A DNA stretch of 64,000 nt, from the NCBI GenBank assembly GCA_022478985.1, contig JAKSZP010015888.1:117386-181385 (forward strand). Reading direction: 5' to 3'. The number at the start of each line of letters is the position of its first letter. Within the stretch, counting starts at the first letter, position 1. This document shows, piece by piece, positions 1-64,000 of the stretch. The notes under the pieces were generated by a model, which saw nothing but the letters and a program-made list of their open reading frames with translations, searched no databases and was not told where the DNA came from. The position numbers were made by a program, and so were the translations under genes. This DNA comes from Massospora cicadina. Lineage: Eukaryota > Entomophthoromycota > Entomophthoromycetes > Entomophthorales > Entomophthoraceae.

Positions 1-2309
1 ATGAGCGCATCCCAGATCATGATATAGGCCACAAAGATGCCTCAATATTTTTTAAAATAAAGATATTGCATGATTCTTCTGATCTTCTGATGACTTCATT
101 AAAGTTTCTTACAGAACCACCATTATTACGACAGACTGGGGCTCATTATGAAACCAAATCTTCCAGAAAAATAAACTCATGAAACTGTAGGACCTCGTCC
201 ACAGGGGGTCAAACGCAGATATGCCACCACCTGATGTCTTCAGATCTTAACGGTCCTTTTTGTAGATTTTCTAGTAACACTATAAATTCCCATGTACAGG
301 TAAGATTATGCCTGGAGCCACATGAGGCTCAAAGCATGATTGCTGACTAGGGCCAAGACTCTCACCATAACGCCTGGTTGGTATCTAAATTTCTAGCTCT
401 GAGCTCACTATAACTGGTGGCTATAAAAGATCAGTATGGCACCAGTGGATCATAGCGATAGCCCTTCTGTACTCATATACCTGGTGGGGGAGAACCTTGG
501 TTTTGTTTAAATCTCTGATAGTGGACGGAGATTATTCCATCACTTTACGCGAGAATAATTTGTCCCATCCAGTTGGAATCCTGGGGTACGCCGTTGGAAT
601 TAAAATAAACCAGAATCCGCTGTCCCAAGATTTTGAAGGTCCCCTCAGCCATATTGATGATTGCACCAAAATGGCACATGAAAGCTGCTCCTATTATCAT
701 GTTTTAGTTAGTTAGGTAAACTAATTGCCTGTGCTAGATTGGCAATCAACCCAAACTGCAAAGGCAGCGCAATGTAAGCCTCTTCTGAGACAGTATATAC
801 CATCCCAGCAGTCCCATATACCATCCAGTTCTCCACATCAGGTAACAGTGGTAACTTAGCTACCAACCTTGTGGATACTATAATAACTGGTGCTCCGGTG
901 TCTATGATCATGTAAACTTTGTTTCTCGCAACAAAAATGTCACAATAGTACATCTAGAAAAAAGTAGAATCTTGGTTATTTAATATGTGAACATCTAAGG
1001 AATCTTTCTTCTTGAGGCACTTCATAATACCTACCCTGCCTTGAGTACTCCTTAATGATTGCTTCTACTGGGATTGCAACATTTATTCTTTTCAGTGAGG
1101 CACATCCAATGAATGTCAAGGTTTGTCAAAGGTGGCTTGCTTTATGATTTGACATGTGTAAGGCATAAGAGGTCCCTGGTGACCCTCTTACATGGCAGCC
1201 TCTTTAGCTTAAGCATGAGTCAACATGTGCACGCTGTCAGCTGGTTGCTTATATACTTAGTTCATCATTTTATCAAAGATCATTGGCGGAAAGTGACTCA
1301 TCTGGGTCAATTAAGAATTTTGTAGTTAACCTAGAGGAAGTAGAGAGTCCCATCTCTACTCCACTTGGTCCTTTCCCTGCTCATACCGTTCCAATAGCAT
1401 AGCATGAACTTGCCGTTTAGTAGGTCAGTGGAATAAAATATGCCAAGGTGACCACAAGATTAGCAGGTTACTCCAGAGGGGTCTCAGCCCTGAGTCTTAT
1501 AAGGTCCAGGCCGAGGTTGGCCGCAGGGCTGTAATTTGGATGAGGCGAGTTGAATAGATATAAGATAGCTGGAGATTGCTAAGCGGAATTAAGGAAGGCC
1601 AGTTCATGATGTTCAAGGAAGGAGGCTTTCAGGGGCCAGTGCAGGCTTCCGTTCATAGTTAGGGGGGCTAAAAGTTTCTGCTAGACAACGCAAATAGGCG
1701 ATGATCTTAAGCAAAGGAACATCCCCTTTCAGGATGGGTGCCATCACGTTGAATAACTCACACTGTGGCTTTAATGCCAAGGTCATGGTGATTAAAACGT
1801 CAAACTTTGTTAGCGTTCCTGCTACCACCAAGACATGCGCATCTGAGGTAAACTAATCAGTAAATTTTGTCAGGGTCTCGTTTTGCTGGAACCTCATTTT
1901 TAGAAAATCGTTTTTTTGTTATGACATTTTTCAATTCTCCAAACAAGCTCAGCACGGTATCTTAACTTCTTGGTAGGTGACAGAACTATACCTCAGATAG
2001 CGGGGAAGTTGGTCAGCGTTTTCAACATCTAAAATAGAGAACAGCAGCTTAGCCTTATGTTGTTCTGACACTCCTTTGTCACAAACTCAGCCCATTTGAA
2101 GAAACCATGCATATTTCTATCCTAATAGAATGAAGGCAACTTGTCAATGCATACGTCCTCATCCCACTCAAAGCTATGAGCTCTGGGAGCAAACTGGTGC
2201 ATGGCTATGGAGGCATAACTTGTTTTTGGTGAGGGAAGGGCACAGTAGGGATAGCAGAACTCGTCTTGTCTTCATGGTTGGAAGCAGCCTGGCCTTTTCC
2301 ACTGGCAAC
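1..2309 (-). pseudogene. E0: old gypsy-type element, gag-pro part (left of the E1 insertion)
   Basis: The minus strand carries a decayed Ty3/gypsy gag and protease. At 1613-1831 a gag segment (LTKFDVLITMTLALKPQCEL) resembles the E1 gag at 4370-4500 (VLDDFDARIALQAALQPYCD), and 2000-2100 gives another gag-like stretch. At 708-953 there is a protease-like segment. Reading frames are broken throughout. The element was cut by E1: the 5-bp ACTGC at 2310-2314 reappears at 11889-11893, beyond which E0 continues toward its 5' end. Positions 1-700 should hold the protease-RT linker but give no recognisable motif. Family assignment is firm at gag/protease; other limits are not visible. Confidence 0.7.
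708..953 (-). pseudogene. E0 retropepsin-like protease fragment
   Basis: An 81-codon open stretch contains VYMIIDTGAPVIIVSTRLV, with the D-T-G-A active-site signature of retroviral-type aspartic proteases followed by the usual hydrophobic strand. The matching E1 segment near 5230 reads IVNSGAPINIVSTKLV, so the two are homologous. E0 keeps the catalytic Asp that E1 has lost. The ORF is short and lies within a broken polyprotein, so it is a remnant. Confidence 0.7.
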
Positions 2310-2314
2310 ACTGC

Positions 2315-3465
2315 TGTTGGGATTTTTGCCCATATTCCCAGCCTGATAGATTACCTGGTGTCGCTAAGGGAAATTTTCCCTAAAAGCAAAGTGAATCAGA
2401 ATTCTGTTGGCCCAAATTTTGGAGGAACTATGTTTGGGGGATTTTGGGATATTCGTCTGGTTGTATCCATCGGGGATTGATCCAGATGAATACCTAATAT
2501 CTCATCAGGCGGAGCGGCCAATGAAATAGGGGCATCTGATAGTGATTAACTATCAGATGTACCAATTGGTATTGGTCAGGTTTCATCACCAACTGATTGT
2601 GAATTTATGATGAGTTGCAAGGCGAGTGATGCCACCTGCAACTAGCATTTTGATCGGTTGGTGAATTGATCTGCCATAATAGGTAAAAAGTCACATTACC
2701 TAAGCAGGTCGCTAGCCAATTATGGTTGGTTCACTTGGATTGAGAGGAAAACGTTAGAGGCACATTTCTGACTCTTTCCATTTGAGGTCTCAAGGATGTC
2801 CAATGTCAGAATCCTAGCCAGGATGGGGAAGACCATTGCTGCTGAGATAAGGAAGGGTGATTCAACGGCAACAGCTGCCATTTCACCAAAGAGGTGTCAA
2901 CCGAGGGTTAGATGGCCAAATCCCTATAAATTCCCTAGGATTCACTATTTTAAAAAACACACACTAACACATACACTTATACATACTACTACTGTAGAAC
3001 ATTAATAATTCTGTTGTAGATTTGGTTATAGTTAAATTATCAGCATCCAGTGTGAAGTTCCATCTCAATGATATTATTGCAGAAGGCAATAATTGGTAGA
3101 CTCTCAGAGAGAAGAGTAGAGATCTGAGTGGGAATCTAGAGATGAAGGGAATCATGATTAGGGGATCGCTGCTGACTGTGTGTTGGGCTGAAGGAAACTG
3201 TCATCAGAGGATCTTGACAAAGATCGAGTGGACAGTAATATAGGGAACAAATCCCTATGAGTATGACTATCAAGTATTTAATCAGAAATACTGGCCAAAG
3301 CGTTGGGCCTGAAAATAGTTCTAACTCAACTTATGGATAATAGTCTCCATACTATTATTGGATTATATATTCCTACAACGTGAGGTGCACAAGGAAACTG
3401 AACCTGTGCAGTAAAAAGGTTACTGGGTTGACAACCGGTAATCAACTCTTTAGTAAATTTCTACA
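2315..3465 (+). repeat. E1 5' LTR
   Basis: 1151 bp, bounded by TG...CA, with the primer binding site 3 nt downstream. It aligns over its full length with 10737-11888. By eye the first half differs clearly between the two LTRs, whereas 3120-3420 is almost identical to 11546-11840. A TATAAAT box lies at 2925-2931. Confidence 0.93.
2925..2931 (+). promoter_or_regulatory. TATA box of E1 5' LTR
   Basis: TATAAAT sits in the block CCCTATAAATTCCC. The same box is at 11346-11352 in the 3' LTR and at 24925-24931 and 32736-32742 in the E3 LTRs, so it is conserved in the family. It would set the start of the genomic RNA about 30 nt downstream. Confidence 0.6.
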
Positions 3466-3468
3466 AGT

Positions 3469-3486
3469 TGGTGCTCACTACAGGGG
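3469..3486 (+). other. E1 primer binding site
   Basis: TGGTGCTCACTACAGGGG begins 3 nt after the LTR end and starts with the TGG that would pair with a tRNA CCA end. The identical 18-mer occurs in E3 at 25405-25422, and a 16/18 match in E0 on the minus strand at 12339-12356. Which tRNA it fits was not identified. Confidence 0.7.
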
Positions 3487-3512
3487 TAATTGAGTAGAAG
3501 AATTTATCAAGA

Positions 3513-4700
3513 ATGTCATACAAAGAAGAGATGCGCAAGTTGTGGACTGAGATTACCACAGTGAACCATAACGCCTTAAACTCTGTGGACCACCGGGAGT
3601 TTGCGGCCAAAAAAAATGAGTTACCAAGGTGGAGGAAGGAGTTGAAAATGTAGCCAACTTTGGGAATGAGTTAATCGGCAAAGTAAACTCATTAAAGAGG
3701 AAAGAAGGAGACCCCGTCTGAGAGGTCCTATTTCTGAAAACAGAATGTGAAGTGGATCACGTTCATTTGAGAAAGTTTGGTGTGGACATTGAGAAGTTAA
3801 TGAAAGAAATAGAGGATTTGAAAGCCCACAGATGTGCAAGTGAGTCTGATATGGCCAATGATGCCGAAGAAGGAAGTCCCTGAATGATACTTGGGAAGAG
3901 AAATACCCTGAGAAATATGTCGCCCACATTTAATGCTATTTCAGAGATGATGCCAGAAGTCACTCCACAAGTGAGATGAGTAGCTGACCAAGAGAATCAG
4001 TCCAAAATGACTTGGAGGAATTCAGAGCAACACTTAAATTGTCCACATTCCGTTGGGATAACGCCCCAGCGTTTTTCCGACTATTTGACATGACCATGAA
4101 TGGATATGAGGATTGTCAGAAGGCGTTGACGGTCATGAACTGTTTGGACACAGATTACCAGAATCTGGTATTACCTCACTTGAAGGGGGACAGCTGGTCC
4201 TATGCTGAGTCTAAAGCGGCCATAATGAAGGAGTTTGGCAGTCCAACCTTCATGTCAAAATTCAAGCAAGACTTTATGGGAATTCAATTCTGTAAAGACA
4301 AGTCTCTTGCAAGCTTTACAGATTGATTCTACCAGGAATTGCAGATCCTGGCTGGAGAGAAGGTGTTAGATGACTTTGATGCAAGAATTGCCTTGCAAGC
4401 GGCCCTCCAGCCCTATTGTGATTTGCATCAAATGATGTCTACTATCTTCATGACTGAGATAACTACCTCGCAAATGGTATACAAATTGAAGATTTTGGGA
4501 GCAACATTCAATGCTCTGAATAGAAGCTTTAAGTCCAATCTGGTCCAAAGTCCGAATACCATGAAGGGAAGCAAAGGAGCAAAGGAGACTTTTAACCAAA
4601 CTGTGCCAGGAAATAAGCCTGAGGATTTCAAACGGTTAAATAAGAAAGAAAAAGTCTGCTTCCAGTGTGGCGGGAAAGGGCATTTTGCCACTCACTGAAA
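3513..4700 (+). pseudogene. E1 gag (coiled coil, capsid, zinc knuckle)
   Basis: Reading starts at ATG 3513 (MSYKEEMRKLWTEITTVN), which matches the intact start of the E3 gag at 25454. The N-terminal part is rich in heptad-like Leu/Glu/Lys and probably forms a coiled coil. The capsid-like middle is open at 4012-4326 and 4339-4698. The C-terminus has CFQCGGKGHFATH followed by a stop where the last Cys of a CX2CX4HX4C knuckle should be (a Cys codon changed to TGA). Stops and a frameshift near 3600 break the first part. Confidence 0.82.
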
Positions 4701-4798
4701 AAAGCTGAAGGATCAAGTTTTGTGGTCCAGGATAAAGAGACAGCAGTAACCAAGGATTTGGGAAAAGGTCCCGCTGCCTAGACAAGGAACAGTCTAGA

Positions 4799-6183
4799 GT
4801 GGTGGTGAAACCTGTTCCTCCCAATATCATGAATGAAGAGATAGATATTAGCGATCTGTTTGTGGACAACGAGCAGGATCAGCTATATCAAGTAGTCAAC
4901 ATGGACATAAATGCTGTGACCAGAGCCAGGGCGAAGAAGATTGACCCCAAGATAGTTCAGGAGGTTGCCCGGCCATACGCCCAACAGCTGGTGGAGAAGA
5001 TTTGAACCGCTGAGAATCCTGATGAGTTAACTGATGTTCACTTAGATGAGGCCAATCTGTTGATTCCCCTTAGCGTGATTAAGAAATCATTTCCTTAATT
5101 ATCAGCACAGATCATTCATACCCTAGATTCAGCTAATAACGCCACAATTCACTCAGTAAATACTCTATTACAATACTATGAGTGTACATATATAGATATT
5201 CAGGTGAATCGAGTAAGGGTGCAGGCAATAGTCAACAGCGGAGCGCCCATCAATATTGTGTCAACCAAGCTGGTGAAGAAGATGAAGATCTCTCTGGACT
5301 TGGAACACAAGAAGGAATTGGAACAGCTGGGCCAAACACCACCATTTCCTGTGGAGCGTATAGTATGCTGCTACTACAATTCAAGTCATTGATGATATCC
5401 GCGCCAGCGATAGTTTTGGCGAACCAAAACTACAATATCCTGATTGGAATAGAGTTTCTACGGAAATATGGAGTTAGATGTAACTTTGAGGATAATACAT
5501 TGACCATCTTGGGTCAGACGTTACCATTGGTATACCAGAAGAATGGTGAAGTTCCATTGAACTGGAGAAATAAATTCATTAATCTGATATACAATGATGG
5601 CATTGTACCAATTCAGTACCAATTAGTTGGTGGGAAGTGATGAGAGATGCCGGCGGAAATCCTAGAAAACTGGGGAATTCCTTTGTGGATCAAGAAGGAG
5701 AAAACCATACCAGCTGGATCACAGATGATAGTTGACACAGAATTGACTTTAGAGATTCCAGAGCTATTGTATGGAGAAGTTGGAAGCCCCTGGAAGAAGT
5801 CCAGAGTGGAGCCATGGGTGGCTCCCAGGATAATTATGCTGGGCCATGGAGAAATACAAGTTCTCTTGGCAAATTTAAGCAAAAAACTGATGAAGATTAA
5901 GAGGAATCAAATCATTGTGTTTATTCGTTTAATCCCAACAGCAGAATTGAGATGATTCCATGATTTTGGGTCTCTTAAGGAAATGAGATTACCGGCCAGA
6001 GCAGCCAAAAGCATCAACCTATTGGTTGATTGGGAGCAGTTCGCAGATCTGCCAGAAGAGCAGAAGGAGGAGGTGCTCAAATTATTTGGAAGATATTGGA
6101 AAGTATTCGCTCAGGATGACCACAATTTGGGATGTGCACAAGGCGTATTCATAAGGTTGACACTGGGGAAAGTCTACCAATAA
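4799..6183 (+). pseudogene. E1 protease and flanking pol linker
   Basis: Open pieces at 4799-5005, 5182-5640, 5647-5955 and 5983-6183 make up the gag-pol linker, protease and pre-RT region. The active site reads IVNSGAPINIV: the expected catalytic Asp of D-S/T-G is Asn here (codon AAC). A Leu-rich strand with NYNILIGIEFLRKY lies about 70 residues on, as expected for the second lobe. The segment at 6010-6130 (LVDWEQFADLPEEQKEEVLK) is shared with E3. Stops and frame changes separate the pieces. Confidence 0.75.
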
Positions 6184-6975
6184 GGATGAGACCAATCTGA
6201 AGATTAAAAGCCGCCAAAGCAGTAGCGGAAGATGAGATCAGTAAACTAGTAAAGCATGGGCTTCTAGTTCCATCGTCAAGTCCCTGGGCAAGCCCAGTTG
6301 TGATTGTAAAGAAAAAAGATGGATCAAATCAGGTAGTGATTGACTATTGGAGGCTGAATAAAATTACGAAGAAGGATTCATATCCCCTACTGAGGATTGA
6401 CAATATGCTGGATCAATTAGGAGAAGCAAAGTATCTCTCCGCGATGGACCTAATCTTGGGATACTGGCAGATTGACTTTCCAGAAGAAGACCAAGATAAA
6501 TGTGCGCTTATTATCGCACAGGGGTTATACCAGCCAACTAGGATGCCCCAGGGTCTTTGTAATGTGCCTGCGACTTTTCAGAGGGCCATGGACGCAATAT
6601 TGAGCGACCTAAAGTTGTTGTGCTTCCTGGTATATTTGGACGATATCAATGTGTTCAGTAAAAAGTTTACTGATTACCTTCAGCACTTGGAGGAAGTTTT
6701 TAAGAGACTGTCCGCGGCTAACCTGAAGATTAAGCCACAGAAGTGCCACTTCTTCAAGAAGGAGCATGAATACCTGGGATTTGTGATTAATGCAAACGGA
6801 TTGCAACTGCAACCCCAGAAGATAGCAGCTATTGAGAAGATGGCTGTGCCAAAGAGTGTCCAAGATATCAAGTAAATCTTGGGATGGTTGGATACTATAA
6901 AAGATTTATTTGGGACTTTGCCTGAATAGCCGAGCCTTTGTTTCATTTATTGGTGGATCCAAAAAAGGATTTGTG
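6184..6975 (+). pseudogene. E1 reverse transcriptase
   Basis: A 191-codon open frame at 6300-6875 covers the fingers and palm: IVKKKDGSNQVVIDYWRLNK, then YLSAMDLILGYWQI with the first catalytic Asp, MPQGLCNVPATFQRAMD, and the YLDD box in LVYLDDINVFS. The motif order is that of Ty3/gypsy RT. The segment before 6300 is in another frame with stops, and a stop at 6874 splits RT from the connection domain. This is the best preserved RT in the window. Confidence 0.9.
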
Positions 6976-7470
6976 TGTAATGAAGAGGCCCAGGACTCCT
7001 TCAATGAATTACGCTGGTACCTGATAAATTCGCTGATTCTGAAATATCTGAATTTTGATTTGGATTTTATCATTCAAACTGATTCATCATTGATGGCAAT
7101 TAGCATCATACTGAGATAAGTAGATGAACTTGGGGACAAACATCCGGTGGCATATGTGAGCCAGACACTCTTAGCTGTTGAGAGAAATTACACCGTAACT
7201 GAGCGTGAATACGATGCAGTCATTTATGCCTGTAAACAGTTTCAGGTGTATGTCCACAGAATGCACTTTAATGTGGTGACAGACCACTCTTTGCTGCGTT
7301 GGCTGCACAATTTATGGGAACCTGAAGGACAACTAGCCTGATGGGCACTTAAGCTTCAGGCTTATGATTATGAGATAGTCCACCAGGCGGGGGCTTCTCA
7401 CCAGAATGCAGATGGCTTATCGCGGTTACCAATGGTCCATTTGGTATATCCGCAGGTGGATGAGCTATTC
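6910..7470 (+). pseudogene. E1 RNase H
   Basis: The frame continues with FIIQTDSSLMAISIILR (first catalytic Asp), then AYVSQTLLAVERNYTVTERE (Glu) and FNVVTDHSLLRWL (Asp), ending near ASHQNADGLSRLPM. These are the conserved D-E-D blocks and the A-D-x-L-S-R-L tail of gypsy RNase H. Stops at 7117 and 7339 interrupt it. Confidence 0.85.
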
Positions 7471-7589
7471 CAGAGAATGGTCAAAGTAAGAATTGAGGAT
7501 AAGCCTCAAGAAATCCAAGGTGCACTTCAAAAAGTGATGGAAAACACTGAGATCATGGATGGACAAGTATTCAAGATGATAAATGGGAA

Positions 7590-8650
7590 ATGATTATTAT
7601 ATCCAAAACTGTCGGAAAGAGCAGCAATAGTTCAAGCAGCTCATAAGGTTGTTGGGCATGGAGGCCTGAGAAAAATGACCAATCATATTTGCCAGTATTA
7701 TTACTTGAAATCGATTAACTACTATGTCGCGGATTATCTGGCTTGTTGCATGGGATGCCAATTGCATAAACCACACAAGAATACAACTGGATACCACCTG
7801 GTCTGACCTGGATTTGCATGGCACACAGTGTCCATCGACGTGATGGGACTGCTGGCAATGAGCACAGGAGGAGTGAAGTACATCATAGTAGCCATCAATC
7901 ATCTGATGAGATGGGTCAAAACAAAAGCTCTAACTAGAGTTGAAGCTACCAGTACTGTGAGATTCATCCTGGATCAAGTAGTATACTGGCATGGATGTCC
8001 ACAAGTTATACTGAGTGATAATGGGACAAACTTCACGTCTCATGTGATCCCAAGGCTAAATGAAATAATGGGGATCTGAGGAGTCATGTCAGTACCATAC
8101 CAACTGGAGATGAACGGACTGGTAGAACGGGTCAATGGGATGCTAGCTGCGACGCTGAGGAAGCTAGTTGCAGGGAAAACTTCTGCGTAGGGAACATACC
8201 TGAGTTCGGTGACATTCACCTACAATATCAGTCATCATACAGCGATGGGAAAGACGCTGTTTGAATTACTTTATGGGAGGAAGGCCGCGTTGACACTGAT
8301 ATTATATTTGGTAGTAGAACCTTCATCGGGGATGATTACCAAACAATACCTAAACTGACTGACAAGTATCCTGATCAATATGCAATTGCAAGCATTTGAT
8401 ACTACCTTAAAGAAAAGGATATGAGCGAAATTGACAGATGATAAGAATCAACCGCCATTAGAATATTGAATAGGAGAAAGAGTTGCCTATTGCAATACAC
8501 ACAGTTTTGGATGAAGAAACAAATTGGATGCATTATGGTCAGGTCCATTCAAAGTAATCGGCAAGGCGGTGACCAATGCTTACACCATCAAGAATCTCTT
8601 GGATGGAAGAGTATTAAATTGAGTACACGCTAAGTATCTAAAGCGTTGTA
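7590..8650 (+). pseudogene. E1 integrase
   Basis: Visible parts in order: a zinc-binding region near 7640-7765 (HGGLRKMTNHICQYYY then CCMGCQLHK), the catalytic core (VSIDVMGLL with Asp; ILSDNGTNFTSH with Asp; GLVERVNGMLAATLRKL with Glu), and a C-terminal segment GPFKVIGKAVTNAYTIKNLL ending near 8650. All three DDE residues can be read, but stops at 7806, 8078, 8188 and others break the frame. No chromodomain follows, which separates this family from E2, E4 and E5. Confidence 0.85.
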
Positions 8651-8654
8651 TTGA

Positions 8655-8900
8655 AGAAAAAAAAAAAAAAAAAGAGTTCCTGAAGGACCAATGAACCATT
8701 AAGTTGTTCATGTCCTGATGATTAGGTCAAGTCCAAAAAAAGGACCTCTGAACCAATCTAGATGGTTAAGTCCGAAAAAAGACCTCTGAACCATAGAAAA
8801 CTGGTAGGTTTAGGTGCCCAGGATCCAGTTTCTGGGAAAAGATGGACCTCTGAGCTGAAACAAGGTCAAGTCCCATAGAGGAAAAAAAAGGGGAAATAAA
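8655..8900 (+). repeat. A-run and GTCC/GGACC hairpin-type repeat block after pol
   Basis: An (A)19 run is followed by several imperfect units of the form AAGTCC-A(n)-GGACCTCTGAACC, where GTCC and GGAC can pair across the A-run. An equivalent block follows integrase in E3 at about 30055-30290. Its conservation at the same place suggests a structural RNA feature or a spacer specific to the family; function unknown. Confidence 0.6.
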
Positions 8901-8982
8901 AATAAAAAATTGATAAAAAATATTGGGAAAAAAAGATTTTTAAAAATGAATAGGAAAAAAACTGACATGATTTTATAAAATT

Positions 8983-8988
8983 TTTATT
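8983..8988 (-). terminator. Antisense poly(A) signal of the E1 antisense gene
   Basis: AATAAA on the minus strand, about 30 nt past the end of the antisense ORF at 9018. E3 has the same signal in the same place on the minus strand (30373-30378). Confidence 0.5.
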
Positions 8989-9017
8989 GGTTGTCCTCAG
9001 TGTGGGGATGATTCTGC

Positions 9018-10157
9018 CTATGTCACCTCTTGGGGAGGGAGGATGGTTTGCAGTAGGAAGAAATAGACCATCAAAATCAAAATCGTGATTGGACACTTGC
9101 AAGGGTGAGACCTACATGAAACCACATTTGTTGAGCTGACGCTGAGCCCTGAGAGAGCGTGACTAGGGGGAGGAAATTGGATATGTTGGAAGAAGCCAAT
9201 CGTGAAACCCCAGAGTGGGATGAAAACAGCAATAAAGGAAGAGGCAATCGGCAAATAAACCTAAGTAATCCTAATAAGGCACTGGTGCTGGAAGACTTGT
9301 CTTGAGTGCCTGCTGACAGGCCTCATCAAGAACACCAGACATTTGAGCCAGCAGCAAAGAAGGAATACTTGAGGGGGTTGTTGAATCATGCCCTCAATTA
9401 ATGCCATCAACGGAAGATAGCAATGAGAAGCTCCATAGAAGAGGTAGTTGTGCAAAGAGCGGATTGCATCTTGTAAATTATGACTATGGGCTTCACGGAA
9501 GCTGAAGCTGAATGACCAATGAAAGTCAGGTGAGGCTGGAAGCTTTGTCAACCAACTTTGAAGAACTTGGCTGGCAAAGTGGAGAGCATAAGCGGCAGTA
9601 TCCCAATCCAGAAGGCTGTCCAGATCCAAGGGATTCAGCACTAATGACAACACCTCGGTGACTTGCGCTCAAAGTTCAGCATAGAGGAGCTCAGAATGAA
9701 TGTTGTTCCCAATTGAAAGTTCAGAAACCAGCACAGCAGGTTAATAAAATTATCCAAGTCAGAAGAGGAACTAAGGGAGCAAATAAGACCCAGCTAAGAA
9801 TGAATGATCTAAATCGGCTGGTATAACCTCTGGAGCATTGACAATGATGTTCAGAGCATCAGCAAAAGGAGCCAAATCCAGAAGGGTTTTGAAGTCTAAC
9901 TCAGGGATTGACTGCAAGGGAAAAGTCAGCCGAGAGTTATTTGAAACAATGGTACGCCTGGTTTTGGAAGGATTGGACACTGTTTCCAGTAATTTGATGG
10001 AAGGACTAGCCCCTTGCACCAGATTAGGCGTATGAGTCCTGGAAAGACCATAGAAGAGGTTCCGCCAAGCATCCCAACTCATCCGCTGGAAGAGGTGAAA
10101 GTCCAAATCTGACAGACTGTTCAGAAGTTTCTGATAATAGTATTCTGAGTTCAACAT
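9018..10157 (-). pseudogene. Antisense ORF between pol and 3' LTR of E1
   Basis: One minus-strand frame stays largely open for about 380 codons: 10157-9771 (128 aa), 9653-9261 (130 aa) and 9254-9018 (78 aa) are all in the same frame, separated only by stop codons, most of them within 9654-9770. The start MLNSEYYYQKLLNSLSDLD matches MSNLEFQYQQLLDSMSDKD in E3 (from 31541). The middle contains hydrophobic stretches (near 9300-9400). A TATA box lies 37 nt upstream of the ATG and AATAAA lies downstream. I recognise no domain. Extra antisense ORFs between pol and the 3' LTR are known from plant Tat/Ogre gypsy elements; no homology to those is claimed. Confidence 0.65.
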
Positions 10158-10187
10158 ATGAGCAGTACTAGAGGGGGGATGTCAGAC

Positions 10188-10194
10188 TTATATA
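10188..10194 (-). promoter_or_regulatory. Antisense TATA box
   Basis: The minus strand reads CTATATAAGTCTGACAT about 35 nt upstream of the antisense ATG at 10157. The E3 antisense ORF has the same block, TATATAAGTCTGACAT, at 31578-31563, with the same spacing to its ATG at 31541. Conservation of both box and spacing argues for a real promoter. Confidence 0.55.
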
Positions 10195-10720
10195 GAAGTT
10201 GACATTATGCACTCTACAATCCTTTAAGCTCCAATTTCAGGAAATAATTCTATAAAATTAATGAAATAAGCTTTCTGAGGGAAGGATTAAGAATGACTTA
10301 CAGCCAAGAGGTTATTAGTGAAATAATGAGGGCAAATAGAAATAAGTATTCTTAATCAAGCTTTGAAATGAACATCGACAGCAAGAGTCTCCTGTCTAGG
10401 ATGAGGAGAGAATCATGAATTCAAGGACGCCAGACCAAGAATCCTAAATATGACAGTGAGTCATATACCCTGATGGGGGAAAACTGGATCCTGGGAAAAT
10501 ATCGTCACAAGTAAATCAATTGGCTGGCATGACAAGAGGTTGTGGGGACCGCGCTCTGAGTAGGCGGTAGCGAGGAGGAAAAGGAGGAATGCCATATGCC
10601 AAAGGTCATCCCAAGAAGCGTTGAGTATTGATGAGTGTACTCCACTTAAACCAATTAAGTATTTGACCAAGTGTCTGAAGCGGTGTTTCCATGCCCCAGT
10701 CCTTTTCTCACTGGAAATCT

Positions 10721-10736
10721 AGGCAAGAGGGGGATG
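10721..10736 (+). other. E1 polypurine tract
   Basis: AGGCAAGAGGGGGATG directly precedes the 3' LTR. E3 has AGGCAAGATGGGGATG at 32106-32121. Purine-rich and adjacent to U3, as needed for plus-strand priming. Confidence 0.7.
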
Positions 10737-11888
10737 TGTTGGGATTTTTGCCCATATTCCCAGCCTGCTAGATTACCTGGTGTCACTAAGGGAAAATTCC
10801 CTAAAAGCAAAGTGAATCAGAAAATGGTTGGCCCAAATTTTGGAGGAACTACGTTTGGGGATTTTGGGATATTCGCCTGGTTGTATCCATCAGGGATCAA
10901 TCCAGATGAATACCTAATATCTCATTGGGCAGAGCATCTGATGAAATAGGGGCATCTGATAGTGATTAACTATCAGGTGTACTGATTGGGATCGGTCAGG
11001 TTTTATCACCAACTGATTGGGAATGTATGATGAGTTGCAAGGTGAGTGATGCCACCTGCAACTAGCGAATCAATTGGTTGGTGAAGTGACCTGCCATAAT
11101 GGGTAAAAAGTCCCATTACCTAAGCAGGTCACTAGCCAATTATGGTTGGTTTGCTTAGATCGAGAGGAAAACATTAGGAACACGTTTCTGACTCTTTCCA
11201 TTTGAGGTCTTGAGGATGTCCAACATCAGAATCCTAGCCAGGATGGGGAAGACCATCACTGCTGAGACGAGTAAGGGTGATTCAACAGCAACGGCTGCCA
11301 TTACATTGAAGAGGTGTCAACCGAGGGTTAGATGGCCAAATCCCCTATAAATTCCCTAGGATTCACTATAATAAAAAACACACACATTAACACATACACT
11401 TATACATACTACTACTTTAGAACATTAATAGTTTTATTGTAGATTCGGTTATAGTTAGATTATCAGCATCCAAAGTGAAGTTCCATCTCAAGGATATTAT
11501 TTCAGAAGGCAATAATTTGGTAGACTCTCAGAGAGAAGAGTAGAGATCTGAGTGGGGATCTAGAGATGAAGGGAATCATGATTAGGGGATCGCTGCTGAC
11601 TGTGTGTTGGGCTGAAGGAAACTGTCATCAGAGGATCTTGACAAAGATCGAGTGGACAGTAATATAGGGAACAAATCCCTATGAGTATGACTATCAAGTA
11701 TTTAATCAGAAATACTGGCCAAAGCGTTGGGCCTGAAAATAGTTCTAACTCAACTTATGGATAATAGTCTCCATACTATTATTGGATTATATATTCTTAC
11801 AACGCGAGGTGCACAAGGAAACTGAACCTGTGCAGTAAAAAGGTTACTGGGTGACAACTGATAATCAACTCTTTAGTAAATTTTTACA
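10737..11888 (+). repeat. E1 3' LTR
   Basis: 1152 bp copy of the 5' LTR, TG...CA, followed by the second ACTGC duplication at 11889-11893. The TATA box is at 11346-11352. Short ORFs inside it (for example 10671-10949) are chance. Confidence 0.93.
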
Positions 11889-12480
11889 ACTGCAAAATGG
11901 TAGAAACTCGTACTGGCAAGGAATAATCATACTTAAGATTCCGCTAGATGTTAACTGACTCTTGATACCTGCGTAATGCCACTGTCCTTCACTATAATCC
12001 CCTGTTTCTCGTCAGCTTCCCTGTAGAGACTCTGTGAATATGAGGTAGCCTGTAATTGCCACTCTATGACATGTAGCCACTCAATGGTGTCATTGAGGAA
12101 GTTTGATGATTGTATAATCTTTTAATTTAGAACAAGCAGTTGACTGAACACTTCTTTAAACTGGTCCATCGCACCTTTATGCTGATTAAGGAGCTCATCA
12201 CAGGTTCAGCATATTGCTTTCAAAGTGAGCTTGATGTCAGCATAATGCGCCAACTTGGGAGACTGGGATGGTTATTATCAGTTGTAACTGGATGTGCCAT
12301 GGTTTGGATAACTTGGCTTTTTGATTGGATCAGTGGGCCCCCTGTAGTGAGTACTACTGTTAATCTTCCAGCAGATTGGATAGTATTTGGTGGATTGTTG
12401 CACAGAGGTTAAGCCCACTGATACAATGGGATGATGATATGAGGATCATCATTCCTCAAAGAAATGAAATAAAATATATA
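11889..12480 (-). pseudogene. E0 5' end: gag start, primer site and LTR edge
   Basis: This is the continuation of E0 on the far side of E1. At 12339-12356 the minus strand reads TAGTACTCACTACAGGGG, a 16/18 match to the primer binding site of E1 and E3. An LTR end (TGTTAATC on the plus strand) begins at 12358. The LTR cannot be followed past about 12480, where E2 sequence starts. Minus-strand frames at 11890-12330 are gag N-terminal in position but broken. Confidence 0.6.
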
Positions 12481-12939
12481 AAATGAAGCCAAAGGCTTCA
12501 GCGCACATGATCTTTTATTTTTGAATGGCAGAGTCCACTACCAAAATCTATCAATTTTACATCATAGGATCTACTACTTGTTATCAACCAAAGAAAAACC
12601 CCTTTCCTTTCTTCATCTCCCTCTTTTTACCCATCTCTATGGCCACACTTTGCTCATCTACGCAGCTACTCAGCTTCTCCAATTTCCATTGTGCTAATAT
12701 CATTACTGAAGTTCTGGTAAAATCCTCATATTTTGGCTGAGGTTGATCGCTTAGCATTGACCCATACCAAGTCATGGTAAATATTAAATGTGCTAAACTC
12801 AATCTTGGTGGATAATCGATGATCCACCAATAATAATTTAGCCTTAATGTTTAGTCATATAAATTTCATGACACTGCTCCTCAGTCAATACTCTACCTAG
12901 ATGTCTTATTGAACCAGCTTCACATGCTAACTGGATTGG

Positions 12940-13340
12940 CGCTAATTACTTCCTAGGTTCATGGTAATACTATAGTGCTTGATGGTCTGTCCAGACCACA
13001 AAAGGGTGATATGCATACAGCAGATGGTGTTGTACTCCTGAAAAGATGAGACCACCGCCAATTATTCCTTGTCATATATCAGATAATTCGTTTCTGCTGG
13101 GATCATCTTCTGGCCAAAATAGCATACTGGGTACTCCAGCTCGTCCTCCCTCTTCTGTAACAATACTTCCCCCATGGCATAATTTGAGGCTTCTTTCTTG
13201 ACCATGAAAGGTTTTTTATGGTCCTAATAAGTGAGGACAGATGCCAAAATGGGCTTCTTAAACTGATTGGACGCCTATTCATCCTCCTTTCCCACACAAA
13301 TGGCACATCCCACATCAACCACATAAACGCAGGGCCAACT
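12940..13340 (-). pseudogene. E2 RNase H remnant
   Basis: Fragments such as HPFVVWTDHQAL near 12990 (compare HPFIIWIDHKAL in E5) and CYRRGRTSWSTQYAILARR near 13110-13165 correspond to gypsy RNase H. Frames are broken by several stops. Confidence 0.6.
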
Positions 13341-13479
13341 GCAATAGATTTTCCACAAACCACATAAGGAAATTCACTGTCACCAAAAAACTCCTTATGC
13401 ATGTTCAATTCATTGGGGCTTTCCATGTGTGCACCGCCTGTAGCTCATCTGGGCATACCTTGAGCCACTTTCTGAACAC

Positions 13480-14175
13480 GACATTACCTAGGAATGTTAT
13501 CAATTGTTTGTTAAACTTGCACGTCAAAAGCTTAAACTGCAATCCTGCCTCAGCCAGCACTTCCAGAACTCTCTGTACATTGCATACATGTGCTTCTTGA
13601 GCATGGCAAACACAAGAATATCATCCATATATCTGATGCAACAATGTTCAGTCATTCTACTCAGCTCCTGGTAAATCATGAGTTTTAACACCGCAGGGGA
13701 ATTCCGCAGCCCAAAAGACATTACTCATAACTGGAACATTCCTAGATGGCATTTAAGCGCCATATTCTTCTGGTGCTCTGGTCTCATGGGTACTTGGTCA
13801 AAAGTGTCAACCAGATCGAGCATGGTGAAGATAATACACCCTGTGACCAATACAGGATTTCCTCCATTAATGGCATGGGGTAAGGGACCAGCTCTGTAAC
13901 TGTGTTAAGCCACTGTAATTTCATGCACGGCCATAAATCTCTGCTAGCCTTGGGAACAGTAACACTGGGGACACCATGACGGATTTTAATTGTTTAATTA
14001 ACCCCTCGCTACACATCAAATTTACATGATCCTCCAATGTGACCTTCAACCGTTTGTTCAATGGATAAACGGGGCATCCACGGGGAAGTTTATACCCTTT
14101 AGTGAACCAAAATGAAAATGTGAATGGGCCCATGGGAGAGAATGGAAAATCCTTTTTCAGTTCAAAGATTCCCAC
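13480..14175 (-). pseudogene. E2 reverse transcriptase remnant
   Basis: The minus strand gives the RT N-terminal segment (13921-14175, GPFTFSFWFTKGYKLPRGCP) and a palm segment at 13524-13721 with SFGLRNSPAVLKLMI and the active-site box IRYMDDILVF. Between them frames shift. Family: chromovirus RT like E5. Confidence 0.8.
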
Positions 14176-14419
14176 AAACTCACAGTATTCTCTGGAAACT
14201 CCTCCTCCTGCATGTCACCCAGGTTTTATATTTTATTCAACTTATTTTCTCCTACCAGCAATATCCACCTTATTGGTGGCCCCATCCTCAGATTCAGTGT
14301 AACATAACAAGAAGGAAAAGCAATCTGGGGCCAAAACTGATGCCACCACTGCATCCCCAGCATCACCATATGGGCCAAGTTTTCAATTGCACTGAACTTC
14401 TCCCAGAACCCTGACATAT

Positions 14420-15045
14420 CATGTCATACTTTTATTGAGGGGCTCACTCACCATGATGGAGCCATCTGGCAATGTATTGGCAAACATCAACTTTAATCCC
14501 TTCTGAATCTGCAATTTCAGTCACTTTGCCAGTGCAAGCTTAATGCATTTTTCTGCCTTAGTATCTACCAGAGCCATTGCCCCTTCCACTTCGCCATCCA
14601 TATACAACCCCACTGAAATAAATAAAATTGGATAAAGTAAAGAAGGCGATTTATTTATGAATGAATCTTTAAATTGTAAATTTGTGGATGATAAAAACTT
14701 GAACTTATTCCTCTTTCCCTGCATGTGGCGCAATGGTTTACATGTCTCCCCCTTGTTCCCTTAGAACATTCCCCCCTTTACTTTTTCAAAATTTCTTGGG
14801 GATGAATGCCTTTCCCCTGAATAGAATGACCACTCACCAGGAATTTTCCTTCCCCAGTTTATCAGTCCCCCATGCCAGTCCCAGGCCAGTGCCAATTTCT
14901 TCTTGACTTGTAATGCTAATGCAAACTCTTCTGCCAGTGTGCCATGTACCTTTGCCACTGCCAAAGCTGCCACCAAATCTACATGCAACCCATGACAGAA
15001 CATATGCAAAGATTGGGAATCTGCTACCTGGTCTGCCTTCACCAA
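14420..15045 (-). pseudogene. E2 gag end and protease remnant
   Basis: 14521-14733 contains GAMALVDTKAEKCIKLAL, positioned and shaped like a retropepsin active site (D-T-G-A degraded to D-T-K-A). 14761-15045 is an Ala/Leu-rich helical segment likely from gag. 15585-15773 may be further gag but has no motif. Confidence 0.5.
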
Positions 15046-15831
15046 TGGGCAGAAAATTTACACATATCCTTCTAATGAACTATGCCCCTGGCTAACTGTC
15101 AGGAGCGCTGACCACACCTCATCCTTTGAATTATCCATATAAGCTGCACAATTGATCAATCCTATAAGCTCCTCCATTTATTTGGCTAGCATCCCTATTC
15201 CTTTCTCAGATCCTGCAACCATCCTTCTAATTCTGAAGGTAACGCATCCACCACCTGGGCTAATTAGAGCAAGAAAGGGGATACCCCTCCTATTGCCTGT
15301 GCAACTGCACCTAGAAGCGGAATTGTTCAATTACCTGGTGAATTTTGTCCAGTGCCTCCATGGACAATGTCACACAACTGTTTGGTGATTTGGCTTTTAC
15401 CAGGAATTCCATGGATTGTGGGGTTGCCACTCCACATGATTGCCCCACCTCACACAACAAAAATGCCAGTAAACCCCACCATAACTACAGTCAGCAAATG
15501 TTAGTTCCACTCCTCTCCACTGGAGACCTCCTCCTCCTCCCAGGGCACCCATAAAAATGGAGAGGAAGGTATTTGAGTTTTGTTTTATGTAACAGGTAAG
15601 CTTGTACTATTAGTGATGAAGAAGTTGGGAGGTATAACCATGTCACAGACCACATGACTGATAACCTGGCGGAAATCCACCATCAAACATGTGTGCCATT
15701 CCTGGATGTTGTGATGTATTCCTAGACTATGGTTATGGTGATGCTGAACATGAGCAGCAGTATCTGACTCCACAATAGTGCTGAAAATGAGGCCAATTCC
15801 TGGGCCATCTCACTCATCAAGCTTATCTTTT

Positions 15832-15847
15832 TTTTAGTACTAGATGG
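15832..15847 (-). mobile_element. Ultra-short retroposed insertion, copy 1
   Basis: A 16-nt insert, read on the minus strand as CCATCTAGTACT followed by A4, lies between exact 15-bp duplications (15817-15831 and 15848-15862). The unique part is only 12 nt. It shares its 3' end with four other inserts in this window. Confidence 0.8.
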
Positions 15848-15862
15848 TCAAGCTTATCTTTT

Positions 15863-16970
15863 CCAGTTTGATTTTAAATAATTTTAAATAAACTTATAAA
15901 TGATTCCAAAGCTAGAAAATATTTATTGATTTTAATAAGAATTTTCTTATAACATAAAACTGAATTATCAGTTACCATTTTCCCTTTTTATAGCATTGCA
16001 AAGCCCACTTGACTAGGCTTCTTTACCACAGGATTTTGAGCGATGACTAGATCATCATATGTGAAAGCTCCATACCTTAATGAATCATTATTTGGAGAAT
16101 TTAGGATTCCAGTTGTGCCTTATGACATATTAGTTCTCATTCCCAACTTTCTAATTCTTACCTATGACCCCATTCTCAATTCATTCCTCCTTCAGCATGG
16201 AATTCTCCAACTCAACATTCAGATTCATGGCAGAATCTGAGATTCCATCCACTAGGTCAATGTGCAGACCAAGCTGAGCCTGATCCATCACAGGAGGGGC
16301 TCTATTGGGCTTTGCCTTAGTGTAGTGAAGCCTTAACTTTGGGTTTCTGAACTAGTTATCAATTTAATAATATTCAATTTCTTTTATCATTATTATTCTA
16401 GAAGTTGATTGATTTATTGGGTCAAAGGTCCTAAACACTACTAACTTTAAGTTATATGGCATCAAGCATTTAAGTTAATAATAATAAGTTCTCAAACAAT
16501 CGTACTTGGGATAAGTTGCTTCTGATAACCACTGTTGTATAACCTAGGGTGATCTCTCTATCTCGTTAATTAATCTTAGCCTTTATTTCACTAGCACTAT
16601 AAAGGTGCTAATCATTCTGCCTATAAGCTAACTTTACACCTTTGCCATTATTATTAAGGCTCTCTTAGTTGAAATTCATATTCTATTTGACTTTTGAATT
16701 AAGTGTGGTTAAGCACCTAACTAACAATTATCTTTTTGGGACCTTTGAACCAAAAGTGATCAAGTCCCTAAATAATAGACAAGACTTGGAACATTTGCCT
16801 CTACCTTGCCAAGTTATATTTTAACTTTATTGTCCAAGTTGGTGAGCTTTAAAGGACCTGCCTTCAGATGACCTACCCTCAAGTCTGACAACTGTTATAA
16901 TGTTTCACATTAAAAGAACGTATAACTAGCTCTGACATTGATTATATTAGCAAACAATATTTGTAGAGGA
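15863..16970. other. AT-rich intergenic DNA
   Basis: No gene, repeat boundary or RNA gene recognised. Minor open frames only (for example 16043-16240) with no motif. Confidence 0.5.
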
Positions 16971-17252
16971 GGGGAGGGTGCCTCAGTGGGAGAGCATGGG
17001 CTCAATGACCATTGTCTCCCCGGTTTAATCCCATTAGATGAACTTGAGTAGGTGATAATTATGCCTGTGTCAGCGTTGCACACCAATACCCTAAACTGGA
17101 TAGCAAATCAGGTCCAAGGAGTTCCTGGTCTAGCAGAACGCTGTGCATGAAGGTTTACGGGATTTACCCTTCTTTCCCCTCTAATTTGATTTCCCCTTTC
17201 ATACCCTTAGTCAGTACAGTATCATCCTCAGATTGGCCCACCTTGAATAAAT
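16971..17252 (+). repeat. SINE-A copy 1 (tRNA-derived)
   Basis: The head has a tRNA-like A box (CTCAGTGGGAGAGCATGG) and B box (GGTTTAATCCC). The body is shared with 23175-23500 and 50036-50310 (for example GGAGTTCCTGG and a TTGGCCCACCT tail). Polymerase III type head plus a family tail define a SINE. The target duplication is not clean. Confidence 0.75.
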
Positions 17253-17310
17253 AAACATTAGAAGAGGAAAGTGGACAGAGATTTAAACTTGGAATCCCCG
17301 TTGAATTTGG

Positions 17311-17484
17311 ATGCTAGTCAAAATAAGCCATCTAGATTTTAAATTGATTGAAATGGTTGAGCTGTCTCGATCAAGCCATGCAAGCCAACTTGAGACTAGT
17401 ACCCCGCACGCAATACTCCAGAATTTCATCACAAATTGCTTCAGGTCTGCACTATCGCAGGTGTCTAGCTTGCTGGGTCATTAA
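17311..17484 (+). CDS. Small ORF or terminal exon, unknown
   Basis: A 57-codon frame (MLVKISHLDFKLIEMVELS...) ends in QVSSLLGH and TAA. It has mixed polar and hydrophobic content and higher GC than its surroundings, like the exons of the CNOT9-like gene nearby. Since introns here are very short, it could be the last exon of a plus-strand gene whose earlier exons I cannot place; the SINE just upstream complicates this. It could also be chance. Confidence 0.25.
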   Translation: MLVKISHLDFKLIEMVELSRSSHASQLETSTPHAILQNFITNCFRSALSQVSSLLGH

Positions 17485-17641
17485 AAGCTATATGTGAGGG
17501 AGACACTTGTTGCAATTCCTTTTAATTTTTGTATATAGATAAAGTTTTCTATTAATCTTTTAAAGCCAAGCAACAATTTTTTAAAAGGGTAATACGTCAG
17601 TTACTATTCTCTCCTATTTGTCAATTAAAAGCCTTTAGATT

Positions 17642-17662
17642 GGGACCATCTAGTACTAAAAA
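17642..17662 (+). mobile_element. Ultra-short retroposed insertion, copy 2
   Basis: The 21-nt insert GGGACCATCTAGTACT plus A5 lies between exact 15-bp duplications AAAAGCCTTTAGATT (17627-17641, 17663-17677). The target reads TT/AAAA, as preferred by L1-type endonucleases. Confidence 0.85.
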
Positions 17663-18204
17663 AAAAGCCTTTAGATTTTAACCCAATATATGGAACTTGG
17701 ATTTTCCCAAATAAGGGAAGAACTGAAGCTTTACGAGGTAACTTATGATTAAATAACTAGTGGGGAAAATTTTTAAATAAAAAACATTATACCAGGCTAG
17801 TAGAGAATATAAATTGGGAACAAAATTAGCTTTAAAAATCCCACACTAGATAAGCCTTCTTTAAAGTTGCGTTTCTTCTTTCTCACATAAGACAAAAGGT
17901 TTCATTTTAACATTACCAGATTTAGTTAACAAAGCCTAGTGGTAAATAAATAGCTAGAGGAATGTGTAATTAATCTTTTAATACTCAGTAAAAATTGATT
18001 TTAGAAACTAAGCACATTCGGTCTATAAGATTAGATCTCGTAATACGGGAAGGCAATCAAATTATTTCTTAGGTGAGTAAGCATAATACCAAAAAAAACT
18101 TCACAACTAGAATAAACAATTGGGGAAAGAAATAAGTTGTAGAGGAAGTAAGCACCTTGAAAGGTAGCGTTAGGAGGTACCCTCTAATATTGGGCGACCT
18201 GGGG

Positions 18205-19529
18205 CTAACGTCGAGTGTGAGAAAGAATCGTAGCAGAGGTTCTATACAATAAATTATCTAAAGAGCGTTTAGCACTAATGTCATCAATCAAAAAATGCCC
18301 AAATGTCCCATCTCTAATGGGGAGAGGAAGGTTGTGTTTGAGATATTGGAGACAGCTATTGATGATTAATCAAACTAAAAATGGAAGTACCTGGGGTTAT
18401 CAGCTAGACGAGAGTAAATATAAACAAGGTTTTTATGAAAGCGGGTCTTCCTGTTAGCCGTCGAGACGGTTAACGCCTCAAGCGCTCGGATGAGATGATG
18501 CAAGCGCTCATATGAATTACAAAAAAAGTCAAGCCCTTCCTTAAGATACAGAACCCTTTGTAGTATCATCAGAGCTATCTATGTTTCAAGTCAATATTAA
18601 ACATAGCTTTTGATGTACCACACGCTGAGATTCACTAAAACTGGTCATAACTTTAATGCATAGCGGTAAAATGTCAGTAGTAACAAACAAGTCGGTCATT
18701 TTTATAGTAATATTCTAAAAGCAAGGGATTAGGTAAAAACTACAACCAACCTTGGATAGCACAGCAAACACGCCAAGGGCCGAAAGCCTGACCATTTCAT
18801 ACGGCCTTGAATCAAATTGACTTCTATGAATGGAAACAGCAAGGTGGGAAGCTGAGCTTCAAAAATTAGTGGTTTAGACAGCAAAAAAAATACAGCAACA
18901 CAAGGGAACCTTCGTCTGGGGATGATTTCCCAGTAGCTGAAGTAGCCCCATGACGTAGCCAATGTGCTTCGCATGACCAAGATCAAGATTTGGAGGGTCG
19001 AGCTTGGGATAAAAGGCGATTAATTCTTGCACCATGCATGCAGTCACTCCTTAAAAACTGCATTTAATTCAAAAGCCGCGCACTTGCTGAAAGGCAAACT
19101 AAATATAGAGGGCAGAAACTAAATTTACCGAAAGAATGCCACAAGACCAAAGGCAGATTTTCATACAGCTCTCGCGCTTCGAACAGCTTTTGGAGCGCTT
19201 GAGCCCGTTTTGGCGGGCTTAAAAACTCCTGCACCCAGTGAAAAATGTTCTCCTCGGCAACAAACTAACAGCGGATCAATAAAACGCGTTACAAATTAGG
19301 CAGCTTGAGCATTGGGAGGAAAAATGAGGTTTTAATAAAAACTCACAAATAAAAGTCAATTGCACAAAAATACCTTATTGCTCTCTAATTCTGAAGCTCT
19401 TCGCTGGAACCCATGCAAAGCAGCCCGGGTATTAAAAACAGATTGATAATGAGCATGTTGGATGGGGTTTGGATAGGCAACCTCTTGCTTATTAGAGCGC
19501 TGTAATGAATGCATGCTGCCGGGGTACAT
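18205..19529 (-). CDS. CCR4-NOT subunit CNOT9/Rcd1/Caf40-like, seven exons
   Basis: The family is the armadillo-repeat CNOT9 subunit of the CCR4-NOT deadenylase, acting in mRNA decay and translational repression. Proposed exons (minus): 19529-19374, 19264-19129, 19049-18902, 18856-18751, 18714-18622, 18578-18391, 18355-18205; 978 nt, 325 aa, no internal stop. Introns are 109, 79, 45, 36, 43 and 35 nt, all GT-AG. Landmarks in family order: FHWVQEFLSPPKRAQALQKL, LPLVLWHSFG, LLQLLGNHPQTK, SRPYEMVRLSALGV, TTDILPLCIKVM, NSYERLHHLI, YSRLADNP, and a C-terminal IRDGTFGHFLIDD. Length is close to the usual ~300 aa; the extra residues are N-terminal. The protein is far more divergent than CNOT9 normally is. 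Around exon 4 another frame (LPTLLFPFIEVN) also looks family-like, so a pair of compensating indels there cannot be excluded. The start is the first in-frame ATG. Confidence 0.8.
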
Positions 19530-22500
19530 AATTTCAAAGAGGAATGACTGGCCAAGATTAAGTTCGATTTATAAAATCTATAGATTGTAAAGCAAGGTAA
19601 GGCAACCAACGAAATTGGCCCATATTTAAGCTGAGGTTTTTGGGCTCGGGTATTAAGTTTGAAACATCGCTCGAAAATTTAAGCAACAGATCCTTTTCTA
19701 AAGGAGTTAATTTCAGCGAAACCCAAATCCGACTTATTTTTAAAAGTCCAAAATTTCAATTTCATCCAAATTTCGCTATTTAGGTTCGATCAAAGCGATC
19801 ACATTGAAGGTCAAGTCTTGATGTGAATGATCAAAAGTATTAAATGGCTGGTGTTTAAGCTTAAAATCATCCAAAAGCATTATGTATAGCTCAGATCGGC
19901 TGCAGATCCATAAAAAGTCAAATTATCCCACTATACTTAGATACCAGAGTAAGCCATTCATCTCAACTATTTTTACTTGCTTTTCTTTAACTCACAAACT
20001 TGTTTGTTGTGGAATCTTGCATCCTTCACTTAACACACTTGCTGATATAACCCATTGATGAAGTTTTGTATAGTTACTAAGGTCGGATGATAACGCAATA
20101 TTCCACCATAATTTTTAATTTTCATAGTAAAATAAAAGGTTTTAAATATAAGGAATAAAAATCATATAAATTTTTAATGTTAACCGGTATATTGTTTTAG
20201 CTGAGCTGTTTGATATTTGGTCGATTCAATAGTTTAAATGATTTTGCCAAGTGGTTGGTGGTTAATTGGCTAATTATTAAGCTAATCATTTTATTTAAAG
20301 GTGAAAGCTGGTGAAATTTCAGAAAAGCAAGGGTAAAAGGCCCAGATAGTTTTTTGCTCTCTTAATTATTTTAGGATGCATATGATTATAGTAGCCATCA
20401 CTCAACTGGGTATAGTTGCATGCACCTGTAACTACAAGCTAAGGTGAGGTAAAAATAGTATTGCAAGTTTAAAACCTATTCTGGCCAGGACAAACATTAT
20501 TTCTTCTATCACCTCTTATTATTATTCAATCAGTGATATGGAGTTTTTGAAAAAAGTGGCTATAACTCAGTAAGCAATATCACAAATAGTAACACCTATA
20601 AATGCTATTTATATGGTCAATCTAAGATTTAAATAAACTGGATTACTTGACTAAATCTTTAAGCTAATATTACCATACTATACTTTGACCTAATAAGTAA
20701 GATCTTAAGCCTATAAAGTCAAACCAGCTACCAGTAAGCTGGATGAGAAAATTTGAAACTAAGATTCCTATTAGAAGAAAACTAGTAAAGTTTATTGTGG
20801 GCTTCCAGTGGGGATATTCCAATATCCAGAAAGGAAACCTGAGTATGCAAAGCATAAAAATTTGAGTAACACTTAAAAAAGAGCTGCTCGAGGACAGGTG
20901 AGAGATTTAGCAATTACAATATATTTATTCCAAAAGTAAGGCTAACTATTTTCAGTCTGGACAGCTATTTTTTATAATTGTCACTTTAGATAAAAATTAT
21001 GATGATATGTTTACTTACTGATTGATTTTCAATTTTATAGAAAGGTAGCCAACATATCTATAATGAGGGGTCAAGGATATATAAGCTCCAAAGCTATTTT
21101 TTTCTTTAAGCAAGTATCTGACATAGTAAGACTATGAAAATGAATATCATATATTGTATTATCATATAATAGTTTAGATAGCAAGCTTATAAAGCTTCTA
21201 ATAATTTAATTTAATAGATTCAAAATAAAAATTTTATATAAATAAGTAAAAATCTTACTTATAGAAGATGTCTTTGCAATACACCAGGATACTTGTAATG
21301 TCAAGGTTAAATTAGATGTGATAAAGATATAGTATACAGTTATGCAAGACATTTGTGACATCTGAAGATTAACTTTTATGATCAAACTAAAAATAATAAA
21401 GAATGTTTTGGTATAATATACAAGTCCAACTTTTTATTTTATTTTCTCACTAAGGAAAGACAAAGTATGACATGTAAGTTTTAGAGTGAGATTAGTTCAT
21501 AATATATTGTGAGTTGCATAAAACTCTATTACCTTATGTCAATGAGCTCTAAAAAAGTAGGACTAAAACTGAGACAGACAGATATTTATGGTTAATAAAA
21601 AACTGTTATCTAATTAACTTTTAAACCCAAAAAGATAAAAACAAAAGCTTTTCTGTATTAAGATCTCTTATTCTAGAATTTTATAAATAAGACAGGAACT
21701 AATATAACAACAAGGACTACTAAAATATAACTCACCTATTTTGATATATACATGTTCTTTTTTTAGGCCACAACTAATCTAAAGATTTAGAATTAATTTA
21801 GCCAATGTCTTTGAAAATTCAGTTAAGTACGCTGACAGGAGTACAATAAGACTAAACCAAAGAGTCATGATAAAAATCTTCTTATTAAAGCAAATCACTC
21901 AGTATTTTTATCTAAAATCATTTGTATTATAAGATACACTTGCTTCTATATAAGTCAGAGAAGGATATATAGAATATACTAATTGATACCTTCCACTCTC
22001 AGGCTTAACATCAAATACTATGCCATAAGGAAAGCTAAGGAGACTTGATAAGCCAGACAGTAGACATTTGTGTCATGCTACTACACTCAGAAGCAATATA
22101 AGCTTTAACACCATGTTTCAAAGCTCTAGAGATTTCACAATAATTTCTACTTAAAAATTTAAATTGTAAATTTGAAGAATGTAAGAACTAATAATTTACC
22201 TATTGAGCAGAGAACAAAATATGCTAATAAGTGTGACCAAAGTTTATAAGGGTGCACTATAGGGGTAGATGTCACAATATACTCAAGTGTAGAGTTAACA
22301 ATTATTTTTATCTAAAAATTACTATTAAAATGAAAAAACTTAGAATTTATTTCAAGAGATATGACTCTAGTAGCTATGAATGCTAATAAAGACATTTAAA
22401 AATCCTAAGATGGAAAATCTAATATATAACCTGGAATAAAAGCTTGAAAAAACACAAAGGGCAATCATGTATTTATTGAACTATGAGGACCTGATCAGCT

Positions 22501-23158
22501 ATATCATTTGATATCATTATATGGTCATAACTTGCTATATCACAACTTTATACTTACTGGAGTAAATTTTTGGTGCACTTAAATTAGTAAGGCCATATTG
22601 ATATAGAATAGTTTGTGAAATTAAATTAAAATCCAAAATATATTACATTTGATTTCTTATTAGGGTAAAAGCAACTCAAACCTAGTAATTAAGCTAGTAC
22701 TGTACGCCCTATTAGTAACTCACTTCTTAGCAACTTGTAATTTTTATACAATATGATTGTGATACACTTAAATACTCCTACTTACTATGCAATCATTACC
22801 TTCTTTACATTAACTTTTTTATAGATATACCCTACTAAAATTTTAAACTGTAATTATCATTGCATTGTTATTAGGCTAAAGTTTTTCTAAATCTTTTAAT
22901 CAACTTAGTATAGTCATGTATGCATGCAGTATCTCCAGGCTAAGCCTATGGGGAAAATAGCAGATAAAATTTGGTTTTTGGGCTCTCAAATTCACTTTAG
23001 AGGGTCCTGTTTTTGTTTTGTTAAAACCAAGATTAACCACCAAATAAACCTGTCATCTGATAGTACTCTTCTTAACCAGACCTAAAAGTATTTTTCTGTA
23101 AAATTGTGATACCATTGAATCAGTCATTATTTAAAATAATATAGGATCTTAAATCTCT
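19530..23158. other. AT-rich intergenic DNA upstream of the CNOT9-like gene
   Basis: 19530-19780 is the presumed 5' flank of the gene; it holds a plus-strand open stretch without ATG (about 19597-19784) that may be an exon or chance. From about 20050 to 23150 the DNA is very AT-rich, with frequent stops in all frames and no motif. A weak tRNA/7SL-like patch near 20395-20450 was not accepted as a gene. Confidence 0.5.
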
Positions 23159-23174
23159 AAAACAATTGCATAAT

Positions 23175-23500
23175 TTTTAAATTTTACTCAAGGTGGGCTG
23201 GTCTGGGGATGATAATGCACCAATTAATAGAATTGAAGAAATGGTAAAGGAGGGGACCATCTAGTACTAAAAAAAAAGAAATGGTAAAGGAGGACAAAAC
23301 CCAGAAAACCTCCATGTCCAGTGTATGATAGAACAGGAACTCCATGGACCGCCTTTGCTATTTGTTATCTTGGTTTGGGGCATTGGTGTGCAATGCCAAC
23401 ACATTTATAATTTTCCCCTACCCAAAGTTCATCTAGCAGGATCAAACTTGGGGAGGCAGTGGTAGTGAGTCTATACTCTACCACTGGGGTATCCTTCCAT
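23175..23500 (-). repeat. SINE-A copy 2
   Basis: Same family as 16971-17252 and 50036-50310, on the minus strand. It is flanked by a 16-bp exact duplication AAAACAATTGCATAAT (23159-23174, 23501-23516). The B-box region (GGATCAAACTTGG on the plus strand) and the tail next to TTTTACTCAAGGTGGGC are visible. The SINE body is interrupted by ultra-short insertion copy 3. Confidence 0.88.
23254..23275 (+). mobile_element. Ultra-short retroposed insertion, copy 3 (inside SINE-A)
   Basis: The 22-nt insert GGACCATCTAGTACT plus A7 lies between exact 18-bp duplications (23236-23253, 23276-23293). It is nested in a SINE, so the duplicated bases can be recognised as SINE sequence present once in the other SINE-A copies. 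Confidence 0.88.
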
Positions 23501-23516
23501 AAAACAATTGCATAAT

Positions 23517-23851
23517 GATAAGTACAATACCTTTTTAGCAAGTCTATGCTCTTTATACAGAAAAACATTCTATAAGATCAATTAAGATCTTAATAAACAA
23601 TATTATAAATTTTACTGAGACTATTATTAATGCAAGCCCTAGATCAAACTTCATTAAGTCCATTACTATAGATCTTAATATACAAATAACAAAGTCCTTC
23701 ATCCTGAATCCTCACTCTTAATATTTTATTGTATTTCTAGTTTAACCCAACTAAAGAATCATCAGTAGATGCAAGCTCCAAACAATATCCTTTCTTCTTC
23801 ATATAAAATTATGATCCAATGGTATAGGTCTCACATAACAGTTTTCTTGAT
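23517..23851. other. AT-rich spacer
   Basis: Nothing recognisable. Confidence 0.5.
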
Positions 23852-24298
23852 TGTAGCTGGGGTTTGAAATGAGCTCAAAGCTGAGAAACTAGTGGAGAGA
23901 TCAATAAAGACAAAAGGCTGGGGTGAAATAGACCTTTTTATTGAGTAAAAGGTGTCATTATTTATAAGGTATGTGGGGACATGGTGCCAAGGAGACCTCT
24001 ATGACCATGTACAATCAACAACTTTCACTTCCTTCCAGTTTTACTTTCAGGTTGAATTACTCATTGTTATGCATAGTCCTCATGACTGCAAGGTGGGAGA
24101 CATGTATCTTGAGCTTCAGGAAGTGGGGCTGAAATTCCAGAATGTGTCTCCGTCAATTCATGGGTGTTTGATGATTCATAACCAATTTTACCAATGACTT
24201 CAAGGACAGGTTTTGATCGTGAGGGCTCAAGAGTTGACTTATATAGGCTTGATTCAAGAGTAAGTATATCAACTCACTCATCATCTCAAATCCCAACA
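23852..24298 (-). repeat. Probable solo LTR of another element
   Basis: On the minus strand a 447-bp block starts TGTTGGGATTTG, has TATATAAG near 24240, AATAAA near 23942, and ends AGCTACA. TG...CA ends plus ordered promoter and poly(A) signals suggest an LTR. Its first 11 bases match the E3 LTR start just 7 bp away in the opposite orientation. The flanking 5-mers (TTGAT and ACCCC) do not match, so a target duplication is not confirmed. Confidence 0.5.
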
Positions 24299-24304
24299 AC
24301 CCCC

Positions 24305-25402
24305 TGTTGGGATTTTTGTCCACCTTCTCAGCTGTCTAGATTGCCATGGATTTATAGGGGATAATTCCCTATAGAGAGTGAATTGGATATTGGTTAACCA
24401 CAATTTTGGGTTAATACTGTTTGGGGGATTTTAAGCAATTTGCCAGTTCTTATCCGTTGAGGATCAATCCAGGTGAATAATTAAGATCTCACCAGGCATA
24501 GTTGCTGATGAAATGGGGCATCTAATAGTTGATCAATGATTAACTATCAGGTGTACCAATTGGGATTGGTCAGGTTTCATCACCGACCAATTTTGAAATT
24601 TAAGGAGCAGGTTGTGAGGCAAGTGATGCCACATGAAACTAGCGAATCAGTCAGTAGGTTTGCGACCTGCTATAATGGGTAATAAGTCCCATTACCTAAG
24701 CAGGTCACTTGCCAAATATGGTTATTTAGCTGGGATTGAGTAGAAACCGCTAGGGATACATTTTTTGACTCTTTCCATTTTTAGGTCTCAAAGTTGTCTG
24801 ACGGTGAAATCCTAACCAGGATGGGGAAGACCATTGCTGAAGAGATGACAAAGGGCAATTCAATGGCAACAGCTGCCGTTTCATCACTTAGGCGCCAACT
24901 GAGGACTGGGCACCAAATTCTCTCTATAAATTCCCCTGAGAATTCACTTAATAAACAACATACTTCAGCAGGATTCATTATTAGTCTAGTTATCTTAAAG
25001 GAAATTATTGCCATGTGCTTTAATTGGAGACTCTTCAATAGGATAAAGAGTAAGTATTGAGGATCCTGAGAAGTGAAGCTGAGCTGAGATGGGAATTTCT
25101 GCCAACTTTGTGTCACCAGAGGAAAGGCCATAAACTAGTATCTAAGTGTGGATCAAGTTATGTGGATAAGGGTCATAATCCCTACTGAGGAAATCTAGAG
25201 TATTTTGAGGTAGAATACTGGTCAAGCATTGGATCAGAAATTAGGGGATGTATTCAACTATAGATAATAGTCTTCATACTATTATCAATTATATATCATA
25301 TATCATCAGACAATGTGAAGAGCGCACAAACCAAACCTGTTCAGTTAAGCAATTAGGGGTTAATATCTGTGAACGAGCAGCAAAGCCCCTAGATTTTTAG
25401 CA
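24305..25402 (+). repeat. E3 5' LTR
   Basis: 1098 bp, TGTTGGGA...TAGCA, with TATAAAT at 24925-24931 and AATAAA near 24950. It aligns with 32122-33157 throughout and more distantly with the E1 LTRs. Confidence 0.88.
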
Positions 25403-25404
25403 AT

Positions 25405-25422
25405 TGGTGCTCACTACAGGGG
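25405..25422 (+). other. E3 primer binding site
   Basis: TGGTGCTCACTACAGGGG, identical to the E1 site, 2 nt after the LTR. Confidence 0.7.
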
Positions 25423-25453
25423 GTTGTAGTTAAGTAGAATATACTAGGACAAG

Positions 25454-26960
25454 ATGTTGTACAAGGATGAGCTAAGAAAACTCTTGATGGAGTTGGCAAC
25501 TGTCAACAAGAATGCCTTGAATTCTGCAGATCATCAAAAATTCGCTGCCTTGGAGGACAAAGTTACCAAGATTGAGGAAGGAGTCGAAAAGGTTGCTAGT
25601 TTCAGCAAAGAGTTACTAGGAAAAGTAACATCATTAAAGAAAAAGGAAGGGGATTTAGTGCAAGAAGTATTATTCTTGAAAATGGAATGTCAAGCATATT
25701 GCATTTGATTACAGGCATTCAGTTCAGATATAGAGTGGTTGATTGAGAAATTCAAGGAGTTGAAGACTCACAAACGTGAATGTGAGCCCTACGCGGAGGC
25801 TGACGCCAAAGAGAGGACCCTGAGAACTCCAGTTGAAAAGCCAACTATTCCACAAAATATGCCGCCTGCATTCACAGCCATTATGGAGGTGACTTCCAAA
25901 ATTACTCCTCAACTTAGTCGAGTATTTATTTAACTGAGGTAAGCTGACCAGGGGATGGGCAACAATGAAATACATAAATGGATAGGGGAGGTGAAGTGTA
26001 ACTAAATTAGGCACCCCATAGTAGACGAGCTACCCTGTTGCCAGCTGGTACCGCCAGGTATGGGGGTTGATTGTGCTACTTTGAGGGGGTTTCCATTATT
26101 ATGGAGCAGGTGTGGAGGAAGGGGTACATGTGCAGAAACCAGACTGAGAACAATGACTTAACGAGCCTTTGTTGCCTCAGCTTCATGTATCAGTACTAGC
26201 CAGGCTTGGAATTGTTCCAGTAGGTGTTCAAGTTAGTTAAGTAGCCAAACCAAGAGTGGTGGCTAGAGAAACTTCAGAAGAATTAAAAGCTACCCTGAAA
26301 TAACCTACTTTTCTTTTGGATAACGCCCATGCATTTTTCCAATTTGACATGACAATGTTCAGTTACAGTGATCATCAAAAGGCTTTGACGGTAATGAACT
26401 GTTTGGACACAAATTGTCAGAACCTAGTGTTACCCCATATAAAGGGGACATCTGGTCATACTCAGAGGCTAAGGAGGCCATTATGAAATAATTTGAAAGT
26501 CCCATGTGCATGTTAAAGCGCAAGCAAGAATTCATGGGAATCCGATTTTAGAAGGATAATTTCTTAGCAAGAATCACCAATCGTTTCTACCAAGAATCAC
26601 AAATTTTGGTTGGAGCAAAAGTGCTAAATGATTCTGATGCATGGATTGCGCTGCAAGCGGCCCTTCAGTCCTATTGCAATTTACATCAGATGTCTTATAT
26701 GTTTGCTACTGAGATTACCACCTCACAGATGGTGGATCATTTGGAGCATTAGGAGCTACCTTCAATGCTCCAAATAGAAGTTTCAAACAGAATCCAGTAC
26801 AAAATTCAAATCCTATAAAGGGGACCAAGGGTTCTAAGGAGTCCAATAATCAAACCATGATGGGAAATAATTTTAAAGAGTTTAAACGGACCAATAAGCA
26901 AGAAAAATGCTAAGACCAGTGTGGAGAAAAAGAACAATTTGCTGTACACTACAAGAAGTC
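25454..26960 (+). pseudogene. E3 gag
   Basis: The N-terminal 84 codons are open (MLYKDELRKLLMELATVNKN), Lys/Glu/Leu-rich and coiled-coil-like, and give the family start used for E1. A second open piece is at 25739-25933. The capsid-like part (26300-26800) matches E1 at 4050-4500 but with many stops. The zinc knuckle near 26910 (DQCGEKEQFAVHY) has lost its first Cys (a stop codon here) and its His. Confidence 0.75.
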
Positions 26961-27248
26961 TAAGTATCAGATCAATGTGGTCCATGTGAAAGGGTCCAAA
27001 CCCACATAGGAGTTGAGAAAAGGGCCTGCAGCCTAGACAGGGAACAGTTTAGAGCTGCGGGAAAACTTGTTCCTCCTGATATATTACATGAAGAAATTGA
27101 CATTAGTGATCTGTTTATTGATGATGATGTGCAGGATCAACTATAACAAGTGGTCAATTTAGATGTGAATGCAGTAACCAGATCTGAAGCAAAGGAGATC
27201 AACCCCAAAATAATTAAGTAAGTTTTTCATCATTATGCATGACAACAG

Positions 27249-27440
27249 ATGGACAAGATTCAAGCTGCAGAGAATCCAGAAGAATTGAATGAAGTCAAAT
27301 TATATGAGACAAACCTGTCTATACACTTTAGCACAATCGAGGAACTGTTTTCTGATCTATCAGCGCATTTAATTCACACCCTCAATGAAATTGTATTAGC
27401 AGCAGGGTTGACCAAAAATATCAATATATTTGTCAAATGA
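27249..27440 (+). pseudogene. E3 pol linker across a protease deletion
   Basis: The frame (IQAAENPEELNEVKLYETNL) aligns first with E1 at about 5000-5120 and then, after HTLNEIV, directly with E1 at about 6010 (INIFVKWEQLADMM against INLLVDWEQFADLP). The roughly 0.9 kb that encodes protease in E1 is absent, so E3 could only have moved with protease from another copy. Confidence 0.7.
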
Positions 27441-27689
27441 GAGCAACTTGCTGATATGATGGACAGACAGCAGGAGGAGATGCTAGAACTATTTGACAAG
27501 TATCAGAAAGTATTCGCCCAGGAAGATCATGATTTAGGATGTGCAAGAAATGTAATCCACAAAGTTTACACTGGGAAAAAATTGCCAATAAGAATAAAAC
27601 AAATGAATGGTTGAAGGTGGATGAAGCAGTAGTGGAGGAAGAAATCAGTAAACTAGTGAACCATGGGCTTCTAGTTCCATCATTGAGTC

Positions 27690-28200
27690 CCTAAGTGAGC
27701 CCCAGACTTATTGTGAAGAAGAATAATGGCTCTAATTGGGTGGTGATCAATTATCAGAAGCTGAATAAGATTACAAAGAAGGGTTCATATCCACTACCAT
27801 GAATCAACGATGTTCTTGATCAATTAAGAGAAGCAAAGTACTTCTCCACAATGGATCTGATGTTTGGATATTGGCAAATTGATTTGCCAAGAAAAGACCA
27901 AGAGAAATGCGCAATCATTATCACGCAGGGGCTCTATCAACTGACAAGGATGTCCCAGGGTCTATGCAATGCGCCTGAGACGTTCCAGAGGGCCATGGAC
28001 GCCATACTGAATGGCCTGAAGTTGTCATGCGTCCTGGTGTACTTGGACAATATAAATTGTTCAGTAGGACATTCACTGACCATTTACACCACTTGGAGGA
28101 AGTTTTTAAGTGATTATCTGTGGCTAACCTGAAGGTCAAGCTGAGGAAGTGTCACTTCTTCAAGAAAGAATTAATATCTGGGATTCATAATCAACTCTAG
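27690..28200 (+). pseudogene. E3 reverse transcriptase
   Basis: The open piece at 27851-28132 begins MDLMFGYWQIDLP and includes MSQGLCNAPETFQRAMDAIL. The active-site box reads LVYLDN, with the second Asp changed to Asn, followed by a frameshift. Homologous to E1 RT over its length. Confidence 0.82.
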
Positions 28201-28279
28201 TGGATTGTAGCCACAATCTCAGAAAATTGAGGCCATATATTGAATGGCTGTACCAAAGAGTCTCTGAGATATCCATTTG

Positions 28280-28850
28280 TTCCTTGAAATGGTCAGATAC
28301 TATAGAAATTCTTTCAGATTTTGCAAGAATCGCCGAGCCCCTCTTCCATTTTGTTAAAGGATCAAAAAAGGATTCATTTGGAGTGAAGAACCCAGAGATT
28401 TTTCAATGAATAATGCCAGTATTTAATAACTCTCCAATTTTGAAACATCCAAATTTTGATCAAGAATTTATGATACAGACCAATGCTTCATTAATACCGA
28501 TTGGCGCCATCCTGAGCCAAGAGGGTGAACTGGGGACTAACATCTGGTAGCATATGTGAGCCGGACACCCTCAGCAGCTGCTAGGAATTACATCGTGACT
28601 GATGATGAATGCATTACGGTCATTTACGCCTATAAAGAGTTTTGGGTGTATATCCATGGAATGCACTTCAAAGTAATGATGGGCCACTCCTTTTTGCATT
28701 GGCTACGCAATTTATGAGAACCAGAAGGACAACTGGCCTGATGGGCATTAAAGCTACAGGATTACAATTATGAGATAGTCCAATGAGCTGGAGCTTCTCA
28801 TCATAATGCTGATGGCTTATCAAGGTTACCAATGGTCCAAGTGATATTTA
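28280..28850 (+). pseudogene. E3 RNase H
   Basis: Homologous to E1 6900-7440: IAEPLFHFVKGSKKD, a Q-T-N-A-S block where E1 has Q-T-D-S-S, and a degenerate FKVMMGHSFLHWL in place of the T-D-H-S motif. Two catalytic Asp positions are changed. Confidence 0.75.
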
Positions 28851-28984
28851 GCAAGCAGATGAGATATTCCAGAGAATGATCAAAAGAGAAATTGGGAACA
28901 AGCCTCAAGAAATCCAAGGTTCGCTTTGGAAAGTGATTGAAAACACTGAGATTATGGATGAAAAAGTTTTCAAGATGATTGATG

Positions 28985-30050
28985 GGTAATGATTACTATT
29001 CTCAAAGCCATCAGAAAAAGCAGCTATAGTTTGTGCTGCTGATAAGGTTATCAGGCATGGAGGCCTAAAGAAGATGAACAATCACATTTGCCAGTATTAT
29101 TACTGGGAGTCCATCAACTATGATGTAGCAGATTATCTGGCTTGTTGTGTAAAAATCCAATTGCATAAGCCCCACAAGGTCACGACTGGATACTGACTGG
29201 TCCGCCTGGGATTTGCTTGCATACTGTGTCCATCAATGAGATGGGACCATTAACCATGAGTACAGGTGGAATCAAGTACATCATAGTTACAATTGACCAT
29301 CTGACAAGATGAGTCAAGATGAAGGCCCTTGTGAAAGTAGACACTACAAGCACTGCACAGTTTATCCTAGATCACGTATTATACTGACATGGATGCCCAC
29401 AGGTCTTATGGAGCAATAATGGAACGAATTTTATCTCATGTGATCCTGCAATTGAATGAAATAATGGGGATAAGAGGATTCATGTCTATACCTTACCAGC
29501 CAGAGACAAATGGACTGGTAGAATGGGTCAATGGAACGCTGGCCACAACACTGAGGAAGCTGGTCACAGGGAGAACTTCCGCATGGGGAATGCACCTTAG
29601 TTTGGTGACATTTTCCTACAACATAACTCATCATATGGCGATGGGAAAACACCATTTGAGTTTCTATATGGAAGAAAGGCCACGTTGCCGCCAATTTATT
29701 ATTCAGTGGTGGAACCAACATCAAGGGATGAGTGCCAAGTAGTACCTGACTCAATTGTCAAATATCCTGATTGAAATGCAATTGCAAGCATTTGATACAA
29801 CCTTAAAGAAAAGGATCAGAACAAAAATGATGGATGATAAGAACCAACTGGTTTTATCAGAATACCAAATAGGCGGAAGAGTTGCCTATTGTGATACACA
29901 TGGTTTTGGGAGAGGAATAAAGCTAGATGCATTGTGATTGGATCCATTTGAGATTATTGCCAAGATGGTAATGGACGCCTATTCCATCAAGAACCTCTTG
30001 GATGGAAGGATAGTAAATTAAGTCCATGCTATGTATTTAAAGCAGTGATC
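28985..30050 (+). pseudogene. E3 integrase
   Basis: Homologous to E1 7590-8650. The part at 29389-29742 is open for 117 codons (VIL.LNEIMGIRGFMSIPYQ, then NGLVEWVNGTLATTLRKL with the catalytic Glu). The piece at 29755-29937 continues the C-terminal domain, ending NAYSIKNLLDG-like near 30000. Frames shift several times. Confidence 0.8.
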
Positions 30051-30054
30051 AATG

Positions 30055-30290
30055 AAAAAATGAAAAAGTGTTCCCAAAGGACCGCTGAACCATTTAAATG
30101 GTTATGACCTGATGATTTGGTTTAGTCTAAAAAAGGACCGCTGAACCAAACTAGATGGTTAAGTTTTAAAAAATGAGACCTCTGAACCATAAAAAACTGG
30201 AAGGCCTAAGTATATCTAGGAACCAGTATGGGGAATAAATAGAAAAGATGGACCTCTGAATTGAGTGAAGGTCAAGTCCCATATAAAAAA
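30055..30290 (+). repeat. E3 hairpin-type repeat block after pol
   Basis: Counterpart of 8655-8900 in E1, with the same GGACCTCTGAACC-type units separated by A-runs. Confidence 0.55.
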
Positions 30291-30412
30291 GAAGAAAAAA
30301 GAATGATAAAAATATAAGGAAAAAATAAAAAAAATAAAAACACGTAGAAAAAAAGTTATATTATTATAATATTTTATTAGTTATTCTCAACTAGGGGATG
30401 ATTCCACCTATG

Positions 30413-31541
30413 TCACCTCTTGGGGGAGGGAGGATGGATTGCAGTAGGAGTAAACAAACTGTCAAAATCTATGTGAGATCGGATGCTAGCAATGGCTAGA
30501 CCTACTTGAAGCCAAGTTTGTTGAGCGGAGGCTAATCTCTGCAAGAAAGCAACTAGGGGAAGAGAGATGGAAATGTTGGTAATTGGCAAATGTGATACCC
30601 CAGGTTGGGGAGGGAAGCAACAGAACAAGAGGCAGTTGGCAAATAACCCCAAGTAATCCCAATATGGCACCAGAGCCAGAAGATTGGACTTGAGAGCTTG
30701 CCAACAGGCTTTATCAAGAACATTGGACATGTGAGCCAGCATCAAGAAAGGATACTAGGCAGGGGTTGCCAACTCATGCCCTAATCAAAGCCTTAGGGGA
30801 AGGTACCGATGGGATGTGCCTGAAATGAGATAGTCATTCAGGGAGCAGATGGAATCCTGAAGACAATTACTTTGAGCTTTTTATAAGTGAAAGCAGAATA
30901 AGCGATGGAAACTGGGAGAGGCAGGAAGCTTTGTGGCCCAACTTCAAAGAACATGGCTGGCAAAGCAATGATAATAGGCTGCAACATCTTAATCTAGGAT
31001 GTTTTTGAAATTAAAGGGGTTCAGAGCTATGTATAGAGCCTCAGTTACTTGGGTCCTCAGTTCTACATAGGGGAGTTCAGAATTTTTGCAGTTTCTGATA
31101 ACCAGTTCAGTTGACAGAACAGCTGGTTTGTAATACTGGCTGAGTCAGAAAAGGAACTCCAGAATCAAGTCTGATATGGTGAGGAATGATTAATTGAGAG
31201 TGGAGGGCATTGCTTCCAGAGGTTCAACAATGATTGTAGGAGTATCCTTAAATGGAGCCAAATTTAGGAGAGTTTTAAAGTCTAACTTGGGAATTGATGT
31301 CAGAGGGAGGATTGGTCACTAGATGTTTGAGACAATTGCTAACCTGGTTTCATTGGGTTTGTTACCATCTCTGGTAATTCCATGGAAGGACTTGCTGCAG
31401 GTACTTGACTAAGAGTATGAGTCCTTGGAGGACCATAGAAGAGGCTCTGTCATGCAGTTGACTAATCAGTTGGAAGAGCTAATTGTCTTTATCAGACATG
31501 CTGTCAAGAAGTTGTTAGTATTGAAACTCCAAATTTGACAT
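30413..31541 (-). pseudogene. E3 antisense ORF remnant
   Basis: Same position and orientation as 9018-10157 in E1. It starts at ATG 31541 (MSNLEFQYQQLLDSMSDKD) and its last part is open at 30413-30745 (MLAHMSNVLDKACWQALKSN). The TATATAAGTC block is at 31563-31578 and minus-strand AATAAA at 30378-30373. The middle has stops and frame changes. No domain recognised. Confidence 0.6.
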
Positions 31542-32121
31542 ATGAGCTGGATGATAGGGGGTATGTCAGACTTATATAATAGTTGACATTATGTACTATG
31601 TAATAAATTAAGCTCTAATTTCAGAAAAATTAATCTCAAAATTAATATGATAAGCTCTCTAGAAAAGAATTATGAATGATATGAGCTAAGAAGTTATTAT
31701 AAGAAAACAACAAGAGTGATAAATGAGCATTTTTAATTGTGCCACAAATCAAACATCAATGACAAGAACCTCCTGTCAAGGATGAGGAGAAAAATCAGTA
31801 AATTGAGGAAGCCAAACCAAGGATCCTAAATATGACAATGGGTCATATGCCCTGATAGGGGAAAACTGGATCCCAGGATTAGTATCATCATGAGTAAATC
31901 GATCAGCACAGCACAACAGAAGGTTGTGGGGACCGCTCTCTGAAGAGGTGGTAGCAAGGAGGAAGAGGAAGAGAACCATATGCCGAAGGTTGTCCTGAGC
32001 AGCGTTGAGTACTTATTGACTGTACTCCACTTGAACCCAAGAAGTATTTGACCTGGTGTCTGAAGTGGTATTCTCCTGTACCAATCCTATTATCACTGGA
32101 AATCTAGGCAAGATGGGGATG

Positions 32122-33157
32122 TGTTAAGATTTTTCCACCTTCCCAGCCATCTAGATTACTATGGCAGCTAGGGGATAATTTTCTATAGCAAGTGGGTTTG
32201 ATATTGGTTGGCCCGATTTTGGGCTAATACTGTTTGGGGGATTTTAGGCAATTCTCCTGGTTCAGATACATTAGGGATCAATCCTGGTAAATAATTAAGA
32301 ACTTGTCAGGCAGAGTTGCTGACGAAATGGGGGCATCTGATAGTTGATCAATGATTAACTATCAGATGTACAAATTGGGATTGGTCAGGTTTCACCACTG
32401 ACCAATTGAAATTTAAGGAGAAAATTGCATGGCGAGTGATTCCACCTGCAATTAGCAAACCAATAAGTTGGTTTGCGACATGCTATAATGGGTAATATGT
32501 CCTATTACCTAAGAAGGTCGCTTGCCAAATATGGTTGGTTTACTGGGATTGAGTAGAAAACATTAGGGTCGCATTTACTGACTCTTTCTGTTTTAGGTCT
32601 TGAGGATGTCCTATGACGGAATACTAATCAGAATGGGGAGGACCATTGCTGATAAAACGCTGAAAGGTAATTTAATGGCAACAACTGCCGTTTCATCGCT
32701 GAGGCTCAAATGTGGGTTGGGCACCAAATTCTCTCTATAAATTCCCCTGAGAATTCACTTATAAACAACATACTTCAGCAGGATTCATTATTAGTCTAGT
32801 TATCTTCAAGGAAATTATTGCCGTGTGCTTTAATTGGAGACTCTTTAATAGGATAAATAGTAAGGATTGAGGATCCTGAGAAGAGAAATTGAGCTGAGAT
32901 GGGAATTGCTGTCAACTTTGTGTCACCAGAGGAAAGGCCATAAACTAGGATCTAAGAGTGGATCAAGTTAGCCGGATAAGGGTCATAATACCTCATGAGG
33001 AAATCTAGAGTATTTTTAGGAGGAATACCGGCCAAGCGTTGGACCAGAAACTAGTGATCTACTCAACTATGAATAATAGTCTTCATACTATTATCAATTG
33101 TATATCATATATCATCAGACAACGTGAAGATTGCACAAACCAAACCTGTGCAGTTAT
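32122..33157 (+). repeat. E3 3' LTR, truncated
   Basis: Begins TGTTAAGATTTTT after a purine tract and follows the 5' LTR up to about CAGTTA at 33157; the last roughly 55 bp are missing. The junction with the GC-richer unit is abrupt. Confidence 0.85.
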
Positions 33158-33911
33158 CGTCATGGGTAGATGACATCATAGTGGGGACCAACCCCAAGGA
33201 TAAGGCTGGGTGCCAGGAGGCCCAGAAGGTGAAGCTTCAGGCCCTCCCTGACCTCAGGCACACACTGGATTAACTCTGGGTACAAGCTAAATATGCCCAG
33301 GTTGGTACTAGTGAGGTTCCAAATGCCCAGCCCCTTACGTCAGCCCAGGCGTTGAAACAAAAGGTTTACATAATGAATTCAGATGGTTCATTTTGGTTAG
33401 TCGAGGAATGGGGTTTCAAAACCCATTCCATCTATAAATTATGCGTTTGAGTTGGATAAAACTCCAATTGATCACACAGAGAAGTCTTTTTTGGCGTATT
33501 CTACCAATTTGGATGGTAGCATTGGCCTTTTGGTGGGTTGGTGCTTGGGCCCACTTCAGTGAACCCCAAATTTCCCCAATGAAGTTTAATTCTGTTTCCA
33601 ATGACCAAAACTCCTTGTTGGTTGAATTTCCTAATAAAACCTTTCCCATTTTACCCGTTTTACTTATGTGGTTTTAAACAATCCTGTGTGCGGACCTCTT
33701 TGAGGAGGTCTTGCGCTACATACACCATACCATTTTACTCACAATCCAGTTAGCTCCTAGTGCACCATTGGTTCACCCAGGTTCCCTCCAACCTGGGGCG
33801 TTTATCCCTTTCCCCTGTATGCACCGCGTCATTTTTGGTGTGGTATTTTTTATAATGATTGCATTTGTCCTTCAAGTTATTATTGCTCTACCATCCTCTG
33901 CTGGGCTCTAG
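33158..33911 (+). pseudogene. Module A, plus-strand copy (unknown protein with membrane segment)
   Basis: Conceptual reading gives LPDLRHTLDxLWVQAKYAQV (33246-33305), a middle piece (33441-33677), a CADLFEE block (about 33690-33710), and a hydrophobic segment RVIFGVVFFIMIAFVLQVII that should span a membrane. The same order occurs on the minus strand at 36620-35776, and part of it again at 37200-36621. Frames shift between pieces. I do not recognise the family; its position before an LTR-like segment would suit an envelope-like or accessory gene of a retroelement, but that is inference. Confidence 0.45.
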
Positions 33912-33916
33912 TAACT

Positions 33917-35458
33917 TTGGTTCTAACGGCTAGTTTCCATGCGTTGGCTCTATGCACTGAGCACCACCACGCTGGAAACAGGAGAGTTATAGACACTCTC
34001 CTTACATTTCTGTTCCCCACAAAAAAGGGTCTGAGAAGGGCAGCTGTCCCCCTCCTCTCACAGGGCGATCTCGCCCATGTAGTAGACAAGCAATGGGTGA
34101 TAACTCTTCCTTATATGATCCCATCACCTGTTCAGGCACTTGCCTCCACCAAATTAGTATAGCAAATTGAGGAAAATTGCACCGAAATAATGGAAAACTG
34201 CCACTCCCATGGGCCTAAAGGTTCTTAAGAAGTCAAGGGCAACGAGCCATCAAAATCAAGTTACAGAAGCCTTAACATCTTAACTACATTTCTGACGGGC
34301 ATGCACATTCAGTAAATGAGGAATCAAGTGTCAAATTCTTGGAAAACCTCACCAATGGCATTGTGCCATTGGAAAATGTTGTCATTGTTTTTTAACCTTC
34401 CTCAAAATCATTGAGGACAAAGCCAACGGACATGTAGCTCTTAAAAAGGATGTGTCTTGAACGAATCCTCAGTTAAACTCACTAATAGCTTTGGACCATT
34501 GGGAAATGTTATCACCAATTTGAAACCCACCTCAAAAATATTAGCAACAATGCCCGATGGCATTTACCTTCTATGACAAATGTCCTTAATGGAAAGTCAT
34601 AAGTGAAAGTTGCCCCTATCCCAAGACCCTCCCCTCAAAATTTGGAATCATCATTTGATGTATCTCACTTGGCTGAATGGATGTCAAAGTGACCAGGTGC
34701 AGGCAGGTTGGGTACCCTTAACCAGTTTCTGACCTCTTAGGCTGCCCCTATGTGGGGTGGCCTTAGGAGGTTCATGTCATCTGTCAGGTGAGATGCCGTC
34801 GCACTAATTGTTGAAAATGTGGTAAAACTGCAATTCAGGCGTCAGAGGTTGAACTGATCACAACTTGGCCTGCCTCTGAAACTTTGAAGTCAGTTTAAAG
34901 TAAACTTGTCTTTTTCTCCTTTTGCTCAACTTTCCCCGGGTTAGGTCAAATCTTGAGGGCCCCAATCCTAAGTCTTTTTATGATTTTCCTCAAATCAATA
35001 ATCTATTCAAGCAGTCATAACACATTGATAAAATTGATGGTGATTTATACTTCTAAAATCCAATAAAAATCCTGTTTCCTTAAATCATTTTTATTATGAC
35101 AATATTCAAACCACCCAACCTGATCTCATTTTTCCCAAATCCCAAACACACGGGCCCAGGGACCATGATAGCCTGGTTTGTTGCCAGGTCTCTTTTCACA
35201 TTTATGACCTTTTTGCGCTCACTGGCAAAATCTTTTCCAGCTCAAATTAACGTCGTTCAAGCAGCAGTGCCTCTGGCATTTGTGCTTGCCATTTGGGTGT
35301 TTTGCCATCCAGATATGCAGGCTGGTCTAAACTTAACTTGCTGCTATCCTGAAATGAATGACCCCATAACCATAATGGCGGTAGGTTATGAATTGTTATC
35401 CAAGTCCATCACCACCAGGCCAATCATCAATGATACTTCCTGCACTGTCCAAATGTGA
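33917..35458 (+). repeat. LTR-like segment related to the E4 LTR, with two ORFs
   Basis: 33917-34162 encodes PLLSQGDLAHVVDKQWV, matching PLITQGNLAHVVDEQWV in the E4 U3 ORF. 35096-35458 encodes AVPLAFVLAIWVFCHPDMQA, matching AMPLSFGLAFWVFTHPNWQA in the E4 U5 ORF. The spacing of about 1.3 kb equals that in the E4 LTR, and a CCAATAAA signal sits at the corresponding place (about 35058). So this is most simply a diverged solo or 3' LTR of an E4-related family. Clear TG...CA ends and a target duplication are not visible. Confidence 0.55.
35096..35458 (+). CDS. Predicted two-helix membrane protein (E4 U5-ORF family)
   Basis: An open frame of 120 codons. Residues about 24-42 and 55-75 are hydrophobic and likely membrane-spanning. 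The conserved core W-V-F-x-H-P-x-x-Q-A-G-L-N follows the second helix and is shared with 52723-53094. Uninterrupted from ATG to stop, unlike most ORFs nearby. No known family recognised. Confidence 0.45.
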   Translation: MTIFKPPNLISFFPNPKHTGPGTMIAWFVARSLFTFMTFLRSLAKSFPAQINVVQAAVPLAFVLAIWVFCHPDMQAGLNLTCCYPEMNDPITIMAVGYELLSKSITTRPIINDTSCTVQM

Positions 35459-35775
35459 TTTCAGGAAAAATCTTTTTAAATAGACTTTTTTACTAATTTT
35501 TGTATAAGAGTTGAGGAATCATGACACTCATTTTGCAAAGTGTCCAAATCCACAGGTACAATCAAGAAGGATGGGCACTTACCAGTTTGAGGCAGCAATA
35601 ATAATGCCTAGACGCACCAACCCTAGTTCAAATGAGACAATGGTGGTGGCCCCATAGAGGCTGTGACAAATGGCTTTACATTTAATTAACACTTTAATGA
35701 AACCCACACTTGAATAATTCTCACACATGTAAAATAAAATGGTTGGTCAACTAATTTCAGATGAGTGTCTGTAAC

Positions 35776-36620
35776 TCACTTGTTCCCAGAGAGGTGGTGC
35801 AGGATGCACACCCACACCGCCAAGGAACCAACGGTTACCAATATTAAAAATAGGGCTTCATGGAGGGCTCCAGAGCAAAAGGGACCAAGGGCGAGGGTGT
35901 ATAACACAGTGTATAATAGTAAATAACAAAGAAACAACAAAACCTGGTAGGACTCCAATTGGTAATCCATATCCAAGTAAAGATTGGTGCTAGTGTGCTT
36001 GGGTGCCTCCATCTGAGGTGACCAGGGCGGCCTAAAGGGGCACCAGATACTGTATTTATTTTTGATAAAGTAAAGTTGCCAACGTTGTTGGAGATCTCCT
36101 CAAAGAGGTCTTCACACAGGTTTGCACAAGGAACCATAAAAACGTAAATTTAATGGGAAATTTTATTTAGGAAGTTAACCAATGAGGAAAGTTGGTCTCT
36201 TGGAAACATACTTAAACGATTAATGGTGAGTCATCAATTAGTGGAAGTGGTGCTAAGCCTAAGTGCACCAATAGGTGCACGCTGCCATCAGTCAGGAACC
36301 TGTAACTTAAAATTGACTGAACTCAAACTATGGATTGTAATTGTACTTGACCCAATTTGGTAATATCAAAATTTAAACAGATTTCTAAAGTCCGTTCCTT
36401 GAGCAACCATAACAAATTGTCAGAATTGAGAACGTAGCTAGTGAGTTTTTAACGCCCTGACTTTAATGCCAGGCGAGCATCATGCACATTCCCAAGATCA
36501 ACCTGGGCATATTTCGCCTGTACCCAACGTTGTTCCAGGGTATGTTTAAGGTCAGGGAGGCCTGCCAACTTAACTCTTTTTAGGCCTCCTGAAGTGCAGC
36601 TTTATTCTTGCAATCTGTGC
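35776..36620 (-). pseudogene. Module A, first minus-strand copy
   Basis: Inverted relative to 33158-33911. It holds HTLEQRWVQAKYAQV near 36560-36515, CEDLFEE near 36100, and two overlapping frames at 36137-35776, one of which has a strongly hydrophobic run (VLLFLCYLLLYTVLYTLAL). It lies about 615 bp downstream, on the minus strand, of the second minus-strand copy. Confidence 0.45.
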
Positions 36621-37200
36621 TCTCTTTATGTCATGGAGACATGACACCCAGATTTTCACCAGCATCCGTTGTTGATTTTGAAAAATGAAGTGTCCTACGT
36701 TGTTTGGAACCTCCTCAAGAAGGTCAGCATACAGGTTCTCCAAAGAGACCATGCAAAAAAACGTAAAATTAACAGGAGTATATTAAGCAAGTTGACCAAC
36801 AAGGAAAGTTGGTATCAAGGAAACATTAATAGCTGTTGGGGGAAAATCATCAATATGCGGAAATGGTACTAAGCCTAAATGAACCAATAAGCGCACACTA
36901 CTATCAGTCATGGTACTGTAGCTTGAGTAAGTCTGAACTTGAGTTGTTGATTGCAGCTGAATACTCCAAGATCTGGAAATATTGTAAATAGAAAGGTTTT
37001 TAAATTCCATTCTCCAAGTAACGTAACAAACTATTCATATAAGTAACAAAGTTGGTGCGCTTTAACGCTTTCAATGTAACTCTGGGCTGATCATCACGTG
37101 CATCCCCAGGACCTACTTGGGCATATTTTGCTTGTACCCAGCGTTGTTCCAGACTTTCTTATGATCAAAAGAGTCATGTTAACTTAAATCTTTGTCTTCC
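36621..37200 (-). pseudogene. Module A, second minus-strand copy (tandem)
   Basis: LEQRWVQAKYAQVGPGDARD is readable near 37160-37100, then an open frame at 37010-36783 and a YADLLEEVPNNVGHF block at 36752-36570. The two landmarks are each about 610-620 bp from those of the first minus-strand copy, so the two form a direct tandem duplication. The membrane segment is missing here. Confidence 0.45.
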
Positions 37201-37477
37201 TCGCGCCCACCCCTGTTTCTACAATATGTATCCTCAACTATGTCATGTAACCATGAAAGATGGAGAACTTTGCAGCTTTGGCTAAGGAGGTGGAACATAA
37301 GGGGTAAACACAACTGCAATTCTCCATTGGTTGAGGTCCAAGAGTGTAGTTTATGTGGTATCCTGTGAATCCTTTGGTTGGCTTCTTTTTCTACAAGTTG
37401 AAGTCATTCTTCTAAGGTAAGAGAGGACTGACTGGGTTTCTATAGTTCAGTAAAACATTCTGAAAGATTCTTCAGTG

Positions 37478-37930
37478 TAATGGACAGGGCTCCCAAGGCC
37501 CAGCCTGCCACTGGCTGTGAACCCAAACCTCCAGATGGGGGTCACTCCCACAAGGGAAAGGGCAATAGCCATACCAAAACCCCAAGGCTCCTATCCAGGC
37601 AGGTAGCCTTTCCAGGCACACTGGGCTGATGTGCGGCAAACTGGCCTCTGTTACCTTGGGCCCACTCTGGCAACCGCCATACTGAAGGGATGGGCACTGG
37701 CTGAGGTGCAACGGACATTGATGTCCTTCCAGCCTCTGGTCACCCACGCCACAGCCTTTGACAAGCTCCCCCAGCCAAACTCCACTTGGCTGGGGTATTC
37801 CGCTTCGCCAGGGCATTGCCATTTCCAAAGGATCTCAGGACATCTACCCCCTTCCTCACTTATGATTGCACCACCATTTGCGCTGAACCAACCTTCCAAA
37901 CAAATAAAATACAGTAATAAATCATCTTAA
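37478..37930 (+). other. GC-rich segment ending in AATAAA signals
   Basis: Markedly richer in G+C than its flanks, with open frames on both strands (37631-37930 plus; 37472-37828 minus). It ends with two AATAAA-type signals at 37899-37925 on the plus strand. Probably part of the same retroposed or retroelement block as 33158-37200; coding strand and product not recognised. Confidence 0.35.
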
Positions 37931-38897
37931 TTGTAACAGGTCTAGCAAATAGAAGCTTTTATTGAGGTGAACTTAAAGTTTAAGATAGAATTCCAAAGCG
38001 ATGTCCACTGGGGGAAACCTATCTTTGAAATATTACCTAAAAAGGTTAAATGTATTGTCGATCATGAGGTGTTTAAAAGCCTCCAGAATTAACGGCGTCC
38101 TTGAAACTTGTCAGTGAATGGGAGAGCCTCAAAATGGATAACCACATAAATATTAATATAATTATCCTGCTATTAATCCAACTAGGAGAACCTCATTGGC
38201 TTAATGGAATTGCACCCATTGACATACCAAAATCTTGTAATTCCCAACTTTACAAGATCCATGTGTGTTCATCAATCATTACATTCAGAAGGGATTCTAC
38301 CACCTAAGCAATCTGGTGGGACACTGTTGAAGTTCCCATGAAACTATGGTCAGGATTCTGCAGCTTTACATAGAAAAAGGTCTTATGAATCAAAACTAGC
38401 TCCCTCAAAGGCAAAACTGTCAGAAATTCACAAAACTAAGGAATGTGTAACAAGAGCTGAGGTAGAAACAAGAGAAGGAGAAAGAAATAGCTTTCATATT
38501 CAGGAACACAATGGAGAAGATGACCATCAAGAGAGTGGTTGTATGTTTTTACCAAGAAGGTAAAAATCTTTGGGGTATAACCATTACATTTCAGAATAGG
38601 ATTATCAGAGTAAAATAATTTTTGTCTAATGTGATGGGTGGAGAATTTTCAAATGTTTACAACACAGTTTGGTAGGAGGGTCCAGTTGAGGACTCAAAAC
38701 AAGAAAGCACTCCAGAGGTATGATTATGGGCTCATTTTCTTGTGTAACAGCTAATTTAATGACTTGAGCCAAAGAAAGGACAACGTTGGAGGCAAGAAGG
38801 GGGTATGACCTCCTTACAGGGCGTAGAGAGACATAAACAAATTATCAAGGTCCAATTATAGTCCATATTGCTTGTAAAGCCAATATCTTCTTTTACT
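37931..38897. other. AT-rich spacer
   Basis: No gene or repeat recognised; a 68-codon ORF at 38101-38307 has no motif. Confidence 0.45.
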
Positions 38898-38915
38898 TCT
38901 AGAAAAAATATTTTT

Positions 38916-38929
38916 TTAGTACTAGATGG
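38916..38929 (-). mobile_element. Ultra-short retroposed insertion, copy 4
   Basis: A 14-nt insert, CCATCTAGTACTAA on the minus strand, lies between exact 18-bp duplications (38898-38915, 38930-38947). On the minus strand the target reads TTTT/AAAA. Confidence 0.82.
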
Positions 38930-38947
38930 TCTAGAAAAAATATTTTT

Positions 38948-40011
38948 AAAATTGCAAATTAGCTTGATGTTTAGAGCTTCTTGGTAATTATCAGAAGCTA
39001 AAGTTGCTTAAAGTATCTTTGCCTGTGTAAATTGATCACTAAATATATAATTATTTCTTTATAATTGTTAGCTTTGTTTCTGCAGAGTCCACAGACATAT
39101 TGACCCTTAGTAAGCCAATTTATGGTAATCTAATCTCTAAACTTTTCTTCTAGGCCAGTTTTAAATTTTAAAATGGTGGCTCCATCATTATCATGCCTTT
39201 TTGCATATAATTTCTCATATCAATCTATTCTAAAAGCCAATTGTTTGGTTTTCATCATTATCACAAAACTTTATATTAAAGAAAGAAGTTTTTGTGGGCA
39301 TCTAATTTTTCAAATTATCATCTAAAAATCAACCCTTTTTATTGTAAACTTTTTTAGTAGATATTAGTTTCATTTCGTCTGATTTATCAGACTGCAATTT
39401 TCAAATGTCACTGCCTTCATTACCTACTTGTTCATTTTTGATCTTTTTTAAATAAGATTAAAATATGTTGCGTCCAGGCAACGCCTTGACCTTTACAAAT
39501 CACAGCATATCATGTTGATTCTCACCAAACATATTATGATAAATAACCACTTTTATCGCCACTGTTGTCCTCACCTCACCCAGCCCCAAAAACAACTTTA
39601 CTAATGCATCCAAACCATCTGGCACTCCTTTAGTGGTCATAATTATATTAAAAAAACCTTCTACTTCCAAGTTTCTTTATTCTTTTTTTGATGATGTTTC
39701 ACTATAAATCTGTCTTTTCAACCCAAGACTCAGATTTTGGAATCTAAGACCATTTGCACCAAAATCATTAATTATTAAATCTCAATCTGGCTGTAAACTA
39801 AAAAGAAAAGGGCGATTTACTTTTATGAAACCAAGACTTGATTTCATAGCCTCACGCTTTCATTTCATAGGGGAACATCACAATTTCTTAACCATGGGTA
39901 ATCTGGGAAAGAAAATGCGCATCAATGTATTAAATGGGATTTTAAGTGGATGGCGCTTACCAAGAATATCCCAGCGTGGATTGAGTGTTGTCTATTATTT
40001 ATCACTTAAAA
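38948..40011. other. AT-rich spacer
   Basis: No recognisable gene. 39470-39640 is slightly more GC-rich but gives no motif in either strand. Confidence 0.45.
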
Positions 40012-40013
40012 TA

Positions 40014-40555
40014 CACAGTGCATTCAAAAAGTTCTGGGACTAACGTTTTAAAGACACAACTTTACAAATAAATAAACTTTCATTTATCATAATTTAACAT
40101 ACAGCCTTTCCCTCTCTATACATATTTATATTGCTAAAACAATTGTTAAAAGGTATGCACATAGTTCCTATTTTGTATAACCATGTTTAAACCAGCTGTC
40201 ACATTCTTCTGAATTGTCTCTACTTAATCAAAAGGATGAACCTTCAGATTATAATTATCCACCCTATTCACCATATTTGGCTCTGTCTGACTTCTTTCTG
40301 TTCTCTAATCTGAAGGTGGCACTGAAGGTTCATCCTTTTGATAAAGTAGAGACAATTCAGAAGAATGCGACAGCTGGTTTAAACATGGTTATACAAAATA
40401 GGAACTATGTGCATACCTTTTAACAATTGTTTTAGCAATATAAATATGTATAGAGAGGGAAAGGTTGTATGTTAAGTTATGATAAAAGAAAGTTTATTTA
40501 TTTGTAAAGTTGAGTCTTTAAAACGTTAGTCCCAGAACTTTTTGAATGCACTGTG
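40014..40555 (+). mobile_element. Palindromic Tc1/mariner MITE
   Basis: 542 bp flanked by TA (40012-40013, 40556-40557). Two 234-bp arms (40014-40247 and 40322-40555) are inverted copies around a 74-bp loop. The tips read CACAGTGCATTCAAAAAG. The plus strand across loop and right arm encodes the C-terminus of a mariner-type transposase (40214-40423: YPPYSPYLALSDFFLFSNLK, ending in TAA). The catalytic Asp of the usual S-P-D-L-A-P is Tyr here. The left arm is an inverted copy of the transposase end, so the MITE arose by inverted duplication of a mariner 3' end. Confidence 0.88.
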
Positions 40556-40559
40556 TATG

Positions 40560-41760
40560 ATCAAACATGACTCAATGGACTACTTGACACCCTGAAACAA
40601 GTGGAAGTTACCTGGATGTCTCATTCAATAAATTTTATTATCAACCTCCCAGTGTCCAAAGGCTTTGATACCCTCACAGTGGTAGTCACTTAATCTAAAA
40701 ATTACTCCACGATCATCCCATGTATTACATTCACTACAACCAAAGATTTTCCCAGTCGTTCATGACACTTTTAGAATGTTTGATGTCTTAAGAGAAGTGG
40801 TCAATAGCCAAGGGCCACAATTCACCTTTAGAATTTGGGAAGTACTTTATAGAAAACTGAAGGTCAGACTGCTTAGGTACTTAGAATATCACCCACAAAT
40901 TACAATGGACAAACATGAAGTACTAACCAGTAACTTAAACTGTATTTTTGATGCTATGCCACTAATGCATGATAGTTTGTACTAACCTTTTGGCAGAATT
41001 TCTAATTATCTTTTTGCTGCACACGTTCAGGTGTGTCCCTCATGTTTGTAAATCTTTATTACAACCCCACTCCTATAGTAGGAACTATGATCTTAGTATT
41101 ATCCCAATTGCAGACTTCACCTCACACATCATAAAATTCTGATAAAAGTTCAAACCAACTTATAAAATCAACAAATGATGCCAAAACAATTTGCTGACAA
41201 GAAGCGAAGGGCAGCTTCCAACTATTAAGTGGGGCCCTGGTTATGGTGGATACTGATAATTTACACCAAAAAGTCCCTTGTAATAACTTTTCCTGCAAGT
41301 TAGCTGGGCAATTTCCAGGTTTTGAAAGGGTTAAATGGGGGTGTTTATGCCTTAGATTGCTGCCCCATTGGAAGGTCCATGTATCAATTCACACTTTCTC
41401 TGTCTAGTAAAAGGTCAAAAACAAGAGGTGGTAGAACAGATTTTAACAGAAGGTACCCCTAAGCTTAAGTTGAGGATACTTTGAGTTTGCAAAAAGTCAA
41501 ATGCGACCTCATCAATAAATTTCTTGAATAGGTACTCATCTTACAAGAGCAACTGTGTTCTCACCAAAGATATAACCATCTTTCAAAAACTAATTAGTCA
41601 ATTCCATGAAACAAATCTCAATTACACTTAATTTCGCCCACTTAAGAGGACTGAGATTGCATAGAAAACTCTCAGTACTTCATATAATCACTCCTTGGTA
41701 AAGGCCATCAAGGTAGCAGTGGACCCTGCCTTCAAGGAAAGGAACATATAGATTACCTGA
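40560..41760 (+). pseudogene. E6: chromovirus integrase remnant
   Basis: Conceptual pieces: NFIINLPVSKGFDTLTVVV (40630-40690, where E4 has SIDFIVDLPCSNGFTVVMVV), then 40776-40985 REVVNSQGPQFTFRIWEVLY and YHPQ, then near 41280-41400 a segment like the post-core G-P-F/HP-x-F-H domain. The first catalytic Asp is Asn and the second (D-x-G-x-Q-F) is Asn as well. Nothing of RT or LTRs remains. Confidence 0.65.
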
Positions 41761-42161
41761 TGCATCTATCATGATGAGCTTAAACTTTCACCCCTTCAGG
41801 ACCAAGAGGGGCACTAATCTATGAGCCTTATTGCTAGTAAAAATATAAGACTTGTTCAACCCTTAACAAGTGATGGATCACCATAACAATTACATTTCTG
41901 AACCACCTAACCCACAAATGGTCACTCAAGCCAAGCCTTAATTATTTTTAATTGGGTTTTTTGTATGTTAAAAGCAATTAAATGTGCACTGGAGTATCAG
42001 GGATGGTTGGGAGCAAAGTGACAAGTGAGATAACTTGCTAAATAAGAGAACTAATTAGAGGACATATTGCTTGTAGATAATTAAACCTGTAAGTTCTTGG
42101 GTTAAAAACTTTACAAAAAATTACAGGAAATTTTTTTGGATAAAATATAAATAAACAATAC
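41761..42161. other. AT-rich spacer
   Basis: Nothing recognised. Confidence 0.45.
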
Positions 42162-42178
42162 TTTAATGAATCAATAAG

Positions 42179-42313
42179 GAGGAGTGGTAGCATAGCAGGG
42201 TGGTTCCTGCTCCACTCTGGGTTGGGTTTTAATTGTTATAAGTTCAAAACCAGCACAGGCTAAAAAACTCAGTGTGGTATAATTGTCTCAAAGTTGACTC
42301 ACCTCGTTTAGCT
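42179..42313 (+). repeat. SINE-B copy 1 (short tRNA-derived)
   Basis: 135 bp with a tRNA-like head (GGTAGCATAGCAGGGTGG; B box AAGTTCAAAACC) and the tail GTTGACTCACCTCG. Flanked by TTTAATGAATCAATAAG (42162-42178) and TTTAATGAGTTAATAAG (42314-42330), a 17-bp duplication with two differences. Confidence 0.82.
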
Positions 42314-42330
42314 TTTAATGAGTTAATAAG

Positions 42331-43635
42331 ATAAGATATTGTCAAAGCAGAATCTCAAGTATAGAAACCTCAAATGAAATATTATAAATACCTATGGTTC
42401 TTCTACATGCTTGAAAATTTAAATCCTATTTAATATACCAGGTATAAAGCCAACACCTTGCTAGTGATAAGATGTTGACGTCTTTATTCTCACTTATAGA
42501 AAACTTACTAAAGAATTTCAAGTTTCAGATAAATTGTATAGATACCATCACCCGCAATACAACAAATAATACCTATGGAGGACCTCATATGCTAGCTCAA
42601 GTTGTAATGGTGATGATGGACATAATGCCATCCTTGAAGGCTTCAAAGAAGATTAGTTTGCAGTAAATATAAAAGGCTTCCAAATAACTTTATATCATGT
42701 GCTATCCTCAATTACTCTTTTTTAATATTTCTACTTTTGCACCAACACTAATTCAAAGCCTTGTTGTCTATAATAATTGTATGGATGCTATGGTATCCAT
42801 GTTTGAAGTTCAGTTTCTCTTGGATTATCATTCTTTTTCAGAAACAATAGGAATTATATAAAGTTTGATATAATACTCACTGGAAATGATATTTGATGTT
42901 TAAGCTATCAAAAAATTAAGCAGCAGTCAGTAAGATAAACCATTTTAAATTTAAAATTTTCAATGTAAGTAGTATTGATAAAAATCCCCCCCATTGGGTT
43001 GGGACCATCTAGTACTAAAAAAAAAAGTAGTATTGATAACACTAGACTACAAAAAAAAGCAAAGTTCACTTTATTTTTACAAAAATAATAAATCCTAACC
43101 AGACTGGGGTTGAAGAACAAGCACTTGCCACCAAAAGGTTATCTTGGCTCTTTGTTCAGCGATTATTATAATTATATTATATTTACAAACTCTATATTTT
43201 ACAAACTCTTCTCTTCAGAGTCTTAACTATTTAGCTATGTACTGGACTGTTTCTTCTTAAAGTAGCCTACTTCTGGGGCATCTACTGACATTCTAAAAAA
43301 TATACAAGATCAGATAAGCTCTACTTTCCCGGATACCATCATCCCATTGCTGAAATGTTTTGATGGAAGCACTCTTCATGCTCATCACTCAAAGCACTAT
43401 AGTTTTTTATAAAAATTGAGGTGAGAGTACAGAAATAAGATCTTCAGTGACATATCATAACATAACTCTAATTACGTCCCTAGAAATTCATAAAAAACAA
43501 AATTGTACTTTTCAGCTTTTTGGTATCCCCAAGATTTTGAACAATTTTATAGGGTTTTTAAGATCTTTTCTATTTACTTCACATGTATTACAGCAATTCG
43601 TGGTTTAAAGGGTTTCTTTCTCTATTTTGCAGTTT
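42331..43635. other. AT-rich spacer with ultra-short insertion copy 5
   Basis: No gene recognised. Short ORFs (42472-42666, 42908-43120 minus) have no motif. Confidence 0.45.
42981..43024 (+). mobile_element. Ultra-short retroposed insertion, copy 5 (longest)
   Basis: A 44-nt insert: about 21 further bases (ending CCATTGGGTT), then GGGACCATCTAGTACT and A8, between exact 14-bp duplications AAGTAGTATTGATA (42967-42980, 43025-43038). It shows that the shared sequence extends upstream, so the shorter copies are probably 5'-truncated. Confidence 0.85.
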
Positions 43636-43758
43636 AAATAATGGTAGTATAAAAACTGGGTTTTTTCTTTCCACTTGGAGTCACTTTTATGCAATTTTAT
43701 TTAAAAAAGTAAGTAAACAACTATTGATAAAACGCCAGACGCTCCCATTCAATCCCCA

Positions 43759-44515
43759 ATGACGTCAGATTTTCTGCTGGCTGCTCCAGTGTGGGGCAGC
43801 GGCGAAACCCCACCCAGCATTTTCTGTCTGGTGGGAAAATGCACTTGGACTGGTTCATCCAGTCCCACTAAGTCCTTGGGTCAGTTTAATCCGCCCAAGG
43901 ATTTTGCCATCCACCTGGCACATACCCAGGATGTTCCTCACAGCTCACTTGTTCTCCCCCAGTCCCAGCTCCATTTTAGCCTTTGGGTCGAGTATGGGAG
44001 ATTGTTCCCATATGAGGAACAAGCAATTATTGACTTGGCCCAGGTGGTGATGCTGCCAGCTGTATTTATAGACTTCCGCCCCTTTAAAGGGTATTTTGAC
44101 CTAAGCTTCACCTGTGAAGCTGATGCCGCCATTGCGGCTACAGTGCCCCTGGTCTTCAAGGGCACCTCTATACCAACAACACGCACCCAGCTCCCCACCA
44201 ACACCACCATGGTAGTCCAGTTTGCGGGGTTGCCCACCCATCTCCCCCCACAGTACTCCATCAGGAGTTGATGGAAGGTTTTGCCACATACAGCTCCAAC
44301 CCCATCCTCCAGTTTGTGGTCCCCAATGGGGATGCTTGCCTAGCTGGGCCTCTGGCATTCACCACAATCAGCCCAAAATTTTTAAAAATTGCGTTGTTGT
44401 TCCCCCCACGCCATCATTCCCTCTGCCCCCCACCCATTCTGGGCCCATGTCAAGGGTGGGAGGACAATCTGTCCTTTCTGCTTTGAGTTAAATCGCTTAA
44501 AGCATAAATGCCCCT
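43759..44515 (+). pseudogene. Gag/ORF1-like protein with degraded zinc knuckle
   Basis: The first 170 codons are open (MTSDFLLAAPVWGSGETPP...), then the frame continues after a shift at 44268 (MEGFATYSSNPILQFVVPNG) and another at about 44389. The segment TTMVVQFAGLPTHLPPQYS looks like the start of an RRM-like or gag-like fold. Near 44478 CPFCFELNRLKHKC matches CX2CX4HX4C except that His is Arg, a zinc knuckle with one mutated ligand. Most likely a LINE ORF1/gag-type protein; the specific family is not identified. Confidence 0.5.
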
Positions 44516-44904
44516 CACTTGTGGCTTCCTCAGACCCAGTGCTGTCATTATCTGGCCCCCATTTAGCCCCACACCCTACTGCCTTTCAGCATGGGTACAA
44601 TCCTACCCCCTCCCCCAAAGCCTGCTGCTGCTTTAGTGCCCGCTGCAGCCAACCAGCCCCTTCCTCAGGCCAGTGCCACTTGCACCTCATCCAATCAGGA
44701 AACAGCTTAGACTAATGTGGGTTTCCACGTTATCCTGCAATTGTCAGCCACACCACTTCAATTTTCTGACCCCAATTTTGAGTTTGACATGAACCCATGG
44801 TCCTCATTGGCTAAACTGAAGAGATGGGTAATTTAATTGAAGCCTTGCAGCACAATATGATGAATTTATCCAGGTACAGAGACCCAAACCAGTCGCTCAA
44901 CAGT

Positions 44905-45359
44905 TTTATGCCCCCCAACTGGACACCTTGGAGTTTCTCTCAGACCACCAGCTTGCTGTTGCAGCAGCTGCCCACCCTGACATAGACACCATCTGTGAGA
45001 TGGCTGAGTTATCAGTAGTGGCACTAGCCACGGTACTTTCACCTCCCATCATCAAGCCATCCACATCCCCACCTAACAGAAATACCACCCAATTTGCCCA
45101 CAGGCGCGCTAAGGAAGCTATCCAGAGAGTGGTTTCCACCTTGCAGGCCAACCCAAGAGTCACCCACGCCTCTGTGGCTTCACTGTCCCAGCTCCCTGCC
45201 ATCTGCATTAAGGCGGAGGCCACCATTTCCAGGTACATTGGTAACTTACTGTCCTACAGTAATTTCCTCAACCAGCCAATCATTAGTGTCCTCGCTCCCC
45301 ATGTCACTGATCACCCCACCCCTTTACTCTCCTCCTTGTCCCACGCTCTTGCCAAATAG
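44905..45359 (+). pseudogene. Second ORF of the 43.65-kb retroposed unit
   Basis: An open frame of 143 codons from 44928 (MEFLSDHQLAVAAAAHPDID), itself open a little further upstream. Ala/Ser/Thr-rich and helical in character, ending SSLSHALAK. It may be the C-terminal part of the gag-like protein after frameshifts. No motif recognised. Confidence 0.4.
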
Positions 45360-45610
45360 TAGCATGAGACTGAGGATGAGCCCCCTGATCCCCCCTTCCC
45401 TTTCACCATGGTAGGTTGAGCGCCTCAGCGCTGTCCCACCTGGTGGGTTGGTGTCTCAGTCATTATGTTTTGCCCATTCATTTTGAGCAGTCATTTTTCA
45501 TTAAGATTGAGTGATTAGTTCATTCAGTTTTTCACTCTTTGAGCTTCAGTAATGTCCATCCCCTGGTTAGCATGCCTCATAATAGATTAAAATTAAAATA
45601 ATGGTAGTAT

Positions 45611-46690
45611 GCTGTATTTTTAATGGAGTCTTTTTACATTTCTTTGATGTTAAAGTCACTTCATTACACACAAAAATATTCTACTCACACTATTAACACA
45701 TTTATAAAGCATATCCAAGTCAAATTAACTGAAATATTAAAAAAACAAATTAGGTTAAGATAATGTAGGTATAATTATATTAAGTACCCCATGAATATAA
45801 ATAAAGACTTGTGGTTGTTTTTATGCATTTCATGTAAAAGTTGAAAAACTTGCTTTTTCTCTAAACTTTAAATACAAAAATTCACAGAAAAAATAACAGC
45901 AGAAAGTTTCCTAAGCACTTTAAAGAACTTTTAAGTAAACGAAATGGGTTTCTAGGAAGACAAATAATTTACTCAGTGGTGGTAACCTGTAATTTTAACA
46001 AAATCATAAATTATCTATTTATAATATTTACCTCTGTCATAATAATTCATAAAATAAAATCTTGTATTTCAATAGGTGAGAGCTAGTAAGATGTTTTAAA
46101 CATCATAATTTTTATTTCACTATAAAATTAATAGGAAATAACATTGTTTTAGTCAAAAAGATTTTGAGTGTAGACTGGCGTACCCATTAGCTTTATACTA
46201 AGTTGATAGTTACTAAAAACTACTACTCAATTTTCAAAGCTTTTTTATGTTTATAATTTACCATATAATTTTAATCAATTAAACAATGAGAAAATTTTTT
46301 ATTGCATTGATAAGCCACATGTTCTTAACTAAGTTTGAGTGCGCTGATTTTATATCTGGAGGTAGTTTTTCTCTGCAGGCTACAGTTTTTTGCAATTTGT
46401 TTTAACTTTTTTCACTTTTCTGTTTTTTTATTTTTTTTAATTTCTATTAGCATTTATCTCAACTTACAAATGTGGAATAATATTGTAATAACCTTTGTGG
46501 TGATAAATAAGTCATTTAAACATAAAAATTTGCAATGTAATACAATATGCATACAATCATGAAATGTAAAGAAATAAAATCACTTATTTTTAGCATAAAT
46601 ATAACTTAAAACTTTATTATCAAAATATTTTTCTCAACTATAGCATTGATATGTACATACAGATGGAAGATGTTAATTAATTAATGCAGC
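45611..46690. other. AT-rich spacer
   Basis: Nothing recognised; stops are dense in all frames. Confidence 0.45.
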
Positions 46691-47345
46691 AATGCAACAT
46701 AGAGGGCATGAAAAGCTCACTAAGCAAGAATTTGCGCTTGTAGCTCTTTCATTTGTGAACTTGCTCAGGATGGTCTCAATTCATGATCCAGCAGCAGTCT
46801 GCCATCATATGCATGTCCCATCACCCTTGATAAGACTATTCATTGTCTTCAGTTCTTGATGGAGGCATTCCCCTTTCTCATTGATAACATCTCCAATGTT
46901 TTGGGAAATTGATCAAGAAGGCTATTCAGGAAGTGTATCTTATCACTCATGTTGCATCCAAGATTAAAAAAATATCTTTATCATCCCTTGAACCAGAATT
47001 ATATAGTTTTCTACCTTTTTATTAAAAAAGAAGTTGTTAATAACTGCCTCAAAAAACATCATGCTGCTCTCTCCTTTTTATCCATCTTCCTGGAAAATTT
47101 TTTTGCCAAATATAAGAGATTGAATGTGATACCATCATATACACCTGCTTTTATTTTGTCAAGTGACATACCAGAAAAAGCAGAAACAGTGTGCTGAAAG
47201 CATTAATTTTCAGTAATCATAGCCTTTACAAATTGCTTGATCAAGCCAAGCTTGATATGAAGTAGGGGTAAGATAATTATGCCTTGGCTGCATTGCATAA
47301 AAACTAGAGCATGTACAGGAAAACTGACTTTATATTTGGGATCAA
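46690..47345 (-). pseudogene. Fragment of a transposon-associated ORF common in invertebrate genomes
   Basis: Minus strand, from about 47345: an open run with IILPLLHIKLGLIKQFVKAM, then LDKIKAGVYDGITFNLLYL, then after a frame change GCNMSDKIHFLNSLLDQFP. From memory these three blocks, in this order, are typical of an uncharacterised ORF repeated in many arthropod and other invertebrate genomes. Several stops (for example near 47205 and 47075) make it a pseudogene. Function unknown. Confidence 0.55.
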
Positions 47346-47788
47346 TGGAGTTAAAATACATAGAAATAGTTGAAAAATCTCATGCAACAGACAAATTCTT
47401 TTGTTTCCTGCTTTACTTTAGTTAAAATAAAGGTTGATGACTATTATTATATTTGGAAAATATTAATTCTATCAAAATAAACCAACCTATAACCAATTAA
47501 CAAAAAATTATTTTTCCTATAAAATCAACCAAAAATCACCAAACACTCAGCAAAACAATTGAATTATTAAACTAAATAAACTAATAACCATTTACCTGAA
47601 ACTGGTGAACCTATAAAATCAACATAAAACCACCATTCGCTTAGTTAAAGCCAATTGAACATATCAAACAACTCAAACCAGATAACTGCTTAACAAAATT
47701 TATGAACCTAATTGATTAGTATAATAAAGTGCTCAGCAGAAATGGTATAAAATTACCATCAAAATTTTTATTTTTTTCAAACTTATAT
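47346..47788. other. AT-rich spacer
   Basis: Nothing recognised. Confidence 0.45.
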
Positions 47789-47803
47789 ATAACTATTAAT
47801 AGA

Positions 47804-47936
47804 AGGGGTGGTTAGTTGAGCGGGTAAAACTGCTTCCACCCCTAGTGCAGGTTTTGAGTTCGAAACCTATACTGGCTACAAAAACATTCTCGGTGTGGTA
47901 TATTTGTCCTAAGGTCGACCCACCTCAAATATTTTT
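47804..47936 (+). repeat. SINE-B copy 2
   Basis: 133 bp. Head GGTGGTTAGTTGAGCGGG (A box) and GAGTTCGAAACC (B box) are close to consensus; tail GTCGACCCACCTCAAAT. Flanked by ATAACTATTAATAGA (47789-47803) and ATAATTATTAATAGA (47937-47951), a 15-bp duplication with one difference. Confidence 0.85.
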
Positions 47937-47951
47937 ATAATTATTAATAGA

Positions 47952-48667
47952 TCTATCATTAATTTTTTAAAAAAGCCTTTTATTATCCTCAAAATAAAAA
48001 AATTATAGTGTACCAATTTTGATTTTTTTAGTTATTTGTTCATGGACAATATGTCTCATTTGCATACATACATATAATGATATTTTAAATATATAGAGAT
48101 TATAATGGAATTGGGTCTAACTTAGATTTAATTAACTTAATATTACATTATAAATACTTACTTAATCCACTGTCTGAGCACAGCCATTGTTTGAACAATC
48201 AGAATTGTCCTAATTATTTAATGCATTTGCTAAGCATAGCTCTGGCCAATAAGATAGATGAGATTATATACATACACATACTTTTCTATTATATATACAA
48301 TTTATTGCGTGCAAAGCTACAGATACTTGCTAGTAAAAAATAAAACTCATAAATTGTTAGATAATAAATACCATAATTTGGGAGTATTATTAATTTCAGA
48401 TAAAATTAATAATTAAATACTGGATAAGATAGAATAATATTTTTAAAGGGTAGAATACATAGTACAAATTGGCTTAAACATATATATATAATATTTATAC
48501 TAACCTATCAATTCTAAAATTACCTAAGTTATCTAACATATAGTTTATTATTGTATTAAGTTTAAGGTTAATTTTAGGTTCTACAAGGCTTCGAATTTAA
48601 CAAGCTGGAGATGCAAAGGCATAGTAGTATTTTTATGAAGAATCAAATATGCAAAATTTATAAAATA
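47952..48667. other. AT-rich spacer
   Basis: Nothing recognised. Confidence 0.45.
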
Positions 48668-48891
48668 CTAGCAGAATACCCATGCTTTGCAATGGAGTTT
48701 CATGTTGTATATAATGAAAATGTTAGTTTAATTAATAAAAGTTCAATTAAAGTAGGTTTATTATAAATAAATAGCTGTTGCCCACAACTTTGTTTGCATG
48801 GTTTTTAAATTAATGTGATAATATTAGTATGAGTACTTGACATGCATTGCAATGCCACTCAAGATAGAAAGTGTTTGTGTTTTAATTATGT

Positions 48892-49915
48892 TTATTGAAG
48901 CACTTTTGGATACATAATATTTTTTGTTTTTCCATCTGATGCATACATGAATAAATCAGAAGGTTTTCTGATGCATGAGCAGGCCACATACAGCTGTCCA
49001 TGTGAGAAGCATGGATTTTTAAAATTTAGTCCACACACTTGTAGTGATTGTCCCTGTGCTTTGTTGATGGTCATTGCAAATGTGAGTCGCACTGGAAACT
49101 GCAAACGTCTGAATTCAAGTGGCATATCTGTTGGAATCATTGGGATGCGTGGCAACAGTACATCTTCTCCTTTAAATTTTTCACTTAAGATTGTAGCTTC
49201 AGTGATATTGTTCATCATCTTTTTCACTGAAAGCCTGGTACCATTGCAAAGCTGTGGTGGATTGATGTTTTGGAGAAGAATGATAGGCATGCCAATTTTC
49301 AATGCTAAAACATGCGGTGGTATACCTGGCAAATCAAGTAAATTCAGGAATTCAGTTGAATAATTGACAACTTCATCTTGATTCATTACAGTATCAATGG
49401 ACTTATATGTTGTCACTTCACCTGGTATTTCATTTTAAATGCTGAAATTGATGGCATTGACATCATTGTTTTCAGCTGCTAGTATAGCATGTGAACTTAG
49501 CCACTGATGATTTTTATATTTCTGTGCAATATTTGGGAAAACTTTGTGAATCAATTCGTCTGTGGTTGCTGTGATTTTATGGAAGTTTGTTGGCAATGTG
49601 ATACATTATGTGGATTCATTGATTGCCATTTTCCCATTCCCAATATCCAACAATTGTTTTACAAAATGTTCAGCGGATGCATCATGTTGTAGATGTACAT
49701 GTATATTGGTCTTCAAAGTTAATTTCTGTATGTGTCACCATAAAACTGATGATTTGAGACATACATTAAGTTCATCAGTGGGTGTTGAATGTGGTATAAC
49801 TGGTAGAATTTGTCAAAAATCACCAGACAATAAAATGAGTGCACCACCAAAGAGCTGTTCATTTCCTCTCAAATCTCTTAGTGTATGATAAGTGTCTGAA
49901 ATAGAGCTTGTAAGA
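48892..49915 (-). pseudogene. Pif1-like helicase of a Helitron (C-terminal half)
   Basis: 48892-49416 is open for 174 codons and holds the end of a Pif1/RecD-type helicase: PPHVLALKIGMPIILLQNIN, CNGTRLSV, and FAMTINKAQGQSLQVCGL (the TINKAQGQS motif), then QLYVACSCIRKPSDLF. Upstream, on the same strand with stops, GALILLSGDFxQILPVI (motif III region) is readable near 49850-49800. ATP-binding motifs I and II are absent, so it is a truncated pseudogene. Confidence 0.85.
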
Positions 49916-50035
49916 TTTGATTACAGACAGACAGAATTGGAAGTGAGTTTTAGAAAAGTACATAAAAATGACCACTAACCATTTAACAAAATCATTTAAA
50001 ATATCAAATCAACTAAATATCTAACTGCTCAGCCA

Positions 50036-50310
50036 AGGGAGGATACCCTAGTGGTGGAGTATGGACCCTCTACCACTGCCTCCTGAGTTCAATCCTGGTA
50101 ATGGACTTTGGGTAGGGGACAATTTCGACTGTGTTGGTTTTGTGCGCCAATGCCTTAAACTGAGATAGCGAATACCAAAGGTGGTCCATGGAGTTCCTGG
50201 CCTATCATATGCCATGCATGGAGGTTTTCCAGGTTTTATCCTCCTTTCCTATTTTCTTCACTTCTCTAATTGGTGCAGTATTGTCCCCAGGTTGGCCCAC
50301 CTCAAATAAA
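50036..50310 (+). repeat. SINE-A copy 3
   Basis: 275 bp with a tRNA-like head (GGATACCCTAGTGGTGGAG; B box GAGTTCAATCCTGG), family body, and GGTTGGCCCACCTC plus AAATAAA tail. Flanked by ATCTAACTGCTCAGCCA (50019-50035) and ATCTAACTACTCAGCCA (50311-50327), a 17-bp duplication with one difference. Confidence 0.9.
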
Positions 50311-50477
50311 ATCTAACTACTCAGCCATAACTATATACTGACTACCAAAAAAATATAGAATTTTTACTTAGTATATATAAAACTTTTTTTGAACATGAAA
50401 ATTAAAATTTTGATGGATTATTGTATTGTCATTGATGATACATAAGTGTGCCAGATTTAAGAATACTTTATTGACAC

Positions 50478-50640
50478 TAAGTGTCTGAAATAGAGCTTGT
50501 ATGATTTAATTACAGACAGACAGACAGAATTTACAGTGAGTTTAAGAAAAGTGTATAAAAAGTGATTATGCCAAGATTTGAACAACTGACCTTTTATAGA
50601 ATTGAAGTTTAGAGCCAAAAGCTGAGCCAATTATGCTAGA
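50478..50640 (-). repeat. Third tRNA-like repeat (SINE-C) with CAGA-repeat tail
   Basis: On the minus strand TAGCATAATTGGCTCAGC (A-box-like) and GTTGTTCAAATC (B-box-like) lie about 35 nt apart, as in tRNA-derived SINEs. The other end has ACAGACAGACAGA. The CAGA end is repeated at about 49887-49970 without the tRNA part. The head was split by the cDNA insertion at 50641. Confidence 0.45.
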
Positions 50641-52226
50641 TTTTTTTTATTTTTTAAAAAAACTCCATACTTTATTAAATAAATTTAAGGGAAAGTAAGA
50701 GGGAAGGGTGGAATACAGGTGATTTGGCTGAGGGTAAAAAAGACAGTAGATTTGGGCTGCTAGAGTTCTAGCACCTCCAACCATTGCTGATCGGCACTTG
50801 CCATCACTAGCCATAGTTCTAACAGTGGTGGGCTTACAGGCCATACTATTCTAAAACAATTAGTAGCTCATTGTGTGCAATGAGCAATCCAGTGGGGAAA
50901 GCCAAATGCGTGGCCTTGTAACATCTGGGGATTATGCGCGAGAATTTTGAGATCCAGTGGAGCTAATCAGAGATAATCTGAATGGTCTTCAATACCAAAT
51001 CTCTGTGATGGTGGCGCTCGTTGCTCATAACCTTGGCGACAAGCGCACAGTGAATTACCATACACAATACTGGTAAATGAAGGCTCATAGTTGGATCTGA
51101 GCTGTTCTCAGGGTTTTCATAAAGAACAGGTCCTGCAATGGATGTATACCTGGAGATGAATGATTGCCTGATAGGATGTATTGCATCATGGACCAGTATT
51201 TTTTGAACATGGCGCATTAATAATAGTGATGTGCTATGTATGCTTCTGGTTTGGTCCCCAATATAGAGTCACCCCAACCTTGGTTGGTCTTCAATGGATC
51301 ATCTTGGTTCGGTGATTGGATATTTGGGATCAGCCATTGATGCATTATCAAGCTATGGCCCCCTGTCAGAATGCCTTCATCGGGGATTGCACCTGATTGT
51401 GTATCAGGCATTCCACCCAATGAGCTACTCATGCTACCAAATCAATTTTGGTCAGGGACCATACACCCCCCCAACTGGGCTGTTTTAGGGTTGGCGCCTG
51501 ACTTGTTCTTTGCCCAAATACCCCAAGCTGATTCAGCAAGTTTCTCCATGTTGGAAGAAAACTTTTTATTGCTTGACTCCATTAGTTTGAATCGCTGATT
51601 TTTGTTATTCAAATCCAAGTTAGTTTTGGATTCTACCAATACATCATCCAGGTTTTTTTGCTTTATTGGCAAGAGTTTTCTCACCCTGCGAGGCCCCAGT
51701 CCCCCCTGCTGATTGAGGTTCACTGGGGAATATTCCCAACTCCGCTGTTCTTGGCATCAGGCCTCACTCCCGGAAGGTTGCATTTGTCATCTGGGTGTCA
51801 GTGGGCATTGATCCTAAGGAGTTGACCCCATCATTTGCGCTATTCATTAGTGCTCCATGACCCATCTCCAAGTTCATTCATTTTGTAGTTGTTTGTGTTA
51901 CCAGTTCATTACTTGGTGCATACATGGTGGAATGCCCAGCCCCATTTCTAGTTGTGTTGGGGCTTGGGCTGGTGGGAAGGTCGGCAGATGGTTTGTCCAT
52001 CTTAACAACCTTGGTTTTATTATTAATAAAACTCACTATTGGTGCGGGCAAGTTGTCCATTTCTATGTGCTGCACACAGATGGGTGGCTTGCCTTGCCTA
52101 CGCTTGGTTGTTTGGCCTTTGTTCACTGTCTATAAAATTGCAGAGCGGTATAGCAGTTGGTTGCTCTCTCAGTTCTTGTTCAATTCACTTTTTGTTATAA
52201 AAAGTGATATTCGTGAGAGAGAGGGA
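50641..52226 (-). mobile_element. Retroposed cDNA with poly(A) and 17-bp duplication
   Basis: 1.59 kb flanked by GAGCCAATTATGCTAGA (about 50624-50640 and 52228-52244). On the minus strand it ends with AATAAA, then an A-rich tail (T-rich at 50641-50660 on the plus strand). Its G+C is clearly above its flanks. Minus-strand frames: 52126-51878; 51723-51442 and 51432-51217 in one frame, separated by a single stop; 51217-50963; and 50844-50647. One segment (KNLDDVLVESKTNLDLNNKN...) looks coiled-coil-like. Source gene not recognised: a host mRNA retrocopy or an endogenised RNA-virus transcript are both possible. Confidence 0.7.
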
Positions 52227-52722
52227 TTGAGCCAATTATGCTAGAGGAGGTATATTTAAAATCAATTGGACTTTTGATTCAAAGTTTTGATTTAGATAAA
52301 CTTGTTAAATACCCAAATGACCACTAACCACTTAACAAAACCATTTAAAATATCAAATCAGCTGAATATCAAACTGCTCAGCTGTAACAATATAGCGAAT
52401 ACCATCAAAGTATATAGGATTTTCACTTGTTACATATAAAACTTTTTATTTTACTATTATAATATTTTTTAAAATTCATAAACCTTCTCAGGCATGCACA
52501 CAACAACTCAACAAAGTTTCATCACAATTGGATGAATGGTATAGGAATGCATTTGGGACAGACATACAGACATTCATTTATATATATAGATTAAACTAAG
52601 TCTATAGATCTACAATCACCTAGGTTAAGATGTTATTTTTTATTTATACTCTTCAAGCTTAAATAACTTGAGCTATAGATGAGTGAATTAAAATTATACA
52701 ATTGGTATATCAAATGCATACC

Positions 52723-53094
52723 TTATCTAATAAGATTAGTAATTCTAAGAAAACTGTCATGGAATTGGCAGAAGAAGTTTAGACCGGCCTGCCAGTTGGG
52801 ATGTGTGAACACCCAAAAAGCAAGCCCGAATGACAGAGGCATTGCTGACTGTACAAGTTGATATGGAGTCAGGAAATGAGATACCACGAATTGGAGATGT
52901 AACAACAGGGAAAGAAGTATCCCAACGGCAAACCACACTGAACCCATTACCAACTCAGTGGTTCTAACTGCAGGAGGTGGGATTACTGGGACAGCCTCGA
53001 TGAGATTCTGGGTTTGAGAGGCCAACTCATTGGGGGCGATAGGGAGATGGGTTCTCTCTATCCATTGTTGTACATAGGGCCATAAAATCCCCAT
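52723..53094 (-). CDS. E4 U5-encoded membrane protein (3' LTR copy)
   Basis: 123 codons, uninterrupted, starting MGILWPYVQQWIERTHLPIA after an in-frame stop. Two hydrophobic helices (about residues 50-68 and 80-100) precede the core FWVFTHPNWQAGLN. It lies wholly downstream of the predicted RNA start, so in the 5' LTR it would sit in the RNA leader; it runs out of the LTR at 52755 into flanking DNA. Homologous to 35096-35458. In the 5' LTR copy the frame would continue across the primer site for about 24 codons if one base were not missing. Product function unknown. Confidence 0.5.
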   Translation of the reverse strand: MGILWPYVQQWIERTHLPIAPNELASQTQNLIEAVPVIPPPAVRTTELVMGSVWFAVGILLSLLLHLQFVVSHFLTPYQLVQSAMPLSFGLAFWVFTHPNWQAGLNFFCQFHDSFLRITNLIR

Positions 53095-53321
53095 ATATTA
53101 TTGTCAGAAATTAATAAGAGTGGGGTTGTAAGTCCAAAAGTATCTGACTCGCTGGCCCCAATTGATAATAGAGGGAGCCATGGTGACCAAAAGAATTGGT
53201 AAAGCCCACCCGGAGTGTGAGGTGATGGGCCACCAGGGAAATGCCATCTGGGATGTGGTTAGAACAAAAATAAAGAAAATTTGATTTTTAGCAAAAATTT
53301 ATTGGGAAAGGAAAGTAAGAA

Positions 53322-53332
53322 AATCAACCAAC
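53322..53332 (-). other. E4 predicted RNA 5' end, complementary to the primer site
   Basis: The minus strand reads GTTGGTTGATT. The site next to the 5' LTR (58583-58593) reads AATCAACCAAC on the minus strand, an exact reverse complement over 11 nt. In the 5' LTR the same place (59163-59173) carries two transitions. Confidence 0.6.
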
Positions 53333-53357
53333 AATTTTCTCAGTGCCATGCAACTGA

Positions 53358-53364
53358 TTAAATA
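53358..53364 (-). promoter_or_regulatory. E4 LTR TATA box
   Basis: TATTTAA on the minus strand; its first base is 32 nt upstream of G at 53332, where the 11-mer complementary to the primer site begins. Same box in the 5' LTR at 59199-59205. Confidence 0.55.
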
Positions 53365-53969
53365 GTGGTCAATTGGGTAGTGACAGGATGGGGTCAGGAC
53401 CTGACAAATTTGGCCTGATTGGCACATTGTTTGGGAATGGGGGGTTTATTTTTTGGAAACAACATCCCAAAATTTGGTGGCAGGCTGAGTCTTAGTCAGT
53501 TCAACCTCAAACGTCTGAACCAGGGCTCAACTATGTTTCTGATGATTAGCATGATGGCGTTTGGCCCAACGGGTGACAGGAATCCCCCAAGGCCATACCT
53601 TATAAGGATGGGTCCATTTGGTTGGGAACAGGTTTGGGACAGCCAACCCACCCACGCTCAGTTGTTTAATTGTTTGTTTGGTTAACAGCAGCACATTGGG
53701 CGCAACGCCTGAATTACTATTTGAGGGCTTTGAACCCTCATCAGTAGTGCACGATATTTGTTCAACTGGTCTGGAGATTGAATTGAAACCATCGGGTGAC
53801 TGTCCAATATCTCATTCTTCATGCTTTTATAGTCATTCGAATTTTGGGCATCAGCCAGATTGCCAGCCAAATTAGATCTGACCAATTTCAATTTAATAAT
53901 CTCAGAACAGATTTCACTAATTCCCCGCAACAGTTCTGCCAAGGTAAGTGTGGGTATTGGAGGTGGGAT

Positions 53970-54392
53970 TCAAAGTGGATGAGCTGTTACCCATTGCTCA
54001 TCTACTATGTGAGCGAGGTTGCCCTGAGTGATGAGAGGTACCACCATCCTCTTCGGTGTCTTTTTATTCAGGAACGGGAAGATGGCCCAATTGAGAGCCA
54101 AAGGACGTTTCCTGAGACTTACATTACCCTTTCCTTTTTCCAAAGGAATGGCACCCCCACTGAGAAATTGCACCAGGGCCACATTCTTGTGTGCTTTAGG
54201 TAGCTTGATAGCCATAATCATCACGATTTTCTGAGGAGGGCAGGGGGCCCCAGGGTGGGATGTGTGGAAAGCTTTGACCAGGGCCATGCAGTTTGTGCAA
54301 TCGTGCGCTTTGACCCAACTATTTTCATAAGCTGGGTATCCTTTCCAGGTCACAAGATATTGAACTGAACATCGCGACTTGCGAGATGCCAA
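53970..54392 (-). pseudogene. E4 chromodomain and pol tail running into the 3' LTR
   Basis: SVQYLVTWKGYPAYENSWVK is the core of a chromodomain (Y-L-V-x-W-K-G-Y, then W), which in chromoviruses binds methylated histone H3 and directs integration. The frame continues through the LTR edge at 54123 for about 50 more codons (KTPKRMVVPLITQGNLAHIV). The stop at 53970 (TGA) is CGA in the 5' LTR copy, where the frame stays open much further. So the original pol C-terminus was probably encoded by U3. Confidence 0.8.
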
Positions 54393-54606
54393 GATAGCCT
54401 CTACCTCAGCTTCTTCCTCGTTATTGACAATGATTGGTTCTGTGTCTGTTAAAAACTACACCCTTGAAAGGCAACAATTGGGAAACATGGAAGACTGGGT
54501 GCTGCTTCCAATGCGCGGGAAGCTTCAGGCAGAACGCCTCATTTCCCAATACTTCCTCCACTAAGTGAGGACCTGAACGCTTACTGGAGAACTTGCGGGA
54601 AGGGGT

Positions 54607-55757
54607 TTAAATTCGCAAATGACAGGTATCAAGCATGACGTAGGAACCCACCATAAAGTCATGATCTGGAAGGTGCTTACAGTCTGAGAATTGCTTATAG
54701 TCATCAATGGCTTTGGTGAGGTGTTCCTGCACTAAGGCTTGAGTTGATTGAATATGGGTAGCATGATCTGCAGCAGCTTGAACCTCAGGTTGCAAGAATG
54801 TCCCAACTGAAAACGATGGGTTATATCCCAACGTTGCTTCATATGGTGAAAACCCCGTGGATGCTTGGATCCCATTATTGTATGCAAATTGAGCGAGAGG
54901 CAAGTCACTGAACCAAGTATCCTGTGCTGCTGTGGCATAGCAACGCAGGTATTGTTTGAGAACTTGATTAACCCGCTCAGTATGACTTTCAGACTGGGGT
55001 GATACGCCGTGGATTGACAGGGGGTTATCTTCAGGATCAATAGGAGTTCACTCCAAAAGCGTGCGGTAAACTGAGTACCCCAGTCACTAAAGATTTCCTG
55101 GGGAAGATCAAACATCAAAAACACATGTCATATAAAAAGACGGGCAGTTTCTTCTGACATAATCGCAGAAGTGCAAGGAATAAAAAGGGAAAATTTTGTG
55201 AAGCAATCCACCACTACCATCACCACTGTGAACCCATTGGAACAGGGGAGATCGACAATAAAATCTATGGACACTGAGGTCCACAGACCTTCCACCTGCT
55301 GTAAAGGGTGTAAGAGGCCATTCTTACTGGAGTGATCTGACTTGGCCCTAGTGCAAGTAACACAATTGGTGATCCAAGATGAAACCTCTTTGGTCAGTCC
55401 TGCCCAATTGAAGGTTTGCTTGATCAGATCGATGCATTTCTTGTTACTGGGATGCCCAACTGTGGGGGGATCATGGTGTGCACGGAATATTTTCAGGCGG
55501 AAGGATGGGGGAACCCACACACAAGAATGGAAGTGAATGAGCCCCTCTTCTAAGGAGTATAGGGAGTGTTTGGGACTCGAGTGAGTCAACTGCTTGACCA
55601 ATTCCACGCCCTCAGGGCAGGCTGTTTGACCGGCTAGCACCTGGGCCAATAGCAGATCGTCAGGAGACAACGCGATGGAGGAAACAATGGAAGGAATGAT
55701 TGACAGAATCTGAGTGGCAGGGATCATGGTAACGAGATCCACTTCCTCAGGTTCCAA
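54607..55757 (-). pseudogene. E4 integrase
   Basis: Open pieces at 55757-55128 (209 codons), 55124-54732 and 54903-54607. They give the zinc-binding region (FRAHHDPPTVGHPSNKKCID, then CVTC), the core starting SIDFIVDLP (Asp), SDWGTQFTARFWSELLL (Asp), and the post-core AYNNGIQASTGFSPYEATLG. The position of the third catalytic residue (normally D-G-Q-T-E) reads LKVILSGLI, so Glu is lost. A frameshift lies near 54900. Confidence 0.88.
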
Positions 55758-55759
55758 GG

Positions 55760-56324
55760 GACAGTGAGCAGGGCTACGGCTTAGGAAGTCAAGAAGGACA
55801 TTGAGCGCACCTTTGACAAATTCATATTTGAAGTTGAAACTGCACAGGTCTCAATAGGTTCAGGCCTGCCAGTGCACTAATTTTTGGGGTTTGCAGAAAT
55901 ACAAGAGAGCCTGGTGGTCCGTGCAAACTGTTAGCTCATGACGAGCACCTTGCAACAGGTACTGCCAATGAGTTGATGCCCATGCAACAGCATCCAGTTC
56001 CTTGTCATAAATGACCTAAGACTGCTCTGTAGCAGTGAATTTTTGGGAGAAATAAGTGACCGGATGTTCAAGACAATCGTAGTCCTGAAGCAGCACCGCG
56101 CCCACTGCTACCAACGAAGCATCACATGTGATGATGTACGGTTTGGTGGGATCGGTGTGTTTCAAAATGGGAGGAGACATGGACACCTCCTTGATCAATT
56201 CAAATGCCTGCTGGCATTTGGGGGTCCAACAAAATGGTACATTTTTTCCAGTGAGGGGATGGAGCAGAGCGTCCAACTGGGAAAGTGTGGGGGAAAATTT
56301 TTTCAAAGAAATGATGGTTCCCAA
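55760..56324 (-). pseudogene. E4 RNase H
   Basis: Pieces: KPYIITCDASLVAVGAVLLQ (first Asp), HPVTYFSQKFTATEQS, then in a shifted frame VIYDKELDAVAWASTHWQYL (Glu) and ELTVCTDHQALLYF (Asp), ending FLSRSPA near 55775. Standard gypsy RNase H with all main acidic residues, but with stops. Confidence 0.85.
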
Positions 56325-56377
56325 GAAACTCTGAAGTTGCTTCTGTGTAGTTGGAGTTGGCCATTCTCAGATTGCAT

Positions 56378-56941
56378 CTAATTTGTTGGGAGGGATAGTG
56401 ACACCTTCTTTGAGAACCAAGCTTCTGAGAAATGTGACCTCTCCTTATAAAACTCACACTTAGAAGCTTTGAGGAACAGCCCTGCTTTATGCAAAGCGAC
56501 CACCACCGCTTCCAAGTTGATAGCATGTTGTTTGGGAGTTGGGGAATGAACTAGGATGTCATTGATGTATGCAATAGCACAAGAGAACCGGAGATCCCCT
56601 AGCGCGTTGTCAATCATTTGTTGAAATGTAGCGGGAGCATTTTTCAACCCAAAGGGCATTACACGAAATTGAAAAATGCCTCGCCTCATTCAGATTGTGG
56701 TTAACCATTCCTGTCCTTCCATCACCCAAATTTAGTTGAAAGCATTCACCAGATCCAATTTTAAAAACACACGGGATTTGGAAATTGCCTGACTGATTGT
56801 CTGCTCTAAAGGCAATGGATAGGGATCTGTAACTGTTATTTTGTTCAAGTGACCGTAATCTACATAAGGACAAAGTGATACATCCAATTTTCTTGCAAAG
56901 ACAATAGGGGAGGCGATGGGGTGGTTTCTTTGAACAACCAA
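56378..56941 (-). pseudogene. E4 reverse transcriptase
   Basis: Pieces at 56941-56732 (IASPIVFARKLDVSLCPYVD, FLKLDLVNAFN) and 56689-56378 (FQFRVMPFGLKNAPATFQQM and the active-site box IAYINDILVHS). The YLDD box reads YIND, so one catalytic Asp is Asn. A frameshift lies near 56700. Confidence 0.87.
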
Positions 56942-57159
56942 CCTTTTTTTAACATTTCATGCAACCAGGTATTGAGCGCAACCTCTTCCTCCACTGTATG
57001 AGGATACAACGGGCAGTTAATGTTCACCAATTCCACAGTTTTCCAAAATCCACAATTGTACCTAGTATGTTTTGGCAGTTGGTCCTCTTTTCCATGTCAA
57101 GATTCCCCAATATTGCATTAAACTTTTGGGAAAATTGGCTGGAATGCCCGCAGAGTTAA

Positions 57160-57621
57160 CTAAGGTAGTGATAGAGCTGATTCCTTGTATTTTTTGAGGG
57201 TGTTGATCAAAGGGAACTCTCCCTCTGAATCATCATTGGTAAATGACAATGTATTAGACTCTAAATGAATCTTCACATGTTGTCGATGCCACCATCCCAT
57301 ACCCAGGATCACCGGGAATACCAAGTTTGGCATGGCCAAAAAACGATTGCAGAAGTTATATTGGTGGATTGAGAAGTGTATCAGCCGGCAAACGACATAT
57401 GAAGACTGGTAAGCAGAAGAGGCCACCATTACTGAGGAACCCACATCCATTTCCAATTTTAATTGCTGTGCCAACTCAACGCTCGTGAAGTTCCCCGCTG
57501 CTCTGGTATCCACCAGAGCTTCAAAGGAGACATGATGTGGACCAATACTGATTTTCATAGGGACAAGGAAATAAGTGGAATTCTGTTTATTGGGATATTT
57601 GACTGACCCATGGACAACCAA
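57160..57621 (-). pseudogene. E4 protease
   Basis: 153 open codons containing SFEALVDTRAAGNFTSVELA, the retropepsin active site with D-S-G-A changed to D-T-R-A, and FPVILGMGWWHRQHVKIHLE about 75 residues on (the I-L-G-M-x-W-L block of chromoviral protease). Confidence 0.82.
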
Positions 57622-58500
57622 AGAAATAACGGGTATGTCAGGACCAGGGTCAGGGTTCTTAGCTGGAGCGAAACTGGAAGTACAAGAGCGGTAGAAATCA
57701 TTTCTTCTGTCTGGGCTTGAACAGAATCATTTATAGTCAACTCTGGAAATGCCAAATCGGACTCAGGGGTTATGGCAGGGTTAGGACCTACTTCAACTGC
57801 TATTCTGGTATTGGGCGCACCATCTACATCTTGGTTAGGAAATCCTATCATAAAGTTTCCCTTCTAATACAGATAGTGGCGAGGTAGTGCTTTGATAGTA
57901 GTTGTGGTGGCACATATTTGATTTACTGATTCCTGGATAGTAGACCAGGCCACGTGATGAGCGAAAACCAAATCCAAGCTCACTCTAAAGACTTCCTGAA
58001 GCATATTGATAGATAGGCCTGACGCGGAAGCCAGCTCATGAAAGGTAGAAACCAGAGAAGCCAAACAGGGGGCTTCAGCCATGGTTAGGAGTAATCTGAA
58101 TAAGTGATGTGATTGGGACACATGGGGTTTTAAAACAGCCAATACAACAGCCAATAGGGGAGTGGAGTCTCCTTCTTGTGAGGAAGAATGCAAAAGGCTT
58201 CCTCACCCAATGGCAGGCATCTCCATCCATGGCGTCTAACAATGCAAGACCTTGTTGGGCATGAGATATCGCAGAAGTGTTACTGAGTGCAATTGTTGTC
58301 CGCATTTTTACTTCAGTGAGAGCGTTGAGAACCTGATTGGCAATCTCTTGGGAGGGGATACTTGATCCTTTTCCTGGGCCGGAGGAAGTAGGAGAAGATG
58401 CAATCTGCACATCTTGGGTGGCTTGAAGAAAGTTTCCCAAAATAGAGTGGATGCTTCTCCCAAAGTCAGAAAGTGACCAAACGAACAACAAACAACACAT
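57555..58500 (-). pseudogene. E4 gag
   Basis: Frames at 58500-58075, 58193-57864 and 57851-57555 together follow the primer site and precede protease, so they are gag by position. The first is Ser/Thr/Gln-rich and helical (SIPSQEIANQVLNALTEVKM). No zinc knuckle is seen, as in Tf1-type gag. Two frameshifts are implied. Confidence 0.6.
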
Positions 58501-58582
58501 AACTGACTGTATGTTTATCTGTAGAGGTTAACCACTGCGGCGCCTAATTCAAAAATCAAGGTGGAAGTGGCTGGAAGTAATG

Positions 58583-58593
58583 GTTGGTTGATT
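58583..58593 (-). other. E4 self-priming-type primer binding site
   Basis: AATCAACCAAC on the minus strand, one base from the 5' LTR end at 58595. It lacks the TGG expected for a tRNA primer but is exactly complementary to the predicted RNA 5' end in the 3' LTR (53332-53322). Confidence 0.6.
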
Positions 58594-58630
58594 ATGTCAT
58601 GGAAACGGCAGAAGAAGTTTAGACCGGCTG

Positions 58631-58864
58631 CTAGTCAGGATGTGTGAACACCCAAAAAGCAAGCCAGAATGCCAGAAGCATTGCTGACCATACGACTTGA
58701 TATGGAGCCAGGAAATGTGATACCACGAAGTGGTGGCATAACAACAGGGTAATGAGTATCCCAACGGCAAACCATACTAAACCCATTCCCAACTCAGTGG
58801 TTCCCACTACAAGTGGTGGGATTGCTGGGACAGCCTCGATGAGATTCTGGGTTTGAGAGGCCAA
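58631..58864 (-). pseudogene. E4 U5-encoded membrane protein (5' LTR copy)
   Basis: Same as 52723-53094: LVWFAVGILITLLLCHHFVV and FWVFTHPD, then a premature stop from a single missing base. The ATG of the 3' copy is ACA here, so the shown start is internal. Confidence 0.5.
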
Positions 58865-59601
58865 CTCATTGGGGGCGATAGGGAGATGGGTTCTCTCTAT
58901 CCATTGTTGTACATAGGGCCATAAAATCCCTGTATATTGTTGTCAGAAATTCATAAGAGTGGGGTTGTAAGTCCAAAAGTATCTGACTCACTAGCCCCAA
59001 TCGATGATAGAGGGAGCCATGGTGACCAAAAGAATTAATAAAGCCCGCCTGGAGTGTGGGGCGATGAGCCACCAGGGAAATGCCATCTGGGATGTGGTTA
59101 GAACAGAAAATAAAGAAAATTTGATTTTTTAGCAAAAATTTATTGGGAAAGGAAAGTAAGAAAATTGACCAACAATTTTCTCAGTGCCATGCAACTGATT
59201 AAATAGTGGTCAATTGGGTAGTGACAGGATGGGGTCAGGACCTGACAAATTTGGCCTGATTGGCACATTGTTTGGGAATGGGGGGGTTTATTCTTTGGGA
59301 ACCAACATTGCAAAATTTGGCGGTGGGCCAAGTCTCTGTCAGTTCAACCTCAAACATCTGAACCAAGGCTCAACTATGTTTCTGATGATTAGCATGATGG
59401 CGTTTGGCCCAACATGTGACGGGAATCCAAGGCCATACCTTATAAGGATGGGCCCATTTGGTTGGGAACAGGTTCAGGATGGCCAACCCACCCTTGCTCA
59501 GTCATTTAATCATTCATTCAATCAACAGCAGCACATCAGGTGCAACGCCCAAATTACTATTTGAGGGCTTCAAACCCTCATTGGTAGCACCCAATATTTG
59601 T

Positions 59602-59943
59602 TCAACTGGTCTGGAGATTGAATTGGAACCATTGGGTGATCCAGCTGATATCTTCATTCTTCATGCTTTTACAGTCATTTAAATTTTGGGCATCAGCTAG
59701 ATTGCCAGCTGAATTAGACCCACCCAATTTTAATCTGGTAATCTCAGCACAGATTTCACTAATTCCCCGCAACAGTTCTGCCAAGGTAAGTGTGGGTATT
59801 GAAGGTGGGATTCGAAGAGGACGAGCTGTTACCCATTGCTCATCTACTACATGAGCGAGGTTGCCCTGAGTGATGAGAGGTACCACCATCCTCTTTGGTG
59901 TCTTTTTATTCAGGAACAGGAAGATGGCCCAATTGAGAGCCAA
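59602..59943 (-). CDS. E4 U3 ORF (pol C-terminal extension or accessory protein)
   Basis: 114 codons (MALNWAIFLFLNKKTPKRMV..., RPLRIPPSIPTLTLAELLRG, ISEICAEITRLKLGG). In the 3' LTR the same sequence is fused in frame to the chromodomain region of pol; in the 5' LTR there is no upstream pol. The homologue at 33917-34162 keeps PLLSQGDLAHVVDKQWV and the following P-S-P/L-A block. Function unknown. Confidence 0.45.
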   Translation of the reverse strand: MALNWAIFLFLNKKTPKRMVVPLITQGNLAHVVDEQWVTARPLRIPPSIPTLTLAELLRGISEICAEITRLKLGGSNSAGNLADAQNLNDCKSMKNEDISWITQWFQFNLQTS

Positions 59944-59970
59944 AGGACGTTCCCCAAGACTTACAAAAAC

Positions 59971-60375
59971 AATATAAAAAGAATTCTAATCTAATAACAT
60001 TTGTGTACTATAACTGATGCAGAAAATCTATAGAAATAATAGTAAGTGTGGCTGTGTGTGCATGTGCAATGCCCAGCCAAAACTACAGCATGTAAAGATT
60101 AAAAATTTCAATTTAGGTAGATAGAAGGGCCCATGTGCACCTCAAAGCCAGTATTTTTAATTTAATATTAAAATAAAAGAATTTATTTATGAAGTGATAA
60201 ACTCTACGTTTTTAATTGTAACTGGTATATTGTTACAGCTAAGCAGTTTATTAAGTTATTTTGTAGGTTAAATGTTTTTGCCAAGTAATTGATGGTCAAT
60301 TGGTTAATCAATAAATTAATAATTTTAGTAATTAAACAGTGATTTATTTATATGTTAGTTTAAATGGCCTTGCCT
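59971..60375. other. AT-rich spacer between E4 and E5
   Basis: Nothing recognised. It is the DNA into which E4 inserted, continuous with the flank at 52592-52754. Confidence 0.45.
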
Positions 60376-60964
60376 GTAACGGGCGGGTTTGCACCAATAT
60401 GCAATGAATGAATTGGGCAGTAAGAGCCATGTTACTGATCATACTAGGTAAAGGTCAGCAGAGGCCCATTTCCAAACCCAACTGGCATGTCTCATCATTG
60501 CCATGTATTCTTGTACCACTGTTCTCATGACGCTGCACATCAACAGCAGATTCTGGGACCAGGAAAGGGCTGAGAACAACACCAACGCCACACCAAGCTC
60601 ACTGGTTAAGCTCATAGTTTTGATCTAATCTGCTTATAATTCTTTAAATAAAATTAATGTTTTATGAGCAAGCAAATATTCTTTATTTGAATTCTTTTTT
60701 TCCTAATAAAATATGCAACTGCCCTTCAGGGCTGCATTGTCCTCCTCTAAATAGCGCACTGCTAATATGGAATAAGCTTTTCTTTTAATTAAACTCTTCT
60801 GAGCCCTGACCACCACATTGTTAGCAAAGATTTGCCATCCCATTGGATCACCATCCACGCCTCATGTAAGCCCATCATAATTCTGTGGATGTGATTCAGG
60901 TTTGGGATGGCAATTTTACCCAGTTCCAAACTTACTGAGTTTGATGCCCGTTGTATCAGGGCCA
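60376..60964 (-). repeat. Candidate E5 3' LTR
   Basis: After the pol end the minus strand offers TGTGGCCCTGATAC... to ...CCCGTTACA (589 bp) with AATAAA signals near 60690. Without the partner LTR the limits are a guess, and the purine tract before it is weak. Confidence 0.3.
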
Positions 60965-60983
60965 CATTCAGATCAAACTCCAC

Positions 60984-61316
60984 TCAATTTGAACCAATGT
61001 ATGGATCAGGTGCCTCCTGATACGTTGCATCACCCCCCTGTGAAGCCCAGAACTCCCAGACCTTCTCTGGGCATTGCTCACAGTCCTCCTTTATTTGCCA
61101 CATCACCTCCTCCACCAGATAGCCCTTCCACTTCACCAGCAATTGCTGACGGCCTCTCACCCACTTGGCATCCAGTATGTGTTCCACCTCATATTCTGGC
61201 ACCTCCCCATCTCTAGGATTCAGAGGTCCTGGACGCTCCAGCCCCTCACCCCTGAATGCCTGTAGCTGAGAAGCAAGACTCACCAGATGGGCTCTGGAAA
61301 CTACTGACAAACTCAA
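60984..61316 (-). pseudogene. E5 chromodomain
   Basis: 110 open codons with YEVEHILDAKWVRGRQQLLV and KWKGYLVEEVMW, a full chromodomain signature (Y-x-V-E-x-I-L-D, then Y/L-V-K-W-K-G-Y, then W). The ORF ends shortly after, at the pol end. Confidence 0.85.
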
Positions 61317-61332
61317 CTCAAAGGCGAGCTGA

Positions 61333-62350
61333 TTAATGGCTCAGACTATCCAGTATGGGCCCAAAAACTTTGGACCCAGCATATGATACTTGACCAGGAT
61401 GGCTTAATTCTTGGCCATCACCAATACCCAGGCTCAAAGGTTGGATCTGGCGCCCTTCAACAATCTGCCTGTCAATTCTGCTGAGATATTTCCAGCTCCA
61501 AGTTCCCTTGTAGCTACTTCCTGATATCTGACATGGTACCCAACATCTCATCCACCCCCTGATATATTCCACCCACAGATCCCCTGTTTGATCTGGGGTT
61601 TAGTCCATGAATTGTGAAAAACAGCGACATTCCTGTTGAGGATTGAGAGTGATTGTTGTAAGCAAACTGGGCCATCAGGACCCACAAAACCCAGTCATCC
61701 TGTCAATCAGACATTTAACACCAAAGATACTGTTTGAGTATCTGATTCACCCTCTCCATATGTCCATCAGATTGTGGATGGTATGCCAATGACTGACCAG
61801 GCCTAATTTCCAAGTTTCCTAGTAGACTTGACCAGAATTTTGAAACAAATTGTGGGCCCCAGTCTGAAATGATCTCCTCAGGTAATTCATGTCAGGAGAA
61901 CACTTCATCGATAAAAATCCTCACCACATCCTTTGACAAAAAACTCCCAGTATATGGGAATAACTCAGCATATTTGGTAAGTCTATCCACGACCACCATA
62001 ACTGTGTCCTTCCCCTGCACCTTTTGGAGTCCCACTATGAAATTGACACTAATCAAACTCCAAGGGGCTTATGGTATCAACAGCAGATTCAACTTACCCA
62101 ATGGTGGTTTTATAGATGGCTTTGACTTTGCACATACCAAACACTCCCGCATGTACTTCTGGACATCCTTATGAAGGCCTGGCCACAAATACTCTCACTG
62201 CACCAATTCCATCATCTTCCCTACTCCTGGGTGACCCGCCAGTGAATAATCATGAGAAGCCCAGATTACCTCCTTTCATAATGATGGGTTAGACATCCAT
62301 ACATTTGGCTTGTGGTATAGCATCCCAACCTCTTCATGTAATTTGCATGG
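61333..62350 (-). pseudogene. E5 integrase, heavily decayed
   Basis: Readable only in pieces. 61333-61572 is open but shows mainly the post-core region (VSYAGSKVFGPILDSL, where G-P-F normally sits). Between 61570 and 62350 stops are frequent and the catalytic motifs are only loosely traceable by position. Confidence 0.55.
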
Positions 62351-62352
62351 TA

Positions 62353-62960
62353 TCAGTGCGGATGACCCTCCATCATCTCAGCTTTCAGCCTTTGGTCAAA
62401 TTTTGCGCTTCTCTGCTTCCAGTGAACTTCCTCCCCCAACACACTTCCCATATCTTCAATCATTGAAAATTGGTCTGGTTGGAACATTGTAGCTGGGTTA
62501 AACTCCTCCAACTCTTCCTTCTCATACACAAAAGCCCCATCTTGACTCAACCAATCTGCCAGGATATTTGAAGCCCCAGGCCTGTACTCTACCCAAAAAA
62601 TCATAGCGGACCATCTCCATGTGCCATCTGTCCTGTTGCTGGTTTATCTTTCTGGGTTTGCGATAGTACTCCAAGGCTTTGTGATCAATCCAGATAATGA
62701 AAGGATGCCAGGCATAGAGCAGGTGAGGTTGCCACTCGCATAAGGCTGTAATCACTGCCAACAGTTCCTTATTGTATATCAAGTAGTTCATTTCCACGAG
62801 GAGAAACTTATGGCTGAAGTAACATATGGGATGCTCCAACCCATCTTCCCCTTCCTGAAGTTATACTGCTCCCACAGCGTAATTTTAAGCATCCATCTCA
62901 ACCACAAATGGTTTCCAGGGGTCCAGATGGGCCAGTACAGGTGTGGTAAGTAACTTACCC
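62353..62960 (-). pseudogene. E5 RNase H
   Basis: 62522-62839 gives HPICYFSHKFLLVEMNYLIY, NKELLAVITALCEWQPHLLY (Glu) and FIIWIDHKALEYYR (Asp). 62353-62604 continues with RPGASNILADWLSQDGAFV, the A-D-x-L-S-R-type tail. Confidence 0.85.
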
Positions 62961-63289
62961 TTCAGTAATTTGAATCCCTTCTTCTTCCTTTCCCCATACA
63001 AATGGAACATCTTTGGTTAAGCGCATGAGCGGTAAAGCCATCTGTGAAAGATTTTTCACAAACTGATGAAGGAAGTTCAATGTTCCCAAAAACTTTGCAC
63101 CCCCATCTGATCCGTGGGGGCTTTCCATGCCCGCACTGCCCAGAGCTTATCCGTACACACCCCCAATCCACTCCAGAATACCGTGTTGATAAGGAACATT
63201 ACCGAGATTTGGTTGAACTCACACTTAAAGGGCTTTAACCTTAAACCCATACAGCTGATCGCGACCAAAACTTCCCAGACATCTCATAC

Positions 63290-63999
63290 ATGCTCCTCAT
63301 GGGACTGCAAGAATACTAGAATATTGTCCATATAAGTGGCGCAGCATCAACTGATCATCCCCCCAAGGACATGGTCAATCATCCGCTGGAACACCACCAT
63401 GGAATTTATCATCCTGAATGGCATTATACAATATTGGTACACCCCTAGGTGGCACTTGAACGCTGTGTATTGCTGGTGCTGTGATCTTACCAGTATCTGA
63501 TTAAATGCATCCGTGAGGTCGAGCTTTGTAAACATTGTGCATCTGGTAACCATCAGACGAATGTCCTCCAACAGGGGCATTGTATATGGATCTGGCTCCA
63601 TGACTATGTTCAAGCGTCAGAAACCACACATGGGTGTAAATTGCCACTCGCCTTCAGTACTAGCAATACAGGAGACACTACCAGAGACATGGAAAGCTTG
63701 ATTAAACCTTTGTTCAACATTGACTCCACATGGCCCTCCAATGCTTCTCTGGCTTGTTCATTAATAGCATAGACCGGGTATCCCCTGGGAAGCTCTGACC
63801 CCTCCTTGAACCAAAATGAAAACGCAAAAGAGCCCATAGGGAAGAAAGGTAAACTGAGAGGACCAAATACATCAAAAAAGTTGCTATATTTGGGTGGTAG
63901 CTCTACCTCCTGAATCCCCCCTAAGCTCCTGCATCCGCTCAGGACGTCACCCCCGACCTCCATCTTCCATGTCATCTGAGGTCCAATATGCAGCGACAA
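63290..63999 (-). pseudogene. E5 reverse transcriptase
   Basis: 63610-63999 holds the RT entry (SFWFKEGSELPRGYPVYAIN). 63347-63613 holds TMFTKLDLTDAFNQILV (first Asp) and YQYCIMPFRMINSMVVFQRM. Next, in another frame, ATYMDNILVF stands where Y-M-D-D-I-L-V-F is expected (second Asp to Asn). Confidence 0.88.
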
Positions 64000-64000
64000 G

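What the first reader, a model, noticed from the sequence alone, without database searches (positions are those of the whole stretch)
15817..43038. Five ultra-short retroposed insertions sharing one 3' end
At 15832-15847, 17642-17662, 23254-23275, 38916-38929 and 42981-43024, inserts of 14-44 nt end in CCATCTAGTACT followed by an A-run. Each lies between its own perfect duplication of 14-18 bp. Independent duplications, both orientations and an A-tail are the hallmarks of target-primed reverse transcription. Three copies have 5' ends within a few bases of each other, and two carry only 12 unique bases. Either a LINE or SINE in this genome terminates so early that almost nothing but its tail is copied, or a tiny RNA is being retroposed. 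Five in 64 kb implies a very large number genome-wide.
Basis: partly seen in the sequence, partly recalled or inferred. Interest (0 to 1): 0.88.

Follow-up and report, generated by a model that had tools for sequence, protein, structure and literature searches.

The report
L1 retrotransposon copying all or nothing
In a giant fungal genome, a jumping gene has left tens of thousands of copies so short (about 12-45 letters plus a tail) that ordinary repeat-finders may miss them; its copying seems either to stop at a small predicted fold near the end of its RNA or to run to the full 6.4 kb, which makes it a natural record of how this copying starts and fails.

Summary
All five exact CCATCTAGTACT copies in the window are A-tailed, between perfect 15-18 bp duplications. 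The held genome (1.47 Gb; assembly statistics point to Massospora cicadina) has 32,266 exact CCATCTAGTACTAAAA (reversed control 0), about 43,500 net with up to 2 mismatches. The parent is an L1-like LINE of about 6.4 kb. Of 105 copies taken by tail alone, 70 lack the 5' arm of a predicted 3' hairpin, 5 are intermediate, 20 contain the hairpin and stop just past it, 10 are long. None was found ending between 34 and 265 nt. Of 40 long copies probed about 4.9 kb upstream, 36 have LINE there; of 20 of those, 18 reach the same 5' start. Length is nearly all or nothing. Best reading: target-primed reverse transcription meets a hairpin close to the poly(A) tail and usually aborts; past it, it runs to the end. 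The hairpin-containing class may come from trimmed RNA. New variant of a known kind; the length pattern is the surprise.

The parts
15817..15862 (-). Ultra-short insert 15832-15847 (CCATCTAGTACT + A-tail, no further LINE letters) with 15-bp duplications AAAAGATAAGCTTGA on both sides
17627..17677 (+). Ultra-short insert 17642-17662 (GGGACCATCTAGTACT + A-tail) between 15-bp duplications AAAAGCCTTTAGATT
23236..23293 (+). Ultra-short insert 23254-23275 (GGACCATCTAGTACT + A-tail) between 18-bp duplications AAGAAATGGTAAAGGAGG, inside a SINE-like repeat whose sister copy lacks it
38899..38945 (-). Ultra-short insert about 38916-38929 (CCATCTAGTACT + A-tail) with an A/T-rich duplication AAAAATATTTTTTCTAGA
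42967..43039 (+). Longest window copy, insert 42982-43024: 23 nt upstream of CCATC, reaching into the parent's 3' hairpin, plus A-tail, between 15-bp duplications AAGTAGTATTGATAA; 97% identical to the parent LINE over the terminal 34 nt

Best explanation
These are target-primed reverse transcription products of one L1-like LINE about 6.4 kb long. Its endonuclease prefers A-rich sites (AARA at the duplication start). Its reverse transcriptase starts on a short A-tail, copies about 12 nt (UAGUACU and CCAUC, read from the tail), and meets a predicted hairpin, GAUG-AA-UCCC...GGGA-C-CAUC, at the RNA's 3' end. In the sample about two thirds of events end before or inside the 3' arm of that hairpin; about a fifth end just upstream of its 5' arm, at CAT(C/T)GATG next to AATAAA; about a tenth go past and nearly always run to the RNA's 5' end. 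So the family is close to all-or-nothing: stubs or complete elements. Shown: the parent, the duplications, the numbers, the classes and the gap between them in young copies. Inferred: that the hairpin is the barrier, and that the hairpin-containing class is either a run-off from RNA trimmed back to the hairpin or a second block at AAUAAA.
For: Parent: L002/L004/L006 extend the tail into one sequence. L010 carries ORF1-like, EN and RT frames with Exo_endo_phos, RVT_1 and a sub-threshold zf-RVT match; the best solved relatives by sequence include human LINE-1 ORF2p. L012, L021 and L022 have their own 13-, 15- and 17-bp duplications around 6,072, 6,441 and 6,091 nt. Duplications: 86 of 95 short copies against 0 of 468 mispaired. 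Target, 70 copies: duplication begins A in 66, A in 59, A/G in 59, A in 46; T in 35 at each of the two positions before it. Classes of 105: 70 / 5 / 20 / 10. Of the 86 short copies with a called duplication, 65 end at 0-12 nt, 1 at 15, 1 at 16, 1 at 23, 1 at 24 and 17 at 26-31. All five long copies with only short flanks are LINE over their 266-282 nt. Genome-wide, up to 2 mismatches: about 43,500 net tails, 3,528 body matches at -235, 3,098 at -4883. 36 of 40 long copies have LINE at about -4.9 kb; of 20 of these, 18 reach position 1-11 of the 5' end. Family-specific: in 252 kb, 34 scan entries of this family and no other recognisable short A-tailed family among the 48 remaining entries, although other L1-like families are present.
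Against: The hairpin is predicted but not clearly more stable than dinucleotide shuffles (z from -0.59 to 0.04 for four 3'-end sequences; 0.62 for the window copy), and the 30 hairpin-containing copies vary too little for a covariation test (no pair count was run). Nothing here separates RT stalling from short RNA templates. The hairpin-containing class ends past the hairpin, which a hairpin block alone does not explain. 5'-junction microhomology is only slightly above chance (22 of 52 against 14.6 expected), unlike 5'-truncated human L1 as described in PMC2912911 (passages). Other L1-like families in the same loci also mostly span much of ORF2, so the lack of ordinary truncation may belong to the host rather than to this hairpin.
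Confidence: 0.62

Rival explanations
1. The stubs come from short RNAs: LINE RNA is degraded from its 5' end by an exonuclease that halts at the 3' hairpin (or at bound LINE protein), and the reverse transcriptase copies the leftover about 42-nt A-tailed stub to its end. Class I would be stubs eaten further into the hairpin.
For: In 18 of 20 hairpin-containing copies the LINE letters begin at CAT(C/T)GATG preceded by 0-3 A, a few nt 5' of the stem. Full-length copies also have sharp 5' ends, so sharp ends look like template ends. Near-chance microhomology and normal-length duplications resemble complete copying as described in PMC2912911 (passages). The R2 study PMC11331408 (passages) proposes template decay as a cause of 5' truncation.
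Against: Class I ends are spread over about 13 positions, as expected for stalls in a stem rather than one RNA end. No RNA data were available.
Confidence: 0.3
2. A protein bound to the 3' end (cleavage/polyadenylation factor on AAUAAA, or LINE protein on the hairpin) blocks the reverse transcriptase; removing it is the commitment step.
For: The hairpin-containing class ends immediately 3' of, or 1-3 nt inside, AATAAA of the parent.
Against: No direct evidence of bound protein; class I ends lie on the other side of the hairpin.
Confidence: 0.15
3. A separate SINE or tiny RNA gene ending in CCATCTAGTACT is mobilised, unrelated to LINE RNA.
For: Most sampled copies are tiny and share one 3' end.
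Against: Full-length LINEs carry the identical 3' end; no tRNA or Rfam RNA found in the window; the upstream letters of the hairpin-containing class are LINE 3' UTR letters.
Confidence: 0.04
4. DNA transposon footprints, microsatellite expansion or assembly artefact.
For: Short inserts with flanking repeats can look like footprints.
Against: Duplications of variable length and unrelated sequence, one-sided A-tail, both orientations, an empty site, a reversed-pattern control of 0 and a LINE parent.
Confidence: 0.01

Closest known systems
L1-clade LINEs (for example human LINE-1)
   Same: Endonuclease and RT domains in the ORF2 region, a separate ORF1-like frame, A-tail, mostly 14-18 bp duplications, A-rich target.
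   Different: In human/chimpanzee L1, 16.2% are full-length and more than half are 5'-truncated (PMC2912911, passages). Here 95 of 105 sampled copies stop within about 33 nt of CCATC and nearly all the long ones probed are close to complete.
Stringent-type LINEs with a 3' stem-loop recognised by ORF2 (UnaL2/ZfL2; some plant L1 lineages)
   Same: A predicted stem-loop close to the 3' end of an L1-like element; such stem-loops are described in PMC3747384 and PMC4176376 (passages).
   Different: Recognition by ORF2 not tested here. In the passages that I saw the stem-loop is not described as a roadblock.
5'-truncated LINE copies in general
   Same: Loss of the 5' part, intact 3' end, duplications.
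   Different: In this sample no continuous size spectrum: short classes and near-complete elements, very little between.
SINEs that share a LINE tail
   Same: Short, A-tailed, sharing a LINE 3' end.
   Different: No promoter-bearing body; only about 12-45 LINE letters.

Membership tests
L1-clade LINE (parent element) | Reverse transcriptase of LINE type | tested here: met
   RVT_1 E=8.8e-34; human L1 ORF2p E about 1e-36 among solved chains
L1-clade LINE (parent element) | Endonuclease/exonuclease/phosphatase domain upstream of RT | tested here: met
   PF03372 E=3.1e-10
L1-clade LINE (parent element) | C-terminal zinc-binding domain | tested here: inconclusive
   zf-RVT 26.6 bits against cut-off 27.5
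L1-clade LINE (parent element) | ORF1 with a recognised domain | tested here: inconclusive
   580-aa frame in L010, no Pfam match at 0.01
L1-clade LINE (parent element) | A-tail and target-site duplications typical of TPRT | tested here: met
L1-clade LINE (parent element) | Placement inside the L1 clade in an RT tree | not tested
   Clade taken from best hits only
Stringent-type LINE with 3' stem-loop | Conserved 3' stem-loop | tested here: inconclusive
   Predicted in four folded sequences, not clearly above shuffles; 30 copies too uniform to test pairing
Stringent-type LINE with 3' stem-loop | ORF2 needs the stem-loop to start copying | not testable with these tools
   needs biochemistry
SINE | Own pol III promoter body | tested here: not met
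   No tRNA or Rfam match in the window; inserts hold LINE 3' letters and little else
DNA transposon / MITE footprint | Terminal inverted repeats and fixed-length duplication | tested here: not met
   Duplications of 12-23 bp, one-sided A-tail

The most novel reading that the evidence does not exclude
The genome holds a fossil record of tens of thousands of failed retrotransposition events. The LINE's own 3' hairpin acts as a commitment checkpoint ('escape') for target-primed reverse transcription, after which the enzyme is so processive that truncation is almost absent. A part of the stubs may be copied from a 42-nt hairpin-protected RNA remnant, which would make it one of the smallest retroposed RNAs.
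Probability: 0.4. Interest if true: 0.9.

Novelty: new variant of a known kind. Interest (0 to 1): 0.8.

Why it matters
LINE copies usually form a spread of truncated lengths, and the cause of truncation is debated (RT processivity, template decay, host repair; general knowledge). Here the spread is nearly replaced by a two-state outcome, with stop points readable almost to the base in tens of thousands of natural events, so the question becomes directly testable. It also means that many insertions (each about 30-60 bp with its duplication) probably escape ordinary repeat annotation (inference, not tested), so LINE activity could be undercounted: about ten short copies per long one in the sample (95 to 10).

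Tried and rejected
SINE or tRNA origin (nothing found in the window). A relation to the Ty3-like elements or Helitron in the window was not seen but not searched for specially. Hairpin support by covariation: alignment too uniform; no pair count was run. Ribosome toeprint at the ORF2 stop as the cause of the hairpin-containing class: considered by counting distances in thought only; it did not fit. G-quadruplex block: considered, not tested. Host by 18S or actin: no answer; the host was inferred from assembly statistics instead. Genome-wide counts of the class II end at base resolution and of GTTGGGACC... did not complete, nor was an intermediate k-mer at -1778. CCATCTAGTACT in papers: two hits on unrelated subjects in the search listing. 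Descriptions of ultra-short or all-or-nothing LINE insertions: searches returned no paper; in the listings of 26, 56 and 125 (titles and abstract starts; passages of PMC11331408 and PMC2912911) I recognised none. The library holds open-licence papers only.
Full report
OBSERVATION. CCATCTAGTACT occurs exactly five times in the window, each time with an A-run and a perfect flanking duplication. The 23254 insert sits in a SINE-like repeat; a diverged sister copy at 50037-50310 lacks the insert and one copy of the duplication, an empty site by paralogy. In the whole held genome CCATCTAGTACTAAAA occurs 32,266 times exactly and 0 times reversed, and 45,614 times with up to 2 mismatches against 2,086 for the reversed control.

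HOST. The genome has 1,469,884,898 bases in 16,968 contigs and contig C1 is 1,107,499 bp. The published Massospora cicadina assembly has 1.488 Gb, 19,694 scaffolds and a longest scaffold of 1,107 kb (PMC9584336, passages). The agreement in longest scaffold makes this fungus very likely; it was not tested with a marker gene, and the scaffold number differs. PMC11105155 (passages) reports a LINE expansion in that species after its Ty3 expansion.

PARENT. Three of the first eight loci (L002, L004, L006) run on upstream into one sequence. L010 shows ORF1-like, endonuclease and RT frames; the RT is L1-like by best hits. L012, L021 and L022 are 6,072, 6,441 and 6,091 nt long with their own duplications of 13, 15 and 17 bp; L022 has an internal deletion in its 3' part.

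SAMPLE. I fetched all 100 places listed (the first in contig order, C1-C7, of 32,266) and added the five of the window: 105 copies, chosen by the exact 16-nt tail and so not by length, but favouring young copies. Classes: 70 lack the hairpin's 5' arm (class I); 5 are intermediate; 20 contain the whole predicted hairpin (class II); 10 are long. One search had put two class I copies (L046, L103) into class II by a chance motif; one search corrects this. The five intermediates (window 43005, L035, L039, L043, L106) were assigned by hand; one search gives 23, 16 and 24 nt for the window copy, L039 and L106 and no exact duplication for L035 and L043.

DUPLICATIONS. 86 of 95 short copies have a flanking duplication with score at least 11 (61 without mismatch): 66 of 70 class I, 2 of 5 intermediate, 18 of 20 class II; 0 of 468 mispaired flanks do. 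The nine weak cases are L035, L040, L043, L052, L053, L062, L083, L101 and L106; L101 has a 15-bp exact duplication that the stricter rule missed. Mismatch over called duplications is 34 of 1,437 (2.4%), so these copies are mostly young. In 70 copies the duplication begins A (66), A (59), A/G (59), A (46), with T in 35 at each of the two positions before, like L1-type endonuclease sites (general knowledge).

ALL OR NOTHING. Of the 86 short copies with a called duplication, 65 end 0-12 nt upstream of CCATC, one each at 15, 16, 23 and 24, and 17 at 26-31. The exact-match caller gave 38 and 37 nt for L033 and L086, from 9-bp matches; with mismatches allowed no called end is above 31. The longest exact run of LINE letters upstream of CCATC in the 95 is 33 nt. 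So I found no copy ending between 34 and 265 nt, with the reserve that nine ends are not pinned by a strong duplication. Five long copies with short flanks are LINE over all 266-282 fetched nt, and all five are LINE at about -4.9 kb (L128-L132). With L010, L012, L021 and L022, nine of ten long copies are at least about 5 kb; L014 ends near 0.5 kb (as L006). Of 35 further long copies chosen from the 100 exact matches listed, 31 have LINE at about -4.9 kb; in all 36 of 40 (L115, L123, L138 and L140 do not; L014 was not among the 40). Of 20 copies, all positive at -4.9 kb, 18 reach position 1-11 of the L021 element; L152 and L156 show no match in the fetched stretch. Genome-wide counts at up to 2 mismatches agree: about 43,500 net tails, 3,528 at -235, 3,098 at -4883. 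Exact counts: 5,785 for a hairpin-plus-tail pattern and 2,059 for a stretch through AATAAA; these need exact letters and undercount.

STOP POINTS. Taking the parent as AAUAAACAUC-GAUG-AA-UCCC...GGGA-C-CAUC-UAGUACU-A(n), the class I ends run through the 3' arm; 38 of the 66 called lie at 0-3 nt. Of 76 short copies with an exact duplication of at least 12 bp, 24 have upstream letters that do not fit the parent forms I listed; some are parental variants, others look like added letters. In class II the LINE letters begin at CAT(C/T)GATG preceded by 0-3 A in 18 of 20 (L032 and L033 differ); boundaries at A are ambiguous. Microhomology at 5' junctions is 22 of 52 against 14.6 expected from reshuffled flanks.

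MECHANISM. Target-primed copying that often dies in the hairpin explains class I and, if the enzyme is very processive beyond, the scarcity of other truncations. Class II needs more: a trimmed template, or a second block at AAUAAA. Weak points: the hairpin is not clearly more stable than shuffles and could not be tested by covariation here. Other L1-like families in the same loci mostly span much of ORF2, so rarity of ordinary truncation may be a trait of this host. The stubs look particular to this family: a scan of 252 kb gave 82 entries, 34 of this family (an insert can be listed once per strand); of the other 48, six have an A-run near the boundary, and I recognised no second short A-tailed family among them. 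The scanned loci were chosen for this family, so this compares kinds, not densities.

KNOWN AND NEW. The parent is an ordinary kind of LINE. 3' stem-loops in LINEs, some plant L1 included, are known (PMC3747384, PMC4176376; passages). Human and chimpanzee L1 give 16.2% full-length and mostly 5'-truncated copies (PMC2912911, passages). I found no description of a LINE with stubs and near-complete copies only, but the library is limited to open-licence papers and the searches were few.

Noticed in passing
L163 (G000:C36:68665-69465), about 245-315: A short stub, its duplication, and then a full-length LINE start directly after the duplication: the same target site seems to have been used twice.
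   Followed up: partly
window 16972-17251, 23192-23498, 50037-50310: A SINE-like repeat with a tRNA-like 5' part (my reading of A/B-box-like letters; ARAGORN finds no tRNA), one copy between 17-bp duplications.
   Followed up: partly
window 2315-11889, 24305-33156, 52755-59965: Ty3-like LTR elements with broken frames (RT, integrase zinc-binding and chromo domains).
   Followed up: no
window 48892-49434: Frame with a Pif1 2B helicase domain, perhaps of a Helitron.
   Followed up: no
window 40011-40558: Inverted repeat, arms of 237 nt at 97%, 74 nt apart.
   Followed up: no
L010 2579-3331: A 376-nt direct repeat near the 5' part of the LINE; its copy number seems to differ among copies.
   Followed up: no
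L011, L013, L019, L020, L023, L025, L027: Other L1-like families (RT roughly 27-42% identical); L011, L019, L020 and L023 seem to end at AATAAA without a long A-tail.
   Followed up: partly
window 44092-44253: Weak similarity (33% over 54 aa, E=0.011) to the LINE's ORF1.
   Followed up: no
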